Shown piece by piece: positions 1 through 64,000 of a DNA stretch of 64,000 nt. Made by a program: the position numbers and the translations under genes. The stretch comes from Acidovorax sp. (GTDB taxonomy: Bacteria > Pseudomonadota > Gammaproteobacteria > Burkholderiales > Burkholderiaceae_C): NCBI GenBank assembly GCA_031277855.1, contig JAITLO010000032.1:248001-312000 (forward strand), in the 5' to 3' direction. The first letter of the stretch is position 1. Every line of letters starts with the position of its first letter. Under the pieces are notes generated by a model. It was not told the origin of the DNA. It was given only the letters and a program-made list of their open reading frames with translations, and searched no databases.

Positions 1-470
1 CCGTGCACCGCGTGCTGGACATGGGCTGCGGCATAGGACTGTGGCGCGAGGCTGTGGCCCAGCACTTTCCCGGTGCCCAGTACCAGGGCGTGGAGTTCAG
101 CGACTATCTGTGCCAGCGCTACGGCTGGGCACAGGGCTCGGTGGTGGACTGGCAACCCGCAGATGGCCAGCCTTTTGACCTGGTGATCTGCCAAGGCGTG
201 CTGCCCTACCTCAGCCCTGCCGACCTCAAGCTGGCCCTGGCCAACCTGGGGCGCTTGACACGTGGCGGGCTCTACATCGAGGCTGTGGCGCGCGAAGACT
301 ATGAGCGCGACATCATCGACGACGAGCTGACCGACCCACGCCTGCACCGCCACCGCGCCGCACTCTACCGCCGTGGCCTGGAGCCCTATTGCAAGGAGCT
401 GGGCGGCGGCGTGTGGCTGAGCCGCCGGGCCGACCTGCCCCTGTTTGAGCTGGAGTGTCTGGGGGGCTGA
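1..470 (+). CDS. SAM-dependent methyltransferase, 5' end cut off
   Basis: The frame is open to the left edge, so the N-terminus lies outside the window and the GTG at position 3 is probably not the real start. The visible 155 residues begin in the SAM-binding motif I (VLDMGCGIGLW). An acidic strand-2 residue follows in QGVEFSD, and a motif IV-like stretch reads FDLVICQGVLPYL. This is the class I (Rossmann) methyltransferase fold, type 11/12 style. The acceptor substrate cannot be deduced. The stop codon overlaps the region just before a small lipoprotein gene on the same strand. Confidence 0.75.
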   Translation, partial: VHRVLDMGCGIGLWREAVAQHFPGAQYQGVEFSDYLCQRYGWAQGSVVDWQPADGQPFDLVICQGVLPYLSPADLKLALANLGRLTRGGLYIEAVAREDYERDIIDDELTDPRLHRHRAALYRRGLEPYCKELGGGVWLSRRADLPLFELECLGG

Positions 471-514
471 TGCCCTACAGTCGCCCCCAGGATCAAGCTA
501 CAAAGAAGTCCACC

Positions 515-1282
515 ATGCCCCTCTCAACCCGCCCTGCCATTGGTGCAGGACTGCTGGCCTGCACCCTGCTGCTGAGCGCATGCAAGCCGTCCACGCCAAC
601 ACCGGCAGCACTGCCTGCCGCGATTGCCCCCTCTGACAACAACGCAACACCCACGGTTGCCGCCTCTCGCGTGGTGGACCAGCTGTTCCAGGCAAACACC
701 ATAGGCATGCGTCTGGCTGCGGTGAACCAACTGGCCGGCCCTGCCCTGCACTCCGAGCAGCATCGTCACCAATACCGCGTCGATGGCTGCGAGCTGACGC
801 TGCGCACCGACGATGCCGACCACACGGTGCAGGCCGTGGAAGTGGCCATTACCTCCAGTTGCCCGCTCTCTCTGCAGCCCCTGCTCAGAGACTATGCGGG
901 CGAGCCCCCTGCGCAACTGCAGGCGCTGCGCTTTGGCCGCTTTGCCGAGATGCTGTCCGGCGCCAGCTACTACGCGGACTGCCTGAGCGCCTGCAATGCA
1001 GCCGATCCTGTGGTCACGCTGTATGTCGAAGGCCCACGTGCACTGCATTCGCTGGAGTTTGCCGTCGAGGTGCCGCTGGTGGACGATGCGCCCCTGAACG
1101 CAGCCGAGCAGTGGCGCAAGGCCATGGAAGCGGCCGAGTCCGAAACCTATGTGCTGGACAACCGCTTCAACTGCGAACCCCAGCGCTTTGATGCCGTGGT
1201 GGCCCCGGCCTTTGCCCCCCTCAAGCCCGCCACCTTCATCTTCGGGCGTGGGCTGGGCTACGGCAGCGACGACTGCAGTTGA
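515..1282 (+). CDS. putative secreted lipoprotein of unknown function
   Basis: A 255-residue protein with a lipoprotein signal peptide: basic n-region (STRPAIG), hydrophobic stretch, and lipobox LLSAC with the acylated cysteine at residue 23. An Ala/Pro/Thr-rich linker follows, typical of an anchored periplasmic domain. The mature part has several cysteines (CELTL, SSCPL, DCLSAC, FNCEP, DDCS), so disulphides are likely. I do not recognise the family. The ATG at 515 was chosen because the signal peptide begins there; an in-frame upstream ATG at 455 would put a hydrophilic extension before it. It lies 44 bases after the methyltransferase stop and may be co-transcribed with it. Confidence 0.7.
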   Translation: MPLSTRPAIGAGLLACTLLLSACKPSTPTPAALPAAIAPSDNNATPTVAASRVVDQLFQANTIGMRLAAVNQLAGPALHSEQHRHQYRVDGCELTLRTDDADHTVQAVEVAITSSCPLSLQPLLRDYAGEPPAQLQALRFGRFAEMLSGASYYADCLSACNAADPVVTLYVEGPRALHSLEFAVEVPLVDDAPLNAAEQWRKAMEAAESETYVLDNRFNCEPQRFDAVVAPAFAPLKPATFIFGRGLGYGSDDCS

Positions 1283-1315
1283 TGCCCGGGCGGGGGCCTG
1301 CTGCCCCATACCCCC

Positions 1316-2185
1316 ATGCCCATGCACGGCGCTTGGCATGGCATTGCGTGGACAATCGCGGCCGTGCCTTTCTCAACCGCCTCCTCCGCATCCACCGCAG
1401 CCAGCACTGCCACGCCTGCAGCCTTGCCGCCTCATGCCGTCTCGCTTTTGCGCACGGCACGCCTGGCGCGCAGCACCCGGCCATTTCTGGCCCGGGGCGG
1501 CCCCAAGGGTGAGCGCTGCGAGGGCTGCCGGCTGCGCCCCAGCCACTGCATCTGCGCGCTGCGCCCTCATCTGCCCACCCAGGCAGGCTTTTGCCTGCTG
1601 ATGCATGACGCCGAGCCGCTCAAGCCCAGCAACACCGGCTGGCTGATTGCCGATGTGGTGCAAACCACCCATGCCTTTGGCTGGAGCCGCACCGAGGTCG
1701 ACCCGGCCTTGCTGGCCCTGCTGGCCGATCCGCAGTGGCAGCCCTATGTGGTGTTTCCCAGCGAGTATGTGCAGCCGCCCGAGCGTGCGGTACACAGCGT
1801 GCAACCCACAGCGACCGCGGCAGGCCCCAAGCCCCTGTTTATCTTGCTGGATGCGACCTGGTCCGAGGCGCGCAAGATGTTCCGCAAAAGCCCGTACCTA
1901 GACCGCTTTCCGGTACTGGGCCTGCAGCCCGAGCAGATCAGCCGCTACCGGCTGCGCCGTTCCCAGCGCGACGACCATTTCTGCACCAGCGAGGTCGCAG
2001 CCCTGTGCCTGGAGCTCAGCGGCCATCCGCAAGACCAGCGCGCAGGGCAGGCCCTGGAGGCGTATTTAGAGGTCTATACCCACCATTATTTACAGGCCAA
2101 ACAGCAGCAGCCTGCAGATGCGCGCAGCCCGGCACATACCCGGCTGCAGCAGGCGGTAGCAACCGTGCTCACCCCAAAGAAGTAA
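1316..2185 (+). CDS. DTW-domain tRNA-uridine aminocarboxypropyltransferase
   Basis: The protein carries a cysteine cluster (CEGCRLRPSHCICAL) and the DTW signature as LLDATWSEARKMFRKSPYL. A C-terminal segment (RRSQRDDHFCTSEVAA) follows. This is the TapT/YfiP family, which transfers the 3-amino-3-carboxypropyl group of SAM to tRNA uridines (acp3U). In the family the DTW motif contributes to SAM binding and catalysis. The first 60 or so residues are low-complexity Ala/Thr/Ser and lie outside the domain, and there is no clear ribosome binding site before the ATG at 1316. The true start may be further in (for example a TTG before RTARLAR), so the N-terminal boundary is uncertain. Confidence 0.8.
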   Translation: MPMHGAWHGIAWTIAAVPFSTASSASTAASTATPAALPPHAVSLLRTARLARSTRPFLARGGPKGERCEGCRLRPSHCICALRPHLPTQAGFCLLMHDAEPLKPSNTGWLIADVVQTTHAFGWSRTEVDPALLALLADPQWQPYVVFPSEYVQPPERAVHSVQPTATAAGPKPLFILLDATWSEARKMFRKSPYLDRFPVLGLQPEQISRYRLRRSQRDDHFCTSEVAALCLELSGHPQDQRAGQALEAYLEVYTHHYLQAKQQQPADARSPAHTRLQQAVATVLTPKK

Positions 2186-2598
2186 GCACCTCACGCCGCC
2201 CACAAGCCATCTGGCCTGCGAAAGACAGGTTTGCGTTTCGCTGTGGGACAAGACGCTGGGACAGCACAGGCCTGGAGCCGCTCCCCCTCTGAAACCCGAG
2301 GGTATGCATAACTTTCTGTCACGCTTCGTTTGTCACCCGTAGGGGCATATAGCGCTATTTGCTGCCGCTGCGCCACTAGAATCGCCCCAGACCCACGACT
2401 TCACGTGGGCTTGGCATACCAGCTTCCGTATGCCTTGCAGCGCACCCTTTTGCGGCGCCCTGCCCTCCCTTGCGACTGCCATGCAGTCCCCCGATACGGC
2501 GATGCCCCAGGCATACGTCACCGCCGTTGCAGATGATGTTCCTGCAATGCCTTGTTCACCGCCGCCAGGCCCGGCCTGGCACCAGGAGGCCATGCGTC
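2186..2598. other. intergenic region, no recognisable gene
   Basis: About 410 bases separate the DTW gene from the acyltransferase. I see a perfect 10-base palindrome ATAGCGCTAT at 2349-2358 and a good Shine-Dalgarno AGGAGG at 2584-2589 belonging to the next gene. No RNA gene or convincing promoter was recognised. Reading frames through it look like chance frames. Confidence 0.5.
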
Positions 2599-3690
2599 TT
2601 GACTTCCCCCCTTATCAAGCTGCACTACAACCCGGCACTGGACGGCCTGCGCGCCGTGGCCATCTTGCTGGTCCTGCTCTCCCATGCCCACGCGCCCATG
2701 TTCGATGGTGCCTTCTTTGGCGTGGATCTGTTTTTTGTGCTCAGCGGCTATCTGATCACCAGCTTGCTGCTCAAGGAAATGCAAGCCACCGGCCGCATCG
2801 ACTTCTGGCAGTTCTACCGCCGGCGCTTTTACCGGCTGATGCCGCCGCTGGCCTTGTTTTTGCTGGCCTATGTGCTGCTGGCCCCCCATATCTGGCCCGA
2901 CCTGGAAGATGTCTACAGCGACGCGCTGGTGTCGCTGCTCTACCTGGCCGATTACGGCATCGCCTTTTTCGACAGCCCGGACACGCTGCTGCACATGTGG
3001 TCGCTGTCGGTGGAAGAGCACTTCTATCTGATCTGGCCCGTGGCCCTGCTGTGGCTGGTGCGCCGCAGCACGCCGGCCACGCTGTGGCGGGCGATTGCGG
3101 CTATTTTTGTGCTGGGATGGGCCTGGCGCCTGCTGTGGGTGCTATGGGGACAGGAGTTCTATGAGGTGTTTTTCCGCTTCGACACCCGCAGCACCGGCCT
3201 GCTCTTGGGCGCCTTGCTGGCCGCGCTGGTGGCCGATGGGCACCCGCTGCTGGCGCGCATGCAGCGGCACCTGCCACGCCTGATGTGGATTCCGCTGGCC
3301 GTGCCACTGCTGATGGTTTTTGAGTGGGGCGATATGGGCGCCATGGTCTGGGGCCTCACCGTGGTGGAGCTGGCCGCGCTGGTGGTGCTGGTGGCCGTGT
3401 TGCCGGGCCAGGGCCTGGTGTATGAGATGCTGTCCGCGCCTTCGCTGGTCTACATCGGTAAGCTGTCGTATGGCATCTATCTCTGGCATTACCCGGTGGT
3501 GCGCTGGCTGCGGGCGGAATTTGCCTGGCCCGTGACCGTGGTGCTGGGCTTTGTGATTTCCAGCGCGCTGGCGGCACTGTCCTTCTACACCATTGAGCGC
3601 TGGGCTCTGCGCCGGCGCGATGCAGCCCCCAGAGCAACCACGCCTTCCAGCATGCACAAGCCATCCAGCGCAGCGGTGCGCAGCCGCTGA
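2599..3690 (+). CDS. acyltransferase family 3 membrane protein
   Basis: A 363-residue integral membrane protein starting LIKLHYNPALDGLRAVAILLV. That is the diagnostic N-terminus of the acyltransferase-3 family (OafA/NodX/ExoZ type), which O-acylates extracytoplasmic glycans. Motifs include the LDGLRA helix, GVDLFFVLSGYLI, the RRFYRLMPPL segment, and the SLSVEEHFYLIWP motif with the conserved glutamate. About ten transmembrane segments can be followed to the C-terminus. The start is taken as the TTG at 2599 because AGGAGG lies ten bases upstream and the family homology begins directly after it; the nearby ATG at 2592 is out of frame. No neighbouring glycan genes indicate the substrate. Confidence 0.82.
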   Translation: MTSPLIKLHYNPALDGLRAVAILLVLLSHAHAPMFDGAFFGVDLFFVLSGYLITSLLLKEMQATGRIDFWQFYRRRFYRLMPPLALFLLAYVLLAPHIWPDLEDVYSDALVSLLYLADYGIAFFDSPDTLLHMWSLSVEEHFYLIWPVALLWLVRRSTPATLWRAIAAIFVLGWAWRLLWVLWGQEFYEVFFRFDTRSTGLLLGALLAALVADGHPLLARMQRHLPRLMWIPLAVPLLMVFEWGDMGAMVWGLTVVELAALVVLVAVLPGQGLVYEMLSAPSLVYIGKLSYGIYLWHYPVVRWLRAEFAWPVTVVLGFVISSALAALSFYTIERWALRRRDAAPRATTPSSMHKPSSAAVRSR

Positions 3691-3700
3691 GTCGCTTTTG

Positions 3701-3727
3701 CAAAAACAGCCTGTAGACACAGGCTGT
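3701..3727 (-). terminator. rho-independent terminator of the DUF465 gene
   Basis: A perfect 8-bp stem (ACAGCCTG 3706-3713 with CAGGCTGT 3720-3727) has a 6-base loop. On the minus strand it is followed by TTTTTG. It sits 40 bases past the stop of the minus-strand DUF465 gene and between convergent genes. Confidence 0.75.
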
Positions 3728-3767
3728 GGGCGGTCCGGGCACGGCTGCAAGCCGTGCACCGATTGCT

Positions 3768-3998
3768 TCAGGCAGAAGCTGCTCCGCCTGCGCCGTTCTT
3801 CAACAGAACGTAGAGCTTTTCTTTGACCAGCAGCTTTTCCTTTTTCAGCTTCTCGATCTCGCTGTGCAGACTGGGCGTGCGCCGGTCCTCCAGGTTTTTG
3901 ATCTCATGATCCAGGGCATTGTGCTGGTCAAAAAGCCGGCTGAAATGGCGGTCATTGGCGCGCAGTTCGGCGATGCGTTCACGGTACTCAGGAAACAT
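3768..3998 (-). CDS. YdcH-family DUF465 small coiled-coil protein
   Basis: A 76-residue, highly charged, alpha-helical protein. The N-terminal half contains FPEYRERIAELRANDRHFSRL and the asparagine/leucine helix DQHNALDHEIKNLE. The C-terminal half is lysine-rich (IEKLKKEKLLVKEKLY). This pattern is the DUF465/YdcH family of two-helix proteins, whose function is unknown. The ATG at 3998 was preferred over the upstream GTG because AAGGAG lies five bases before it. It stands alone with its own terminator. Confidence 0.85.
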   Translation of the reverse strand: MFPEYRERIAELRANDRHFSRLFDQHNALDHEIKNLEDRRTPSLHSEIEKLKKEKLLVKEKLYVLLKNGAGGAASA

Positions 3999-4169
3999 CC
4001 TCACTCCTTTGCTCGATCAGACTGGGGCACGCATGCCCTGGCGTGGTGCTCGCCCGGGCATGTTTCATCATAACCACCTGTCCACCATGCATGGCGGGAT
4101 GCCACAGCCAGCTACGCGGAGATCGCCGCAACACTGCTGCATGCCATATCCGGCGCGATCGGCCCCGGG

Positions 4170-5384
4170 CTACAAGGTGCTGGCGCTAGAGCCGTCGCCC
4201 CGATACAGCCAGGGCAGGTCCATGACACGCTCGCCCAGCAGCTTGAGCGACAAATCGCGCCCCCAGCGCATGGGACCGCTGGCATGGAAGATGCGCCCAT
4301 TGCGGCGTGAACGGGCCTGAACCCGTGCCGCGCGCTGCCAGCGGTTCAAGGCATAGCGTCGCAGGCGCAGGCGAACATCCAGATCGTCCATAGCCAAGGC
4401 CCGCTGCAGCTCCGCCGCATCTTCAATCGCCATGCCCGCCCCCTGGGCCAGATAGGGCAGCATCGGGTGAGCAGCATCACCCAGCAGACCAACCAGGCCT
4501 TGCGCCATCTGGTCGGCACTGCTCATAGGTGCACGTCCGGACAAGGGCCACAGCCGCCATTGCACACCCGCAGCCGGTACGGCCCGGATCAAATCCTGCA
4601 GCGGGCCATGGCAACGTGCCAATGCCTGCTCCAGATCTGCCGCATTGGCGTCATGGTCCCACTCCTGCATATTGGCCGGCGCCGGGCCTTCGATGATGGC
4701 CACGATGTTCAGCAACTCGCCTCTGCGCAGCGGGTACTGCACCACATGCATATGCGGCCCCAGCCAGGTGGTCACGCCATCGCTGCGCAAGGCCTGCGGC
4801 AGCTGGCTCTGCGCCACCACCGCACGGTAGGCCAGATGGCCTGTGGGCATGGCCGGGCCATCGTTGAGCAGTTGGGCACGCAAGCTGCTCCACACGCCAT
4901 CGGCCGCAATCAGTGCATCGCCTTCCACGGTTTTGCGTGCCGACGTGGTGATGGTCACCACCTGCGGCGTTTGCACCAGGGACTCCACCGTCTGCCCTGC
5001 ATTGATGTGCATGTCAGCCCGATCACTCACAGCCTGCAGCAGCACGCTGTGCAAATCGGCACGGTGTATGGACAGGTAGTTCGCACCATAGCGCTCAACC
5101 ATGATGCTGCCCAAGGGCATGCACGCCAGCTCCTGGCCACTGATGGCACTGCGCACGCGCAATTGGGCAGGCACGGCCGCCACTTCCTGCAGCGCACGCT
5201 GCAATCCCCAGGCCTGCAAACGGCGCACCACGTTCGGCCCCAGCTGTACGCCTGCGCCCACCTCGCTAAAAAGAGGGGCACGCTCAAACAGGCGCACATC
5301 CCAACCGGCGTGGGAACTGGCCAGCGCTGCAGCCAGTCCGCCAATGCCACCACCAGCAATCAATACCTGTTTTCTCATGGCCAT
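4170..5384 (-). CDS. FAD-dependent aromatic hydroxylase (salicylate/3-hydroxybenzoate hydroxylase type)
   Basis: A 404-residue group A flavoprotein monooxygenase. The N-terminal dinucleotide fold reads VLIAGGGIGGLAAALA. The middle DG-type motif is ALIAADGVWSSLR. The C-terminal FAD ribityl-binding GD motif is GLLGDAAHPMLPYLAQGAG. These enzymes use NAD(P)H and O2 to hydroxylate aromatic acids. Family members of this length include salicylate 1-hydroxylase and 3-hydroxybenzoate 6-hydroxylase; the substrate cannot be fixed here. Two in-frame ATGs lie close together (5384 and 5378) with no strong ribosome binding site. It stands alone, with no ring-cleavage gene nearby; an inverted repeat upstream may be its operator. 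Confidence 0.82.
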   Translation of the reverse strand: MAMRKQVLIAGGGIGGLAAALASSHAGWDVRLFERAPLFSEVGAGVQLGPNVVRRLQAWGLQRALQEVAAVPAQLRVRSAISGQELACMPLGSIMVERYGANYLSIHRADLHSVLLQAVSDRADMHINAGQTVESLVQTPQVVTITTSARKTVEGDALIAADGVWSSLRAQLLNDGPAMPTGHLAYRAVVAQSQLPQALRSDGVTTWLGPHMHVVQYPLRRGELLNIVAIIEGPAPANMQEWDHDANAADLEQALARCHGPLQDLIRAVPAAGVQWRLWPLSGRAPMSSADQMAQGLVGLLGDAAHPMLPYLAQGAGMAIEDAAELQRALAMDDLDVRLRLRRYALNRWQRAARVQARSRRNGRIFHASGPMRWGRDLSLKLLGERVMDLPWLYRGDGSSASTL

Positions 5385-5434
5385 GGATTGTCTGCCCAGC
5401 TCTGCAAAGGGAAAAAACAAATTGTACGGATATT

Positions 5435-5450
5435 GATACATCGCAGTATC
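5435..5450. promoter_or_regulatory. inverted repeat upstream of the monooxygenase
   Basis: GATAC-N6-GTATC is a perfect 5-bp inverted repeat centred about 58 bases upstream of the monooxygenase start on the minus strand. The position fits an operator for a dimeric regulator, but no regulator gene is adjacent. Confidence 0.3.
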
Positions 5451-5706
5451 TGCCCACGGCAAACACCACAAGGCTCGCATATCCCATACTGCACAGCCCT
5501 CGTTTACTGGACGAAACAGGCACGTTACATGGTGATTCCTGCCGTTTACATTCCAGATCCGACTACTCTGCTGTTTCCTGCTGCGCACAGGCTCCTGCGT
5601 GAAGTACCCCAAACAAGCCTGCAGCCTGCGCAAAGACAGCTGTTATCGCAGGGATTTCGTCTGGATTAGCAGACCCCTGCCCAAAGTCCTAGCGCATTTG
5701 AAGGAT

Positions 5707-5735
5707 AAAAAAAGCCCGCTGAAAGCGGGCTTTTT
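5707..5735 (-). terminator. rho-independent terminator of the H-NS gene
   Basis: AGCCCGC (5713-5719) pairs with GCGGGCT (5725-5731) around the loop TGAAA. A-runs lie on the left and T-runs on the right, so it can work both ways, but it lies 17 bases past the H-NS stop on the minus strand. The rest of the 5385-5751 gap holds only the inverted repeat at 5435. Confidence 0.85.
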
Positions 5736-5751
5736 ATGGAGGACAAACCAA

Positions 5752-6039
5752 TCAGATCGCAAACTGTTCGCGGTTTTGGTTTTCGATCCACTTCGGCGCC
5801 TTGCCACGACCCGTCCAGGTTTGACCAGTTTCGGGGTTGCGATACTTGGGGGCAACCTTGCCACCTTGAGAACCACGCGAAGCCTTGGCAGGAGGAAACA
5901 CATCCTCGGCGCTCAGACCATATTCAGCCACCAGAGCGCGCACCTTGGCCACGGCATCTGCCAATTCGCTCTTGCGTGCTTCTTGAATCTTTTGTTCCAG
6001 CTGTTCACGCTGCTGCAGAAGTTCTTTGTAAGAGGTCAT
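5752..6039 (-). CDS. H-NS family nucleoid-associated protein
   Basis: A 95-residue protein. The N-terminal coiled-coil oligomerisation helix is YKELLQQREQLEQKIQEARK. A linker leads to the C-terminal DNA-binding domain YRNPETGQTWTGRGKAPKWI, whose core TWTGRGKAP is the AT-hook-like loop that inserts into the minor groove of AT-rich DNA. It silences AT-rich genes and bridges DNA. The length fits the short betaproteobacterial H-NS proteins (Bordetella BpH3 type) rather than the 137-residue enteric form. AAAGGA precedes the ATG. Its upstream region is unusually AT-rich for this genome, consistent with autoregulation (inference). Confidence 0.9.
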   Translation of the reverse strand: MTSYKELLQQREQLEQKIQEARKSELADAVAKVRALVAEYGLSAEDVFPPAKASRGSQGGKVAPKYRNPETGQTWTGRGKAPKWIENQNREQFAI

Positions 6040-6408
6040 GAATGCATCCTTTCAATAATGGACGAATTATAAAAACAAAATCCAAATTGTGCTGCCGCAT
6101 GCGAATACGCAGTATCCACAAGTGCAGATTATAAAAATATGCTGCAAGCGGGAAGCGCAAACAATTGCAACAAAGTGCTTTCATTGCGAAATAGAAAGAC
6201 TTATTGCGGCGGCAGACTGTATTGCAAGGCAGGAGAAATGCTAGTTTCAACTCGCATACAAGCAAAATCTGTTGCCAAAATACCATATCAAGACCTAGTC
6301 CGCAGGATAATCCTAGGCCTTGCCCCTGTAGGGCTTGGATACAGGCAGGCAGCTCAGGCTCCACACGCATCGTGATAGCGGCTGCCGCCCTTTGTGCAGG
6401 AGAAGGCC
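6040..6408. promoter_or_regulatory. AT-rich divergent promoter region of H-NS and apaH
   Basis: About 370 bases between divergent genes, visibly richer in A/T than the rest of the window (runs such as ATTATAAAAACAAAATCC and AGATTATAAAAATATGC). It must hold both promoters. A small palindrome AGGATAATCCT lies at 6304-6314. No gene is seen. The AT richness next to an H-NS gene suggests an H-NS binding region. Confidence 0.5.
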
Positions 6409-7254
6409 TTGGCCTATTACTTGATTGGTGACATCCAGGGATGCCATGGCGCATTCCAGCGTCTATTGCAGCAGTTGGATTTTTCCCCCAGCCGCGACAC
6501 CTTGTTTTTACTGGGCGATCTGGTCAACCGCGGCCCGGACTCGGCCGGCGTTTTGCGCCAGTGCATGGCCTGGGGTGACGCCGTTCAGCCCGTACTGGGC
6601 AACCACGATTTGCATCTGCTGGCCGCCGCCCATGGCATGCGCAAATCCTCGCGCCGCGACACTCTGGCCAGCGTGCTGGATGCGCCGGACCGTGACGCCC
6701 TGCTGGACTGGCTGCGCCAGCAGCCGCTGGCACGCAGCTGGCAAGACGCGCAGGGCCAGCGCCTGCTGATGGTGCATGCCGGCGTGCAACCCTCATGGTC
6801 CCTGGATGACGCTCTCGCACTATCGAAAGAAGTGGAGCAGGTATTGCGCAGCCCCGATTTGCCCGATTTTCTGCGTGTGATGTACGGCAATCTGCCAGAC
6901 TTCTGGCACCCGACCCTGCAAGGCGATGAGCGCTTGCGCGTCATCGTCAATACCTTGACGCGCATTCGCTTTTGCAGCGCCGAGGGGCAAATGGACTTTG
7001 ACAGCTCCGAATCCGCCGAATATGCCTCACCCGGGCTGATGCCTTGGTTCGATTGCCCGGGTCGCCGCACAGCCCAGGACGTGGTGGCCTTTGGCCATTG
7101 GTCCACTCTGGGCCTGATCAACCAGCCCCTGCTGATGGCCCTGGACACTGGCTGCGTCTGGGGTGGGCAGTTGAGCGCCGTGCGCGTCGACCACGATCTC
7201 CAGCAACGCCAGCTGTTTCAGCTGGACTGCGAGCAGGCTCAGCAGCCGGGCTAA
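6409..7254 (+). CDS. apaH: bis(5'-nucleosyl)-tetraphosphatase, symmetrical
   Basis: ApaH cleaves Ap4A symmetrically to two ADP and also removes Np4 caps from RNA. The metallophosphoesterase motifs are in place: YLIGDIQGCH (D and H ligands), LGDLVNRGPDS, and VLGNHDLHLL. The C-terminal GHWSTLG follows. The start is the TTG at 6409: AGGAG lies six bases upstream, and the protein then begins MAYYLIGD, matching the N-terminus I know for E. coli ApaH (MATYLIGD). That gives 281 residues, the usual family length. The GTG at 6394 is in frame but would place the ribosome binding site inside the gene. A strong terminator follows. Confidence 0.93.
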   Translation: MAYYLIGDIQGCHGAFQRLLQQLDFSPSRDTLFLLGDLVNRGPDSAGVLRQCMAWGDAVQPVLGNHDLHLLAAAHGMRKSSRRDTLASVLDAPDRDALLDWLRQQPLARSWQDAQGQRLLMVHAGVQPSWSLDDALALSKEVEQVLRSPDLPDFLRVMYGNLPDFWHPTLQGDERLRVIVNTLTRIRFCSAEGQMDFDSSESAEYASPGLMPWFDCPGRRTAQDVVAFGHWSTLGLINQPLLMALDTGCVWGGQLSAVRVDHDLQQRQLFQLDCEQAQQPG

Positions 7255-7267
7255 AGCCCGCCCCGCC

Positions 7268-7303
7268 ATGCAAAAAGCCAGCACAAACGCTGGCTTTTTG
7301 CAT
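7268..7303. terminator. bidirectional terminator between apaH and the helicase gene
   Basis: A perfect 15-bp stem (7268-7282 with 7289-7303) has the loop ACAAAC; its arms contain GCCAGC/GCTGGC flanked by A5 and T5. It lies between convergent genes and can end transcription from both sides. Confidence 0.9.
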
Positions 7304-7396
7304 GCTGGCTGAAGCTCCAAAACCCAGGCTCCAGCGGCCCCACCGGGACAACACGCAAGCGCCTAAGCGGCCCTTGCGGCACAGCGGTTCAGGGAA

Positions 7397-8863
7397 TCAG
7401 AAGCTCCCCATGGGCTTGAACAGCGCCGCCAGCTTGCGCTTGGGCTTGATATTGGTGCTGACACGACCGGGCGCAGCCGCCTTGTTGGCAACGTCCCAGG
7501 CTGCCGTTGCGGCCTCATCCGGGGCTTCATAGGGTTTGTCAAAGAAGGGATCCGCAGGTGCAGCACGCAGCGGACGCCCCACGCCACGGCCCACGGGGCG
7601 GTAGCCTGCAGCCTGGCTGGAACCATAGCCACCACCCTCTTCACGGCTGCGACGGTGGCTGCCGTATTCACGTTCGCCCCGCTCACCACGCTCGCTGCGT
7701 TCGCCACGGTCACGGCGGAACCCTGGCAGCTCATAGCCTTCGACCGTGATCTTTTTCTTGGTCAGCTTTTCGATATCGGCCACCAGCTTGGTGTCGCTGT
7801 TGGACACCAGGGTCACGGCCAAGCCCGTGGCGCCAGCACGACCGGTGCGGCCGATGCGGTGCACATAGTCTTCGGCGTTGAAGGGCACGTCGTAGTTGAA
7901 CACTGCCGGCACATCCTTGATGTCCAGGCCGCGCGCCGCCACGTCGGTGCACACCAGCAGATCGACCTCGCCTTGCTTGAAAGCGTCCAGTGCCTTCAGG
8001 CGTTCGTCCTGGCTTTTGTCACCGTGCAGGGCGGCGGCACGCAGACCATCGCGCTCCAGCGCGCGGGTCAGGCGGGCGCAACCCAGCTTGCTGTTGGAGA
8101 ACACAAAGGCCTGGCGTATGCCACGCTCCTTGAGCACGGCGCAGATGGTGCGGCGCTTGTCGTCGTCATTGGCGCTGTAGAAACGCTGCTCCACCGTGGA
8201 GGCGGTTTCGTTGGGCCGCGCCACCTCGATGGTGATGGGGTCTTGCAGATAGCTGTTGGCCAGACGCTTGATCTCGGGCGAGAAAGTAGCCGAGAACAGC
8301 AAGGTGGTGCGGCTCTTGGGCAGGTGCGACAGAATGCGCTGCAAGTCTGGCAAGAAACCGATGTCCAGCATGCGGTCGGCCTCGTCCAACACCACATACT
8401 CCACCTGATTGAGCACGGCGTTCTTGGCTTCGATGTGGTCCAGCAGGCGGCCCGGCGTGGCCACCAGGATTTCCACACCTTTTTTCAGCTCGGCCGTCTG
8501 GGGCTTCATGTCCATGCCGCCAAACACCACGGTGCTGCGCAGCTTGGTGTGCTTGGCATACAGCGCAATCTGCTGTGCCACCTGGTCAGCCAGCTCGCGT
8601 GTGGGCAACAGCACCAGGGCGCGCACGGGGTGGCGCGCTGGCGAGGCCGAGCTGTTTTCGTGTCGCATCAGGCGTTGCAACAGCGGCAGCGAAAATGCGG
8701 CCGTCTTGCCGGTGCCGGTCTGGGCTGCGCCCATCACATCCTTGCCGGTCAGCACCACAGGGATGGCCTGGGCCTGGATGGGGGTCATGGACTCGTAGCC
8801 CATTTCGGCCACGGCACGCGCCAGCGGCTCCGCCAAGTGAAGATTGGAAAAAGAACTTGTCAT
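7397..8863 (-). CDS. rhlE: DEAD-box ATP-dependent RNA helicase, RhlE type
   Basis: A 488-residue RNA helicase. Motifs in order: Q motif GYESMTPIQAQAIP, Walker A AQTGTGKT, Ia PTRELADQ, motif II LDEADRMLD, motif III SATFS, motif V TDVAARGLD, motif VI HRIGRTGRAG. The C-terminal tail after about residue 385 is basic and low-complexity (repeated R-G-E-R-S/G blocks), which in this family binds RNA. The RhlE class remodels rRNA and mRNA structure, often in the cold. The ATG at 8863 starts the homology; no strong ribosome binding site is seen. The ypfJ-like gene lies upstream on the same strand, with 117 bases between. Confidence 0.9.
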   Translation of the reverse strand: MTSSFSNLHLAEPLARAVAEMGYESMTPIQAQAIPVVLTGKDVMGAAQTGTGKTAAFSLPLLQRLMRHENSSASPARHPVRALVLLPTRELADQVAQQIALYAKHTKLRSTVVFGGMDMKPQTAELKKGVEILVATPGRLLDHIEAKNAVLNQVEYVVLDEADRMLDIGFLPDLQRILSHLPKSRTTLLFSATFSPEIKRLANSYLQDPITIEVARPNETASTVEQRFYSANDDDKRRTICAVLKERGIRQAFVFSNSKLGCARLTRALERDGLRAAALHGDKSQDERLKALDAFKQGEVDLLVCTDVAARGLDIKDVPAVFNYDVPFNAEDYVHRIGRTGRAGATGLAVTLVSNSDTKLVADIEKLTKKKITVEGYELPGFRRDRGERSERGERGEREYGSHRRSREEGGGYGSSQAAGYRPVGRGVGRPLRAAPADPFFDKPYEAPDEAATAAWDVANKAAAPGRVSTNIKPKRKLAALFKPMGSF

Positions 8864-8980
8864 GGATAACGCTATTGTCGCATTGCCGGTAAAAGTGGCT
8901 GTCTGCGCTCTACAAATCCAGGCTAGAACAGCGGACACCCCGCTGTCGGCCTGCCAGAGCCTAGGCGCTCAGCACAGGCA

Positions 8981-9859
8981 TTACAGCGAGGAGGCAGAGA
9001 AGGTGTCGCAGGCCTTGATGCTGCCGCCCTGCAGCCCGGTCATAAACCAGCGCTGGCGCTGGGCACTGGTGCCATGGGTAAAGCTATCGGGCACGACCTG
9101 GCCGGTCTGGGCGCGCTGCAGCGCATCGTCACCGATCTTGGCCGCCGCATTCATGGCCGATTCCACATCGCCCTGCTCCAGAATCTGGCGCGCAGCCTGG
9201 GCATGGTGGGCCCAGACACCGGCCAGGCAGTCCGCCTGCAGCTCCAGCTTGACGGAAAGGCGGTTGTATTCCACCTTGCTGACGCGGCCCCGCATCTGGT
9301 CCACCTTGCCGCTGATACCCAGCAGATTCTGCACATGGTGGCCCACCTCGTGGGCGATCACATAGGCCTGGGCAAACTCGCCGGGCGCTCCCAGCTGGTT
9401 TTTCAGTTGGTCGTAAAACGACAGATCGATATAGACCTTTTGGTCTGCAGGGCAATAAAACGGCCCCATGGCAGCCTGGCCCGTGCCGCAAGCCGTGGGC
9501 TGCACCCGGGTGAACAGCACCAGCTTGGGGTCGCGGTACTGGCTGCCGTTTTGGCGAAAGATGCCGGTCCACACGTCTTCGGTATCGGCCAGCACCGTGC
9601 GCACAAAACGCGCCATCTGGTCATTGGCTGGTGTGGAATGTGCGGGCGCGCTTTGCTGGGCCACAGGAGCTCCGCCGCCGCTGAGCAAACCCAAGATTGT
9701 CAGCGGGTTGATACCCAGCGCCCAGCCACCCACCAGAGCCACGACGATGGTGCCTATGCCAATGCCGCGCCCACCGAAGACAGGCATGCCGCCGCCCCCG
9801 CCACTGTCCGAGCGGCGATCTTCGACATTGTCGGATTCCCGGTTACCTTCCCACTTCAT
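8981..9859 (-). CDS. ypfJ: YpfJ-family neutral zinc metallopeptidase
   Basis: A 292-residue membrane-anchored protein. The N-terminus ([16 protein letters not shown]) is the YpfJ signature. A glycine-rich stretch and one transmembrane helix follow near residues 33-60. The C-terminal domain carries the zinc-protease motif [12 protein letters not shown], and a third ligand region is [14 protein letters not shown]. The family (putative neutral zinc metallopeptidase, PF04228) is widespread, and its substrates are unknown. The protein probably faces the periplasm. Length matches the family. Confidence 0.88.
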
Positions 9860-9935
9860 GGCCTGTATTCCTCATCGCTGACGGCCTGACATCTGCGCCA
9901 GGGTCGCCATTATGGAGCGGCAAACGCAAAACTGC

Positions 9936-10163
9936 TCAGGGCGCGCCGGCCTGCAACCGCGCTGCAGGCGTGGCCTCACCGGGGCTATAGCCGTATTGCG
10001 ATGCACTGAGGCTGATCTCCCGCGCATGCTCCATGTGCTCGCTGGCGGTGTCAAAGACGGCATACAGCAGGCCTGCAATCACCAGCAATCCCAGAGCCAC
10101 CAGCAGCCATTGGCATTCGGCCCGCTCCCATACACGGACCGCCCTCTCGCGTATTTTTTTCAT
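9936..10163 (-). CDS. small single-pass membrane protein, unknown function
   Basis: A 75-residue protein: a basic N-terminus (MKKIRERAVRVWERAE), one clear transmembrane helix at about residues 19-38 (WLLVALGLLVIAGLLYAVF), then a polar tail. GAGAGAGG lies upstream of the ATG. I recognise no family. It sits 76 bases upstream of ypfJ on the same strand, so the two could be co-transcribed. The clean topology and ribosome binding site favour a real gene. Confidence 0.6.
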   Translation of the reverse strand: MKKIRERAVRVWERAECQWLLVALGLLVIAGLLYAVFDTASEHMEHAREISLSASQYGYSPGEATPAARLQAGAP

Positions 10164-10328
10164 CGAGCGCCTCTCTCAATTTCCGACGAAAGGCATGCTA
10201 CGCAGGCGCTCTAGGGCACCTACCCTCCACTTCATCCCAAGATGCTGTAGGAATATGTGCCATGCCACTGGTCTCGCAGGCAACAGCGCTTTGATCTGCC
10301 GATACGGCGGCCACGGTATAACCACGGC

Positions 10329-11300
10329 ATGCAAGCCCTGTCCGATTTCTCCCCGAGCACCGTGTCTTCTTCCCTCCCTCCGCTGTCCCCATCCGCCACT
10401 GCAGCCTTGCTGCCCTGGAATGCCCTGGCCCAGGAGCTGGCCGCCGTGCTGCAAGATCCTCTGGCCCAGGTTCCGCCCCGCATCGTCATGCCGCTGCCGC
10501 AAGGCGGCAGCCTTTTTTGCATGCCTGCCAGTGACGGCCAGGTGGCCATGACCAAGCTCATCAGCTTCACCCCGGGCAATGCCGGCACACCCCGCCCCAC
10601 CATCCAGGGCGATGTCACCATCTTCGACATTGCCACTGGCGAGCGCCGCCTGATCGTGGACGGCCCCACCGTCACGGCCCGCCGCACCGCCGCCGTCTCG
10701 CTGCTGGCGGCCCAGCATTTCGCCCCCAACCCTGGCGGCCCTTTGCTGATCATGGGCGCCGGCGTCCAAGGCCAGTCCCACCTGGATGCCTTTGCTGCCG
10801 GCGTCGGCACCCAGGAGGTATGGGTGGCCTCGCGCAGTACCGCCAGCGTGCAGGCCCTGGTCGACCACGCACGGACTCTGGGCCTGCAAGCCCATGCCGT
10901 GCAAGACCTTGACCAGGCCGTGGCCCACTGCCCCAACATCGTCACCTGCACCCCGGCCCAGCAGGTGGTGCTGCACCATGCACCGCGCAGCGATGCCTTT
11001 ATTGCCGCCGTAGGCGCCTTCACCCCCCGCATGGTGGAGCTGGCCCCCAGCCTGTGCCAACACCTGGCAGGCCACGGCCAGGTCATCGTCGACACCTCCG
11101 AGGCCGAGCATGAGGCCGGCGACCTGCTGCAAGCCGGCCTGGATGTGACCAGCTTCCCCACCCTGGCCCACTGCCTGCGCCAGAACCTGGCCCGCCCCAA
11201 GGTCCCCGTACTGTTCAAGAGCTGCGGCTGGGGTGGCTGGGATCTGGCCGCGGCCCGTCTGGCTGCACGCAGCCACAGCGCGGGATTGGGCGCCAGTTAA
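10329..11300 (+). CDS. delta1-pyrroline-2-carboxylate reductase / ornithine cyclodeaminase family protein
   Basis: A 323-residue mu-crystallin/ornithine cyclodeaminase family protein. Seen are PRPTIQGDVTIFDIATGERR and DGPTVTARRTAAVSLLAA (the conserved arginine/lysine region). The Rossmann nucleotide-binding loop is LLIMGAGVQGQSHLDA, and the C-terminal segment is VIVDTSEAEHEAGDL. Close relatives reduce delta1-pyrroline-2-carboxylate or delta1-piperideine-2-carboxylate with NAD(P)H in hydroxyproline or D-lysine/D-proline degradation; the exact substrate is inferred. The ATG at 10329 was preferred because the upstream extension is arginine-rich and unlike the family. The next gene starts ten bases after the stop. 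Confidence 0.75.
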   Translation: MQALSDFSPSTVSSSLPPLSPSATAALLPWNALAQELAAVLQDPLAQVPPRIVMPLPQGGSLFCMPASDGQVAMTKLISFTPGNAGTPRPTIQGDVTIFDIATGERRLIVDGPTVTARRTAAVSLLAAQHFAPNPGGPLLIMGAGVQGQSHLDAFAAGVGTQEVWVASRSTASVQALVDHARTLGLQAHAVQDLDQAVAHCPNIVTCTPAQQVVLHHAPRSDAFIAAVGAFTPRMVELAPSLCQHLAGHGQVIVDTSEAEHEAGDLLQAGLDVTSFPTLAHCLRQNLARPKVPVLFKSCGWGGWDLAAARLAARSHSAGLGAS

Positions 11301-11310
11301 GCAGCAGCTC

Positions 11311-12969
11311 ATGCACGACAACGCCCCCAAACGCCTTCAGCCGCACGGTCTGCGGACTCCGTTGTTGGGGGCGATCGTAGGGCTGACGGTCACCTTGGCC
11401 CTGCTGCTGGCGCTGGCCTTTGCAGCGCTGTTGAAACAACAGCAGACAGACCAGGCAGGCACGGCCTTGCAGGTGCTGGCCCGCAGCGGTGCACAGCAAC
11501 TGGCCGACGATTTGTTCGAGCGCAGCCAGCTGGTGCAGGTACTGGCCCAATCGCCAGATTTGTGGCGCGAGGGGCTGAACTCTCCGGCCACCAATGCCTT
11601 GATCACCCGCATCCAGCTGATTCGCCCCTACAGCCTGTGGATGGGGGTTGCCGACAGCAAAGGCCTGGTGGTGCAGTCCAGCGGCGGCCTTTTACAGGGG
11701 CGCAGCGTCGCGAGCACGCCCTGGTTCACCGCCGGCAGCCGGACCACCACAGTCTCGGATGTGCTGCCTGCCAAGCTGCTGGCCCCCTTGCTCCCCACCA
11801 GCGCCACGGGCGAGTCCCCACAGCTGGTGAATTTTTCCGCCCCCATCCATGCCAACGGCCAGTTGCTCGGCGTGCTGAGCATGCACACCAACTGGGACTG
11901 GGCTGGCGAGACCTTGCAGTCGCTGCGCTCCACCCTGGCCCCTGACAGCGAGGTGGAGCTGTTCATCTTTGACCGCAATGGCCGCTTGTTGCATGCCCCT
12001 GAAGGCCATCGCAGTGCTGCCATGGTCGAGGCTTTGCAGCCCTCACAGGCGCAGTCGGTCAGCCTGCAACGCTGGACCGACAGCCACAGCGATTTTCTGA
12101 CTGCCATGGCCGTACTTCCTCCCCGCAGTGCGGCCAGCGACCTGGGCTGGCATGTGGTGGCCCGCCAGCCCGCAGCAACCATGTCGGCCTTCCTGCAGCC
12201 ACTGCTGCCCGCAGCAATGAGCGCTGCGCTGCTGGCCGCATTGCTGGCAAGCGCAGCGCTGTACTGGCTGACCCAGCGCATGCTCCAGGAGCTGCACCAG
12301 CTGACGGAGGCCGCACAGCATGCAGGCAGCGCCGATCCCCACATCCAGCTTCCGCTGCTGCGCAGCAGCCGTGAGCTGCAGCAGCTGTCCCTGGCTTTGC
12401 GCAACATGGCCCAGCAGTGGCAGACAGGCCGCGCAGCAATGACTCCCCAAAACCTGGGCGAACCAGAGCAGCAATCCGGCACCGATAGCCTCACTGGCCT
12501 GCTCAATCCACGGGGTTTGGCGCCGCTGCTTCACTTTGCCATGGCACTGGCCCGCCGCAGCGGCCGGCCGCTGTGCCTGATGAGCCTGGACATAGACCAC
12601 CTCCAGCAAACAGGAGCCAGCTCCACCGAGGTCCGCAGCGCCATCATCCAAGACCTGGCCCGCCATCTGCGAGCCAGACTGCGCGACGCCGACCTGGTGA
12701 CCCGCTGGAATGAAACAGCATTCATAGTGTTGCTGCCCGACACCCCGGCTGAAGATGTGCAGCGCATGGCGCTCGACATTCTGGCCACGATCGAGCACCA
12801 CAGCTGGCCCCAGTTGGGAACGCTGACGCTTAGCGCCGGCATGACCGCCTTGCGCCCCACGCTGCAAGACGGCACAGAAGACACCGAAGCCGCCCTGCTA
12901 CAGCGCTGCGATGAAGCCTTGCAGGCCTCGCAGCAGGCCGGGGGCAACCGGGTGCATTTCCAGCCCTAA
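11311..12969 (+). CDS. membrane sensor with dCache-like domain and degenerate GGDEF domain
   Basis: A 552-residue two-pass membrane protein. A first helix lies at about residues 17-40. An extracytoplasmic sensor follows, with PYSLWMGVADSKGLVVQS and TPWFTAGSRTTTVSD typical of double-Cache domains. The second helix is near residues 300-325, followed by a HAMP-like linker. The C-terminal domain begins TDSLTGLLNPRGL and has the GGDEF fold, but the catalytic loop RWGGDEF is replaced by RWNETAF (residues 465-471). Both glycines and the metal-binding acid residues are lost, so diguanylate cyclase activity is unlikely. It is probably co-transcribed with the reductase gene ten bases upstream. A bidirectional terminator follows. 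Confidence 0.82.
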   Translation: MHDNAPKRLQPHGLRTPLLGAIVGLTVTLALLLALAFAALLKQQQTDQAGTALQVLARSGAQQLADDLFERSQLVQVLAQSPDLWREGLNSPATNALITRIQLIRPYSLWMGVADSKGLVVQSSGGLLQGRSVASTPWFTAGSRTTTVSDVLPAKLLAPLLPTSATGESPQLVNFSAPIHANGQLLGVLSMHTNWDWAGETLQSLRSTLAPDSEVELFIFDRNGRLLHAPEGHRSAAMVEALQPSQAQSVSLQRWTDSHSDFLTAMAVLPPRSAASDLGWHVVARQPAATMSAFLQPLLPAAMSAALLAALLASAALYWLTQRMLQELHQLTEAAQHAGSADPHIQLPLLRSSRELQQLSLALRNMAQQWQTGRAAMTPQNLGEPEQQSGTDSLTGLLNPRGLAPLLHFAMALARRSGRPLCLMSLDIDHLQQTGASSTEVRSAIIQDLARHLRARLRDADLVTRWNETAFIVLLPDTPAEDVQRMALDILATIEHHSWPQLGTLTLSAGMTALRPTLQDGTEDTEAALLQRCDEALQASQQAGGNRVHFQP

Positions 12970-13010
12970 AAAGCACGCAAAAGCACACAGCACTTGCGCT
13001 TGCAGCTATA

Positions 13011-13039
13011 AAAAAGCGCGGAACAGGTCCGCGCTTTTT
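13011..13039. terminator. bidirectional terminator between the GGDEF gene and dcd
   Basis: AAAAAGCGCGGA (13011-13022) pairs perfectly with TCCGCGCTTTTT (13028-13039) around ACAGG. It lies between convergent genes; the T-run serves the plus strand and the A-run the minus strand. Confidence 0.9.
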
Positions 13040-13060
13040 GTGGGGTTGCGGCACGGCCGC

Positions 13061-13627
<567 letters not shown>

Positions 13628-13775
13628 GCCGATTCTTTCGCGTTTGTTGTTGTGCCGGCGCCCGTGACGCCGAAGCCATGGGCCTATTTTCCGTGAGAAA
13701 TGGGCTCCGCCTCAAACGACGGACTATAGCCAGCCTCCGAAGCACACTCTGAAACCTTTTACGCTTGCAATAATG

Positions 13776-13795
13776 CTCAAATTGAGAATAATCTC
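13776..13795. promoter_or_regulatory. candidate operator/promoter element upstream of nadA
   Basis: CTCAA-A-TTGAG (13776-13786) overlaps GAGA-N4-TCTC (13784-13795) in an A/T-rich patch 25-45 bases before the nadA start. It could be a binding site for a NAD-biosynthesis repressor or simply the promoter. No regulator is nearby, so the assignment is weak. Confidence 0.3.
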
Positions 13796-13819
13796 CAAAC
13801 TGCTTTTTCGGAGCCATTC

Positions 13820-14944
13820 ATGCCCTCGACTGCCAGCGTCTCTTCGGTGCCCACATCCATGCCCTGCAGCGTCGCCAACGCCTGGCAACAGCTTGCTCCC
13901 CCGTTGAATAGCGCACAGCGCCAGGCCGCCATGGTGCGCATTCAGGCGCAGCTTCAAGCCCACAATGCCGTGCTGGTAGCCCACTACTATGTGGATGGCG
14001 CGCTGCAAGACCTGGCCCGCGCCACCGGCGGCTGCGTGGGCGACTCACTGGAAATGGCCCGCTTTGGCGCCCAGCACCCGGCCAGCACCCTGGTGGTGGC
14101 CGGCGTGCGCTTTATGGGGGAGACGGCCAAAATCCTCAGCCCCGAAAAACGCGTGCTCATGCCCGATGACAAGGCCACCTGCTCGCTGGACCTGGGCTGC
14201 CCGGCCGACGCCTTCAGCGCGTTTTGCGATGCCCACCCCGATCGCACCGTGGTGGTCTATGCCAACACCAGCGCCGCCGTCAAAGCCCGCGCCGACTGGG
14301 TGGTGACCTCGTCGGTGGGCGAAGACATCGTGGCCCACCTCCATGCCCGTGGAGAAAAAATCCTGTGGGCACCAGACCGCCACCTCGGCGCCCATATCCA
14401 GCGCCAGACCGGTGCCGACATGCTGCTGTGGCAAGGCGCCTGCCTGGTGCATGACGAATTCAAGGCCGAGGAACTGGCCGCCCTGGCCCTGGAGCACCCC
14501 GACGCCGCCATCCTGGTCCACCCCGAGTCCCCGGCCGCCGTGGCCTCACAGGCCACGGTGGTGGGCTCCACCACCCAGCTGATTGACGCCGTGGGCAAGC
14601 TGCCCACGCAGCGCTTTATCGTCGCCACCGACCAGGGCATCTTGCACGAGATGCGCGCCCGCTACCCCGACAAACAATTCATCGCCGCACCCACGGCAGG
14701 CGTGGGCGCCAGCTGCAAAAGCTGCGCCTTTTGCCCCTGGATGGCCATGAACCAGCTCGATGGCGTGGAACAGGTGCTGCACCACGGCCACGGTGCCATC
14801 ACCCTGGAGCCCGCGCTGATGGCCGCCGCACGCCGGCCGCTGGAACGCATGTTGGCCTTCGCCGCAGCCCGGCGCCAGCGCGTGCGCAGCAGCGGGGAGA
14901 TGGAGCAAGACATGGCTTTGTTCACGCACTTCGGCGCGGCGTGA
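13820..14944 (+). CDS. nadA: quinolinate synthase
   Basis: NadA condenses iminoaspartate (from NadB) with dihydroxyacetone phosphate to give quinolinate, the NAD precursor. The 374-residue protein has the family repeats: [16 protein letters not shown] near the N-terminus, then [27 protein letters not shown], and the three cysteine regions that ligate the [4Fe-4S] cluster ([38 protein letters not shown]). nadB follows on the same strand about 410 bases on, separated by dispersed repeat DNA. Confidence 0.96.
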
Positions 14945-15356
14945 CATGGTTCCCCCCTGAGTCGCCTGCGGCGCCTTCCCCCCAGGGACGACAGCCTCGC
15001 GGCGGGGCGGCCCTTGCTCGCTGTCCCTGGCCTTGGTCTGCGCCCGTTTTATCGGCCAGAGCCTGATTGAAGGCCTGGTGATATGCAACTCACACCTATG
15101 GGTACCTTGTACTGTTTTCCTGCCTCTCGCATCGCTGCACTCACGGCCAGCGTAGGCCCTTGCGCGGCGTCTCTGGCGAATGGGGCATGGCATGCAGCAG
15201 GTTTTTTCATGCCTTCGATACGACCCCTTCCCCCTCCGGGGGAAGGTGGGGATGGGGGCTGGCCCCGGTATTTCTCCCTCGCCCCTCTGGGGAGAGGGTG
15301 GGGGTGAGGGGCCGCCCCGAAAAACACAGCGCCATCCATCACGGAGATCACACCCC
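14945..15356. repeat. GC-rich dispersed repeat DNA between nadA and nadB
   Basis: Two repeat types lie here. At 14953-15048 is a GC-rich unit (CCCCCTGAGTCGCCTGCGGC, later GCGGCGGGGCGGCCCTTGC and CTGTCCCTGGCCTTGG). Its reverse complement recurs near 19248-19370 and 23312-23404, and related copies are at 45721 and 59167. At about 15225-15320 are stem-loops of the CCCTC/GGGGAGAGGGTGGGGGTGAGGG type, matched at 19000-19040 and 59328-59375. No gene is seen. The nadB Shine-Dalgarno ACGGAG is at 15341-15346. Confidence 0.7.
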
Positions 15357-16892
15357 ATGCAAGCCTCACTCCCAGACCTTCCACCCACTGATGTCCTCAT
15401 CATCGGCGCGGGCCTGGCCGGCCTGACTGCGGCCCTGTCGCTACCGACCACGCTGCGTGTGGTGCTGCTCAGCAAGGGACCGCTGTCTGAATGTGCCAGC
15501 GCCTGGGCCCAAGGTGGGATTGCCGCCGTGCTGGATGCAGACGACAGTCTGGACGCCCATGTGCAAGACACGCTGAACGCCGGCGCCGGTCACTGCCGGC
15601 CTGAGGCGGTGCGGACCATACTGGCCCAGGCGCCGGATGCGATGGATTGGTTGTGTGCCCACGGCGTACCCTTTACCCGCCATGCCGACGGCCGCCTGCA
15701 CCTGACGCGCGAAGGCGGCCATGGGCAGCGGCGCATTGCGCATGCGGCCGACCGCACTGGCAGCGCCGTGCACAGTGCTCTGCTACAGGCCTGCCGCCAG
15801 CGCCCCCAGCTCACGCCGGTGGAAAACGCCACGGCACTGGAACTGTTGACTGCCGCAGATGGCCGCTGCACCGGTGCCCTGGTCCAGCATGCTGGTCGGC
15901 TGCTGCGCTGGCCGGCCCAGCACACCGTGATGGCCAGCGGCGGCCTGGGCCAGCTCTACAGCCACACCACCAACCCCGAGGGCAGCAGCGGCGACGGCGT
16001 GGCCATGGCCTGGCGCGCCGGCTGCGTGGTGGAGGACCTGGAGTTTTTGCAATTCCACCCCACGGCGCTGCACATCAACGGGCGCTCCGTGGGCCTGGTC
16101 ACCGAGGCTTTGCGCGGTGAAGGCGCACTGCTGCGCCTGCCCAATGGCCAGCGTTTTATGCCGGCCTATGACGAGCGCGCCGAGCTGGCGCCGCGCGACA
16201 TCGTGGCCCGTGCCATTGCCACTGAAATGGCGCGCCACGGCCTGGGCCATGTACTGCTTGATATCACCCACCGTCCGCGCGCCTGGCTTGAGGAGCATTT
16301 CCCCGGCGTCAGCGCACTGTGTGCAGCCCATGGTCTGGACCTGGCCACCCAGGCCATCCCTGTGGCACCCTGCATGCATTACGCCTGCGGCGGTGTGCGC
16401 GCCGAGGTTGATGGCAGCACCGGCGTGATGGGCCTGTCTGCCATTGGCGAGGTGGCTTGCACCGGCCTGCATGGCGCCAACCGCCTGGCCAGCAACTCCC
16501 TGCTGGAATGCGTGGTCATGGGCCGCGCCGCCGGCGCGTGCCTTGCCGATGCTGTGCCAAGCAAAAGCCTGATGCCAGCGCCCTCAGCACCCTCCGCACT
16601 CTCGGAACCACTGCCCGCGCAGGACCATGGTGCCACCCTGGCCGCGCTGCGGCAGCTGATGCAAAACCAGGTCGGCCTGGTGCGCCAGGGCCACAATCTG
16701 GAGCAAGCCTTGGCACAGATCGGCAGCTGGCGCGCCGCCCTGCCCGATCACAGTCCCTGTGCGCTGCCGCTGCGCAACCGGCTGGACACGGCCTGGCTGA
16801 TCACCAACGCCGCCCTGCGGCGCGGCACCAGCCTGGGTGCCCATGCGCGCAGCGATGCGCCACTCAACGCGCAATCACTGTTTGCTCGATGA
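15357..16892 (+). CDS. nadB: L-aspartate oxidase
   Basis: NadB oxidises L-aspartate to iminoaspartate with FAD, feeding NadA. The 511-residue protein has the N-terminal FAD fold DVLIIGAGLAGLTAALSL, the SASAWAQGGIAAV-type segment (SECASAWAQGGIAAVLD), the active-site region REGGHGQRRIAHAADRTG, and LEFLQFHPTALH. The C-terminal flavin region is GLHGANRLASNSLLE, followed by the helical domain of the succinate dehydrogenase/fumarate reductase superfamily. The ATG at 15357 was chosen for its fit to the family start and its ribosome binding site. Its last 29 bases overlap the end of the convergent guanine deaminase gene. Confidence 0.95.
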   Translation: MQASLPDLPPTDVLIIGAGLAGLTAALSLPTTLRVVLLSKGPLSECASAWAQGGIAAVLDADDSLDAHVQDTLNAGAGHCRPEAVRTILAQAPDAMDWLCAHGVPFTRHADGRLHLTREGGHGQRRIAHAADRTGSAVHSALLQACRQRPQLTPVENATALELLTAADGRCTGALVQHAGRLLRWPAQHTVMASGGLGQLYSHTTNPEGSSGDGVAMAWRAGCVVEDLEFLQFHPTALHINGRSVGLVTEALRGEGALLRLPNGQRFMPAYDERAELAPRDIVARAIATEMARHGLGHVLLDITHRPRAWLEEHFPGVSALCAAHGLDLATQAIPVAPCMHYACGGVRAEVDGSTGVMGLSAIGEVACTGLHGANRLASNSLLECVVMGRAAGACLADAVPSKSLMPAPSAPSALSEPLPAQDHGATLAALRQLMQNQVGLVRQGHNLEQALAQIGSWRAALPDHSPCALPLRNRLDTAWLITNAALRRGTSLGAHARSDAPLNAQSLFAR

Positions 16893-18150
16893 GGCGGTCA
16901 TCGCCCAGCACAATCATGGCAAACAGCAGCTCGTCCAGGCTCGCGGCCTGGGCCGTCTTGCGCGCCATCAGCGGCGTGCAGCTCGGGTTGAGCACGACAA
17001 AATCCGCCTCGCAACCCGGCTGCAGATTGCCGACCACGCCCTCCAGGCCCAGGGCCCGTGCCGCGCCCGCTGTGTGCTGCCACCACAGGGCACCGGGCTT
17101 GAGGCTCAGGCCCTGCTTGGCATGGCCTTCACGCCCCACCACATAGGCGGCCTGCATGGTGCGAAACGGCGAAAAGCTCATGCCCCCGCCCACATCGCTG
17201 GCCAGGCCGTAGCGAAAGCCTGCCGCATCGGCCTGGAGATAGTCGAAATAGCCGCTGGACAAAAACAAATTGCTGGTGGGGCTGATGGCCGCCGCCGTGC
17301 CGGTCTCGCGCAGCAGGGCGCGGTCGGCATCGTCCAGCCAGATGCAATGGGCATAGACCGCGCGCTCGCGCATCAGGCCAAAGCCGGCGTACACATCCAG
17401 ATAGCTGCGGGCCTGCGGATAGAGCTCGCGCACCCAGCGGACCTCGTCCAGGTTTTCCGAGGCATGGGAATGCACCCAGACATCGCGGTACTTGGCCGCC
17501 AACGCGCCCGCTCCGCGCAGTTGGGCCTCGCTGCTGGTGGGCGCAAAACGCGGGGTGATGGCATAGCCCAGGCGGTCCACACCATGCCAGCGCTGGATCA
17601 GCGCCTCGGTATCGATCAGGCCCTGCTCGGTGTCGTCACGCACACCGTCGGGGCTGTGCCGGTCCTGCAGCACCTTGCCCGCCATCATGCGCATGCCGCG
17701 CGCCTGCGAGGCCGCCATGATGGCGTCCACCGATGCCGGATGCGAGGTGGCAAAGGTCAGCGCCGTGGTCACGCCGTTGCGCAGCAGCTCGTCCAAAAAG
17801 AATTCCGCCACAGCATCGGCATAGGCGCGGTCGTGAAAGCGCGACTCGTGCGGGAAGGTGTAGTTTTCCAGCCAGGGCAGCAGCCCATCGGCCGGTGCAC
17901 CGATCACATCGGTCTGGGGATAGTGGATGTGCATGTCCACAAAGCCCGGTGCCAGCATGCGGCCCGGCAGGTGGACCAGCTCTGCCCCCGGCTGCTGCGC
18001 CCACTGCGCCTGCATCGCCTGCCAGCTGCCTGCAGCCAACACGCGCTGCTGCCCCTTGGCATCGGGGCCCACGGCCAGCAGGCCGTCGCTGTCATACAAA
18101 GGGCTGCCGTCGTCGGCAAAGCGGAGCAAGGCGCTGCGGTAAATCTTCAT
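16864..18150 (-). CDS. guaD: guanine deaminase
   Basis: GuaD hydrolyses guanine to xanthine and ammonia, the entry point of guanine into the XdhAB/PuuD pathway found downstream. The 428-residue amidohydrolase shows the metal-binding PGFVDMHIHYPQTDVIG typical of guanine deaminases, then WVHSHASENLDEV, YAHCIWLDDAD, and the C-terminal metal aspartate in GLASDVGGGMSFS. The closing segment GCEADFVVLNP is the usual amidohydrolase beta-sandwich return. The ATG at 18150 gives MKIYRSALL, the normal N-terminus. It is convergent with and overlaps nadB. An inverted repeat lies about 80-105 bases upstream. Confidence 0.93.
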   Translation of the reverse strand: MKIYRSALLRFADDGSPLYDSDGLLAVGPDAKGQQRVLAAGSWQAMQAQWAQQPGAELVHLPGRMLAPGFVDMHIHYPQTDVIGAPADGLLPWLENYTFPHESRFHDRAYADAVAEFFLDELLRNGVTTALTFATSHPASVDAIMAASQARGMRMMAGKVLQDRHSPDGVRDDTEQGLIDTEALIQRWHGVDRLGYAITPRFAPTSSEAQLRGAGALAAKYRDVWVHSHASENLDEVRWVRELYPQARSYLDVYAGFGLMRERAVYAHCIWLDDADRALLRETGTAAAISPTSNLFLSSGYFDYLQADAAGFRYGLASDVGGGMSFSPFRTMQAAYVVGREGHAKQGLSLKPGALWWQHTAGAARALGLEGVVGNLQPGCEADFVVLNPSCTPLMARKTAQAASLDELLFAMIVLGDDRLIEQTVIAR

Positions 18151-18228
18151 GGCGCCAAGCTTAACGGGCGGCACTCACCCTTGCAGGGATCATCAAAAGC
18201 AGAAGCAGCCAATGCCTGCAGGACAATT

Positions 18229-18254
18229 GTTTCAAGCATTTTCATGTTTGAAAC
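18229..18254. promoter_or_regulatory. inverted repeat in the guaD/HIT divergent region
   Basis: GTTTCAAG (18229-18236) and TTTGAAAC (18247-18254) form an inverted repeat with one mismatch and a 10-base spacer. It is about 80 bases upstream of guaD and 180 upstream of the HIT gene. It resembles a dimer operator; the regulator is unknown. The remainder of 18151-18432 shows nothing else recognised. Confidence 0.35.
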
Positions 18255-18432
18255 ACAAGACCTATGGGCAGTGCGCGCTCCTGTTTTTACAGGCCCGGCC
18301 ATGGCCGCTGTCGCCCAGATTTGCGTTTGACAAGCCCTGCTCGCCCGGATGGTGCAGCGCAGCGCATGCACCTACCATGTGCCATGCTTGCGCACCCCGC
18401 ATTGCTGAGCACCTGTTTTTGGAGACCATCCC

Positions 18433-18888
18433 ATGCCCATGTTTGTCGACACCTCACCCCCTGGCCAATGCATTTTCTGCAAGCTGGTGGCCGGCGAGAT
18501 TCCCGCCGCCACCATTTACGAAGACGCGCTGACCATTGCCTTTATGGACATAGGCCAGGTCAACCCCGGCCATGTGCTGGTGGCCACCAAGCGCCATGCC
18601 GTGACACTGCTGGAGCTGACGCCAGCCGAATGCGCCGCCGTGATGCAAACCGCCCAGCGCGTGGCCGTGGCGGCCGAGCAGGTGTTTGGCCCGGACGGCA
18701 TCACCCTGTTCCAGGCCAATGGCGTGGCCGGTGGCCAGACTGTTTTCCACTTCCATATGCACATGCTGCCCCGCCATGTGGATGACGGCATGCACCTCAC
18801 CTGGCCACGCAAGGAGCCCGGCATGGCCGTGCTGCAGGGCTATGCCGAGCGGCTGCGCACGGCCTTGGCGGCAACAGAAGCTGCTTGA
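18433..18888 (+). CDS. HIT-family nucleotide hydrolase/transferase
   Basis: A 151-residue histidine-triad protein. The N-terminal zinc-type CIFCKLVAGEIPA, the helix NPGHVLVATKRHA and the catalytic triad HFHMHMLPR (H-x-H-x-H) are all present. HIT proteins of the HINT branch hydrolyse purine nucleoside phosphoramidates and AMP-linked substrates; the specific substrate is not evident. It is divergent from guaD. GGAGA lies a suitable distance before the ATG. Confidence 0.9.
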   Translation: MPMFVDTSPPGQCIFCKLVAGEIPAATIYEDALTIAFMDIGQVNPGHVLVATKRHAVTLLELTPAECAAVMQTAQRVAVAAEQVFGPDGITLFQANGVAGGQTVFHFHMHMLPRHVDDGMHLTWPRKEPGMAVLQGYAERLRTALAATEAA

Positions 18889-19374
18889 TCCTGACCGTAA
18901 GCGCTCTGACGTTCTAGCGCTCTGGTCCAAGGAGCTGCTTATGCCCATGCAGCAAGGGCTGCAGCGGTAAAACACTTTCAATTTCCGCTCTTCCCATCTG
19001 GCTGGACCCACCCTCACCCCACCCCTCTCCCGCCCAGGCGGGCGAGGGAGTCAGACAAGATCGCGGCATATCAAACGGGCGCGCACCAAGGCCAGAGACA
19101 GCGCGCAAGAGCGGTAGCAGCACAACACTTGACCACTCAAGCGGTCTGGATGCCTGCAGGCCGGAGCGGGCCTGCGCCATGCAGTGGGCGCGGGGACATT
19201 CGCCCCCCCAGACAGGCAAGGGCGTAAGACAAGAATGCAGCGTATCAAACTGACGCGCACCAAGGCCAGAGACACCGCGCAAGGGCCGCCCCGCCGCGCT
19301 GGTGTTGTCCCCCTGCCCGCGAGCGCAGCGAGCAAAGAGCGGGGGGAAGGCGCCGAAGGCGACTCAGGGGGGTG
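18889..19374. repeat. composite dispersed-repeat region, about 490 bases
   Basis: No gene is seen. A unit at about 19050-19114 recurs at about 19226-19288 (shared core GCGCGCACCAAGGCCAGAGA versus GACGCGCACCAAGGCCAGAG). The second copy runs on to 19370 as the reverse complement of the unit between nadA and nadB. A segment at 19159-19191 matches 45889-45921 with few differences. A stem-loop of the CCCTCTCCCGCC type lies at about 19009-19040. Confidence 0.7.
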
Positions 19375-20424
<1,050 letters not shown>

Positions 20425-20551
20425 TCAAGGCTCCAGAAAGTAGCTGCCGCCGGCCTTCTGCACAGCGCGGCGGTCTATCGCGACCAGCAGATTGTGTGCC
20501 CGAACGTGAGCACCCGCACCACGGGTACACACCCATCCATCACCAGCCCAT

Positions 20552-20577
20552 AAAAAAGGCTGCCCTGTGGGCAGCCT
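20552..20577 (-). terminator. terminator after the first BMP lipoprotein gene
   Basis: AGGCTGCCC (20557-20565) pairs with GGGCAGCCT (20569-20577) around TGT and is followed on the minus strand by T6. It lies 62 bases past the stop of the BMP gene. Confidence 0.8.
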
Positions 20578-20638
20578 GTGCGAGCCAGGGTGAAGGTCTT
20601 TGCAGCCCTGTCGCCCTGTTGCCTCTTATGGCTGGGGC

Positions 20639-21787
20639 TTACTTGGCGCCGGGCACCTTGCCTTCCACGCCCTTGACGAAGAAGTTGATGCTTTGCAGGA
20701 AGGCGTCGTTGGCCACGGTGTCTGCAGCCAGGGCTTCCTTGCCGTCGTTGGCGGCGATGGGGCCCTTCCAGATCACAAAGCTGCCGTCCTTCAGGCCTTT
20801 TTTGACCTCTTCCACCTTGGCCTTGGCCTCGGCGGGCACATCGGCGGCAATGGACACCAGGTCGATGGCGCCTTCCTTCACGCCCCACCAGCTCTGGCCC
20901 GTGCTCCAGGTTTTGTTCAGCACATCGTTCACGGACTTGGTGTAGTAAGGCACCCAGTCGATCACGGCCGAGCCCAGGTGGGCCTTGGGGCCGTAGGCCG
21001 TCATGTCCGAATCCCAACCAAAGGCGCGTGCACCTTTTTCCTCGGCCGTCTTGAGCACGGCGGGCGAGTCGGTGTTCTGGAACAGAATGTCGGCGCCGCC
21101 ATTGATCAGGCTGGTCGCGGCTTCGGTTTCCTTGGGCGGGCTGAACCATTCGTTCACCCACACCACCTTGGTCTTGATCTGGGGATTCACGCTTTGCGCG
21201 CCCAGGGTGAAGCTGTTGATGTTGCGGATCACCTCGGGAATAGGCACCGAGCCCACCACACCCAGGGTGTTGGTCTTGGTCATGGCGCCAGCCACCACGC
21301 CGGCCAGGTAAGCACCTTCATAGGTGCGGCTGTCATAGGTGCGCACGTTCTCGGCCGTCTTGTAGCCGGTGGCGTGTTCCCACTTCACGTCCTTGAAGTC
21401 GCCCGACAGCTTCTGGATGGTGTCCATATAGCCAAAGGTGGTGCCAAAGACCAGCTTGTTGCCCTGGGTGGCCAGATCGCGCAGCACGCGCTCGGCGTCG
21501 GGGCCTTCGGACACGCTTTCCACAAACGTGGTCTGGATCTTGTCGCCAAAAGCGGCTTCCAGCTTTTTACGCGCCTGGTCGTGTGCGAAAGACCAGCCAC
21601 CGTCACCCACGGGGCCCACATAGGCAAAACCAATCTTCAGCGGTTCAGCCTTGGCTGCAGGTGCGGGATCGGCAGCGGGGGCGGGCGCGGCCGGCTCTTC
21701 CTTTTTGCCACAGCCCGCCAGCACGGCGGCGGTCACTGCAGACAGGGCTGCCAGCTTGAACAAGGAACGCTTCTTCAGATCAGTCAT
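20639..21787 (-). CDS. BMP-family ABC transporter substrate-binding lipoprotein (copy A)
   Basis: A 382-residue lipoprotein (lipobox VLAGC, Cys26) of the BMP/PnrA family. Landmarks are LKIGFAYVGPVGDGGWSFAHD and the segments YEGAYLAGVVAGAMTKT and VWVNEWFSPPKETEAA. Family members bind purine nucleosides or related compounds. It is a clear paralogue of the next gene upstream (22091-23239), with near-identical blocks throughout. AAGGA precedes the ATG. It has its own terminator and is separated from copy B by another, so it may be expressed separately from the permease-ATPase operon. Confidence 0.88.
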   Translation of the reverse strand: MTDLKKRSLFKLAALSAVTAAVLAGCGKKEEPAAPAPAADPAPAAKAEPLKIGFAYVGPVGDGGWSFAHDQARKKLEAAFGDKIQTTFVESVSEGPDAERVLRDLATQGNKLVFGTTFGYMDTIQKLSGDFKDVKWEHATGYKTAENVRTYDSRTYEGAYLAGVVAGAMTKTNTLGVVGSVPIPEVIRNINSFTLGAQSVNPQIKTKVVWVNEWFSPPKETEAATSLINGGADILFQNTDSPAVLKTAEEKGARAFGWDSDMTAYGPKAHLGSAVIDWVPYYTKSVNDVLNKTWSTGQSWWGVKEGAIDLVSIAADVPAEAKAKVEEVKKGLKDGSFVIWKGPIAANDGKEALAADTVANDAFLQSINFFVKGVEGKVPGAK

Positions 21788-22090
21788 GGATATTCCTTCG
21801 GGAGGAAAGTGGGAGTGGGGTGCGGAAACCGATGTACAAGGCAAAGACCCCAAGGCCGGCCTCGCGCAAAGGCGCTATGGTTGCACAATTTTGGCCCTGC
21901 GATTCGCCTTCAGCCCAAGCTGCAGCCGGGCTGTACCCGGCACACAACGCTGTCTGTCAGCTGCGGCCAAGGCCCCAGCAGATCATGCAGCACCATGGAG
22001 TGGCACCTTCGCAAGGCCCGTAAAAAAGCCTCCCAAAAGCGGGAGGCTTGGCGCAATGGACTGCCAGCGCAGCCATTGGCAGCAAATGCT
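21788..22090 (-). other. intergenic region between the two BMP genes, with terminator
   Basis: A strong terminator for copy B lies at 22022-22049: AAGCCTCCC (22026-22034) pairs with GGGAGGCTT (22041-22049), loop AAAAGC, followed on the minus strand by T6. The remaining 230 bases up to copy A probably hold a separate promoter; no motif was recognised. Confidence 0.75.
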
Positions 22091-23239
22091 TTACTTGCCG
22101 TCGGCGCCAGGCACCTTGCCTTCCACGCCATTGACGTAGAAGTTGATGCCGCGCAGGAAACCGTCATCGGCCACCTGGCCAGCTGGCAGCACTTCCTTGC
22201 CGGTGTTGTCCTTGATGGGACCGGTCCAGACCGCGAAGGAGCCGTCCTTCATGCCGGCCTTGGCCTTTTCGACCTTGTCCTTGATCTCTTGCGGCACCTG
22301 GTCGGCGATCTTCACCAGATCCATGGCGCCTTCCTTGACGCCCCACCAGAAGTTGCCGCCTTGCCAGTTGCCGGCCAGCGTGTCTTCCACCACCTTGGTG
22401 TAGTACGGCGTCCAGTTGATCACGGCCGAGCCCAGATGGGCCTTGGGCGCAAAGGCGCTCATGTCGCCATCCTTGCCAAAGGCATAGGCACCGCGCTCTT
22501 CGGCCGTCTTGAGCACGGCCGGCGAATTGGTGTTCTGGTACATCACGTCCACGCCACCATTGAGCAGGCTGGTCGCGGCCTCGGTTTCCTTGGGAGGGGC
22601 AAACCATTCGTTGACCCACACCACCTTGGCCTTGATCGTGGGATCGATGGCCTGGGCACCCAGCACAAAGGAGTTGATGTTGCGCACCACTTCAGGAATG
22701 GGCACCGAAGCCACCACACCCACGGTCTTGGTCTTGGTCATGGCGCCGGCCACCAGGCCCGCCAGGTAAGCACCTTCAAAGGTCTTGCTGTCGTACACGG
22801 CCACGTTGTCGGCCTGCTTGTAGCCGGTGGCGTGTTCGAACTTCACGTCCTTCAGATCGGCAGCAGCCTTTTGCACAAACTCCTGGTAGCCAAAGCTGGT
22901 GGCAAAAATCAGCTTGTTGCCCTGGCCCACCATATCGCGCATGACGCGCTCGGAGTCAGCCGATTCGGGCACGCTTTCCACCATGGAAGTCTCGATCTTG
23001 TCGCCGAACTTCTCCTGGATCGCCTTGCGGGCCAGCTCGTGCTGGAAGGTCCAGCCGCCGTCGCCGATGGGGCTGACATACATAAAGCCGATCTTCAGCT
23101 TGTCGGCAGCCGCAGGCGCTGCAGCCTCAGGCGCTGCTGCAGGGGCAGCAGCCTCTTCCTTCTTGCCGCAGGCCGTCAGGGCCGCAACGGAAATGGCCGA
23201 CAGGCCAATCATCTTGATCAGGGCACGCTTGGTGGTCAT
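22091..23239 (-). CDS. BMP-family ABC transporter substrate-binding lipoprotein (copy B)
   Basis: A 382-residue lipoprotein (lipobox ALTAC, Cys24), same length as copy A and aligned with it almost without gaps. It has KIGFMYVSPIGDGGWTFQHE, FEGAYLAGLVAGAMTKT, VWVNEWFAPPKETEAA and WWGVKEGAMDLV. The BMP family delivers purine nucleosides and similar ligands to permeases of the branched-chain-transporter type. It directly follows the two permease genes and the ATPase on the minus strand and is probably the main receptor of that importer. A dispersed repeat lies between it and the permease gene. Confidence 0.88.
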   Translation of the reverse strand: MTTKRALIKMIGLSAISVAALTACGKKEEAAAPAAAPEAAAPAAADKLKIGFMYVSPIGDGGWTFQHELARKAIQEKFGDKIETSMVESVPESADSERVMRDMVGQGNKLIFATSFGYQEFVQKAAADLKDVKFEHATGYKQADNVAVYDSKTFEGAYLAGLVAGAMTKTKTVGVVASVPIPEVVRNINSFVLGAQAIDPTIKAKVVWVNEWFAPPKETEAATSLLNGGVDVMYQNTNSPAVLKTAEERGAYAFGKDGDMSAFAPKAHLGSAVINWTPYYTKVVEDTLAGNWQGGNFWWGVKEGAMDLVKIADQVPQEIKDKVEKAKAGMKDGSFAVWTGPIKDNTGKEVLPAGQVADDGFLRGINFYVNGVEGKVPGADGK

Positions 23240-23311
23240 TGCTATTTCCTCTTTCCTCTTTGTTTTCTAAACATCCATTGCGCCTGCAGCGCTGGCTACG
23301 TCCTCAAAACT

Positions 23312-23404
23312 GGCGCAGCCCAGGTCAGAGACACCGCGCAAGGGCCGCCCCGCCGCGCCGGTGTCGTCCCCCTTGGGGGGAAGCCGCAAAGCGGCTCAGG
23401 GGGG
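23312..23404. repeat. dispersed GC-rich repeat copy
   Basis: The sequence (CCAGGTCAGAGACACCGCGC, then GGGCCGCCCCGCCGCGCCGG and GGGGGGAAGCCGCAAAGCGG) is the reverse complement of the unit between nadA and nadB and closely matches that near 19260-19370. It lies between a permease stop and BMP copy B. Confidence 0.7.
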
Positions 23405-24325
23405 CTAACTTCCAGGATAAAACGGCTTACCCAGCGAGGCCGGCATATTCGCCCGAATCCAGGCCGGATTGCGCGAGATGATAACCAGCACAGCGATGGT
23501 GGCCAGATACGGCAGCATGGACAGCAACTGGCTGGCCACCTCCACACCGGTGGCCTGCAGGTGGAACTGCAGCATGGTCACGCCGCCAAACAGGTAGGCG
23601 CCCAGCAGCACGCGGGCAGGCCTCCAGGTGGCAAACGTGGTCAGCGCCAGCGCAATCCAGCCACGGCCGGCCACCATGCCCTCCACCCACAGCGGGGTGT
23701 AGACCGTGGAGACATAGGCACCGGCCAAACCGCACAGGGCGCCGCCCGCCATCACGGCGGCCAGGCGAATCGGGCGCACGGCGTAGCCAATGGCATGGGC
23801 CGATTCCGGGGATTCACCCACGGCGCGCAGCACCAGGCCGGCACGGGAGCGGTACAAAAACCAGATCAGGGCCACGGCCAGCAGCACGGTGATGTAGACC
23901 AGGGGGTGCAGCTTGAACAGCGCCGGGCCGACCACGGGAATATCCGACAGATAGGGCACGGCGTACTTGGGCAGCTCGGGCAGCTTGGCCTGCACATAGG
24001 ACTGGCCGGCAAAGGCCGAGAAACCGGCGCCGAACAGGCTCAGCGCCAGGCCGGTGGCGTACTGGTTGGTGTTCAGCCAGATCACCAGCAGGCCAAAAGC
24101 GCCGGCCAGCAAGGCTCCGGCCACCATGCCGGCGCCAAAGCCCAGCCAGGTGCTGCCGGTATGCACCACGGTGGCAAAGCCAGCCAGGGCGGCGCACAGC
24201 ATCATGCCTTCGGCGCCCAGGTTGACGATGCCGGCTTTTTCATTGATCAGCAGGCCCAGGGCGGCCAGCGCCAGCACGGTGCCGGCGCTCAGCGTGGAGC
24301 CTAAAAGCAGTGCGTAGGCGTCCAT
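23405..24325 (-). CDS. ABC transporter permease (BMP/nucleoside importer), second subunit
   Basis: A membrane protein of about 306 residues with eight or so hydrophobic segments. The family motif NEKAGIVNLGAEGMMLCAAL marks the permease branch shared by BMP and branched-chain systems (PF02653). Its ATG shares bases with the TGA of the preceding permease gene (TGATG), a sign of translational coupling. The GTG at 24328 is an alternative start. With its partner it should form the membrane channel of the purine-type importer. Confidence 0.87.
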   Translation of the reverse strand: MDAYALLLGSTLSAGTVLALAALGLLINEKAGIVNLGAEGMMLCAALAGFATVVHTGSTWLGFGAGMVAGALLAGAFGLLVIWLNTNQYATGLALSLFGAGFSAFAGQSYVQAKLPELPKYAVPYLSDIPVVGPALFKLHPLVYITVLLAVALIWFLYRSRAGLVLRAVGESPESAHAIGYAVRPIRLAAVMAGGALCGLAGAYVSTVYTPLWVEGMVAGRGWIALALTTFATWRPARVLLGAYLFGGVTMLQFHLQATGVEVASQLLSMLPYLATIAVLVIISRNPAWIRANMPASLGKPFYPGS

Positions 24326-25416
24326 CACAGGCCTCCCTTCGCAGCCGCCACGGGCTTGGCCTTGCCCACCCAGCGCACGCGGTAGGCAATCAAGGTGTCG
24401 CAGGCCAGCAGCGTGAACAGCAGCAAGCCCTGGAACACGCCAGTCAAGGATTTGGGCAGGCCCAGGCGCGACTGCGCCAGCTCACCGCCGATATAGAACA
24501 TGCTCATGAGAATGGCGGAAAAAATCATGCCCACGGGATGCAGGCGGCCCACAAAGGCCACGATGATGGCGGCAAAGCCGTAGCCGGCCGGCACATAGGG
24601 TGTGAGCTGGCCTATGGGGCCAGCCACTTCGAGCGCACCGGCCAGGCCGGCGCAGCCGCCCGAGATCAGCAGCGCCGTCCACAAGGCCTTGCGCGAAGAA
24701 AAGCCTGCATAGCGCGCCGCAGCCGGTGCCAGGCCGCCCACTTGCAGGGAAAAACCGGCCTTGGTGCGGAACAGAAACACCCACAGCAGGCCTGCGCCCA
24801 GCAGGGCCAGCAGCGTGCCGATGTGCACGCGCGTGCCCTCGATCAGCTTGGGGATCTGCGTGACCCGCTCGAACATCTTGCTCTGCGGGAAGTTGTAGCC
24901 CATGGGATCCTTCCAGGGGCCATAGACCAAAAAGCTCAGCACCAGCGTACCCACGTAGACCAGCATCAGGCTCACCAGGATTTCATTGGCATTGAACTTG
25001 TCGCGCAGCAGAGCGACTATGCCTCCCCACACCATGCCGCCCAGCACGCCGGCCACCAGGATGGCAGGCACAATCCAGGGCCCGGTGTCCGGCCCCGCCA
25101 GCAGCGCCATGCCACCGGCTGCCACGGCGCCGATGACAAACTGCCCCTCGGCACCGATGTTCCACACATTGGAGCGAAAGCACACGGCCAGGCCCAGGGC
25201 AATCAAGAGCAGCGGCGTGGCCTTCATGGCCACCTCGCCCATGGCGTAGCTGGTCTTCAAAGGCTCCCAGAAAAAGGCCTGCAAGCCCTTGACCGGGTCC
25301 TTGCCCAGCACCATGAACAGCACCACGCCAATCAGCACCGTGATGCCCAGTGCCAGCAAGGGCGAGCCATAGGTCCACCAGCGCGAAGCCTGGGGACGTT
25401 GTTCCAGCTTGATCAT
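24325..25416 (-). CDS. ABC transporter permease (BMP/nucleoside importer), first subunit
   Basis: A 363-residue permease with about ten hydrophobic segments and the family motif FRSNVWNIGAEGQFVIGAVA, followed by DKFNANEILVSLML. The start is the ATG at 25416, which overlaps the TGA of the ATPase gene (ATGA). The long in-frame extension upstream has no membrane character. It forms the heterodimeric channel with the next permease. Confidence 0.88.
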   Translation of the reverse strand: MIKLEQRPQASRWWTYGSPLLALGITVLIGVVLFMVLGKDPVKGLQAFFWEPLKTSYAMGEVAMKATPLLLIALGLAVCFRSNVWNIGAEGQFVIGAVAAGGMALLAGPDTGPWIVPAILVAGVLGGMVWGGIVALLRDKFNANEILVSLMLVYVGTLVLSFLVYGPWKDPMGYNFPQSKMFERVTQIPKLIEGTRVHIGTLLALLGAGLLWVFLFRTKAGFSLQVGGLAPAAARYAGFSSRKALWTALLISGGCAGLAGALEVAGPIGQLTPYVPAGYGFAAIIVAFVGRLHPVGMIFSAILMSMFYIGGELAQSRLGLPKSLTGVFQGLLLFTLLACDTLIAYRVRWVGKAKPVAAAKGGL

Positions 25417-27002
25417 GCCTGCACTCCCGCCTGATCTTGGCGATCGGTGCGCGCCAGGTGCTGCTGCACCTCGGCATGCCACAGGCCGCTCATCCATTCC
25501 CCAATTTTTTGCACCGTGGCTTGCTCCCGGTCCACCGAGGGGCTTAAATGCCCCTTGGCCACCACATACAGGCGGTCGCTGATTTCAAACAATTCGTCCA
25601 ACTCCTCGCTGAGCACCAGCACGGCACAACCCGCATCCCGCAAGGCCAGTATCTCGCCCCGGATTTGCGCGGCCGCCCCCACATCCACACCCCAGGTGGG
25701 CTGGGAGATGATCAGCAGCTTGGGCTTGGCGTCGATCTCGCGGCCCACAATGAATTTCTGCAGATTGCCGCCCGACAGCGACTTGGCCGCTGCGTTGGGG
25801 CCACCGGCCTTGACGCCAAAGCGGCGGATGATGTCGGCCGCATGGGCCTGCAACTGGCCCATGCGCAGCCAGCCGCCCACGCCCACGGCGTCATCCCGCG
25901 TGAGCAACATGTTGTGCGCCAGGCCCATGCTGGGTACGGCGCCCCGGCCCAGGCGCTCTTCGGGCACAAAGTGCAGGCCCAGCGCTCGGCGCTGGCCTGG
26001 CCCCATGCGGCCCACATTGCGGCCCAGCACCTGCACCATCTCGGGCGCGGCGCGACGGTCCTCACCGGACAGGGCGTAAAGCAATTCTTTCTGGCCGTTG
26101 CCAGACACGCCTGCAATGCCCACCACTTCGCCGGCGCGCACGTCCAGATCCAGGTCGATCAGGTCCACGCCAAAGGCGTCGGACTTGGGCAGGGCCAGCT
26201 GCTGCACCTTGAGCACCACATCGCCGGTCTTGGGCGCCTGGCGCGACAGCGCCGGCGGCTCTGAGCCAATCATCAGACGCGACAGCGAGGCATTACTCTC
26301 GTTCTGGGGATTGCACACGCCCGTGACCACGCCGCCACGCAACACCGTACAGGCCGAGCACAGCTCGCGAATCTCATGCAGCTTGTGGCTGATGTAGAGG
26401 ATGGAACAGCCCTCGGCCGCCAGCTTTTTCAGCACCACAAACAGTTTTTCCACGGCCTGGGGCGTGAGCACCGAAGTCGGCTCGTCCAGAATCAGCAGGC
26501 GCGGATTGGTCAAGAGGGCGCGGATGATTTCCACACGCTGCATCTCGCCCACCGACAGGGTGTGCACCGGGCGCACGGGGTCGATGTCCATGCCGTAGGC
26601 GCTGCCCACTTCCAGGATGCGGCGTGTCACCTCGGCCAGCGGCATGCCCTTGTCCAGGCCCAGCCAGACGTTTTCAGCCACGGTGAGGGTGTCGAACAGG
26701 CTGAAATGCTGGAACACCATGGCGATGCCTAGCTGGCGCGCTTCCTGCGGGTTGCGTATGGACACCGGACGGCCGTCGAAAAAGACCTGGCCTTCATCGG
26801 GCTTGACCGCGCCGTAGATGATCTTCATCAACGTGGATTTGCCTGCGCCGTTTTCTCCCAGCACGGCATGCACTTCACCTGGCTGCACCGCCAGCGACAC
26901 CCCATTGTTGGCCACCACGGCCGGGTATCTTTTGGTAATGCCCACCAGCTGCAGGCGCGGTGGTGCCACACCGGGCGCGGGGGTTGTATCGGGGGGATTC
27001 AT
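25413..27002 (-). CDS. ABC transporter ATP-binding protein, duplicated (BMP/nucleoside importer)
   Basis: A 529-residue ATPase with two ABC domains. The first has Walker A GENGAGKST, Q-loop MVFQHFSLF, signature LSVGEMQR and Walker B LLILDEPTSVL. The second has a degenerate P-loop (GVSGNGQKEL), signature LSGGNLQK, and LIISQPTWGVDVGAA in place of Walker B. This asymmetry is normal for sugar/nucleoside importers of the RbsA/NupA class. It is the first transporter gene of the minus-strand operon, 77 bases after the LysR stop, and both following permease genes overlap their predecessors. Confidence 0.92.
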   Translation of the reverse strand: MNPPDTTPAPGVAPPRLQLVGITKRYPAVVANNGVSLAVQPGEVHAVLGENGAGKSTLMKIIYGAVKPDEGQVFFDGRPVSIRNPQEARQLGIAMVFQHFSLFDTLTVAENVWLGLDKGMPLAEVTRRILEVGSAYGMDIDPVRPVHTLSVGEMQRVEIIRALLTNPRLLILDEPTSVLTPQAVEKLFVVLKKLAAEGCSILYISHKLHEIRELCSACTVLRGGVVTGVCNPQNESNASLSRLMIGSEPPALSRQAPKTGDVVLKVQQLALPKSDAFGVDLIDLDLDVRAGEVVGIAGVSGNGQKELLYALSGEDRRAAPEMVQVLGRNVGRMGPGQRRALGLHFVPEERLGRGAVPSMGLAHNMLLTRDDAVGVGGWLRMGQLQAHAADIIRRFGVKAGGPNAAAKSLSGGNLQKFIVGREIDAKPKLLIISQPTWGVDVGAAAQIRGEILALRDAGCAVLVLSEELDELFEISDRLYVVAKGHLSPSVDREQATVQKIGEWMSGLWHAEVQQHLARTDRQDQAGVQA

Positions 27003-27079
27003 GGCAGGATTTTCTCTTAGTTTGTTGCTTTCTGCGGTGCAGGATGGGGCTGGACCGTTGTGTCTTTCTTGGTCTTTTG

Positions 27080-28012
27080 CTACTTTTTAGTGAGCATCAA
27101 AGCCACATCCTTCACCGCTTCGCGCAGCCAGACGGCGGCGGCGGAATGGTGGCTGCGGGCATGCCACAGCTGGTAGTAGGTCAAGCGCGGCAAGGCCACG
27201 GGGCAAGGCAGGATGGCCAGCGGCAAGCGGGAGACAAAGCGCTCGCAGAACTGGCGGCCCGTGGTCAGCACCAACAGGCTGCCGGCCACGATGTCGGGCA
27301 TCAGGCTGAAGTGGGCGCAGCGCGCGGTGATGTTGCGCTGCAGGCCCTGGCGCTCCAGTTCCACGTCGATCACGCCGCGCGCACCGGGATAGGTGGGCAT
27401 GGGGGCGATGTGTTCGGCCTCCAGCCAGGCAGCTTCGCTCCAGCCCCGGCGCACGGCGGGGTGGCGCTGGCTGACCAGGCACACCACCTCATCGGTGAAC
27501 AAAGGGCTTTGGTGCAGCTCCATGGGGGGCTCGGGCCAGTTGCCAATCACCACATCCACCTCGCCCTGGGCCAGCTGGCTCTGATAGTGCACATCGTGGC
27601 TCAGGCTTTGCAGCTCCACCGGGCAGCCCGGCGCATGGGCCTTGAGATAGGCCACCAGCTGGGGCAGGAACAGCGGGTCCAGATAGTCGCTGGCCGCTAT
27701 GCGAAAGGTGTGGGAGGCCTGGGCCGGATCAAAGCTGCGGGCACTGGTGAACAAGCCCTCGGCCGCGCGCAAAATAGCCGCGGCCGGCTCCACCATGTGC
27801 AAGGCCGCATCGGTGGGCTGCATGCCCGGGCCGGAGCGCACCAGCAAAGGGTCGCCCGCCAGCTCGCGCAGGCGGCGCAGCGCCGTGGAAACCGCAGGCT
27901 GGGACATGCCCAGGCGCACGGCCGCCCGCGACACATTGCGCTCCACCAGCACCGTGTGCAACACACGGATCAGGTGCAGATCGATCTTGTCAAACAGGAC
28001 TTGCTCGCGCAT
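27080..28012 (-). CDS. LysR-family transcriptional regulator
   Basis: A 310-residue LysR protein: N-terminal winged helix-turn-helix (NVSRAAVRLGMSQPAVSTALRRLRELAG) and a LysR substrate-binding domain from about residue 95. It lies directly upstream of the importer genes on the same strand, 77 bases before the ATPase start. It is the likely local regulator of the transporter and perhaps of xdhAB (inference); co-transcription with its targets would be unusual for LysR. The ligand is unknown, though a purine or intermediate is the natural guess. Confidence 0.88.
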   Translation of the reverse strand: MREQVLFDKIDLHLIRVLHTVLVERNVSRAAVRLGMSQPAVSTALRRLRELAGDPLLVRSGPGMQPTDAALHMVEPAAAILRAAEGLFTSARSFDPAQASHTFRIAASDYLDPLFLPQLVAYLKAHAPGCPVELQSLSHDVHYQSQLAQGEVDVVIGNWPEPPMELHQSPLFTDEVVCLVSQRHPAVRRGWSEAAWLEAEHIAPMPTYPGARGVIDVELERQGLQRNITARCAHFSLMPDIVAGSLLVLTTGRQFCERFVSRLPLAILPCPVALPRLTYYQLWHARSHHSAAAVWLREAVKDVALMLTKK

Positions 28013-28157
28013 GGCAAAAAGAAACTGGTAAGCGATGCTGGCGGCCAGATGGCTGCCGGCAGTATGGGATCCGGAAACAAAGACGTCCCCCGGGAAAAGC
28101 CCTGCCCGGGCCGCACAGCGGCCTTATATAAGCAGGGTGCCGAGGGAGGAGCCGGGC

Positions 28158-28964
28158 TTAGTGTTGTTGTACGGCCTCACCGGTCATGACGGCCTCGTCC
28201 AGCTTGGCCTGCCAGTACGCCAGGCGGGCATTGTGGCGAGCCATCAGGGCGGCATCGATCTCTTCCTTGTGAATGTCGGAGAAGTCCTCCAACTCGTTGA
28301 CCAAGGCTGCCATCTTCACCTCCAGCTGCTCCACCTGTTCGGCCAGCAGCTCGGATTCGGATTTCTCGGTGCGAAACGGATTGGCCATGGCATTCAAAAA
28401 GCTGCTGCCCTGGTTTTGCTCGATGGTGCACACCGCCTGCTTGGCCTCGTCATACAAGGCGTGCATGGTGTGGAACTCGGCCATGCGCTCGTTGAAACGC
28501 TCGTGCAGGATTTCCTTGAGCCGGGTTTCGGTCTGCAGATAGTCCTCGTAGCGCTGCTTGACCTCGGTGCTGCGTGCCTTGTGCTCGGCCCGGGTCAATG
28601 GCCCTTCCACGCGAAACAGGCCGGCAAACACCAAAAGCGCCGCCATGCCATACCACAGCAGCCAGTCCACCGGCAGCTGAAAACCGCCCCAGATCAGCAA
28701 GGCCGTGCCCACCAGGGCCAGTGTGTAGATCACCTGGCGCTCATAGCGCACGGCGCGCGGCAGCGGAATTGGCGCGAGCTTGATCACCGCATGCATGCGC
28801 AGCGGTTCCTGGGCTTGCGGCAGTTTCAGCTTGGCCACACGGTCCTTGGCTTCCTCGGGACGAAAAACAGGGGCGGCAGGGGCGGGTTGCGGCACTGCCA
28901 CGGCGCTGCCAGACCAGGACTTCAAGCGGTCCTTGGCCAGTTGGAACAGAGCAGAAAACTTCAC
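28158..28964 (-). CDS. membrane protein with coiled coil, unknown function
   Basis: A 268-residue protein starting (GTG at 28964) KFSALFQLAKDRLKSW. A proline/alanine linker leads to two adjacent transmembrane helices at about residues 77-120 (VIYTLALVGTALLIWGGF, LLWYGMAALLVFAGLF). The rest is a long charged helical region with coiled-coil character (EVKQRYEDYLQTETRLKEIL, LLAEQVEQLEVKMAALVNEL). I do not recognise the family. A TTG at 29012 would add 16 residues. It is divergent from xdhA, with about 240 bases between. Confidence 0.65.
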   Translation of the reverse strand: MKFSALFQLAKDRLKSWSGSAVAVPQPAPAAPVFRPEEAKDRVAKLKLPQAQEPLRMHAVIKLAPIPLPRAVRYERQVIYTLALVGTALLIWGGFQLPVDWLLWYGMAALLVFAGLFRVEGPLTRAEHKARSTEVKQRYEDYLQTETRLKEILHERFNERMAEFHTMHALYDEAKQAVCTIEQNQGSSFLNAMANPFRTEKSESELLAEQVEQLEVKMAALVNELEDFSDIHKEEIDAALMARHNARLAYWQAKLDEAVMTGEAVQQH

Positions 28965-29205
28965 GGGGCCATCCCCAGCAGCAGGCAGATCATGACCCTC
29001 GAAGTCTACCAAGCAGACAAAAACCCCTGAAAACCATTAAACACGGCATGTAGCTTGACTTTACAGCTCCTAACTTTGAAGCACCTCTATGTCAAGCCCC
29101 TGATGCCGTACATAAGTCACAGCATATACAAGCCCCGCCGCGCTCACTTACGCTGGGCCTGTTCCCTTTCTTTGGGGCATGGTTTTTGCCTTGCACAGCA
29201 CCTCT

Positions 29206-30741
29206 ATGACCAGTCGCACCATCCACTTTCTGCGCAGAGGCCAAGCCACCGCTCTGCATGACATTCCGCCCGACCGCACACTGCTGGAAGTGCTGCGCGA
29301 AGACCTGCACTGCAGCGGCACCAAGGAAGGCTGCGGCGAGGGCGACTGCGGCGCCTGCACCGTGATGCTGGGCGAGCGCGTGGCAGAGCCCGGGCAGGCG
29401 CCCCAGCTGCGGCTGCGCGCCATCAACAGCTGCATACGTCTGGCCCACTCCGTGGATGGCCTGGCTGTGTGGACGGTGGAAGACCTGGCCCATGACCCCC
29501 ATATCGCCCGGGCCGCTGGCCATCCACAGCACCCGGCGCAAGAGGCCATGGTGCAGTGCCACGGATCGCAATGCGGGTTTTGCACACCCGGTTTTGTGAT
29601 GAGCCTCTTCGGCCTGTACGAGAACCACTGCCAACAGCGCCAGGGCCAGGCCCTTTCCCGCACCCAGGCACAGGAGGCACTGTCGGGCAATCTGTGCCGC
29701 TGCACCGGCTACCGCCCCATTCTGGATGCGGCCCAGCAGATGGACCAGCTGCCAGCCGCCACGCTGGACCGTGCCGCTATACTTCAAAAACTGGAGCAGC
29801 TTGCGCTCTTGCAGAGCCATTCTGCGATTGATTTCAATTACAAAGCCCCTACCGATCTGCAAGAGCTGCTACAGCTTCGCGCAGCCCACCCCCAGGCCCA
29901 ATTGGTGGCTGGTTGCACCGATGTGGGCCTGTGGGTGACCAAGCAGCACCGCCGTTTTGCCCAGGTGCTGGATGTGACCCGTGTGGCCCAGTTGCGCCGT
30001 ATCGACACCCAAGGCGGTGCGCTGCATATCGGCGCGGCCGCCACGCTGAGCGATGCCTTTGCGGCGCTGGAGCGGCATTACCCCGAGCTGCACCGCTTTG
30101 CCGCCCGCTTTGCCGGCCTGCCGGTGCGCAACAGTGGCACGCTGGGCGGCAATGTGGCCAATGGCTCGCCCATTGGCGACGCCATGCCGCTGCTGATTGC
30201 GCTGAACGCCCAGGTGGTGCTGGCCAGCGTGCGCAGCGAACGCAGCCTGCCCCTGGAGAATCTCTACACCGGCTACCGCCAGAACGTGATGGCGGCGGAC
30301 GAGCTGCTGGCGCGCATCAGCATGCCGCTGCATGCCACCCAGCCCACGGCCAGTGGAAAAGACTGGCAGCTGCTGCGCGCCTACAAGGTCAGCAAGCGCC
30401 AGGATGACGACATCTCCGCCGTCTGCCTGGTGGTCCGCGTGGCCGTGCAAAACGGCCTGGTGAGCGAGGCCGCCATAGGCGCCGGCGGCGTGGCGGCCAC
30501 CCCGGTGCGCGCCACCCTGGCCGAAGACGCGCTGCGCGGCCAGCCCTGGAATGCAGCCACCGTGCAGGCCGCCGCTGCCGCACTGCAGGCCCAGTTCAAG
30601 CCCATCTCCGATATGCGCGCCAGCGGCGCCTACCGCCGCCAGCTGCTGGCCAGTTTGATGACACGCTTTTGGAACGAGAGCCAGGGCCAAGGCCACATCG
30701 CCACCACCCTGGAGCACATCACCCTGGAGATGCAGCCATGA
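29206..30741 (+). CDS. xdhA: xanthine dehydrogenase small subunit (2Fe-2S and FAD domains)
   Basis: XdhA carries the electron-transfer part of xanthine dehydrogenase, which oxidises hypoxanthine and xanthine to urate with NAD+. The plant-ferredoxin-type cluster is CSGTKEGCGEGDCGAC. The second cluster domain has CHGSQCGFCTPG and NLCRCTGYRP. From about residue 205 the FAD domain follows, with VAGCTDVGLWVT and PVRNSGTLGGNVANGSPIGD. Length (511) is normal for the fused Fe-S/FAD subunit. Neither the ATG at 29206 nor the one at 29179 has a good ribosome binding site. Its TGA overlaps the xdhB ATG. Confidence 0.94.
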   Translation: MTSRTIHFLRRGQATALHDIPPDRTLLEVLREDLHCSGTKEGCGEGDCGACTVMLGERVAEPGQAPQLRLRAINSCIRLAHSVDGLAVWTVEDLAHDPHIARAAGHPQHPAQEAMVQCHGSQCGFCTPGFVMSLFGLYENHCQQRQGQALSRTQAQEALSGNLCRCTGYRPILDAAQQMDQLPAATLDRAAILQKLEQLALLQSHSAIDFNYKAPTDLQELLQLRAAHPQAQLVAGCTDVGLWVTKQHRRFAQVLDVTRVAQLRRIDTQGGALHIGAAATLSDAFAALERHYPELHRFAARFAGLPVRNSGTLGGNVANGSPIGDAMPLLIALNAQVVLASVRSERSLPLENLYTGYRQNVMAADELLARISMPLHATQPTASGKDWQLLRAYKVSKRQDDDISAVCLVVRVAVQNGLVSEAAIGAGGVAATPVRATLAEDALRGQPWNAATVQAAAAALQAQFKPISDMRASGAYRRQLLASLMTRFWNESQGQGHIATTLEHITLEMQP

Positions 30742-33083
30742 ACACCGTGCATGAAGCCGCTGTGACGGCCACCGCCCCGGCCATGGGCCAGTCTGCCTTC
30801 CATGAAAGCGCCATCGCCCAGGTGCAGGGAACGGCCCAGTATGTGGACGATATCCCCGAGGTGCGCGGCACGCTGTATGCCGCGCCCATTCTCAGCCGCG
30901 TAGCCCATGGCCAGCTGCATGGCGTGGATGCGGGCAAGGCCCTGACCCAACCCGGCGTGCGCGGCGTGGTGCTGGCCGCCGACATTCCCGGCGACCCGAT
31001 CCTGGCCGCCTTCGGCCATGACGAGCCCATTTTTGCCCTGGGCAGCGTGCAGCATGTGGGCCAGGTCATAGGCCTGGTGGTGGCCGACAGCGTGATGGGC
31101 GCCCGCCGCGCCGCACGCCTGGTGGAGGCAGACATCACGCCCCTGCCCGCCATCCTCGATGTGCACCAGGCCCACCAGGCACAGAGCTATGTGCAGCCCC
31201 CGGTGCATGTGCGCCGCGGTGATGCCGCCGCCGCCCTGGCCGCTGCGCCCCACCGCCTGCAGGGCAGCCTGGAAGTGGGCGGGCAGGAGCATTTCTATCT
31301 GGAAGGCCAGATTGCCTATGCCCTGCCCATGGAGCAGGAGCAGTGGTGGATTTACTCCAGCAGCCAGCACCCCGGCGAGGTGCAGCACTGGGTGGCCCAC
31401 GCCCTGGGCATTGGCAACCACGCCGTCACCGTGGCCTGCCGGCGCATGGGCGGCGGCTTTGGCGGCAAAGAAACCCAATCCGGCCACCTGGCCGTGTGGG
31501 CCACACTGGCCGCGCGCAAATTCAATGCCCCGGTCAAACTGCGCCTGGACCGGGACGACGACTTCATGGTCACTGGCAAGCGCCACCCTTTCGCCTATGC
31601 CTGGGATGTGGGTTTTGACGCCACGGGCCGCATCACCGGTCTGCAATTGGAGATGCTGGCCAACTGCGGCTTCAGCGCCGATCTGTCCGGCCCCGTGGCC
31701 GACCGCGCCATTTTTCATGCGGACAACGCCTATTTCCTGTCCGACGTGGCCATCAGCTCCTACCGCTGCAAGCTCCACACCCAAAGCCACACCGCGTTTC
31801 GCGGCTTTGGCGGGCCGCAGGGCGTGATCGTCATCGAAACCATCATGGGCGACATCGCCCGCAGCCTGGGCCTGGACGCCCTGGCCGTGCGCCGGTGCAA
31901 CTACTACGACGCAGACCCCGCCGCAGCCCGCGACATGACCCACTACCAGATGCGGGTGGAAGACAACATCCTGCTGCCCATCACGCAAAAACTGGAGCAG
32001 TCTGCGCGCTACCAGCAAAGGCTGGCGGCCATTTCCGCCTGGAATGCCGACAACCCTGTGATCCAGCGTGGCATCGCACTCACCCCGGTCAAGTTCGGTA
32101 TCAGCTTCACGGCCACGCTGTTCAACCAGGCCGGCGCCCTGGTCCATGTCTATACCGATGGCACGGTGCAGGTCAACCATGGCGGCACCGAAATGGGCCA
32201 GGGCCTGCACACCAAGGTGGCGCAAATCGTGGCCGATGAACTGGGCGTGCCCCTGGCCCAGGTGAAGGTCACGGCCAGCGACACCAGCAAGGTGCCCAAT
32301 GCCAGCGCCACCGCCGCCAGCAGCGGCACCGACCTCAACGGCCGCGCCGCCCAGTACGCCGCGCGCAGCGTGCGTGACAACCTGGCCGCCTTTGTGGGCG
32401 GGCTGGACCAGTGCGGGGCCGGCGCCGTCAGCTTTGCCGGCGGCCTGGTGCACAGCCCCAAGGGCCAGCGCGCTTTTGCCGATGTGGTGCAGGCAGCCTA
32501 TGCCAACCGCATCCAGCTGTGGAGCGATGGTTTTTACCGCACGCCCAAGATCCACTACGACAAGACCACGCTCACCGGCCGGCCGTTTTACTACTTTGCC
32601 TACGGCGTGGCCTGCACCGAGGTGGCCATAGACACGCTCACCGGCGAATCCAAGGTGCTGGCCATTGACGTGCTGTATGACGCAGGCCGCAGCATCAACC
32701 CCGCCATCGACATAGGCCAGGTGGAAGGCGGCTTTATCCAGGGCATGGGCTGGCTGACCACGGAAGAGCTGGTGTGGAACGACCAAGGCCTGCTGACCAC
32801 CCACGCCCCCAGCACCTACAAGATTCCGGCCACCGGCGATGTGCCGGAGCACTTCAAGGTGGCTCTCTACGAAGAGCCCAACCGCGAAGACAACGTAGGC
32901 GGCAGCAAGGCCGTGGGCGAGCCGCCCTTCATGCTGGCCGTCAGCGTCTACGAAGCCCTGCGCCATGCCATCGGCAGCCACCGCGCCAAACAGGGCAATG
33001 GCAACGCGCCGGTGCGGCTGCAGGCCCCGGCCACGGCCGAGCATGTGCTGCAGGCCTTGCAGACGCCGGAGATACAGGCATAG
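30738..33083 (+). CDS. xdhB: xanthine dehydrogenase molybdopterin-binding subunit
   Basis: The 781-residue catalytic subunit holds the Mo-molybdopterin cofactor. Visible are ESAIAQVQGTAQYVDDIPEV at the N-terminus, GGQEHFYLEGQ, RRMGGGFGGKETQ (the glycine-rich Mo-binding loop), FRGFGGPQG and NHGGTEMGQGLHTKVAQIVA. The C-terminal catalytic glutamate is in GGSKAVGEPPFML. It starts at the ATG overlapping the xdhA stop, so the two are translationally coupled. The accessory gene xdhC is not here but 11 kb downstream on the other strand, beyond the copper cluster. Confidence 0.95.
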   Translation: MNTVHEAAVTATAPAMGQSAFHESAIAQVQGTAQYVDDIPEVRGTLYAAPILSRVAHGQLHGVDAGKALTQPGVRGVVLAADIPGDPILAAFGHDEPIFALGSVQHVGQVIGLVVADSVMGARRAARLVEADITPLPAILDVHQAHQAQSYVQPPVHVRRGDAAAALAAAPHRLQGSLEVGGQEHFYLEGQIAYALPMEQEQWWIYSSSQHPGEVQHWVAHALGIGNHAVTVACRRMGGGFGGKETQSGHLAVWATLAARKFNAPVKLRLDRDDDFMVTGKRHPFAYAWDVGFDATGRITGLQLEMLANCGFSADLSGPVADRAIFHADNAYFLSDVAISSYRCKLHTQSHTAFRGFGGPQGVIVIETIMGDIARSLGLDALAVRRCNYYDADPAAARDMTHYQMRVEDNILLPITQKLEQSARYQQRLAAISAWNADNPVIQRGIALTPVKFGISFTATLFNQAGALVHVYTDGTVQVNHGGTEMGQGLHTKVAQIVADELGVPLAQVKVTASDTSKVPNASATAASSGTDLNGRAAQYAARSVRDNLAAFVGGLDQCGAGAVSFAGGLVHSPKGQRAFADVVQAAYANRIQLWSDGFYRTPKIHYDKTTLTGRPFYYFAYGVACTEVAIDTLTGESKVLAIDVLYDAGRSINPAIDIGQVEGGFIQGMGWLTTEELVWNDQGLLTTHAPSTYKIPATGDVPEHFKVALYEEPNREDNVGGSKAVGEPPFMLAVSVYEALRHAIGSHRAKQGNGNAPVRLQAPATAEHVLQALQTPEIQA

Positions 33084-33114
33084 CTGTTTGGTATTGCTTC
33101 TTTCTCAGGCGCAA

Positions 33115-35160
33115 TCACTGCGAACGCGGTTCCGCCTCCACCCTGGCTTGCACCGCCCTGCCCTGGCCCTGGCGTTTGGCCTCGCGGCAGGCGGTCTCTG
33201 CCAGGTGCAGCAATGCGGGAGCACTGGCACCCGCAGCCTCGGCCCATAGCCAGCCCACACTCAGGCTCAGCGCATAGCATTGGGCTCCCACGCGCGGCGT
33301 CCAGGCCTGGACCACCTCGCACAGCCGCCAGGCCAGAGACTGCACGCTGCCCTCTGCCTGGGGCTGGCGCAGGCACAGCACAAAGGCGTCGCCCTCCATG
33401 CGGGCCGCCATGCCCTCCTGCCCCCGCTCCCGGTTCAGCAGCCAGGCCACCTGGCGCAGCACCTCATCCCCGGCCGCATGGCCTGCCGTGGCATTGAAGG
33501 CCGAGAAATAGTCCACATTCACCCACAGCAGCCCCATATGCCATGGCGTCGTCGCAGCGGCGCACCAGGTCTGCAGCTGCAGCTCCAGGGTCTGGCGATT
33601 GGCCAGGCCGGTCAGCGCGTCATAGGCCTGCTGCCAGCCGGTCTGGCTGCGGGCCTGCTGCAGCGGCTGGGCATCTTCCAGCAACCACAGCGAGCCCAGC
33701 TCGGGCGGCTGCAACACCATGGCTTGCACCTGCAGCGCCACGCTGCGCCCTCCCGGCTGTTGCCAGACCAGTTCGCGGCGAAACTGGCCAAAACCCATCA
33801 GGCTTTCCATGCCCTGCACGGCCCAGTTTCTGGCCCTGTCTTGCCCCTGCAGCACCTGCTCCAGCGTCATTCCCACCATCAACCCCGGCTCACAGCCCAG
33901 CAACCAGCCCGCACGGCGTGTGGCATGCAGCAGTGCGTTGTCACGCGCCCAGATCGCCCCCATGGGCAGGGCATCCAGCATTTGCACCATCGCAGACTCC
34001 TGGGCCTGCAGCGTGGGAGAGCGTCCATGCGGGGGAGGCGCTTCCAGCATGGGCCAGGGCAGCGGCGCCGACTCGGCTGCAGAGGAGCCTGCACTGGCCT
34101 TGCCCGGCGCAGGCAGAGCAGGCCACAGCCCTTGGGCCTGCAAACGCGACAGCCTGCGCCGCATGCCCTCCATGCCGCCCAACAAGGCCAGAGCCACCGT
34201 CACGGCCAGGGCGATCAAGCCCAGCCACTGCCAGGGCGCAAGGCGCTGCATGCCCCGCAATGGTGCAGACACATCGCGTACGGCCACCACCTGCCAGCGT
34301 GGCAGGGGCAGGCCGACGCGGGTCAGCAGCAGCGTGCCCCACAGCTGGGTGTCGGCATTGGAAGTGGTGGTGGACGATAGGCTGTCCCAGGCACTGCCAT
34401 GGCTGCGCAGCACCTGGGGCACACTGCCCAGCGACTGCGGGTCGCGGGCTTGCGAATGGGCCAGCAAACGGCCTTCGGCATCCAGCAGCATGAACTGCTG
34501 GCCCTGCACCTCCGGCGTATCGTCTCCCTCGGCCTGTTGCGGCAACAGGCTTTGCTGGGGAATACCCACCAACCCGGCCAACGCACCGCGCACCGTGCCA
34601 TCGGCCTGGCGCAGCGGCACCGTCAACAGCAAGCCCAGCAAATGGTCTTCACCTTGCTGTTGCTGGGCCACCCTGGGTTTGCCATCGCTCAGAGTACGAC
34701 GCAGCGCATCGCGCAATGCGCTGCTGTCTGCCAAGATGGCCCCCGACTGGGCATAGGTCACCAGGCTGCCATCGCGCCCAGCCATGACCAGGGTGTCGAA
34801 AATGCCGCTGTAGCCGGCCTCTTCACGCAGCAGCAATCCCAGCACATAAGGACTGTCGAGCATGCTGGAATGCACGCCTTGCCCCATGGACTGCAGCATG
34901 CGCTGGTAGGTTTCGATGCGAATGTCCAGCGAGCGCGCCACAAAGTGGGCCGCCATTTCCTGCTGGCGCTCCTCGTCTCTCAGGGTCTCCACGTCGGAAA
35001 CATAGGCCAGCCCGGTCAGGCACAACATACAGCTCAGGACCAGGGCTGCCGCAAAGCGCAGCGCAGAGCCCGGCCACCCGGCGTGCTGGCGTGGCTGCGT
35101 CCACGAGCGCAGGAAAAATCTGCGTCGCACGCGGTGGGAGGATGCAGTGGATTCCGACAT
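33115..35160 (-). CDS. membrane sensor with PAS-like and degenerate GGDEF domain
   Basis: A 681-residue protein. An N-terminal helix (LRFAAALVLSCMLCLTGLAY) leads to a long extracytoplasmic sensor (SLDIRIETYQRMLQSMGQGV, then Cache-like GYSGIFDTLVMAGRDGSLV). A second helix lies near residue 315 (WLGLIALAVTVALALLGG). A PAS-like segment includes ALPMGAIWARDNALLHATR. The C-terminal domain begins YDALTGLANRQTLE. The catalytic loop reads EGDAF (residues 589-593) instead of GGDEF: the first glycine and the acidic fourth residue are lost. Cyclase activity is doubtful, so a regulatory or binding role is more likely. It is convergent with xdhB (31 bases between) and divergent from copA. Confidence 0.82.
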   Translation of the reverse strand: MSESTASSHRVRRRFFLRSWTQPRQHAGWPGSALRFAAALVLSCMLCLTGLAYVSDVETLRDEERQQEMAAHFVARSLDIRIETYQRMLQSMGQGVHSSMLDSPYVLGLLLREEAGYSGIFDTLVMAGRDGSLVTYAQSGAILADSSALRDALRRTLSDGKPRVAQQQQGEDHLLGLLLTVPLRQADGTVRGALAGLVGIPQQSLLPQQAEGDDTPEVQGQQFMLLDAEGRLLAHSQARDPQSLGSVPQVLRSHGSAWDSLSSTTTSNADTQLWGTLLLTRVGLPLPRWQVVAVRDVSAPLRGMQRLAPWQWLGLIALAVTVALALLGGMEGMRRRLSRLQAQGLWPALPAPGKASAGSSAAESAPLPWPMLEAPPPHGRSPTLQAQESAMVQMLDALPMGAIWARDNALLHATRRAGWLLGCEPGLMVGMTLEQVLQGQDRARNWAVQGMESLMGFGQFRRELVWQQPGGRSVALQVQAMVLQPPELGSLWLLEDAQPLQQARSQTGWQQAYDALTGLANRQTLELQLQTWCAAATTPWHMGLLWVNVDYFSAFNATAGHAAGDEVLRQVAWLLNRERGQEGMAARMEGDAFVLCLRQPQAEGSVQSLAWRLCEVVQAWTPRVGAQCYALSLSVGWLWAEAAGASAPALLHLAETACREAKRQGQGRAVQARVEAEPRSQ

Positions 35161-35298
35161 GGGCCAGGGTATGCAAACGAACACCCACTATAGAAAAACC
35201 CCGCTCGCACTTCTGCAGGACGAACCCTGTGAGGTGCCCCGGTTTTTCCCTAGGTCTGCAAGGCTGTGCAGCACCACCCAACACCACCCCAGCGCCAG

Positions 35299-35314
35299 AC
35301 TACAAAAATGTAAT
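35299..35314. promoter_or_regulatory. candidate CopR box upstream of the cop operon
   Basis: An A/T-rich dyad TAC-N6-GTA (TACAAAAATGTA at 35301-35312) lies about 130 bases before copA in the intergenic region with the divergent GGDEF gene. Copper-responsive OmpR-type regulators often bind TTAC-N6-GTAA-like dyads; the match here is partial. Confidence 0.4.
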
Positions 35315-35441
35315 CAAGAGGTCATCCGACAGAAAGTGACGGCTTCTTAGGCTTGCACCCAGTGTCGTCAAGGCGAACCACGCCCAGATCTGGTGCGGTT
35401 TGTCGACGTGTTTCATGGGCCCTGACTAAGAAAGTTCTTTT

Positions 35442-37331
35442 ATGCCTCGTCGATCACCGTTTCTGTTGCCCTCTCCGGGTTTGAGCCGCCGGCGCTTTGT
35501 GCAAGGCTTGGCAGCGGGAGGCGTGCTGACGGGCCTGTCCACCCCCGCCTTGATGGCCATGACCCAGGATGCCAAGACCCGCCATGGCGCAGCGCCGGTG
35601 CTGCGCGGCAATGCCTTTGACCTGGTGATTGCCGAGTCGCCGGTGAACTTCACCGGCAAGCCGGGTATGGCCACCACCATCAATGGCTCCCTGCCCGCCC
35701 CCACCTTGCGCTGGCGCGAGGGCGAGACCGTCACCATTCGGGTGCACAACCGGCTGCGGGAAGCCACCTCCATCCACTGGCACGGCATCATCCTGCCCTA
35801 CCAAATGGATGGCGTCCCGGGGATCAGCTTTGCCGGCATTCCACCGGGCGAGACCTTTACCTACCGCTTCAAGGTCCAGCAAAGCGGCTCCTACTGGTAC
35901 CACTCGCATTCGGGCATGCAGGAGCTGACCGGCATGTATGGCGCCATCATCATCGACCCCGCTGGGCCCGAGACCATCCAGGCCGATCGCGACCATGTGC
36001 TGGTCTTCTCCGACTGGACCGATGAAGACCCTATGCGGGTGTTCACCAAGCTCAAGTCCCAGGGCGATTACTACAACTACAACCAGCCTACGGTTTTCGA
36101 CTTCTTCCGCGATGCGGCCCAGGACGGCTTTGGCGCCGCATTCGACAAGCGCAAGATGTGGAACGAGATGCGCATGAGCCCGACCGACCTGGCCGATCTC
36201 TCGTCCCAGACCCTGACCTATCTGGCCAATGGCGTGACCCCGGCGGGCAACTGGACGGCGCTGTTTCGCCCCGGCGAACGCGTGCGGTTGCGCATGGTCA
36301 ACGGCGCAGGCAACAGCTTTTACGATGTGCGCATTCCCGGCCTGAAGATGCAGGTCGTGCATGTGGATGGAGTGGATGTGGAACCGGTCACCGTGGATGA
36401 GTTCCGCTTTGGACCGGGCGAGACCATTGACGTGCTGGTCCAGCCCAGTGACGAGGCCTACACCATCTTCGCCCAGGCCATGGACCGCACCGGCTATGCA
36501 CGCGCCACCCTGGCCGTGCGCGAAGGCCTGCAGGCGCCAGTACCCGCGCTGGACCCCGCGCAATGGCTGGCCATGACCGACATGATGGGTGCCATGGACC
36601 ATGGCGCACAGCCAGCAGCAGGCCATGGCGCGATGACAGGCATGACCCATGGCGCCATGCCCGGCATGGACCACAGTGCGATGGCGGGCATGGATTGCAA
36701 GCCCATGATGGGCATGAACCACGGCGCCATGGCTGGAATGCAGCATGGTGCGGGCGCCATGAACCACAGCCAGCATGCAGCGTCGGCCAGCGGGCTGGCC
36801 GTTCCGTCCACGACGGCACGCCACGCGCGCACGGAATACGGGCCCAGCACAGACATGCGGGTGGACATGGCCCGCACCAACCTGGATGACCCCGGAATCG
36901 GCCTGCGCAACAACGGGCGGCGGGTGCTGACGCTGGCGGATTTGCACACCCCGTCTGGCCCCATGGATGCACGTGGCCCTGGCCGCGAGGTGGAGCTGCA
37001 CCTCACGGGGAATATGGAACGCTACAGCTGGTCGCTGGACGGCCTGGAATTCGGCAAGTCCTCTCCCGTGCACTTTCGCCACAACGAGCGCCTGCGCGTC
37101 ATCTTGCACAACGACACCATGATGACCCACCCCATGCATTTGCACGGCATGTGGAGCGAGCTGGAAAGCCCTGACGGCAAGTTTCTGGCACGCCGCCACA
37201 CCCTGCCCGTGCAGCCTGCACAACGCATCAGCTTTTTGGTCACGGCCGACGCGCTGGGCCGCTGGGCCTGGCACTGCCACCTGATGTTCCATATGGATGC
37301 AGGCATGTTCCGCGAAGTCGTTGTGTCTTGA
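35442..37331 (+). CDS. copA: periplasmic multicopper oxidase of copper resistance
   Basis: A 629-residue CopA. A Tat signal peptide (SRRRFVQGLAAGGVLTG) exports it folded. Copper ligands: IHWHG near residue 113, YWYHSHSGMQ near 152, HPMHLHGMW near 566 and the type 1 motif WAWHCHLMFHMDAGM at the C-terminus. A methionine/histidine-rich insert at about residues 378-446 (repeats like MTGMTHGAMPGMDH) is the copper-binding region typical of CopA/PcoA. The family oxidises Cu(I) and sequesters copper. First gene of copABCD-copRS; copB follows after 24 bases. No strong Shine-Dalgarno is seen before the ATG. Confidence 0.96.
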   Translation: MPRRSPFLLPSPGLSRRRFVQGLAAGGVLTGLSTPALMAMTQDAKTRHGAAPVLRGNAFDLVIAESPVNFTGKPGMATTINGSLPAPTLRWREGETVTIRVHNRLREATSIHWHGIILPYQMDGVPGISFAGIPPGETFTYRFKVQQSGSYWYHSHSGMQELTGMYGAIIIDPAGPETIQADRDHVLVFSDWTDEDPMRVFTKLKSQGDYYNYNQPTVFDFFRDAAQDGFGAAFDKRKMWNEMRMSPTDLADLSSQTLTYLANGVTPAGNWTALFRPGERVRLRMVNGAGNSFYDVRIPGLKMQVVHVDGVDVEPVTVDEFRFGPGETIDVLVQPSDEAYTIFAQAMDRTGYARATLAVREGLQAPVPALDPAQWLAMTDMMGAMDHGAQPAAGHGAMTGMTHGAMPGMDHSAMAGMDCKPMMGMNHGAMAGMQHGAGAMNHSQHAASASGLAVPSTTARHARTEYGPSTDMRVDMARTNLDDPGIGLRNNGRRVLTLADLHTPSGPMDARGPGREVELHLTGNMERYSWSLDGLEFGKSSPVHFRHNERLRVILHNDTMMTHPMHLHGMWSELESPDGKFLARRHTLPVQPAQRISFLVTADALGRWAWHCHLMFHMDAGMFREVVVS

Positions 37332-37355
37332 GCCCGCGAAGAAAAAGGAAATCCC

Positions 37356-38381
37356 ATGTTGACCACAAGACATACACCTGCCCTGGCCCTGCTCACCGCC
37401 TTGCTGACCAGCACGGCGGTACAGGCCCAAATCCACCACCACCATGGTGCCCATCAGGCAGCTGCCAGCGCGCCAGCAACGACAACGGGGACTGCCACGG
37501 CTGCGCCCGATGCAGACCCCCATGCCGGCCATGGCAGCCCGCAGGCCGGTGCGGTGAGCGCTTCCGCTCCCGCTCCAGCGCCGACGCCAGCGCCTGCGGC
37601 CGCCATGGACCATGGACAGATGCAGATGCAGATGCAGGGCGGATCCGCACCTGCAGATGCCCGCGATCCCCACGCCTATTCCAACGGTCTGAAACTGGGC
37701 CAGGGCGATTACGCCGTGCCAGGTGTTCCGCGGCTGGCACTGGCCGATGAGCACCGCTTTGCTTCGCTGCGTGGAGAGAGCCTGGAACGCGGCTTTGCCC
37801 GCAAGGGGGATGACAGCACCAGCTACTCCCTGCAGGGCTGGTATGGCACGACCTATGACCGCCTGGTGGTCAAGGCCGAAGGCAGCTGGGCCCAAAGCAA
37901 GCTGCAAGAGTCCCGCACGGAGCTGCTCTGGGGCCATGCTCTGGATGCCTATTGGGACACCCAGCTGGGTGTGCGCATGGACACGGGCGAAGGCCCCAAC
38001 CGGCAATGGCTGGCCTTCGGTGTGCAGGGCCTGGCGCCCTACTGGTTTGAGCTTGACGCCACAGCCTATCTGGGCAGCGGTGGCCGCACCGCATTGCGCC
38101 TGGAAGCCAGCTATGAGCTGCTGCTCACCCAGCGGCTGATTCTGGAGCCCAAGGTGGAGCTGCACTTCTATGGCAAGGACGACCCCGTCCGCCATATGGG
38201 CAGCGGCCTGGCAGAAGGCTCGGCCGGTCTGCGCCTGCGCTATGAATTCAGCCGCCAGTTTGCGCCCTACATCGGCATTGAACGGGCGGGCAGCTTTGGC
38301 AAAACAGCCGACTATGTGCGCGCAGGCGGCGGGCAGGCCCGGCAGACACGCGCCGTAGCGGGCCTGCGTTTCTGGTTCTAA
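37356..38381 (+). CDS. copB: outer-membrane copper resistance protein
   Basis: A 341-residue CopB. A signal peptide ends near VQAQ. A long His/Met/Ala/Pro-rich region follows (IHHHHGAHQ, AGHGSP, MDHGQMQMQMQ), probably binding copper. From about residue 105 the conserved barrel domain runs: YSNGLKLGQGDYAVPG, WYGTTYDRLVVKAEG, LDAYWDTQLGVRMD, and a terminal aromatic RFWF typical of outer-membrane proteins. AAAGGA precedes the ATG. Confidence 0.94.
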   Translation: MLTTRHTPALALLTALLTSTAVQAQIHHHHGAHQAAASAPATTTGTATAAPDADPHAGHGSPQAGAVSASAPAPAPTPAPAAAMDHGQMQMQMQGGSAPADARDPHAYSNGLKLGQGDYAVPGVPRLALADEHRFASLRGESLERGFARKGDDSTSYSLQGWYGTTYDRLVVKAEGSWAQSKLQESRTELLWGHALDAYWDTQLGVRMDTGEGPNRQWLAFGVQGLAPYWFELDATAYLGSGGRTALRLEASYELLLTQRLILEPKVELHFYGKDDPVRHMGSGLAEGSAGLRLRYEFSRQFAPYIGIERAGSFGKTADYVRAGGGQARQTRAVAGLRFWF

Positions 38382-38406
38382 AGATTTTGCCCACCATGGT
38401 TTGGCT

Positions 38407-38434
38407 GGTGGCTGCGTGAGCAGCCACCGCTTTT
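38407..38434 (+). terminator. terminator-like hairpin between copB and copC
   Basis: GGTGGCTGC (38407-38415) pairs perfectly with GCAGCCACC (38420-38428) around the tetraloop GTGA, and GCTTTT follows. Lying inside the cop operon, it may partly terminate or protect the copAB message. Confidence 0.6.
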
Positions 38435-38490
38435 CTGCTTCGCATTTTTCTGCCTTGTGCCTTTCTTCCTCCCCACACCAAGGAGTCCCT

Positions 38491-38877
38491 ATGCCCACCC
38501 CACGTTTTGCAGCCCGGCTGACCATTGTCTCGGCCAGCATGTTTTTTGCAGCCGCCGCTTTGGCACACCCCGAGCTGCTGTCCTCCTCGCCCCAGCACCA
38601 ATCGCAAGCCCCGGCACCGGCCGCCATCACGCTGAAGTTTTCCGAAACCCTGACACCGCAGTTCTCCTCCGCCAACCTGGTCATGACCGGCATGCCGGGA
38701 ATGCCGGGCCACGGCGAGATGAAGGTCGGCGCCAGCGTCAGCGGCGCCAGCGATGGCAAAACCCTGGTGATCACGCCTGCGGCCCGCTTGATGCCCGGCA
38801 GCTACCGCGTGGACTGGCGTGCCGTGTCGGCAGACACCCATCCGATCACGGGCAAGATCAGCTTCCAGGTGCAATAA
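38491..38877 (+). CDS. copC: periplasmic copper-binding protein CopC
   Basis: A 128-residue protein. A cleavable signal peptide ends FFAAAALA, leaving mature HPELLSSSP whose first histidine is the classic CopC Cu(II) ligand. The methionine-rich stretch MTGMPGMPGHGEM binds Cu(I), and the C-terminal DTHPITG motif supplies further ligands. The fold is the small CopC beta-barrel. AAGGAG lies five bases before the ATG. copD follows immediately. Confidence 0.94.
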   Translation: MPTPRFAARLTIVSASMFFAAAALAHPELLSSSPQHQSQAPAPAAITLKFSETLTPQFSSANLVMTGMPGMPGHGEMKVGASVSGASDGKTLVITPAARLMPGSYRVDWRAVSADTHPITGKISFQVQ

Positions 38878-38881
38878 ACCC

Positions 38882-39802
38882 ATGGCAGACGATGGGCTGA
38901 ATATTGCGCTGCGCTTTGGGCTGTATGTCTGCCTGGCAAGCGCCTTTGGCGTGGCGCTTTTTGGGGCCTACGCCCTGCGCGGGCAGGAGCAGGCATCGCT
39001 GATTGCCCGGCGCTTGCGGGTGTTCATTGGCGGTGCCACGCTGGGGGGCATCACATTGTCGATCGCCAGCCTGGCCGTGCTGGCCAAGACCATGTCAGGC
39101 ACACCCAGCTATGGCGATCTGTCTGTCCATGTCTTTGAAATGCTGCTGACGGGCACCCATGTGGGCATGGCCTGGAGTGTCCGCATCCTCGCGCTGGGCG
39201 CTGGCTTGCTGCTGCTTGCTCTGCCCTTGCGGCCACAGCGCTGCTTTCAGGCACTCGCGGCGGCCTGTGGGCTGGCACTGGCAACACTGGCCTGGGTGGG
39301 CCACGGCGCCATGGATACAGGGCTGCGGGGCGCTTTGCACCTGGGTGCAGACATTGCCCACCTGTGGGCGGCAGGCGCCTGGATGGGGGCTTTGTGCGCC
39401 TTCGTGATGCTGGCATCCTTACCCCCCAATCGGCTCCCGGATTCGCTGCAGCTGCTCAGCCGCACCTCCCACGGCTTTGCCCAATGGGGCAGCGGGATCG
39501 TGGCCACGCTGACAATGACCGGCGCCATCAACTATCTTCTGATTGTGGGCAGCGACCTGGGGCCCCTGAGCAGCACAGGCTATGGTCAGCTGTTGCTGGT
39601 GAAGCTGGCCTTGTTCATGGCCATGCTGGCCCTGGCAGCAGCCAACCGCTACCGGCTGAGCCCACAGCTCAAACAGTCGCTATCCACAGGCCGCAGCGAC
39701 CATGCCAGCCGCTTGCTGCGCAACAGCCTGTGGACGGAAACCGTGCTGGCCCTGCTGGTGCTGTGGAGCGTGGCATGGCTGGGCGTACTCTCTCCCCAAT
39801 AG
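38882..39802 (+). CDS. copD: copper resistance membrane protein CopD
   Basis: A 306-residue integral membrane protein with about eight transmembrane segments. It starts four bases after the copC stop. Conserved histidines and methionines sit in the helices (LLTGTHVGMAWSVR, LGADIAHLWAAGAWMG, TSHGFAQWGSGIV). The CopD family works with CopC in copper import or redistribution across the inner membrane. A hairpin after the stop separates it from copR. Confidence 0.92.
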   Translation: MADDGLNIALRFGLYVCLASAFGVALFGAYALRGQEQASLIARRLRVFIGGATLGGITLSIASLAVLAKTMSGTPSYGDLSVHVFEMLLTGTHVGMAWSVRILALGAGLLLLALPLRPQRCFQALAAACGLALATLAWVGHGAMDTGLRGALHLGADIAHLWAAGAWMGALCAFVMLASLPPNRLPDSLQLLSRTSHGFAQWGSGIVATLTMTGAINYLLIVGSDLGPLSSTGYGQLLLVKLALFMAMLALAAANRYRLSPQLKQSLSTGRSDHASRLLRNSLWTETVLALLVLWSVAWLGVLSPQ

Positions 39803-39806
39803 CCTT

Positions 39807-39831
39807 GGCCGCAAGTGCAGCCCTTGCGGCC
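39807..39831. other. intercistronic hairpin between copD and copR
   Basis: GGCCGCAAG (39807-39815) pairs perfectly with CTTGCGGCC (39823-39831), 7-base loop, no T-run. It may stabilise the copABCD message or reduce read-through into copRS. Confidence 0.45.
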
Positions 39832-39884
39832 GCAGCACTACCGCCACCAGGATTTAGCATCGCAGGCATTGAAGGAGTTGCGTC

Positions 39885-40574
39885 TTGAAAATACTGATTG
39901 TGGAAGATGAAGCCAAGACGGGCGAGTATTTGCGCCAAGGGCTGAGCGAGGCCGGCTATAGCAGTGATTGGGTGCAGCATGGTGCAGATGGCCTGCACAT
40001 GCTGCTGCACGGCCAGTACGACCTGGCGATTCTGGATGTCATGCTGCCGGGGCTCAATGGCTGGCAAATATTGCAGGCACTGAAGAGCCGGGGCATGCAG
40101 GTTCCGGTGCTCTTTCTCACCGCCCGCGACCAGGTGGAAGACCGCGTCAAAGGGCTGGAGCTGGGCGCCGATGACTATCTGGTCAAGCCTTTTTCCTTTG
40201 CGGAGCTGCTGGCCAGGGTGCGCATCATCCTGCGGCGGGGTCAGGTGGCGAGCGAGGTCACTGCCTTGCGCGTGGCCGATCTGGAGCTGGACCTGCTGCG
40301 CCGCCGTGTCTCCCGCCAAGGCCGGCGCATCGATTTGACCGTCAAGGAGTTTGGCCTGCTGGAGCTGTTGATGCGGCGCCAGGGCGAGGTGCTGCCGCGC
40401 TCGCTGATCGCCTCCCAGGTATGGGACATGAATTTCGACAGCGACACCAATGTCATCGAGGTGGCCATGCGCCGCTTGCGGGTCAAGGTGGATGAAGGCT
40501 ACCCGGTCAAGCTCATACAGACGGTGCGCGGCATGGGCTATGTGCTGGAAGTCCCCGAGGAGGCATCGCAGTGA
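39885..40574 (+). CDS. copR: copper-responsive response regulator, OmpR family
   Basis: A 229-residue response regulator. The receiver domain has acidic pocket residues in LIVEDE, the phosphorylated aspartate D51 (LAILDVMLP), and K in [15 protein letters not shown] winged-helix DNA-binding domain follows ([36 protein letters not shown]). The start is a TTG with AAGGAG seven bases upstream. The TGA overlaps the GTG of copS. It is the CusR/CopR type and should activate the cop genes in excess copper. Confidence 0.94.
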
Positions 40575-41938
40575 GAGGGCTGCCACGCCAGGTCAGGCTG
40601 TCCCTGACCCAACGCCTGACGCTTTTCTTCACCACCGTGGCGGCGGTGATGGTGCTGGCCCTGGGTTATTTGTTCCTGCTGGAGGCGCAGCGGCATTTTG
40701 TGGGGCTGGACAAGACCACGCTGCAAGAGAAACGCCATCTGATTGAAAACATTCTGCGCAATGCCGCTTCGGAAGATGGGGCGCTGCGGCGTTTGAGCGA
40801 ATCGCTGAATTTTCACGATGACCTGCGGGTCGTCATCCGGAATCCGCAGGGGCAGATCGTTTTCCAGTCCACGGTTGCCCAGGGCCACAGCCCGTCATAC
40901 GGTGGCAGCGCGCCAGATGAAAGCCATGGCTTTCATGTGCTGAGCTTTGCAGCCGTCCCCGGCTATGCCGACACCGCCTTGCAGGTCATGGTTGCGGCAG
41001 ACACCCAGCCCCATATGCTGTTTCTGGCAAAAATCCGTACCAGCCTCATCGCCTATGCTGCGGCGGCCATCGTGGTCTGCGCCCTGCTTTCTTGGCTGGC
41101 CGCCCGCCAGGGATTGGCCCCTTTGCGGGAGATGAAGTCGCGCGCGGCCGTGGTCACCGGGCAAAAACTGACCGAGCGCATGCCGATGCACGCTGTGCCC
41201 GTGGAAATGGCCGACCTGGCCCAGGAGCTCAACCACATGCTGGATCGGCTGCAGCAAGACTTTCAGCGCTTGACCGATTTTGCCGCCGACCTGGCCCATG
41301 AGCTGCGCACCCCCATCAGCAATTTGCTGACCCAGACCCAGGTGACGCTGGCCACCAAACGCGATGCGGCCACGTACCGGGACATTCTGGCTTCCAACGC
41401 GGAAGAGCTGCAGCGCCTGGGCCGCATGGTGTCGGACATGCTCTTTCTGGCCAAAACGGAACGCGGGGTGGACCTGCCCCACAAAGAGCTTTTCTCTGCA
41501 CGACAGGAAGCCCAGGCCCTGCTCGACTTCTATGAAGCCGTGGCAGAAGAAAAGCACATCCAGATTGCGCTGGAGGGCGATGGCCATATCGACGGCGACC
41601 GCTTGATGTTCCGCCGCGCCGTGAGCAATTTGCTCTCCAATGCCCTGCGCTACGCTCCCGAGGCGGGTGCTGTTGTAGTGCGTATCCACAGTGGCCCGCC
41701 TGCCACCAGGGTGGCCGTAGAAAACACCGGGCCCGATATCGATGCCCAGATTCTGCCCAGGTTGTTTGACCGGTTTTACCGCGCAGATCCTGCCAGAGCC
41801 CACCCAGGCTCCGACGGCAGCGGACTGGGCCTGGCCATCACCCGGGCCATTGCCCAGGCCCATGGTGGCAGCATCACGGCAACGTCCTCCCAGGGGCAGA
41901 CCTGTTTTGCGCTCAGCTTTCCCTGCAAGAAAAGCTAG
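40571..41938 (+). CDS. copS: heavy-metal sensor histidine kinase
   Basis: A 455-residue sensor kinase beginning at a GTG that overlaps the copR stop. There are two transmembrane helices (about residues 15-37 and 155-178) around a periplasmic sensor, then a HAMP domain. The phosphoacceptor helix is [14 protein letters not shown] (H243). N box [11 protein letters not shown] and G boxes [18 protein letters not shown] follow. It is the CusS/CopS/IrlB class, sensing periplasmic copper or silver. Confidence 0.93.
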
Positions 41939-41954
41939 CCGCCCCGCGCCGGCC

Positions 41955-42578
41955 TCAACTCCCTGCCACCACCTGCAATGCCGAGGGGTGGGGCAGGTTC
42001 AGCACATTGCCGGTGCCGGCAATCAGGCCGTGTTCGCGCAGATGGCGCAGCACGCGCGAGAAGGTTTCGGGGGCGATGCCGAGCTGGGCCGCAATCAATC
42101 GCTTGCGCTGGTGCAGCGTGACCTGCATGGACCCGTTGGAGTCATGCTGGGCATGGCGCAGCAGCCACTGGGCGCAGCGCGCTTCCGCATCCTGGGCCAG
42201 GCGGCTGACGGCGGTTTCTGTCTGCTGGCAATAGCCCTGGGCCATATCGCGCACCAAGGCCTGCACCGTGGCCGGCAGCGCCTCAACGCCTTGGCGGAAC
42301 TCTTGCAGCGACACCCGACGCAGGCGCACGCGGGAGTCGGCCACCATGTCCACGCAACTGGGGCGCTCGGTCAGCACAAAGGCTGCATCCAGCCAGGCAG
42401 GCCCTTCCACCAGACCCAGTTGGTGGCGCATCTGTCCTTCGTCGCGCACCCCCAGCAGCACGCGGCCGCTGTCGATGTACAGGACTTCGCTCGGGTGCTC
42501 ATGCCGCTGGCGCAGCAACTGGCCACTGGCCACCACTTCGGCGTGGGCGAACGGGTCGAAAGACGGAATGTGGAACAT
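41955..42578 (-). CDS. Crp/Fnr-family transcriptional regulator
   Basis: A 207-residue regulator with an N-terminal cyclic-nucleotide-binding-like domain (EVLYIDSGRVLLGVRDEGQ) and a C-terminal winged helix (QRKRLIAAQLGIAPETFSRVLRHLREHGLI). The recognition helix carries E-T-F-S-R, the pattern that in FNR-type proteins reads TTGAT half-sites. The N-terminal cysteine cluster of oxygen-sensing FNR is absent, so the protein is closer to DNR/NnrR-type or other non-Fe-S members; the signal is unknown. A near-perfect FNR-type site lies in front of it. It converges with copS (16 bases between). Confidence 0.85.
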   Translation of the reverse strand: MFHIPSFDPFAHAEVVASGQLLRQRHEHPSEVLYIDSGRVLLGVRDEGQMRHQLGLVEGPAWLDAAFVLTERPSCVDMVADSRVRLRRVSLQEFRQGVEALPATVQALVRDMAQGYCQQTETAVSRLAQDAEARCAQWLLRHAQHDSNGSMQVTLHQRKRLIAAQLGIAPETFSRVLRHLREHGLIAGTGNVLNLPHPSALQVVAGS

Positions 42579-42613
42579 GGCGCAGACTGTGCCCGCGCGC
42601 GCCCGGAACGGCT

Positions 42614-42627
42614 TTGAGGGAAATCAA
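42614..42627. promoter_or_regulatory. FNR/DNR-type box upstream of the Crp/Fnr gene
   Basis: TTGAG-GGAA-ATCAA matches the FNR consensus TTGAT-N4-ATCAA at nine of ten half-site positions. It lies 36-49 bases upstream of the Crp/Fnr start and about 90 past the puuD stop, so the Crp/Fnr gene is its natural target, suggesting autoregulation. Confidence 0.6.
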
Positions 42628-42720
42628 ATATCGTGCGCAACCAGTGCTGTCTTGGCGAAACAGGTTGGCAAACCCTTACATGCAAGTGGCCCACAGCCCT
42701 GAATAGGCTGCGGCAGCCAC

Positions 42721-44019
42721 TCACTGCACCGCAGCGCCGCTTTCAAACCACTGCTTGAAGCTGTTGCGCTCCGCATCGCTCAGGGCCCCTGGATTGCCAA
42801 ATGGCATTTTGCGCAGCTGCACCACCTGGGTGTAGATCTGCTGGGCATGGCTTTTGACCTCGTCGGACGTGTCGAACTTGACGTTCTTTTGCGCAATGGT
42901 GGCACTGCTGTGGCAGACCACACAGTGCTGCTGCATGATGGCGCGCACATTTTCATAGCTGCCAGCGCTGGCTGTAGCTGGGCCAGAGGCCTGTTCAGCA
43001 CCTGATACCGCTGCCGGGGCAGCAGGCTGCTCGCCCTGCAGCACGGCCTGCCCCACGGGCGCAATGCTGGCAACAGGTGCCGCAGGCTGGGGCGCAGGCT
43101 TGAGCCAGATGGCCGTGGCAATCAGCACCAGCACGCCCACGGCGGCGTATTTCCAGGGGTGGGGGTTGCGGCCCAGCTTGTAGCCATGGCGCATGACGAA
43201 GAACTGGCGGATGGCGGCGCCGGCAAACATCATCAGAATCAGCACCAACCAGTTTTGCGGATGGCTGTTGAGCCAGCCGTAATGGGTGGACAACATGGCA
43301 AACAGCACCGGCAGCGTGAAATAGGTGTTGTGCACGCTGCGCTGCTTGCCGCGCTTGCCGTGGATGGGGTCCACGGGGCGGCCGGCCTTGAGGTCAGCCA
43401 CCACGGTGCGCTGACCGGGAATGATCCAGAAGAACACATTCGCGCTCATGGACGTGGCCAGCATGGCCCCCACCAGCAAAAAGGCGGCCTGGCCGGGAAA
43501 GAGGTGGCAGGCCAGAACAGCCGCCACACACACCAACACCAGCACCAGGGCACCGACGATGGCATCGCCTTTTTCACGCTGGCCAAAGACGCGGCAAATA
43601 CCGTCATACAGCAGCCAGAACACCACCAGAAACGCCAATGCTGCCGCAATCGCCATAGGGGACGACATCAGCGGGTTGGCCGGGTTCACCAGGTAGACAT
43701 TGGCATTCCACAGATAGGACACCGTCAGCAGCGCAAAGCCCGAGAGCCAGGTGGTGTAGCTTTCCCAAAAAAACCAGTGCAGGTGATCGGGCAGCTTGGG
43801 CGGTGAGACGTTGAACTTGACCGGGTGGTAGAAACCGCCGCCGTGCACGGCCCAGAGCTCGCCGCTGACGCCTTGCTTTTTCAAGTCCTCATCCACCGGT
43901 GGCGTGAGGCTGCTGTCCAGGAAGACAAAGTAAAACGAGGAACCGACCCAGGCAATGGCGGTGATGACATGCAGCCACCGCAGCAGCAGATTGGCCCAGT
44001 CGAGAAGATAGCTATCCAT
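42721..44019 (-). CDS. puuD: membrane urate oxidase with C-terminal cytochrome c domain
   Basis: PuuD oxidises urate to 5-hydroxyisourate in the inner membrane, passing electrons to the respiratory chain rather than making peroxide. The 432-residue protein starts MDSYLLDWANLLLRWLHVI and has about eight hydrophobic segments with conserved histidines (RWLHVITAIAWVGSSFYF, LHWFFWESYTTW). An Ala/Pro-rich linker leads to a cytochrome c domain with heme motif CVVCH (C366, C369, H370) and a distal methionine in LRKMPFGN. TGGAG precedes the ATG. xdhC lies upstream on the same strand; two imperfect copies of the candidate GntR operator are in the gap. Confidence 0.93.
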   Translation of the reverse strand: MDSYLLDWANLLLRWLHVITAIAWVGSSFYFVFLDSSLTPPVDEDLKKQGVSGELWAVHGGGFYHPVKFNVSPPKLPDHLHWFFWESYTTWLSGFALLTVSYLWNANVYLVNPANPLMSSPMAIAAALAFLVVFWLLYDGICRVFGQREKGDAIVGALVLVLVCVAAVLACHLFPGQAAFLLVGAMLATSMSANVFFWIIPGQRTVVADLKAGRPVDPIHGKRGKQRSVHNTYFTLPVLFAMLSTHYGWLNSHPQNWLVLILMMFAGAAIRQFFVMRHGYKLGRNPHPWKYAAVGVLVLIATAIWLKPAPQPAAPVASIAPVGQAVLQGEQPAAPAAVSGAEQASGPATASAGSYENVRAIMQQHCVVCHSSATIAQKNVKFDTSDEVKSHAQQIYTQVVQLRKMPFGNPGALSDAERNSFKQWFESGAAVQ

Positions 44020-44147
44020 AGTGCTCCACTCTGGCGGCGTGGGGGCCACCTGGTGTGATCCAACTGCCCACCACTGCGGAGGCTCTGGGCAGAGAAAGGG
44101 GTCGCGCACCTGGGCTGGAGCGCCTGAGCACCGCTGCGACCTGTTTT

Positions 44148-44168
44148 TGTAAACACAAAGTGTATGCA
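44148..44168. promoter_or_regulatory. two one-mismatch TGTATACA sites upstream of puuD
   Basis: TGTAAACA (44148-44155) and TGTATGCA (44161-44168) each differ by one base from the palindrome found upstream of hiuH, gntR and the NCS2 permease. They lie 129-149 bases before the puuD ATG and about 60 past the xdhC stop, a plausible regulatory position. Confidence 0.45.
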
Positions 44169-44225
44169 AATCCAATACCACAGCAGTCAAAAAACCGATG
44201 GATATCCCCCCGGGCATACCCTGAT

Positions 44226-45077
44226 TCACATCCCCCGCGTCTGCATCAGCTGGGCAGCAACGGCCACGGCAATCACCTCGGGCTCCTTGCCCTGCACGCC
44301 GGGCACGCCCATGGGGCAATGCACGGCATCCACTGCCTCTGCCGCAAAGCCCCGCTCCAGCAGCCGGCGCCGAAAGCTGGCCCATTTGCTGGCACTGCCT
44401 ATCAGGCCCAGAAAAGGCAGGTCGGCCGCCGCACGCTGGCGCGCCAGGCAGGCGAGCAGAATCTCCCAGTCCTCTGCATGGCTGTGGGTGAGTATCAGCA
44501 CCCGGCTGCCAGCGGGCAGATCGGTCACGGCGTCCTGAACCGGGTCGGCCTGCAACTGCAAGGCCTGGGGTGCCCAAGAGGCCATGGGGGTGGGCTCGGT
44601 CTCGGCCCAAATCCCAGGGCGGCTGTCCACCCAGGTCGTCTGGCAGGGCAGGCCTTGCAGCAAGCTCACCAGAGCCTGGCCCACGTGGCCGGCACCAAAC
44701 ACGGCCACCGGCATGCGCGGGCGCTGCAAATGCTGCCAGCGCGGCAAATCCTGGGCCTGTATAGCGACATAGCCCAGATACACCACACCGCCGCAGCACT
44801 GCCCCAGGCTAGGGCCCAGTGCATAACGCTGCACTCCGGCTGGGGCCCGGCCCTGGAGCACGGCCTGGGCATGGGCCAGGGCCTGGTATTCCAGATGGCC
44901 TCCGCCAATGCTGCCCACCAGGGCCTGCATGCACCCTGGCGCCAGTCCGGCCGGCACCGCCATCCAGGCTCCCTGCTCGCGCGGTGCAGAGCCCTGTACC
45001 CGCTCTACCCACACCAAGCAGGCCGGCCCCTGGCTCAGGCTGGCTTGGAGTTGCTGCCATGCATTCACTACGGTCAT
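44226..45077 (-). CDS. xdhC: xanthine dehydrogenase accessory protein XdhC
   Basis: XdhC binds molybdenum cofactor, promotes its sulfuration and inserts it into XdhB. The 283-residue protein has the N-terminal domain signature GSAPREQGAWMAV with VGSIGGGHLEYQAL and GPSLGQCCGGVV (the conserved CCGG). A Rossmann domain follows (MPVAVFGAGHVGQALV), then ILTHSHAEDWEIL and FLGLIGSASKWASFRRRL. The ATG at 45077 fits the family start; an ATG at 45113 is an alternative. It is divergent from a small lipoprotein gene and lies 206 bases upstream of puuD on the same strand. Confidence 0.92.
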   Translation of the reverse strand: MTVVNAWQQLQASLSQGPACLVWVERVQGSAPREQGAWMAVPAGLAPGCMQALVGSIGGGHLEYQALAHAQAVLQGRAPAGVQRYALGPSLGQCCGGVVYLGYVAIQAQDLPRWQHLQRPRMPVAVFGAGHVGQALVSLLQGLPCQTTWVDSRPGIWAETEPTPMASWAPQALQLQADPVQDAVTDLPAGSRVLILTHSHAEDWEILLACLARQRAAADLPFLGLIGSASKWASFRRRLLERGFAAEAVDAVHCPMGVPGVQGKEPEVIAVAVAAQLMQTRGM

Positions 45078-45210
45078 ACCTTGCTGCGCCCTTGACTGAA
45101 CACCTTGCTCCATGAGGCCATCGACAGACGTTAGGATGGGGGTCTGTCTCCTGCTGCTGGCAAGCAAGCCGCTTGCCAGTTGGCGCTCTCACTCAGGATA
45201 CCTTTACGCC

Positions 45211-45720
45211 ATGGCTGAACCTACGTCCTCCACCCCCTCGTCTTCCCCAGGCCCGCAGCGTTCGGGCCGCTCCTGGCTCTGGCGCAGTCTGGCCGCCGGG
45301 GTCACCGTGCTGCTGGCCGCCTGCGGCTCCGTGCCCCATTTCGGCAGCAAGCCTGGCGCTTCCGGCCCAGCAGCGGGCACGGCCGCCACGCGCGAATACC
45401 GCCAGGACGCTGCCCGCCATATCTACGCCCGCAACCAGCAACGCATCTACAAGGGCCAGTTGCCTCCCATGCTGTATGCCGTGGGTGTGCTGGAGGTTGA
45501 AGTGGACCGCAGCGGCAATGTGCGCCGCCTGCGCTGGTTGCGTGCGCCCAGCCATGCACCCGAAGTGGTGGCCGAGATCGAGCGCACCGTGCGCGCGGCC
45601 TCGCCCTTTCCAGCCCCCAGCCATCTGAGTGGAAAGATGACCTATACCGACACCTGGCTGTGGGACCAATCCGGGCGCTTTCAGCTCGATACCCTTACCG
45701 AGGGGCAACGCGGGGAGTAA
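45211..45720 (+). CDS. lipoprotein with TonB-C-like domain, unknown function
   Basis: A 169-residue protein. A polar Ser/Pro-rich start is followed by a hydrophobic segment and lipobox VLLAAC (Cys38). The mature part has a domain resembling the TonB C-terminus: LYAVGVLEVEVDRSGNVRRL, then APEVVAEIERTVRAASPFPAP and a terminal strand TDTWLWDQSGRFQLDTL. Such proteins are often labelled energy transducer TonB, but here there is no TonB proline-rich spacer, so a structural or binding role is as likely. It is divergent from xdhC, and a dispersed repeat starts right after the stop. Confidence 0.7.
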   Translation: MAEPTSSTPSSSPGPQRSGRSWLWRSLAAGVTVLLAACGSVPHFGSKPGASGPAAGTAATREYRQDAARHIYARNQQRIYKGQLPPMLYAVGVLEVEVDRSGNVRRLRWLRAPSHAPEVVAEIERTVRAASPFPAPSHLSGKMTYTDTWLWDQSGRFQLDTLTEGQRGE

Positions 45721-46057
45721 AGCGACACCCCCCTGAGGCGCTACGCGCCTTCCCCCCGCTCTTCACGAGCTGCGCTCGCGGGCAGGGGGTCGACAGCGGA
45801 GCGTAAGGGGCGGCCCTTGCTCGCTGTCCCTGGCGAAAGAGGCCCAAGCATGCTTCTGAGTAGAGTCAAAACTCCAGCGGTTCAGGCTGGCCGGAGTGGG
45901 CCTGAGCAGCGCAGTGGGCGCTCAAGCACAGTCACAACGGCCAGACAGCGCTTGAGGCGCGGCGCGCGCCCGCAGACAGTACTTGCGTACGGCCAGGGCG
46001 CGCAACAAAGCATCAAGCGCTGTGTGGCCGCATCAGCACGGGCCACCCACGCAAAAA
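45721..46057. repeat. dispersed-repeat region, about 340 bases
   Basis: 45727-45840 is a diverged copy of the GC-rich unit (CCCCCTGAGGCGCTACGCGC, later GGGGCGGCCCTTGCTCGCTG). 45889-45921 matches 19159-19191 with few differences. The rest (about 45925-46057) is GC-rich with short inverted segments. No gene is seen between the two flanking genes. Confidence 0.65.
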
Positions 46058-46408
46058 CTAAGAACCTCGGTACGTCGAATAGCTCCAGGGGCTGACCAGC
46101 AGGGGCACGTGATAGTGCTGATCGGCATGGGCCACACCAAAGTCCAGGCTCACCTGGTTGAGAAAATTGGGCTCGGGCAGTTGCACACCCTTGGCCTTGA
46201 AATAGGCGGCCACATTGAAGCTCAGGCGGTAGGTGCCGGGTTTCAGGCTGGCGTTGTCAAACAGCGGCGCGTCGGTGCGGCCGTCGTGGTTCAGCGTCAA
46301 GGTCTGCAGCAGCGTGGCATTGTCACCCTGGGTGGCAAACAGCTTGACTTGCATGCCAGCGGCAGGACAGCCGTGCATGGTGTCCAGAACATGTGTACTC
46401 AGGCCCAT
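46058..46408 (-). CDS. hiuH: 5-hydroxyisourate hydrolase
   Basis: HIU hydrolase (transthyretin-like) opens 5-hydroxyisourate from PuuD to OHCU, the substrate of UraD. The 116-residue protein starts GLSTHVLDTMHGCPAAGM, with the catalytic histidine in the STHVLDT signature. The middle has NHDGRTDAPL, and it ends with the invariant YRGS preceded by HVPLLVSPWSYSTY. No signal peptide is seen, so it is cytosolic. TGGAGA precedes the ATG. It lies downstream of the peptide ABC operon but has its own promoter region with an exact TGTATACA site. Confidence 0.95.
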   Translation of the reverse strand: MGLSTHVLDTMHGCPAAGMQVKLFATQGDNATLLQTLTLNHDGRTDAPLFDNASLKPGTYRLSFNVAAYFKAKGVQLPEPNFLNQVSLDFGVAHADQHYHVPLLVSPWSYSTYRGS

Positions 46409-46466
46409 AAAGTCTCCATTGGTTATGGCACAGGCCGCAGGAGAGAGGCCTGTTTTTTCAATTGAG

Positions 46467-46474
46467 TGTATACA
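46467..46474. promoter_or_regulatory. TGTATACA palindrome upstream of hiuH
   Basis: An exact TGTATACA lies 59-66 bases upstream of the hiuH start, in the gap behind the peptide ABC ATPase gene. The same palindrome precedes gntR and the NCS2 permease gene, so it is a candidate GntR operator. Confidence 0.65.
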
Positions 46475-46514
46475 AAAATTGCACACTCATCAGCCATAAC
46501 ACCCCGTCTCTTTT

Positions 46515-48146
46515 TTATTCGCTACGGAGAAAAGCAAAGTCACGCCCCGGTGCGGCCGCCAGCAGGCTGCGCGTATACGCATGCTGTGGCGCGGAAAACA
46601 CCTGCTCCACCGCACCGCTTTCCACCACCTCCCCCTGGTGCATGACCAGCACATGGTCGCAGATCTGGCTGGCGACACGCAAGTCGTGCGTGATGAAGAC
46701 CATGCCCAGATCCAGTTGCTGCTGCACCTGGTTCAGCAGCTGCAGGATTTGCGCCTGCACCGACACGTCCAGCGCTGAAACCGCCTCATCGGCAATCAGC
46801 ACCTTGGGCTGGCAAGCCAGGGCCCGGGCAATCGAGATACGCTGACGCTGCCCTCCCGAGAACTCATGCGGATAGCGGTGCAGCGCGGCCGGAGACAGCT
46901 GCACCAGCTCCATCAAGGCCTCGGCGTGGGCCCATGCCTGGGCCTGAGACACACCGAAGTTGCAAGGCCCCTCAATAATGGATGCGCCCACGGTCCGGCG
47001 TGGATTGAGCGAGCGATAAGGGTCCTGAAAAATGACTTGCACCATGCGGCGAAACGGCGACAGTGCACGCCCCTGATGCTGCACCACAGAGCGACCTTGT
47101 GCCAGAACATCGCCATGGCTGGGGTCGATCAGCCTGGCCATGCAGCGCGCCAAGGTGGACTTGCCGGAGCCGGACTCGCCCACAATGCCCACGGTTTCGC
47201 CCGGCCGCACCTGCAGCGAGACATTGCGCACCGCATGCACCACACGCCTGTGGCGCGGCAAGAAGCCCGAGGCGTAAATCTTGCCCATGTTCTGCGCCTC
47301 CAGCAAAGGATGGGGGACCGCAGAGCGGGCTGTGACAGGGGGGCGCTTGCCGCCGCCCAGCACGGGCACGGCATTCAGCAACATGCGCGTATAGGGCCTG
47401 GCCGGCACGGTCAGCACCTGCTGCTTGCTGCCCAGCTCCACCATGTGGCCCTGGCGCACCACCACCACCTCGTCGGCGATTTCGGCCACCACACCAAAGT
47501 CGTGGGTGATGAACAGCACCGCCGTGTGGTGCTCCGTCTGCAACTCTTGAATGAGTTTGAGGATTTCGGCCTGGGTGGTCACATCCACGGCCGTGGTCGG
47601 CTCATCGCAGATCAGCAGCGCAGGCTTGAGTATGAGGGCCATGGCAACGCCTATGCGCTGGCGTTGGCCGCCCGAAAGCTGGTGGGGATAGGCCGCATAG
47701 ATGCGTTCGGGATCGGGCAGCCGCACCCTGGCCATGATGTCCAGAATCATCTGGCGCCGCTGTGCCCGGGCCATGTCCAGGTGCTGTGCCAGCATTTCAT
47801 CGATTTGCGCACCACAGCGCATCACGGGGTTCAGCGCCGTCATAGGTTCCTGAAACACCATGGACATCACCGGGCCGCGCAAGGCGCGCAGCCGCAGGGC
47901 CGAGGCATGCAACAGGTCTTGCCCCTGCAGCACGATCTGCCCTTCTGCGGCTTTCATGCCTGCCGGCAGCAGGCCCATGATGGCATTCGCAATGATGGAC
48001 TTTCCCGAGCCCGATTCGCCCAGCAGGCACACGGTCTGCCCGCGCTCGATATCGAAAGAGATATGGCTGACGGCAAACTCGCGCTCGCCGCCCTGGGGCA
48101 GGGCAATGCTGAGGTTCTGAACAGAGAGAATGGGCAGCACGGACAC
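46515..48146 (-). CDS. peptide ABC transporter, fused dual ATP-binding protein
   Basis: A 543-residue fusion of the two ATPases of a dipeptide/oligopeptide importer (DppD-DppF, like YejF or GsiA). Domain 1: Walker [10 protein letters not shown]-loop [12 protein letters not shown], signature LSGGQRQR, Walker [12 protein letters not shown]. Domain 2 from about residue 275: [39 protein letters not shown]. Both appear competent. It starts with a GTG directly after the permease stop, AAAGGTGA serving as ribosome binding site. It is the last gene of a four-gene operon. The substrate is not known; the divergent gamma-glutamyltransferase hints at glutathione-derived peptides. Confidence 0.9.
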
Positions 48147-49079
48147 TCACCTTTGGCGTTGGTTGAACTTGGGGTCCAGCGTGTCACGCAGGCCATCTCC
48201 GAGCATGTTCACGGCCAGCACGGTCAGTCCCAGAAAAATGCCGGGCAGCAGCACGTTGTGCGGGTATTGGTTGAATTGCGCACGCCCCTCGGACATGAGG
48301 TTGCCCCAGGTGGCCATGTCTGCCGGCAGCCCCAGCCCGAGAAAGGACAGAATGGCCTCCACCAAGATGGCCGAGGCACAGACATAGGTGGCCTGAATGA
48401 TCAATGGCGCAGCCGCATTGGGCAAAATGTGGTGCAGCAGCATCTTCCATGTGGGCGTATCCAGCGCTATGGCCGCTTCCACATAAGGCTCTTCGCGCAG
48501 GCTCAACACCACCGAGCGCACCAGGCGCGCCGTGCGCGGGATTTCCGGTACGGCAATGGCCACCACCACGGTGGGCAGGCTGCCGCCAAACAAGGCCACC
48601 AGGCTGATGGCAAACATCATGCTGGGAACGGCCATGACACCATCCATCAAACGCATCAACACATTGCCGAAACGGCGGAAATACCCGCCCACCAGGCCGA
48701 ACGCCATGCCCGCCCACATGGCCAGACAGGTGCTTGCCAAACCCACCAGCAGCGAAACACGTGCCCCATACAGCACGCGACTCCAGATATCGCGCCCCAG
48801 GCTGTCACTCCCCATCCAGAACCAATGTGCAAACACCTCGCCCGACAGCGCGTGAAACTCCCCCCGGGAGCCGGGCAGTAGATTGGCGCTGCTGGGATCC
48901 ATGGCCGTGGGGTCTATGGTGTCCAGCCACGGTGCCATGATCGCCATCAGCACCAAGACCAGCAGCACACCGCCCCCTAGACGAACCGCGCTGTTGGCCC
49001 ACATGCGCAACCACAAGGAGCTGCGCCGCAAAGGAGGATCTTTGTCATCCCATGGATAGCTGGACTGCGTGAAAGACAT
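48147..49079 (-). CDS. peptide ABC transporter permease, DppC type
   Basis: A 310-residue permease. The cytoplasmic N-terminus (YPWDDKDPPLRRSSLWLRM) precedes the first helix, as in DppC/OppC. GSDSLGRDIWSRVLYGARVSL and the coupling-helix motif EPYVEAAIALDTPTWKMLLHH are diagnostic. Six transmembrane segments are expected. The ATG at 49079 was chosen because GAGGTG lies before it; a GTG at 49085 is in frame. It starts eight bases after the DppB-type gene. Confidence 0.9.
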   Translation of the reverse strand: MSFTQSSYPWDDKDPPLRRSSLWLRMWANSAVRLGGGVLLVLVLMAIMAPWLDTIDPTAMDPSSANLLPGSRGEFHALSGEVFAHWFWMGSDSLGRDIWSRVLYGARVSLLVGLASTCLAMWAGMAFGLVGGYFRRFGNVLMRLMDGVMAVPSMMFAISLVALFGGSLPTVVVAIAVPEIPRTARLVRSVVLSLREEPYVEAAIALDTPTWKMLLHHILPNAAAPLIIQATYVCASAILVEAILSFLGLGLPADMATWGNLMSEGRAQFNQYPHNVLLPGIFLGLTVLAVNMLGDGLRDTLDPKFNQRQR

Positions 49080-49086
49080 AAACACC

Positions 49087-50028
49087 TCAGTACCGGATGC
49101 GCGGATCGAAGAGCAAATAGCTCAGGTCAATCAGCAAATTGATGCAGACATAGGTCACCGCAAAAAACAGCGTGACACCCTGAATCAATGGGAAATCACG
49201 CGAGAGCACGGCATCCACCGTCAGCTGTCCCAGGCCGGGAATGGCAAAAACGGTCTCCGTCACCACCACGCCCCCCATCAGCAAGGCCATGCCAATGCCA
49301 ATCACGGTGACTATGGGTATGGCGGCATTCGCCAGCGCGTGGCGCAGCAGCAGCCGCAACTCCGAAATGCCTTTGGCACGTGCCGTGCGGATGTAGTCCT
49401 CGGTCAGTGCTTCGGCCACGGCCGCACGGGTGACGCGGGCAATCAAGGCCATGTAAATCAGGGACAAGGTGGCAGCCGGCAGCAGCAAGTGACACAGCCA
49501 TGGCCACAGACCTTCACTCAGCCTTGCATAGCCTTGCACCGGCAGCCATTGCAGTTGCAGGCCAAACAGCCAGATGAGCACATAGGCAATCACAAAAGAG
49601 GGAACCGAGAAGCCCAGTGTCGAGATACACATCAGGATGCGGTCCACCCAACCACCGCTGCGCCAGGCAGCAACCGTTCCCAAAGGAACGGCCACACCCA
49701 CGGTCAGCAGCAGCGTGATGGCGGTCAAGGACAGGCTGGCCTGCATGCGCAGGGCAATCAGCTCGGCCACTGGGCGCTTGATGAAATACGACTCCCCCAA
49801 ATCGCCATGCAGCAACTTGCCCCCCCAGTGCACAAACTGCACCGGCAAGGATTGGTTAAGCCCAAGCCTGTCACGCACCTTGTCTATGTGCTCGCCACTG
49901 CCCGAGTCACCCACAATGGCGGCCACCGGATCGCCCGGCGCCAGCCGCAGCATGGCAAACACAAGAACAGCCACCACCAGCAGCACAGGCACCGTAGCCA
50001 GAACACGACGAATCAGAAAAGCCAGCAT
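49087..50028 (-). CDS. peptide ABC transporter permease, DppB type
   Basis: A 313-residue permease with the DppB N-terminus LAFLIRRVLATVPVLLVVAV and the LAPGDPVAA motif. GDLGESYFIKRPVAELI and the coupling motif EDYIRTARAKGISELRLLLRH follow. Six helices are expected. It begins the membrane part of the operon, 187 bases after the binding-protein gene; a hairpin lies in that gap. Confidence 0.9.
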   Translation of the reverse strand: MLAFLIRRVLATVPVLLVVAVLVFAMLRLAPGDPVAAIVGDSGSGEHIDKVRDRLGLNQSLPVQFVHWGGKLLHGDLGESYFIKRPVAELIALRMQASLSLTAITLLLTVGVAVPLGTVAAWRSGGWVDRILMCISTLGFSVPSFVIAYVLIWLFGLQLQWLPVQGYARLSEGLWPWLCHLLLPAATLSLIYMALIARVTRAAVAEALTEDYIRTARAKGISELRLLLRHALANAAIPIVTVIGIGMALLMGGVVVTETVFAIPGLGQLTVDAVLSRDFPLIQGVTLFFAVTYVCINLLIDLSYLLFDPRIRY

Positions 50029-50162
50029 TGCTCTCGCCTTTCGCCAACAGAGATGAAAAGCCCGTCTCGCGAACCCAACGTCCCTCAGTGATTCACAACA
50101 TGACGCCCCCCCAAAAAAACCAGGACACCTCCCTCAAAACTGGCGCGCTGCACGCCAGGGCA

Positions 50163-50202
50163 CCGCTGCAGGGCCTACGCCGGCCGCGCCGCCCTGCAGC
50201 GG
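50163..50202. other. intercistronic stem-loop after the peptide-binding protein gene
   Basis: CCGCTGCAGGGC (50163-50174) pairs perfectly with GCCCTGCAGCGG (50191-50202), loop of 16 bases, no T-run. Lying between the binding-protein gene and its permease, it may protect the upstream message from exonucleases so that binding protein is made in excess (inference). Confidence 0.5.
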
Positions 50203-50214
50203 CTCAAGGGGGGG

Positions 50215-51792
50215 TCATTGTTTTTTGATGTTCCAAAACACATTCACCGGCGCATGCAACACGCCGCTGATGTTTTTGCGGTAGGCACTCAAGACGGTGT
50301 ATTCGCCTATGGGCGCATAAATTCCGGTATCCAATACCTGCTGCTGGATGGCCGCAGCCAGCGACTTGCGCGCTGCTTCGTCACGGGCTGCCAGAAACTC
50401 TGACTTCAGCGATTCCAGCTTGGTGTCGGTGGTCCAACCAAACCAGCCCCGCTCACCATTGCCCGTCATGGGGGCAAAAAACAGCGGATTCATGCTGTCT
50501 GCCATGCCCCAGCTGGTGATGAACATATTCCAGCCACCTTTTTCCACCGGATCTTTCTTGGCTCTGCGCATGACCAGGGTGGGCCAATCCATGGTCTGCA
50601 TATCCACATTGAAGCCGGCCTGCTTGAGCAGTTGCGCCATCACCGGTGCCAGCTTGTTGAGCATGGTGAAGTCGGCCGGATGCATCAGCACCACGGGCTT
50701 GCCGTCATAACCGGCCTCCTGGAGCAAGGCCTTGGCCTTGGCCAGCATCGGGGCTCCGGTGAAGTAGGCGTTTTGGGTGGTGGCGTACTGCGAGCCGCAG
50801 GGGTAGATGGACAGGCAGCCGCTGTAAAGCGCCTTGTGCACCTGCTGGGCCCGCATCAATGCCTCCTGGTGGATGGTCATGATGGCAGCCTGGGCAATCT
50901 TGGGATTGCTAAAGGGCGGCAGCCAGTGGTTCAAATGCAAGGTGTAGGAGGCTCTGGGCAAGGTGGCGTCCAGCACCACCTGGGCATTGGCTTTCAGCGC
51001 GGTGTACTGCTCGGCAGGCACCCACTCGATCATGTCGATCTCGCCATTGAGCAGCGCATTGGCCTGGGTCTGGGCATCCTTGAGAATGACCCATTCCATG
51101 CGGTCCACATACACCTGCTTGCCACCCGCCGTGCCCGAGGGCGGCTCCGGGCGCGGGATGTATTTGGTGTTTTTGACGTACACCACTTTCTCACCGGGAC
51201 GGTACTCATCTTGCTTGAAGATGTAAGGGCCCGAGCCGGTGGCGTCATCAATCTGCTGGTCCGCAGACGTGGCCGCTACACGCGCCGGCATGATGAAGGC
51301 GGGGCTGGAGGACGGCTTGCCCAGCGCCTCCCTCACCATGCCGAAAGACTGTTTGAACACCAGGCGAAAGCTGCGCTCACTCAAGGCGTCCATGCGGTCG
51401 AGTGCCGCCATCATTTTCTGACCCAGGGAGTCGCGCTGGCCCCAGCGCTGCAGCGAGGCGATCACATCGGCAGAGGTCACCGGCTTGCCATCATGGAAGG
51501 CCAGGCCTTTGCGCAAACTAAAGCTCCAAATCAAGCCATCTGCGCTGACCTCATACTGGTCCACCATCTGGGGCTGTACCTTGCCTTGCGCATCCACGCC
51601 AAACAAGGTGTCGTAGACGTTGTAGCCGTGGTTGCGTGACACCTGTGCAGTGGTCCAGATGGGGTCCAGGATCTTCAAGTCCGCCTGTGGTACCACCCGC
51701 AGCACCTTGGCCCCATCCTGGGCAATGACTGTGCTTCCCCACGCCACAACCACCCCAGCCACAAGCTGCGAGAGCTTTAGGTTTGTTCGCAT
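50215..51792 (-). CDS. peptide ABC transporter periplasmic binding protein
   Basis: A family 5 solute-binding protein of about 525 residues. The signal peptide (RTNLKLSQLVAGVVVAWGS, cleavage near VIAQD) is followed by LRVVPQADLKILDPIWTTAQ, and by GLIWSFSLRKGLAFHDGKPV, which is the family signature. The C-terminus reads SAYRKNISGVLHAPVNVFWNIKK. Three in-frame ATGs are clustered (51807, 51798, 51792); AAAGG lies seven bases before the last, which was chosen. It is first in the operon. The ligand is unknown. Some members of this family near purine genes might carry non-peptide ligands. Confidence 0.9.
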   Translation of the reverse strand: MRTNLKLSQLVAGVVVAWGSTVIAQDGAKVLRVVPQADLKILDPIWTTAQVSRNHGYNVYDTLFGVDAQGKVQPQMVDQYEVSADGLIWSFSLRKGLAFHDGKPVTSADVIASLQRWGQRDSLGQKMMAALDRMDALSERSFRLVFKQSFGMVREALGKPSSSPAFIMPARVAATSADQQIDDATGSGPYIFKQDEYRPGEKVVYVKNTKYIPRPEPPSGTAGGKQVYVDRMEWVILKDAQTQANALLNGEIDMIEWVPAEQYTALKANAQVVLDATLPRASYTLHLNHWLPPFSNPKIAQAAIMTIHQEALMRAQQVHKALYSGCLSIYPCGSQYATTQNAYFTGAPMLAKAKALLQEAGYDGKPVVLMHPADFTMLNKLAPVMAQLLKQAGFNVDMQTMDWPTLVMRRAKKDPVEKGGWNMFITSWGMADSMNPLFFAPMTGNGERGWFGWTTDTKLESLKSEFLAARDEAARKSLAAAIQQQVLDTGIYAPIGEYTVLSAYRKNISGVLHAPVNVFWNIKKQ

Positions 51793-52325
51793 TGCCATGC
51801 CTTTCATGAAAGACAAAACAGATGGATGCCTGGCAGGCCTGCGCTCGCGCATCCCGGCCGAAGCACTGCAATCTGCCCGCACATTGCTTACCTGCTTTTT
51901 GCCACCCAGACAGAAACGGTGGGCGTGCACTTTTTTATTTTTCTATCTCAGAGAGCCACCGAGAGATTGCGTCCATATTCTCTTCGCAACAAAACGACGC
52001 AAGCACTTACCCTCACAAAAAACATGGCATACCAAAGACGATGGCTCGCCACTCCAACGATCTCAGCTTGCATGCCTAGCGCCAACAACCGGCTTGCGAT
52101 CTGGAGGCGCCCGCTGTAGAGGCCTCGCGCCCCTCTTGCGCTTTGCAACATTCTGATGTCCGGGCTTTCCCGCAGCCTGGGCCCTTCCCATGCTTGCACC
52201 ATTTCGGGGCCGTCTACACTGGCCCGGCACTTGCTCGCCTGCAACGCCATGACGGTGCAGGTCCGCAGCCTGAAGGGTGTGCAGCACCGTCTGCCCCCAT
52301 TATCTTTTTGCGAGAAGGAGACCGC
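51793..52325. other. divergent promoter region between the peptide importer and ggt
   Basis: About 530 bases. Moderately A/T-rich around 51925-52060. It must contain the promoters of both divergent units. I see no TGTATACA site, no RNA gene and no convincing open frame. GAAGGAG at about 52313-52319 is the ggt ribosome binding site. Confidence 0.5.
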
Positions 52326-54134
<1,809 letters not shown>

Positions 54135-54165
54135 ACACGCTGTAGCGCGCTACTCTCGTCACCAT

Positions 54166-54190
54166 GCCGCGCCCTGAGCGCGGCTTTTTT
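54166..54190 (+). terminator. rho-independent terminator of ggt
   Basis: GCCGCGC (54166-54172) pairs with GCGCGGC (54178-54184) around CCTGA and is followed by T6. It lies 31 bases past the ggt stop and isolates ggt from the gntR operon. Confidence 0.9.
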
Positions 54191-54256
54191 GTCTCCGCTG
54201 CAAGCGGTTTCCCCCTTGGATTTCCCCTATTATTTCTGCGCCATTGTTTGCAGAAA

Positions 54257-54266
54257 TTGTATACAA
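54257..54266. promoter_or_regulatory. TTGTATACAA palindrome upstream of gntR
   Basis: A perfect 10-base palindrome lies 19-28 bases before the gntR start, overlapping the probable promoter of the gntR-puuE-uraD/allC operon. Its core TGTATACA recurs before hiuH and the NCS2 gene. The position fits autorepression. Confidence 0.7.
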
Positions 54267-54284
54267 AACAAAAAACAAGTCGCT

Positions 54285-54974
54285 ATGATGACTCCCATGG
54301 AAAACTCAACCACCAGCACCATCGCCGAGACGCTGACCCGCGCCATCGTCGAACACAAGCTGCTGCCAGGCACCAAGCTGGCCGAGCAAAAGCTGGCCGA
54401 TCACTTTGGCGTCTCGCGCACCCTGGTGCGGCAGGCGCTGTTCACCCTGTCGCAAAATCGCCTGGTCACGCTGGAGCCCGCACGCGGCGCCTTTGTCAGC
54501 ACGCCCTCGGTGGAAGAGGCCAAACAGGTCTTTGCCGTGCGCACCATGCTGGAAAGCGAGATGACCCGCGCCTTTGTGCGCCAGGTCACGCCCGCACAGA
54601 TCAAAAGCCTCAAGACCCATATCGCCGCCGAGAAAAAAGCCATGGCCGGCAACGATGTCGGCCAGCGCACCGAGCTGCTGGGCGACTTTCACGTGGTGAT
54701 GGCGGAGTTGATGGGCAACCAGGTGCTGGCCATGTTGCTGGGTGATCTGATCTCGCGCTGCGCCCTGATCACCTTGATGTACCAAAGCACCAGCGCCGCC
54801 GAACATTCGCACGAAGAGCACGAGGCCATCGTCCAGGCCCTGGCCCGCAAGGACGAAGACCTGGCCGTGCGCCTGATGCAAGAGCATCTTTTGCATGTGG
54901 AACAAGGTCTGACCTTTGACCGCGACCTGCCCAGCAGCGACCTGTCCATGGCCTTGTCCGGCATCACCTCCTGA
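54285..54974 (+). CDS. GntR-family regulator (FCD domain), probable purine-catabolism repressor
   Basis: A 229-residue FadR-subfamily GntR protein. The winged helix is IAETLTRAIVEHKLLPGTKL, AEQKLADHFGVSRTLVRQAL and NRLVTLEPARGAFVS. A C-terminal all-helical FCD domain follows, with metal/ligand residues in EARGD-like positions (RTELLGDFHVVMAEL, HSHEEHEAIVQAL). FCD regulators usually bind short palindromes and respond to small organic acids or pathway intermediates. It is the first gene of the operon with puuE (14 bases on) and the UraD-AllC fusion. A TTGTATACAA palindrome overlaps its promoter. The start was taken at the first of two adjacent ATGs (54285, 54288). Confidence 0.88.
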   Translation: MMTPMENSTTSTIAETLTRAIVEHKLLPGTKLAEQKLADHFGVSRTLVRQALFTLSQNRLVTLEPARGAFVSTPSVEEAKQVFAVRTMLESEMTRAFVRQVTPAQIKSLKTHIAAEKKAMAGNDVGQRTELLGDFHVVMAELMGNQVLAMLLGDLISRCALITLMYQSTSAAEHSHEEHEAIVQALARKDEDLAVRLMQEHLLHVEQGLTFDRDLPSSDLSMALSGITS

Positions 54975-54988
54975 ATCTTTGCAGCACC

Positions 54989-55948
54989 ATGACTTACGAC
55001 GCCACCGCTCCCTATCCCCGTGATCTTGTTGGCTATGGCCGCCAGCAGCCCCATGCGCAATGGCCGGGCCAGGCCCGCGTGGCCGTGCAGTTTGTGCTGA
55101 ACTACGAGGAAGGTGGCGAAAACCATGTGCTGCACGGCGATGCGGGCAGCGAGCAGTTTCTGTCCGAGCTGTTCAACCCCGCGGCCTACCCGGCCCGCCA
55201 CATGAGCATGGATGGCATTTATGAATACGGCTCCCGCGCCGGCGTGTGGCGCATATTGCGCGAGTTTGAAAAACGCGGCCTGCCGCTGACCGTGTTCGGC
55301 GTGGCCACGGCCTTGCAAAAACACCGCGAGCTGGCCCAGGCCTTTGACCAGCTGGGCCACGAGGTGGCCTGCCACGGTCTGAAATGGATCCACTACCAGA
55401 ACGTGCCCGAAGAAATCGAGCGTGCGCACATGGCACAGTGCATGGAGATTTTTGAAGACATTTACGGCCATGGGGGCGACCACGGCCTGGGCTGGTACAC
55501 CGGCCGCGACAGCCCCAACAGCCACCGCCTGGTGGCCGATGACGGCCGCTTTGTCTACGACAGCGACTACTACGGCGACGACCTGCCCTTCTGGATGAAG
55601 CAGGAAAAAACCGATGGCAGCCTGCACCACCAGCTCATCGTGCCCTATACGCTGGACGTGAACGATATGCGCTTTGCCCTGCCCCAGGGCTACTCGCATG
55701 CCGACCCGTTCTTCCAGTACATGAAGGACACCTTCGACACCCTGTATGCCGAGGGTGACCCCAGCGGTGACAACGCCCCCAAGATGATGAGCATAGGCAT
55801 GCACTGCCGCCTGCTGGGCCGGCCCGGCCGCATCACCGCGCTGCAGCGCTTTCTGGACCATATCCAAAGCCACAGCCATGTCTGGGTGTGCCGCCGCATC
55901 GACCTGGCCCGCCACTGGGCCCTGCGTTTCCCCGTTCCAGCGATTTGA
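54989..55948 (+). CDS. puuE: allantoinase PuuE (metal-independent polysaccharide-deacetylase fold)
   Basis: PuuE hydrolyses (S)-allantoin to allantoate. The 319-residue protein begins YPRDLVGYGRQQPHAQWPG, the strongly conserved PuuE start, followed by RVAVQFVLNYEEGGENHVLHGD. The deacetylase fold continues with YEYGSRAGVWRILREFEKRG, GHEVACHGLKWIHYQ and GWYTGRDSPNSHRLV. It is unrelated to amidohydrolase-type AllB. It lies between gntR and the UraD-AllC gene and should be co-transcribed with both; a long hairpin follows. Confidence 0.95.
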   Translation: MTYDATAPYPRDLVGYGRQQPHAQWPGQARVAVQFVLNYEEGGENHVLHGDAGSEQFLSELFNPAAYPARHMSMDGIYEYGSRAGVWRILREFEKRGLPLTVFGVATALQKHRELAQAFDQLGHEVACHGLKWIHYQNVPEEIERAHMAQCMEIFEDIYGHGGDHGLGWYTGRDSPNSHRLVADDGRFVYDSDYYGDDLPFWMKQEKTDGSLHHQLIVPYTLDVNDMRFALPQGYSHADPFFQYMKDTFDTLYAEGDPSGDNAPKMMSIGMHCRLLGRPGRITALQRFLDHIQSHSHVWVCRRIDLARHWALRFPVPAI

Positions 55949-55956
55949 ATAAAAAA

Positions 55957-55991
55957 AGCCTCCAGCGCTTGGTACACAAGCGCTGGAGGCT
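55957..55991. terminator. 15-bp hairpin between puuE and the UraD-AllC gene
   Basis: AGCCTCCAGCGCTTG (55957-55971) pairs perfectly with CAAGCGCTGGAGGCT (55977-55991) around GTACA. A7 precedes it and only CATATTTTG follows, so on the plus strand it is a weak terminator or an operon-internal stabilising hairpin. Confidence 0.6.
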
Positions 55992-56012
55992 CATATTTTG
56001 ATAGGAGACACC

Positions 56013-57866
56013 ATGGCTTTGACCCTGGAACAACTGAACGCTGCGCCCGCAGAACAAGCCGTGGCCCTGCTCGATGGCCTGTACGAACACTCCCCCTGGA
56101 TTGCCGCCGCCGCGCTGGCCCAGCGCCCCTTCCAATCGCTGGCCCATCTCAAACACGCCATGGTGCAGGTGCTGGCCCAGGCCTCGGCACAGTCGCAGCT
56201 GGAGCTGATCCGCGCCCACCCGGAGCTGGCAGGCAAGGCCATGGTGGCCCAGGCGCTCACGGCCGAATCCACCAACGAACAGAACAAGGCCGGGCTGACG
56301 GCCTGCACGCCCGAGGAGTTCGCCCGCATCCAGCAGCTCAACGCAGACTACAACGCCCGCTTTGGCTTCCCCTTCATCCTGGCCGTGCGCGGCCCGCGTG
56401 GCACCGGCCTGGCCAAGCAGGAGATCATCGATACCTTCGCACGCCGCCTGGCCAACCACCCCGACTTTGAACGCGCCGAGGCGCTGCGCAACATCCACCG
56501 CATTGCCGAAATCCGCCTGAACGACAAGTTCGGCTACGAGCCCGTGCTGGGCCATGACGTGTGGGACTGGCAGGAAAAACTCAGCGCCCACACCGACCCC
56601 GGCTATGCCGAGCTGGGCCAGCTCACTGTCACCTACCTCACCGACGCCCACCGTGCCTGCGCCCAGCGCATCAGCCACTGGATGCGCGACTGCGGCTTTG
56701 ACGAGGTCGAGATCGACGCCGTGGGCAATGTGGTGGGCCGCTACCACCCCGCACCACCCAACGGTAATGGCGCAGCGCAGGGCCGCCCCAAGCAAGCCGC
56801 GGCCCCCTCGGGGGGCAGCGCAGCACACGAAGTGGCAAGCGTGGGGGCGCGTTACCTTTTAACAGGTAGCCACTACGACACCGTGCGCAATGGCGGTAAA
56901 TACGACGGTCGCCTGGGCATCTTTGTGCCCATGGCCTGCGTGCGCGAGCTGCACCGCGCCGGCAAGCGCCTGCCTTTTGGCATTGAAGTCGTGGGCTTTG
57001 CCGAGGAGGAAGGCCAGCGCTACAAGGCCACCTTCCTGGGCTCGGGCGCGCTGATTGGCGACTTCAAGCCCGAATGGCTGGACCAGCAGGATGCCGACGG
57101 CATCACCATGCGCGAAGCCATGCAACACGCTGGCCTGTGCATAGACGACATCCCCAAGCTGCAGCGCGATCCGGCCCGCTACCTGGGCTTTATCGAGGTG
57201 CATATCGAACAAGGCCCGGTGCTCAACGAGCTGGACATCCCCCTGGGCGTGGTCACCTCCATCAATGGCGGTGTGCGCTACAGCTGCACCATGCTGGGCA
57301 CGGCCAGCCACGCCGGCACCACCCCCATGAACCGCCGCCGCGACGCGGCCCTGGGCGTGGCCGAGCTGGGCCTGTACATGGAGCAGCGCGCTGCGCAAGA
57401 CGAAGGCAGCGTGGCCACCATAGGCATGCTGCAAGTGCCCAATGGTTCCATCAATGTGGTGCCGGGCCGCTGCCTGTTCAGCATGGACATGCGCGCGCCC
57501 ACCAATGCCCAACGCGATGCCCTGGTCCAGGACGTGCTGGCCAAGCTGGAAGAAATCGCCCAGCGCCGCGGCCTGCAATACCAGACCGAGCTGGCCATGC
57601 AAGCCGCCGCCGCCCCCAGCGCTCCGGCCTGGCAGGCCCGCTGGGAAAAAGCCGTGAGCGCCCTGGGCGTGCCACTGCACCGTATGCCCAGCGGCGCCGG
57701 CCACGACGCCATGAAGCTGCATGAAATCATGCCCCAGGCCATGTTGTTCACCCGCGGGCTGAACAGCGGCATCAGCCACAACCCGCTGGAATCCACCACC
57801 AGCGACGATATGCAGCTGGCCGTTGACGCCTTCAGCCATGTGCTGGAGCAGCTGGCTTCCGAATAA
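56013..57866 (+). CDS. fusion: OHCU decarboxylase (UraD) - allantoate amidohydrolase (AllC)
   Basis: A 617-residue bifunctional enzyme. Residues 1 to about 170 are UraD, which decarboxylates OHCU to (S)-allantoin: LIRAHPELAGK with the catalytic histidine, STNEQNKAGL, FGFPFILAVRG. From about 195 the M20-type allantoate amidohydrolase follows: LTGSHYDTVRNGGKYDGRLG (metal), GFAEEEGQRYK, IEVHIEQGPVLNE, GTASHAGTTPMNRRRDA, and a C-terminal histidine in NSGISHNPLEST. It opens allantoate with release of ammonia and CO2. The two steps flank PuuE in the pathway. Residues about 252-279 are an Ala/Gly/Pro-rich insertion that matches dispersed-repeat-like DNA. AGGAG precedes the ATG. Confidence 0.94.
   Translation: MALTLEQLNAAPAEQAVALLDGLYEHSPWIAAAALAQRPFQSLAHLKHAMVQVLAQASAQSQLELIRAHPELAGKAMVAQALTAESTNEQNKAGLTACTPEEFARIQQLNADYNARFGFPFILAVRGPRGTGLAKQEIIDTFARRLANHPDFERAEALRNIHRIAEIRLNDKFGYEPVLGHDVWDWQEKLSAHTDPGYAELGQLTVTYLTDAHRACAQRISHWMRDCGFDEVEIDAVGNVVGRYHPAPPNGNGAAQGRPKQAAAPSGGSAAHEVASVGARYLLTGSHYDTVRNGGKYDGRLGIFVPMACVRELHRAGKRLPFGIEVVGFAEEEGQRYKATFLGSGALIGDFKPEWLDQQDADGITMREAMQHAGLCIDDIPKLQRDPARYLGFIEVHIEQGPVLNELDIPLGVVTSINGGVRYSCTMLGTASHAGTTPMNRRRDAALGVAELGLYMEQRAAQDEGSVATIGMLQVPNGSINVVPGRCLFSMDMRAPTNAQRDALVQDVLAKLEEIAQRRGLQYQTELAMQAAAAPSAPAWQARWEKAVSALGVPLHRMPSGAGHDAMKLHEIMPQAMLFTRGLNSGISHNPLESTTSDDMQLAVDAFSHVLEQLASE
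56770..56846. repeat. dispersed-repeat-like segment inside the UraD-AllC coding sequence
   Basis: The DNA (GGGCCGCCCCAAGCAAGCCG, then GGCCCCCTCGGGGGGCAGCG and AAGTGGCAAGCGTGGGGG) is far more GC-rich and palindromic than its surroundings. It has the look of the GC-rich intergenic elements seen elsewhere in the window (shared GGGCCGCCCC core). It is read in frame without a stop, adding about 28 residues between RYHP and YLLTGSHYDT. Confidence 0.65.
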
Positions 57867-57891
57867 ATACCGCAGACAAGAGACAAACACC

Positions 57892-59166
57892 ATGACCCCC
57901 AACCGCCAAGCCACCTATGCCGCACTGGACGCCTGGATCGACCAGCATTTCGACGAGCAGGTGCAGTTTCTGCAGGCCCTGGTGCAAGTGCCCACCGATA
58001 CGCCACCGGGCAACAACGCCCCCCATGCCGAGCGCACGGCCACACTCATCCAGGCCTTCGGCTTTGATGCCGAAAAGCATGTAGTGCCCGCGCAAGAGGT
58101 CAAGGACTACGGCATGGAGTCCATCACCAACCTCATCGTGCGCCGCCCCTACGGCCAGCCCGGCAGCGGCAAGACCATTGCCCTGAACGCCCACGGCGAT
58201 GTGGTGCCCCCGGGTGAAGGCTGGAGCAAAGCCCCCTATGGCGCAGTGATTGAAGACGGCAAGATGTATGGTCGCGCCACGGCCGTGAGCAAGAGCGACT
58301 TTTCCACCTTCACCTTTGCCGTGCGTGCGCTGGAGGCCGTGGCCAAACCTGCCAAGGGCGCGGTGGAGCTGCACTTCACCTACGACGAGGAATTTGGCGG
58401 TGAACTGGGCCCGGGCTGGCTGCTGAAAAAAGGCCTGACCAAACCCGATTTGATGGTGGCCGCAGGCTTTAGCTACGAAGTGGTCACCGCCCACAACGGC
58501 TGCCTGCAGATGGAAGTCACCGTGCACGGCAAGATGGCCCATGCCGCCGTGCCCCACACCGGGGTCGATGCCCTGCAAGGCGCCGTGGCCGTCATGAACG
58601 CGCTGTATGCCGAGAACGCAAAGTACCAGCAAGTCACCTCCAAGGTGGCCGGCATCAAACACCCCTATCTGAACATCGGCCGCATCGAAGGCGGCACCAA
58701 CACCAATGTCATCCCCGGCAAGGTGGTGCTGAAGCTGGACCGCCGCATGATCCCCGAGGAGAACCCCGCCGAGGTCGAAGCCAGCATCCGCGCCGTGATC
58801 GCCCAGGCCGTGGAAGGCTTCAACCAGCAGCGCAGCTACAGCGGTGAAGACGCGGTGCGCGTGGACATCAAGCGCCTGCTGCTGGCCAACGCCATGACGC
58901 CACTGCCCGGCAATGCCCCGCTGGTGGAGGCCATCCAGGCCCATGGCGAAGCCGTGTTTGGCGAGATCCCCCCCGCCGTGGGCACGCCGCTGTACACCGA
59001 TGTGCGCCTGTATGTGGAGCGCGGCATTCCCGGCGTGATCTATGGCGCCGGCCCCCGCAGCGTGCTGGAGTCCCATGCCAAACGTGCCGACGAGCGCCTG
59101 GAGCTGGAAGACCTGCGCCGCGCCACCAAGGTGGTGGCGCGCTCGCTGGTGGACTGGCTGGAGTAA
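57892..59166 (+). CDS. M20-family (ArgE/DapE-type) deacylase/amidohydrolase, substrate unknown
   Basis: A 424-residue zinc-dependent M20 protein. Metal and catalytic motifs: ALNAHGDVVPPGEGWSKAPY (metal histidine and aspartate), RATAVSKSDFSTFTFAV, and FTYDEEFGGELGPGWLL with the catalytic glutamate pair. A dimerisation domain includes VHGKMAHAAVPHTGVDAL, and a late motif reads GTPLYTDVRLY. It starts 25 bases after the UraD-AllC stop in the same direction, so it belongs to the gntR-puuE operon by context. M20 enzymes cleave amide bonds of acylated amino acids and ureido compounds. A role in ureidoglycolate or another ureido intermediate is possible but unproved. Confidence 0.82.
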   Translation: MTPNRQATYAALDAWIDQHFDEQVQFLQALVQVPTDTPPGNNAPHAERTATLIQAFGFDAEKHVVPAQEVKDYGMESITNLIVRRPYGQPGSGKTIALNAHGDVVPPGEGWSKAPYGAVIEDGKMYGRATAVSKSDFSTFTFAVRALEAVAKPAKGAVELHFTYDEEFGGELGPGWLLKKGLTKPDLMVAAGFSYEVVTAHNGCLQMEVTVHGKMAHAAVPHTGVDALQGAVAVMNALYAENAKYQQVTSKVAGIKHPYLNIGRIEGGTNTNVIPGKVVLKLDRRMIPEENPAEVEASIRAVIAQAVEGFNQQRSYSGEDAVRVDIKRLLLANAMTPLPGNAPLVEAIQAHGEAVFGEIPPAVGTPLYTDVRLYVERGIPGVIYGAGPRSVLESHAKRADERLELEDLRRATKVVARSLVDWLE

Positions 59167-59445
59167 TGGGAACACCCCCTGAGGCGCTGCGCGCCTTCAC
59201 CCCTCTCTGGCGCTACGCGCCGGAGGGGGACGCTGCCAGCGCGGCGGGGCGGCCCTTGCGCGGCAGCCCTGACCTTGGGGCGCGCCAGTTTCAAGTGCTG
59301 CGCTCCTGACCTTGTCCTTTTTGCTTTCCACCCTCTCCCGCTTGCGGGAGAGGGTGGGGGTGAGGGCTGCGCCCCAAAGTCCTGCAAACGCTGAGCCTGT
59401 CTGCATGGCTAGCTCACATGGCAGGAGCGCCGCAACCCCTCCAGA
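59167..59445. repeat. dispersed repeats and a strong stem-loop after the M20 gene
   Basis: 59173-59290 is another copy of the GC-rich unit (CCCCCTGAGGCGCTGCGCGC, GCGGCGGGGCGGCCCTTGCG). At 59328-59357 a perfect 14-bp stem (CCACCCTCTCCCGC with GCGGGAGAGGGTGG, loop TT) continues into GGGGGTGAGGG, as near 15285 and 19010. It may end transcription of the purine operon. No gene is seen. Confidence 0.7.
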
Positions 59446-60249
59446 TCAGCCGGCCGCAGCCTGCTGCTGCAAGCGATAGGCTGCGGGTGTGCTGCCAAAA
59501 GTGCGCCGAAACAGGCTGATATAGCTGCTGACGCTGGCATAGCCCAGGTCCAGCGCAATGGCGGTGATGCTTTGGCCCTCGGCCAGCATTTCCAGCGAGC
59601 GCAGCAGGCGCACGCGCTGGCGCCAGGTACTGAAGTTAAAGCCGGTCTCGCTCACAAACCTGCGGCTGAGCGTGCGCGTGCTGAGCGCCCCCCAACTGGC
59701 CCAGGCCTCGATATCGCGTGCATCGGCCGGGTCGGCGATCAAGGCCTTGGCAATGCGCAGCAAGCGGGCATCACGCGGCAGGGGCAGGCCAAAGGCTTCT
59801 ATGGGCAGATGGCGGATTTCATCCAGGATCACGGCGCAAATATGCTGGTGGGCAGCGCTGTGCGCCAATGCGGCGTCAGGCGTTGCGCTGGCCAGGCGCA
59901 GCACGGCTTCGCGCAGCAGGCCGGAGATGCGGATGGTGCAGGGCTGCTGGGGCAAGTCCGCGCAGGCGGGCTCGGCCACATAGGCGCTCCAGCCATGGTA
60001 GGGCCCATAGGAGCGGCCCGAGTGCACATGGTGGGGCGGCAGCCAGACCGCGTGAATGGCTGGCACCATCCAGACCGCATCCTCCACCTGCACGGAAATC
60101 AGGCCCTTGAGCGAGCCGAACAGCTGGCCACGTGCATGCTGGTGCGGCTCGGACGACAACTCCTTTTCCTGCCAGCGGGTGGCGGCGATCACGCTAGGGC
60201 CATCGGCCGACTCTATGTAATGCCGCAGTTGGAGGAAAAGATCAGACAT
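59446..60249 (-). CDS. AraC-family transcriptional regulator
   Basis: A 267-residue regulator. The N-terminal cupin-type sensing domain reads SSEPHQHARGQLFGSLKG and VPAIHAVWLPPHHVHSG. The C-terminal AraC DNA-binding domain has two helix-turn-helices (SWGALSTRTLSRRFVSETG; SITAIALDLGYASVSSYISL) and ends FRRTFGSTPAAYR. It is divergent from the PPOX-type gene, and a 15-base palindrome lies between them, so it probably controls that gene and itself. The ligand is unknown. Confidence 0.88.
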   Translation of the reverse strand: MSDLFLQLRHYIESADGPSVIAATRWQEKELSSEPHQHARGQLFGSLKGLISVQVEDAVWMVPAIHAVWLPPHHVHSGRSYGPYHGWSAYVAEPACADLPQQPCTIRISGLLREAVLRLASATPDAALAHSAAHQHICAVILDEIRHLPIEAFGLPLPRDARLLRIAKALIADPADARDIEAWASWGALSTRTLSRRFVSETGFNFSTWRQRVRLLRSLEMLAEGQSITAIALDLGYASVSSYISLFRRTFGSTPAAYRLQQQAAAG

Positions 60250-60289
60250 GGCGGATTTTCGTTGTTTCTTGGCTTGAAAATTCTATAGC

Positions 60290-60304
60290 CGCCAAACCTT
60301 GGCG
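60290..60304. promoter_or_regulatory. palindrome in the AraC/PPOX divergent promoter
   Basis: CGCCAA-ACC-TTGGCG is a perfect inverted repeat of 15 bases, 40 bases before the PPOX gene and 41 before the AraC gene. It is a candidate operator for the AraC regulator or another dimeric factor. Confidence 0.5.
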
Positions 60305-60343
60305 TCTTAAGCTGCAGACATCCCCCTCGCACAAGGTTTTCCC

Positions 60344-61009
60344 ATGTCTTCAGCCCCCTCTTCTTCCCAGCATCTGCATCCCGACGACCCACGGGCCATT
60401 GACCTGGACAGTCTCTACCAACCGCCCACGGAACGCATCCAGCAAGGCGTGCTTGACCGGCTGTATGACTTTCACCGTACCTACCTGGCCCAAGCCCGGT
60501 TTTTCTGCCTGGCCACCGGCGATGGCTGCGGCCTGGACGCCTCTCCGCGCGGTGGCCCAGCGGGCTTTGTCCAGGTGCTGGATGCCCACACCCTGGCCTT
60601 TGCGGACTGGCCGGGCAACAACCGCATCGCATCGCTGCGCAATCTGCAAAGCGACAGCCGCCTGGCCATGCTGTTTCTGTTTCCCGGCCTGGACGTCTTT
60701 TTGCGCATCAACGGCCGAGGCCGCATCTCCACCGATAGCGAGTTGCTCGAGAGCTTGGGCGAAGCCGGCAAAACGCCCAAGGCTGCCACCGTGGTGCGCA
60801 TCGATGAGGTGCTGTTTCACTGTGGCCGCGCCGTCAATCGGGCCCAGCTCTGGCAGGCCGATGCCCAGCTGGGCCGCAGCGACCTGCCCAGTGTGGGCCA
60901 GGTCATGGCGGCCATGGGCAAGCTGCGCGGCGAGGCCGAGCCCAGCAGCAGCGAGGTGACGCAGGCCGATGCCCACTACGCGCACGCCATGCGCCACGCG
61001 CTCTATTGA
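60344..61009 (+). CDS. pyridoxamine 5'-phosphate oxidase-family FMN protein
   Basis: A 221-residue protein of the PPOX-like split-barrel flavoprotein superfamily (MSMEG_1061-type). Visible are RIQQGVLDRLYDFHRTYLAQ, FFCLATGDGCGLDASPRGG (the strand that contacts FMN phosphate), FADWPGNNRIASLRNLQ and VFLRINGRGRIS. Members bind FMN or F420 and reduce small substrates; the exact activity is unknown. It is divergent from the AraC regulator, which probably controls it. Confidence 0.82.
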   Translation: MSSAPSSSQHLHPDDPRAIDLDSLYQPPTERIQQGVLDRLYDFHRTYLAQARFFCLATGDGCGLDASPRGGPAGFVQVLDAHTLAFADWPGNNRIASLRNLQSDSRLAMLFLFPGLDVFLRINGRGRISTDSELLESLGEAGKTPKAATVVRIDEVLFHCGRAVNRAQLWQADAQLGRSDLPSVGQVMAAMGKLRGEAEPSSSEVTQADAHYAHAMRHALY

Positions 61010-61340
61010 GCCCCAACCGGCACGCCTCTTGCTTGGGGAGACATGCCAGACAACACGGGAGGCTCGCCACCGCAGTCCGATGTGGGTGTGGATGCAGCGC
61101 CAATGCGCCCGTCCGCATTCCATGATGCAAAAAAGCCTTTTGCAGAACAAAACGAAAATCCGCGAAACACCAAGATTTGCCCCTCAATTGGGGGCAAACC
61201 CCTAGCAAATCATGGTCAAAACGCGGGTGAACCCGTGCGTTTTACGCTCATGTTTTGTATACACTTTTTGCATGGATTCCGGTCTACAACCGTGTCGCAC
61301 CGGCATTCGACTCCGTCAATCAAGAAGGAAAAAGGCGTCC
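61010..61340. promoter_or_regulatory. NCS2 permease promoter region with TGTATACA operator
   Basis: An exact TGTATACA lies at 61256-61263, 78-85 bases before the permease start. Two hairpins lie upstream: TTTGCCCC/GGGGCAAA at 61176-61198 (7-base loop), and CGGGT-GA-ACCCG at 61224-61235 followed by GTGCGTTTTAC, which may be the terminator of the PPOX gene. GAAGGAAAAAGG before 61341 is the ribosome binding site. Confidence 0.65.
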
Positions 61341-62828
61341 ATGCAATCGTCCGTCCACCCCGTCGATGAGGTGCTCCCCGCAGGCAAACTCACAGCCCTC
61401 GGTCTGCAGCATGTGCTGGTGATGTATGCCGGTGCCGTGGCCGTGCCGCTGATCATTGGCCGCGCACTCAATCTGCCACCGGAGCAAGTGGCCCATCTGA
61501 TCTCGGCCGACCTGTTTGTCTGCGGCCTGATCACCCTGGTGCAGGCCATGGGCAGCACACGCTGGTTTGGCATCAAGCTGCCGGTGATGATGGGCGTCAC
61601 CTTTGCCGCCGTGGGCCCCATGATCGCCATGGCCCAAACCACCAGCGGCCCCGCCGGGGCGGGGCTGATCTTTGGCTCGGTGATTGGTGCGGGCGTGGTC
61701 TCCATCCTCATCGCGCCCGCCATCAGCCGCATGCTGCGCTTTTTCCCGCCCGTGGTCACCGGCACCATCATTGCGGTGATCGGCATCAGCCTGATGCGTG
61801 TGGGCATCAACTGGATTTTTGGCAACCCCGTGGGCCCCACCGCACCCAGCGTCCCCAACCCCGAGCATCTGAAGTGGCTGTCTGAAGCCCAGGCCATGGC
61901 TGGCGCCCCCGGCTCCCAGCTGGCCCCTGTGCCCAAGGGCTTTGCCGTGGTACCCAGCATTCCCAACCCCAAGTACGCCGACCTGACCGGCGTGGGTATT
62001 TCGGGCGCGGTGCTGTTGACCATCTTGCTGATTGCGCGCTTTGGCAAAGGCTTTTTGGCCAATGTCTCGGTGCTGGTCGGCATTGTGGTGGGCGGCATCA
62101 TTACCGCGGCCATGGGGCTGATGGACTTCCACAAGGTGGGCGAGGCCAAGTGGTTCGAGCTGATCCTGCCCTTCGAGATTGCTGCCCCCATCTTCGACCC
62201 CTGGCTGATCCTCACCATGTCGCTGGTGATGGTGGTGGTGATGATCGAGTCCACCGGCATGTTCCTGGCCCTGGGCGATATGACGGACAAAAAGATCACC
62301 CAGGAAGACCTGACCCGCGGCCTGCGCACCGACGGCCTGGGCACCTTGGTGGGCGGTATCTTCAACACCTTTCCCTACACCAGCTTCTCGCAGAACGTGG
62401 GCCTGGTGGCCGTGACCGGGGTGAAGAGCCGCTGGGTCTGCGTGGCAGGGGGCGTGATTTTGCTCATCCTGGGCCTGCTGCCCAAGATGGCGGCGCTGGT
62501 GGAGTCCCTGCCCACCGTGGTCTTGGGCGGTGCCGGCCTGGTGATGTTCGGCATGGTGGCGGCCACCGGCATTCGCATCCTGTCGACCGTGGATTTCCAG
62601 ACCAACCGCAACAACGCCATGATCGTGGCCGTGTCGATTGGTGTGGGCATGATCCCCCTGGTGGCCCCCAATTTCCGCCAGTGGATGCCCCACGCCATTC
62701 ATCCACTGATCGAATCCGGTATTCTCTTGGCCTCGCTTTGCGCCGTGCTGCTGAATATGTTCTTCAACGGCTCGCGTGGCGATAACGAAGCTGCCATCCG
62801 TGCTGCACGCCAGGCCGACGCCCACTGA
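61341..62828 (+). CDS. NCS2-family purine (xanthine/urate) permease
   Basis: A 495-residue membrane transporter of the nucleobase:cation symporter 2 family with about 12-14 helices. Motifs: GLQHVLVMYAGAVAVPLIIG, GVTFAAVGPMIAMA, the glutamate helix MIESTGMFLALGDM, and the NAT signature region NTFPYTSFSQNVGLVAVTGV. The GVKSR after it is typical of xanthine and urate transporters (UacT/XanQ branch) rather than uracil carriers. It imports urate or xanthine with protons. An exact copy of the candidate GntR operator precedes it, placing it in the purine regulon although it lies 2 kb past the operon. Confidence 0.92.
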   Translation: MQSSVHPVDEVLPAGKLTALGLQHVLVMYAGAVAVPLIIGRALNLPPEQVAHLISADLFVCGLITLVQAMGSTRWFGIKLPVMMGVTFAAVGPMIAMAQTTSGPAGAGLIFGSVIGAGVVSILIAPAISRMLRFFPPVVTGTIIAVIGISLMRVGINWIFGNPVGPTAPSVPNPEHLKWLSEAQAMAGAPGSQLAPVPKGFAVVPSIPNPKYADLTGVGISGAVLLTILLIARFGKGFLANVSVLVGIVVGGIITAAMGLMDFHKVGEAKWFELILPFEIAAPIFDPWLILTMSLVMVVVMIESTGMFLALGDMTDKKITQEDLTRGLRTDGLGTLVGGIFNTFPYTSFSQNVGLVAVTGVKSRWVCVAGGVILLILGLLPKMAALVESLPTVVLGGAGLVMFGMVAATGIRILSTVDFQTNRNNAMIVAVSIGVGMIPLVAPNFRQWMPHAIHPLIESGILLASLCAVLLNMFFNGSRGDNEAAIRAARQADAH

Positions 62829-62877
62829 GGCGCAAGACCTGTCTGCAGCCCCCTGCCCGGCCACCGCCGGGCGTGCG

Positions 62878-62910
62878 CCCCCTGGACGACACCGCTTTCC
62901 AGGGGGTTTT
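62878..62910 (+). terminator. rho-independent terminator of the NCS2 permease gene
   Basis: CCCCCTGGA (62878-62886) pairs perfectly with TCCAGGGGG (62898-62906), 11-base loop, then TTTT. It lies 50 bases past the stop. Confidence 0.85.
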
Positions 62911-63032
62911 GGCGTTTTAACCCCGTACAAATCAATATCTGCTGACTGATGAAACCGTACTTCGGACTGAGCCCTACGGCCATCAGGTAAGCTCCATGTC
63001 AGCTCCGAGTTTTTTCGTTGAGATTTCCGTAT

Positions 63033-64000
<968 letters not shown>

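What the first reader, a model, noticed from the sequence alone, without database searches (positions are those of the whole stretch)
44148..61263. TGTATACA palindrome marks a dispersed purine-catabolism regulon, probably read by the adjacent GntR protein
Exact TGTATACA sites lie at 46467 (before hiuH), 54258 (before gntR-puuE-uraD/allC, here as the perfect 10-mer TTGTATACAA) and 61256 (before the NCS2 permease). TGTAAACA and TGTATGCA lie together before puuD. All are intergenic and upstream of urate-pathway genes in separate transcription units on both strands. An 8-mer with six A/T positions should occur less than once in 64 kb of about 64 % G+C DNA (rough estimate). The FCD-type GntR gene whose own promoter carries the best site is the natural reader.
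Basis: partly seen in the sequence, partly recalled or inferred. Interest (0 to 1): 0.75.

Follow-up and report, generated by a model that had tools for sequence, protein, structure and literature searches.

The report
Urate-breakdown genes share one operator
A short DNA palindrome sits in front of the urate-breakdown transcription units in this bacterium and most of its relatives and is very probably the docking site of the regulator encoded among them; this is a well-supported new example of a known kind of switch rather than a new kind.

Summary
TGTATACA occurs exactly three times in the window (0.08 expected) and four times in the 4.77-Mb genome, the fourth inside a coding region. The three lie before hiuH, gntR-puuE-uraD/allC-M20 and the NCS2 permease; a one-mismatch core, TGTATGCA, lies before puuD.

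In 80 related loci the exact site precedes gntR in 78, hiuH in 72 of 72, the permease in 31 of 34 and puuD in 25 of 55 (50 of 55 within one mismatch); for six control genes it is 0 of 334. Among 18 family genomes with hiuH but no gntR orthologue, 3 keep the site near hiuH and a fourth has it farther off, before puuE.

Two refinements. The regulon is a compact cluster and leaves out xanthine dehydrogenase. The operator is more than one palindrome: a weaker copy lies 13 bp to one or both sides in all four promoter classes.

Most likely mechanism: an autogenous FCD-GntR (HpxS-like) repressor released by a urate-pathway intermediate. Binding, ligand and sign are untested. An HpxS group with GT-N2-AC sites, and extra boxes beside GntR sites, are already published, so this is a new member of a known kind.

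The parts
44160..44169 (-). puuD operator core (TTGCATACAC read toward puuD), 8 of 10 to TTGTATACAA
   Evidence: relatives have TGCATACA or TGTATACA here, <=1 mismatch in 50 of 55
44147..44156 (-). puuD side arm, 13 bp from core (GTGTTTACAA read toward puuD), 8 of 10
   Evidence: offset 13 enriched in puuD group
42721..44019 (-). puuD, membrane urate oxidase/hydroxylase with a C-terminal stretch resembling cytochrome c (under Pfam cut-off)
   Evidence: PF06181 Urate_ox_N 414.7 bits; PF13442 20.3 bits, cut-off 27; no NCBIfam hit
46466..46475 (-). hiuH operator core TTGTATACAC (read toward hiuH)
   Evidence: 72 of 72 relatives
46479..46488 (-). hiuH side arm, 13 bp from core, weak (6 of 10)
46058..46408 (-). 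hiuH, hydroxyisourate hydrolase
   Evidence: TIGR02962 130.8 bits over cut-off
54257..54266 (+). gntR operator core TTGTATACAA, only copy in the genome
   Evidence: exact TGTATACA upstream of gntR in 78 of 80 relatives
54244..54253 (+). gntR side arm, 13 bp upstream of core (TTGTTTGCAG, 7 of 10)
54284..54289 (+). predicted -10 (TATGAT); ends 7 nt before the conserved ATG at 54297, so a leaderless gntR message is predicted
   Evidence: sequence; TATNAT 6-7 nt before the BLAST-derived start in 69 of 79 relatives
54297..54974 (+). gntR, FCD-domain GntR regulator, the proposed reader
   Evidence: PF00392 + PF07729; 80 related loci
54989..55948 (+). puuE allantoinase
   Evidence: TIGR03212 471 bits over cut-off
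56013..57866 (+). uraD-allC fusion (OHCU decarboxylase + allantoate amidohydrolase-like)
   Evidence: TIGR03164 177 bits over cut-off; PRK13799 fusion model 1069.9 bits, just under cut-off 1087; PF09349, PF01546
57892..59166 (+). M20 peptidase-family hydrolase, last gene of the operon
   Evidence: PF01546, PF07687; found in 70 of 80 loci
61255..61264 (+). ncs2 operator core TTGTATACAC
   Evidence: 31 of 34 relatives
61268..61277 (+). ncs2 side arm 13 bp downstream (TTGCATGGAT, 6 of 10; TTGTATGGAT in many relatives)
61341..62828 (+). NCS2 xanthine/urate-type permease
   Evidence: TIGR03173 512 bits over cut-off

Best explanation
TGTATACA is the operator of the FCD-type GntR regulator encoded at 54297-54974. 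A dimer binds the palindrome before its own operon (gntR-puuE-uraD/allC-M20), hiuH, puuD and the NCS2 permease. A second dimer probably sits on a weaker copy of the palindrome centred 13 bp away. It most likely represses: at gntR the palindrome overlaps the -35 position. It is released by urate or another intermediate of the pathway. Shown here by comparison: which genes carry the site, its conservation, its coupling to gntR, and the 13-bp arms. Inferred: binding, dimer number, repression, ligand.
For: Rarity in window and genome. Conservation before gntR 78/80, hiuH 72/72, ncs2 31/34, puuD 25/55 exact and 50/55 within one mismatch; 0 of 334 exact for six control genes (4 of 334 within one mismatch); 161 copies against 48 for the next of 36 palindromes of matched composition. 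The site moves with hiuH: 10 of 10 loci where hiuH lies more than 1 kb from gntR, and the window itself. Second clade (52-60% identical GntR; 20 of the 47 matches listed were fetched): exact site within 200 bp upstream of gntR in 18 of 20; another family (L205, 47%) has two. Co-occurrence: hiuH site in 72/72 with gntR against 3/18 without, Fisher p = 2e-14, or 4/18, p = 3e-13; related genomes are not independent. The recognition helix has Ser44, Arg45, Thr46, Arg49 (numbered from 54285), the residues with which Atu1419 contacts ATGTATACAT (PMC7797058, passages). Offset 13 is the top arm offset in five of six site groups, and in all six after removing similar sequences. The core spans 54257-54266 and the predicted -10 is 54284-54289.
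Against: Three gntR-less genomes keep the hiuH site, and for two of them (G019, 92% complete, and G092) no GntR match at E<=1e-20 was found; a fourth (G027) has a site 48 bp before puuE. Two of 20 second-clade genomes lack the site, and in L181 gntR has a site but no urate gene was found in the 12.5 kb taken; L207 (48%, another family) has neither site nor urate genes in 3.6 kb. The same motif lies near a paralogous FCD-GntR with NCS1 or racemase genes, so another reader is possible for some sites. HpxS of Klebsiella is cited among activators or repressor/activators (PMC4609117, passage), so the sign may be wrong. The window arms are weak at hiuH and ncs2 (6 of 10). No binding, expression or ligand data exist here.
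Confidence: 0.86

Rival explanations
1. The motif is a general operator of several paralogous FCD-GntR proteins; the urate genes are read mainly by another paralogue, or by several with cross-talk.
For: In nine family genomes picked by eye because both lay close, a paralogue about 40-44% identical lies 0.4-2.8 kb from TTGTATACAA; in five of the nine an NCS1 permease or Asp/Glu/hydantoin racemase lies there by Pfam. Atu1419, a distant VanR-type FCD protein, binds ATGTATACAT. Three gntR-less genomes keep a hiuH site, one of them (G096) with a 41% paralogue.
Against: hiuH sites are kept with this gntR (72/72) and mostly lost without it (15 of 18 within 250 bp), including G020 and G030, which hold only a 40-43% paralogue. 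The gene's own promoter carries the site in 78 of 80.
Confidence: 0.09
2. The protein is an activator, or activator at some promoters and repressor at its own, as stated for Klebsiella HpxS.
For: A passage in PMC4609117 lists HpxS among activators or repressor/activators. At hiuH (shared gap) and puuD the site lies a median 54 and 143 bp before the start codon, which allows upstream activation.
Against: At gntR the core is centred about 35 bp before the predicted start of transcription, where it would block the promoter. Most FCD proteins repress (general knowledge).
Confidence: 0.25
3. TGTATACA is a promoter element (part of -35/-10) shared by these genes, not an operator.
For: It contains TATACA, resembling a -10, and lies close to the starts.
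Against: It is a symmetric 8-mer inside a longer palindromic flank, absent upstream of the six control genes, tracks the presence of gntR, and carries 13-bp arms. The gntR -10 is a separate TATNAT downstream.
Confidence: 0.02

Closest known systems
HpxS orthologue group (GntR, FadR subfamily; Klebsiella; named in Suvorova et al. 2015, PMC4494728, which says its regulon data are in RegPrecise)
   Same: Role near purine catabolism (Klebsiella: title of the cited paper); GT-2 nt-AC spacing of the site (passage). A gammaproteobacterial relative here (L220, 40%) lies with racemase, puuE and NCS1 genes and TTGTATACAA, which resembles the hpxSAB order as I recall it.
   Different: The window protein sits with the urate-to-allantoate genes (puuD, hiuH, uraD), without a racemase in the operon. 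The Klebsiella sequence and primary paper were not available, so orthology is untested.
Atu1419 / VanR-type FCD repressor of Agrobacterium fabrum (6Z74, 6ZA3)
   Same: FCD fold (6za3_B: Foldseek prob 1.00, E 2.9e-5, TM 0.56); 10-bp palindrome NTGTATACAN; Ser-Arg-Thr-Arg contacts conserved.
   Different: About 20% identity; hydroxycinnamic-acid degradation; its palindromes lie 190 bp apart, or 109 bp from a degenerate copy, and loop, not 13 bp.
NanR of E. coli
   Same: FCD-GntR with side-by-side dimers on a repeated operator (PMC8012715, abstract and passages); weak NCBIfam hit (80 bits, cut-off 260).
   Different: GGTATA repeats and a 32-residue N-terminal extension; this protein has about 5 residues, counted from 54297, before the Pfam GntR domain, and palindromic sites.
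Additional boxes beside GntR-family sites (Suvorova et al. 2015, section 17 read whole)
   Same: Weaker half-sites 7-12 nt from the site centre in 13 FadR-subfamily groups; the near half of the arm here falls 9-11 nt from the centre.
   Different: Here the copy has a fixed 13-bp offset and often both halves.

Membership tests
GntR family, FCD branch | GntR winged-helix domain plus FCD domain | tested here: met
   PF00392 57 bits (cut-off 27) and PF07729 84.8 bits (cut-off 24.3)
GntR family, FCD branch | GT-Nx-AC palindromic operator with A/T flanks | tested here: met
   AAAAGTGTATACACTTTT-type consensus, (binding itself not tested)
VanR-type FCD (six-helix effector domain) | six helices after the winged-helix domain | tested here: inconclusive
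   AlphaFold model has six helices 72-204 plus a short low-confidence one at 216-221; mean pLDDT 73; the six-helix rule is recalled
Metal-binding FCD | three His plus Asp/Asn ligands | tested here: inconclusive
   His136, 179, 201 (numbered from 54285) invariant in A1; placing them as the ligands and the acidic ligand four before the first His is my reading; that position is Leu132, Asp134 is near
HpxS regulators | GT-2 nt-AC spacing | tested here: met
   TGTATACA; spacing stated in PMC4494728
HpxS regulators | orthology to Klebsiella HpxS | not testable with these tools
   sequence not held; best matches in the class outside the own order are 37-40% identical
phnR_burk (TIGR03338) | score over 271.5 bits | tested here: not met
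   134 bits, best NCBIfam hit but far under cut-off
NanR (PRK03837) | score over 260 bits | tested here: not met
   80 bits

The most novel reading that the evidence does not exclude
The operator is a phased array: one strong palindrome plus weaker copies exactly 13 bp (about 1.25 helical turns) to one or both sides, so FCD dimers load side by side at right angles around the helix. The number and side of arms (both at the lone gntR promoters, downstream at ncs2, one or both at puuD, one at hiuH) set a graded order of induction along the urate pathway.
Probability: 0.35. Interest if true: 0.5.

Novelty: new member of a known kind. Interest (0 to 1): 0.36.

Why it matters
It gives a regulator, an operator and a gene list for urate breakdown in a large group of environmental bacteria, where the listings of my paper searches showed no such description. 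The regulon boundary (urate downward, permease included, xanthine dehydrogenase excluded) points to urate or a later intermediate as signal, which is directly testable. A urate-type sensor with a compact operator could serve as a biosensor part. The fixed 13-bp arm makes the unexplained extra boxes of GntR sites testable in one system.

Tried and rejected
Chance: rejected. Promoter element instead of operator: rejected. Genome-wide dispersed regulon: not supported. In 10 relatives' genomes 55 exact sites occur, 29 within 25 kb of gntR (my count from the places) and 26 elsewhere in about 46 Mb, below a first-order Markov expectation of about 1.2 per Mb taken from the window's composition; I did not examine the 26. 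Xanthine dehydrogenase as a target: xdhA of this genome lies at window 29221-30678 and has no site within two mismatches of TTGTATACAA upstream. phnR_burk and NanR membership: under cut-off. One-mismatch forms as evidence by themselves: rejected, near background. The AlphaFold model (17-sequence alignment, pLDDT 73, pTM 0.60) was good enough only for the fold class. The ligand could not be inferred from the pocket.

Script errors and dropped rows. One search read minus-strand loci in the wrong direction and was redone, where L047, cut by its contig end, was still misread. In some searches the gntR start of L129 was misplaced; the coordinates and one search show its exact site, so 77 of 80 became 78 of 80, and the 11 separated hiuH loci became 10 (the 'hiuH alone' group still holds L129). 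Upstream regions under 100 bp, or without an N-terminal match, were left out (ncs2: 34 of 39 loci with a hit). ggt, araC and pnpox had only one usable upstream region each (0 of 1 each) and are not among the six controls. In one search, 14 of the 16 unassigned sites were examined (not L079 and L126). Statistics treat related genomes as separate; after a redundancy cut the 13-bp signal stays, but the shared gntR/hiuH sites are counted in two mirror groups.
Full report
What is there. The window carries puuD (42721-44019, -; PF06181), xdhC (44226-45077, -), hiuH (46058-46408, -), a peptide-type ABC transporter and a gamma-glutamyltranspeptidase, then gntR (54297-54974, +), puuE, a uraD-allC fusion and an M20 hydrolase in one operon, an AraC gene, a pyridoxamine-oxidase-like gene and an NCS2 permease (61341-62828, +). 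TGTATACA lies before hiuH, gntR and the permease; TGTAAACA and TGTATGCA lie before puuD.

Chance. Three exact copies in 64 kb against 0.08 expected. The whole genome has four, the fourth inside a coding region. A first-order Markov model from the window would allow about 5.7 in the genome, so the total is not raised; what is striking is that three of the four fall in 15 kb, all intergenic and before urate-pathway genes.

Conservation. A profile search brought 80 loci, each with up to 10 kb on either side of a gntR relative (the best 80 kept, the candidate list itself was capped): Comamonas, Acidovorax, Variovorax, Hydrogenophaga, Delftia, Diaphorobacter, Polaromonas, Curvibacter and others. 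Within 250 bp upstream of the start, exact TGTATACA was found for gntR in 77 of 80 by script and 78 of 80 after correcting one misplaced start (L129). The other two, L060 and L095, have TGCATACA. Further counts: hiuH 72 of 72, ncs2 31 of 34, puuD 25 of 55 exact and 50 of 55 within one mismatch. Control genes of the same loci, exact: xdhC 0 of 56, puuE 0 of 79, uraD-allC 0 of 72, M20 0 of 70, maeB 0 of 37, fnr 0 of 20; within one mismatch 1, 0, 2, 0, 1 and 0. Of 36 palindromes of matched composition TGTATACA is the commonest, 161 copies against 48 for the next. Of these 161, 145 lie upstream of the four target genes.

The remaining 16 sites. I examined 14. By Pfam, the five tested NMT1/THI5-type binding-protein loci (L067, L080, L089, L101, L112), the purine/allantoin NCS1 permease (L095), an NCS2-type permease (L100), an Asp/Glu/hydantoin racemase (L070) and a dicarboxylate symporter (L054) follow or flank such sites. 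L086 and L114 show the same NMT1-like protein by my reading, and L090 probably does. L057 is the ncs2 permease with a misplaced start. L102 is unclear. So most extra sites also precede plausible purine or nitrogen uptake genes.

Natural experiments. In most relatives hiuH and gntR are divergent and share one site. In 10 loci hiuH lies more than 1 kb away, as in the window, and each has its own site. The second experiment is loss of the regulator. Of 150 family genomes searched, 108 match GntR at 1e-40. I took the 42 without a match and three that match only by a 40-46% paralogue; 18 of these 45 have hiuH, and 3 of the 18 have the exact site within 250 bp before it (G019, G092, G096). A fourth, G027, has a site 441 bp from hiuH and 48 bp before puuE. 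In many of the 18 hiuH and puuE face each other with gntR absent, and in two (L163, L164) a different GntR (35-36%) sits there without the site. Fisher's test gives 2e-14 for 72/72 against 3/18 and 3e-13 against 4/18, with the caution that genomes are related. I fetched 20 of the 47 more distant GntR matches (52-60% identity): 18 have the exact site within 200 bp upstream of gntR, L192 and L193 do not, and L181 has the site but no urate gene found in its 12.5 kb. Outside the family, L205 (47%) has two sites in the hiuH-gntR gap, L206 has one before puuE-gntR, and L207 has neither site nor urate genes in 3.6 kb. In other orders, relatives at 37-40% beside hiuH and puuE have TTGTTAACAA in the gap (L218, L219, one genus), and one beside racemase, puuE and NCS1 has TTGTATACAA (L220).

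Operator anatomy. Aligned sites show A/T-rich flanks (AAAAGTGTATACACTTTT) and side arms. Scoring every offset from 8 to 22 against shuffled flanks, 13 bp gives the highest z in five of six site groups and in all six after removing similar sequences: gntR with hiuH -13 (the hiuH view of the same sites is its mirror); gntR alone -13 and +13; puuD -13 and +13; ncs2 +13; hiuH alone -13, where -11 was higher (7.0 against 6.4) before the redundancy cut. In the window the better arm matches 8, 6, 7 and 6 of 10 positions at puuD, hiuH, gntR and ncs2, while 10 of 408 flank positions, arms included, reach 6 or more. By my reading the second element in the distant clade lies nearer 12 bp; this was not scored. 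Suvorova et al. 2015 (PMC4494728; section 17 read whole, other parts as passages) describe weaker boxes 7-12 nt from the centre of many GntR-family sites, and the near half of these arms falls there, so the arms are of a known sort, better resolved here.

Mechanism. The protein is FCD-type, with solved relatives such as 7U5Q, PmiR, NanR and Atu1419. Atu1419 contacts ATGTATACAT with Ser44, Arg45, Thr46 and Arg49 among others, and changing the G/C pair abolishes binding (PMC7797058, passages). The window protein has the same four residues. At gntR a TATNAT -10 ends 6 or 7 nt before the start codon in 69 of 79 relatives. That puts the palindrome over the -35 position and predicts a leaderless message. 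Repression with autoregulation is therefore the best guess (about 0.7), but Klebsiella HpxS is cited among activators or repressor/activators (PMC4609117, passage). The target set starts at urate uptake and oxidation and leaves out xanthine dehydrogenase (xdhA at window 29221-30678 has no site), so urate or a later intermediate is the likely ligand; this is inference.

Known or new. An HpxS orthologue group with two bases between GT and AC is named in PMC4494728, which states that its data are in RegPrecise. I could not see its species or gene lists, nor the Klebsiella paper. Passages of the Proteobacteria regulon survey PMC5343134 showed no purine GntR, and the listings of my ten paper searches showed no description of this regulon in Comamonadaceae. 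I therefore rate it a new member of a known kind, and possibly already listed in RegPrecise. A paralogous GntR lies 0.4-2.8 kb from the same palindrome in nine family genomes picked by eye, five of them with an NCS1 permease or racemase by Pfam, so cross-talk between the two regulators is an open question.

Noticed in passing
54284-54297: gntR is predicted to be leaderless: a TATNAT box ends 6-7 nt before the start codon in 69 of 79 relatives.
   Followed up: partly
54283-64000 against L063 (Comamonas composti): DNA is about 94.5% identical from 54283 to 61032 and from 62537 on, but unalignable or about 75-82% to the left, and the gntR proteins are only 79% identical: a mosaic junction near gntR/puuE. 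L063 also lacks a counterpart of 61032-62537, with the permease promoter and its site.
   Followed up: partly
L152, L154, L155, L158, L160: A paralogous FCD-GntR (about 40-44%) lies near TTGTATACAA together with an NCS1 permease or an Asp/Glu/hydantoin racemase in these family genomes, perhaps an allantoin or hydantoin regulon with the same operator.
   Followed up: partly
L163, L164: Where the usual gntR is missing, a different GntR (35-36%) sits beside hiuH, without TGTATACA: apparent replacement of the regulator.
   Followed up: no
L067, L080, L089, L101, L112 (also L086, L114 by reading): An NMT1/THI5-type ABC binding protein is preceded by the operator in Hydrogenophaga and others, a candidate uptake system for urate-pathway compounds.
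   Followed up: partly
57892-59166: M20 hydrolase that closes the operon and is found in 70 of 80 loci; a candidate for a late ureide step such as ureidoglycolate amidohydrolase (guess).
   Followed up: no
45724-45789, 59175-59208, 19309-19376: A dispersed GC-rich repeat family (pieces 87-100% identical).
   Followed up: no
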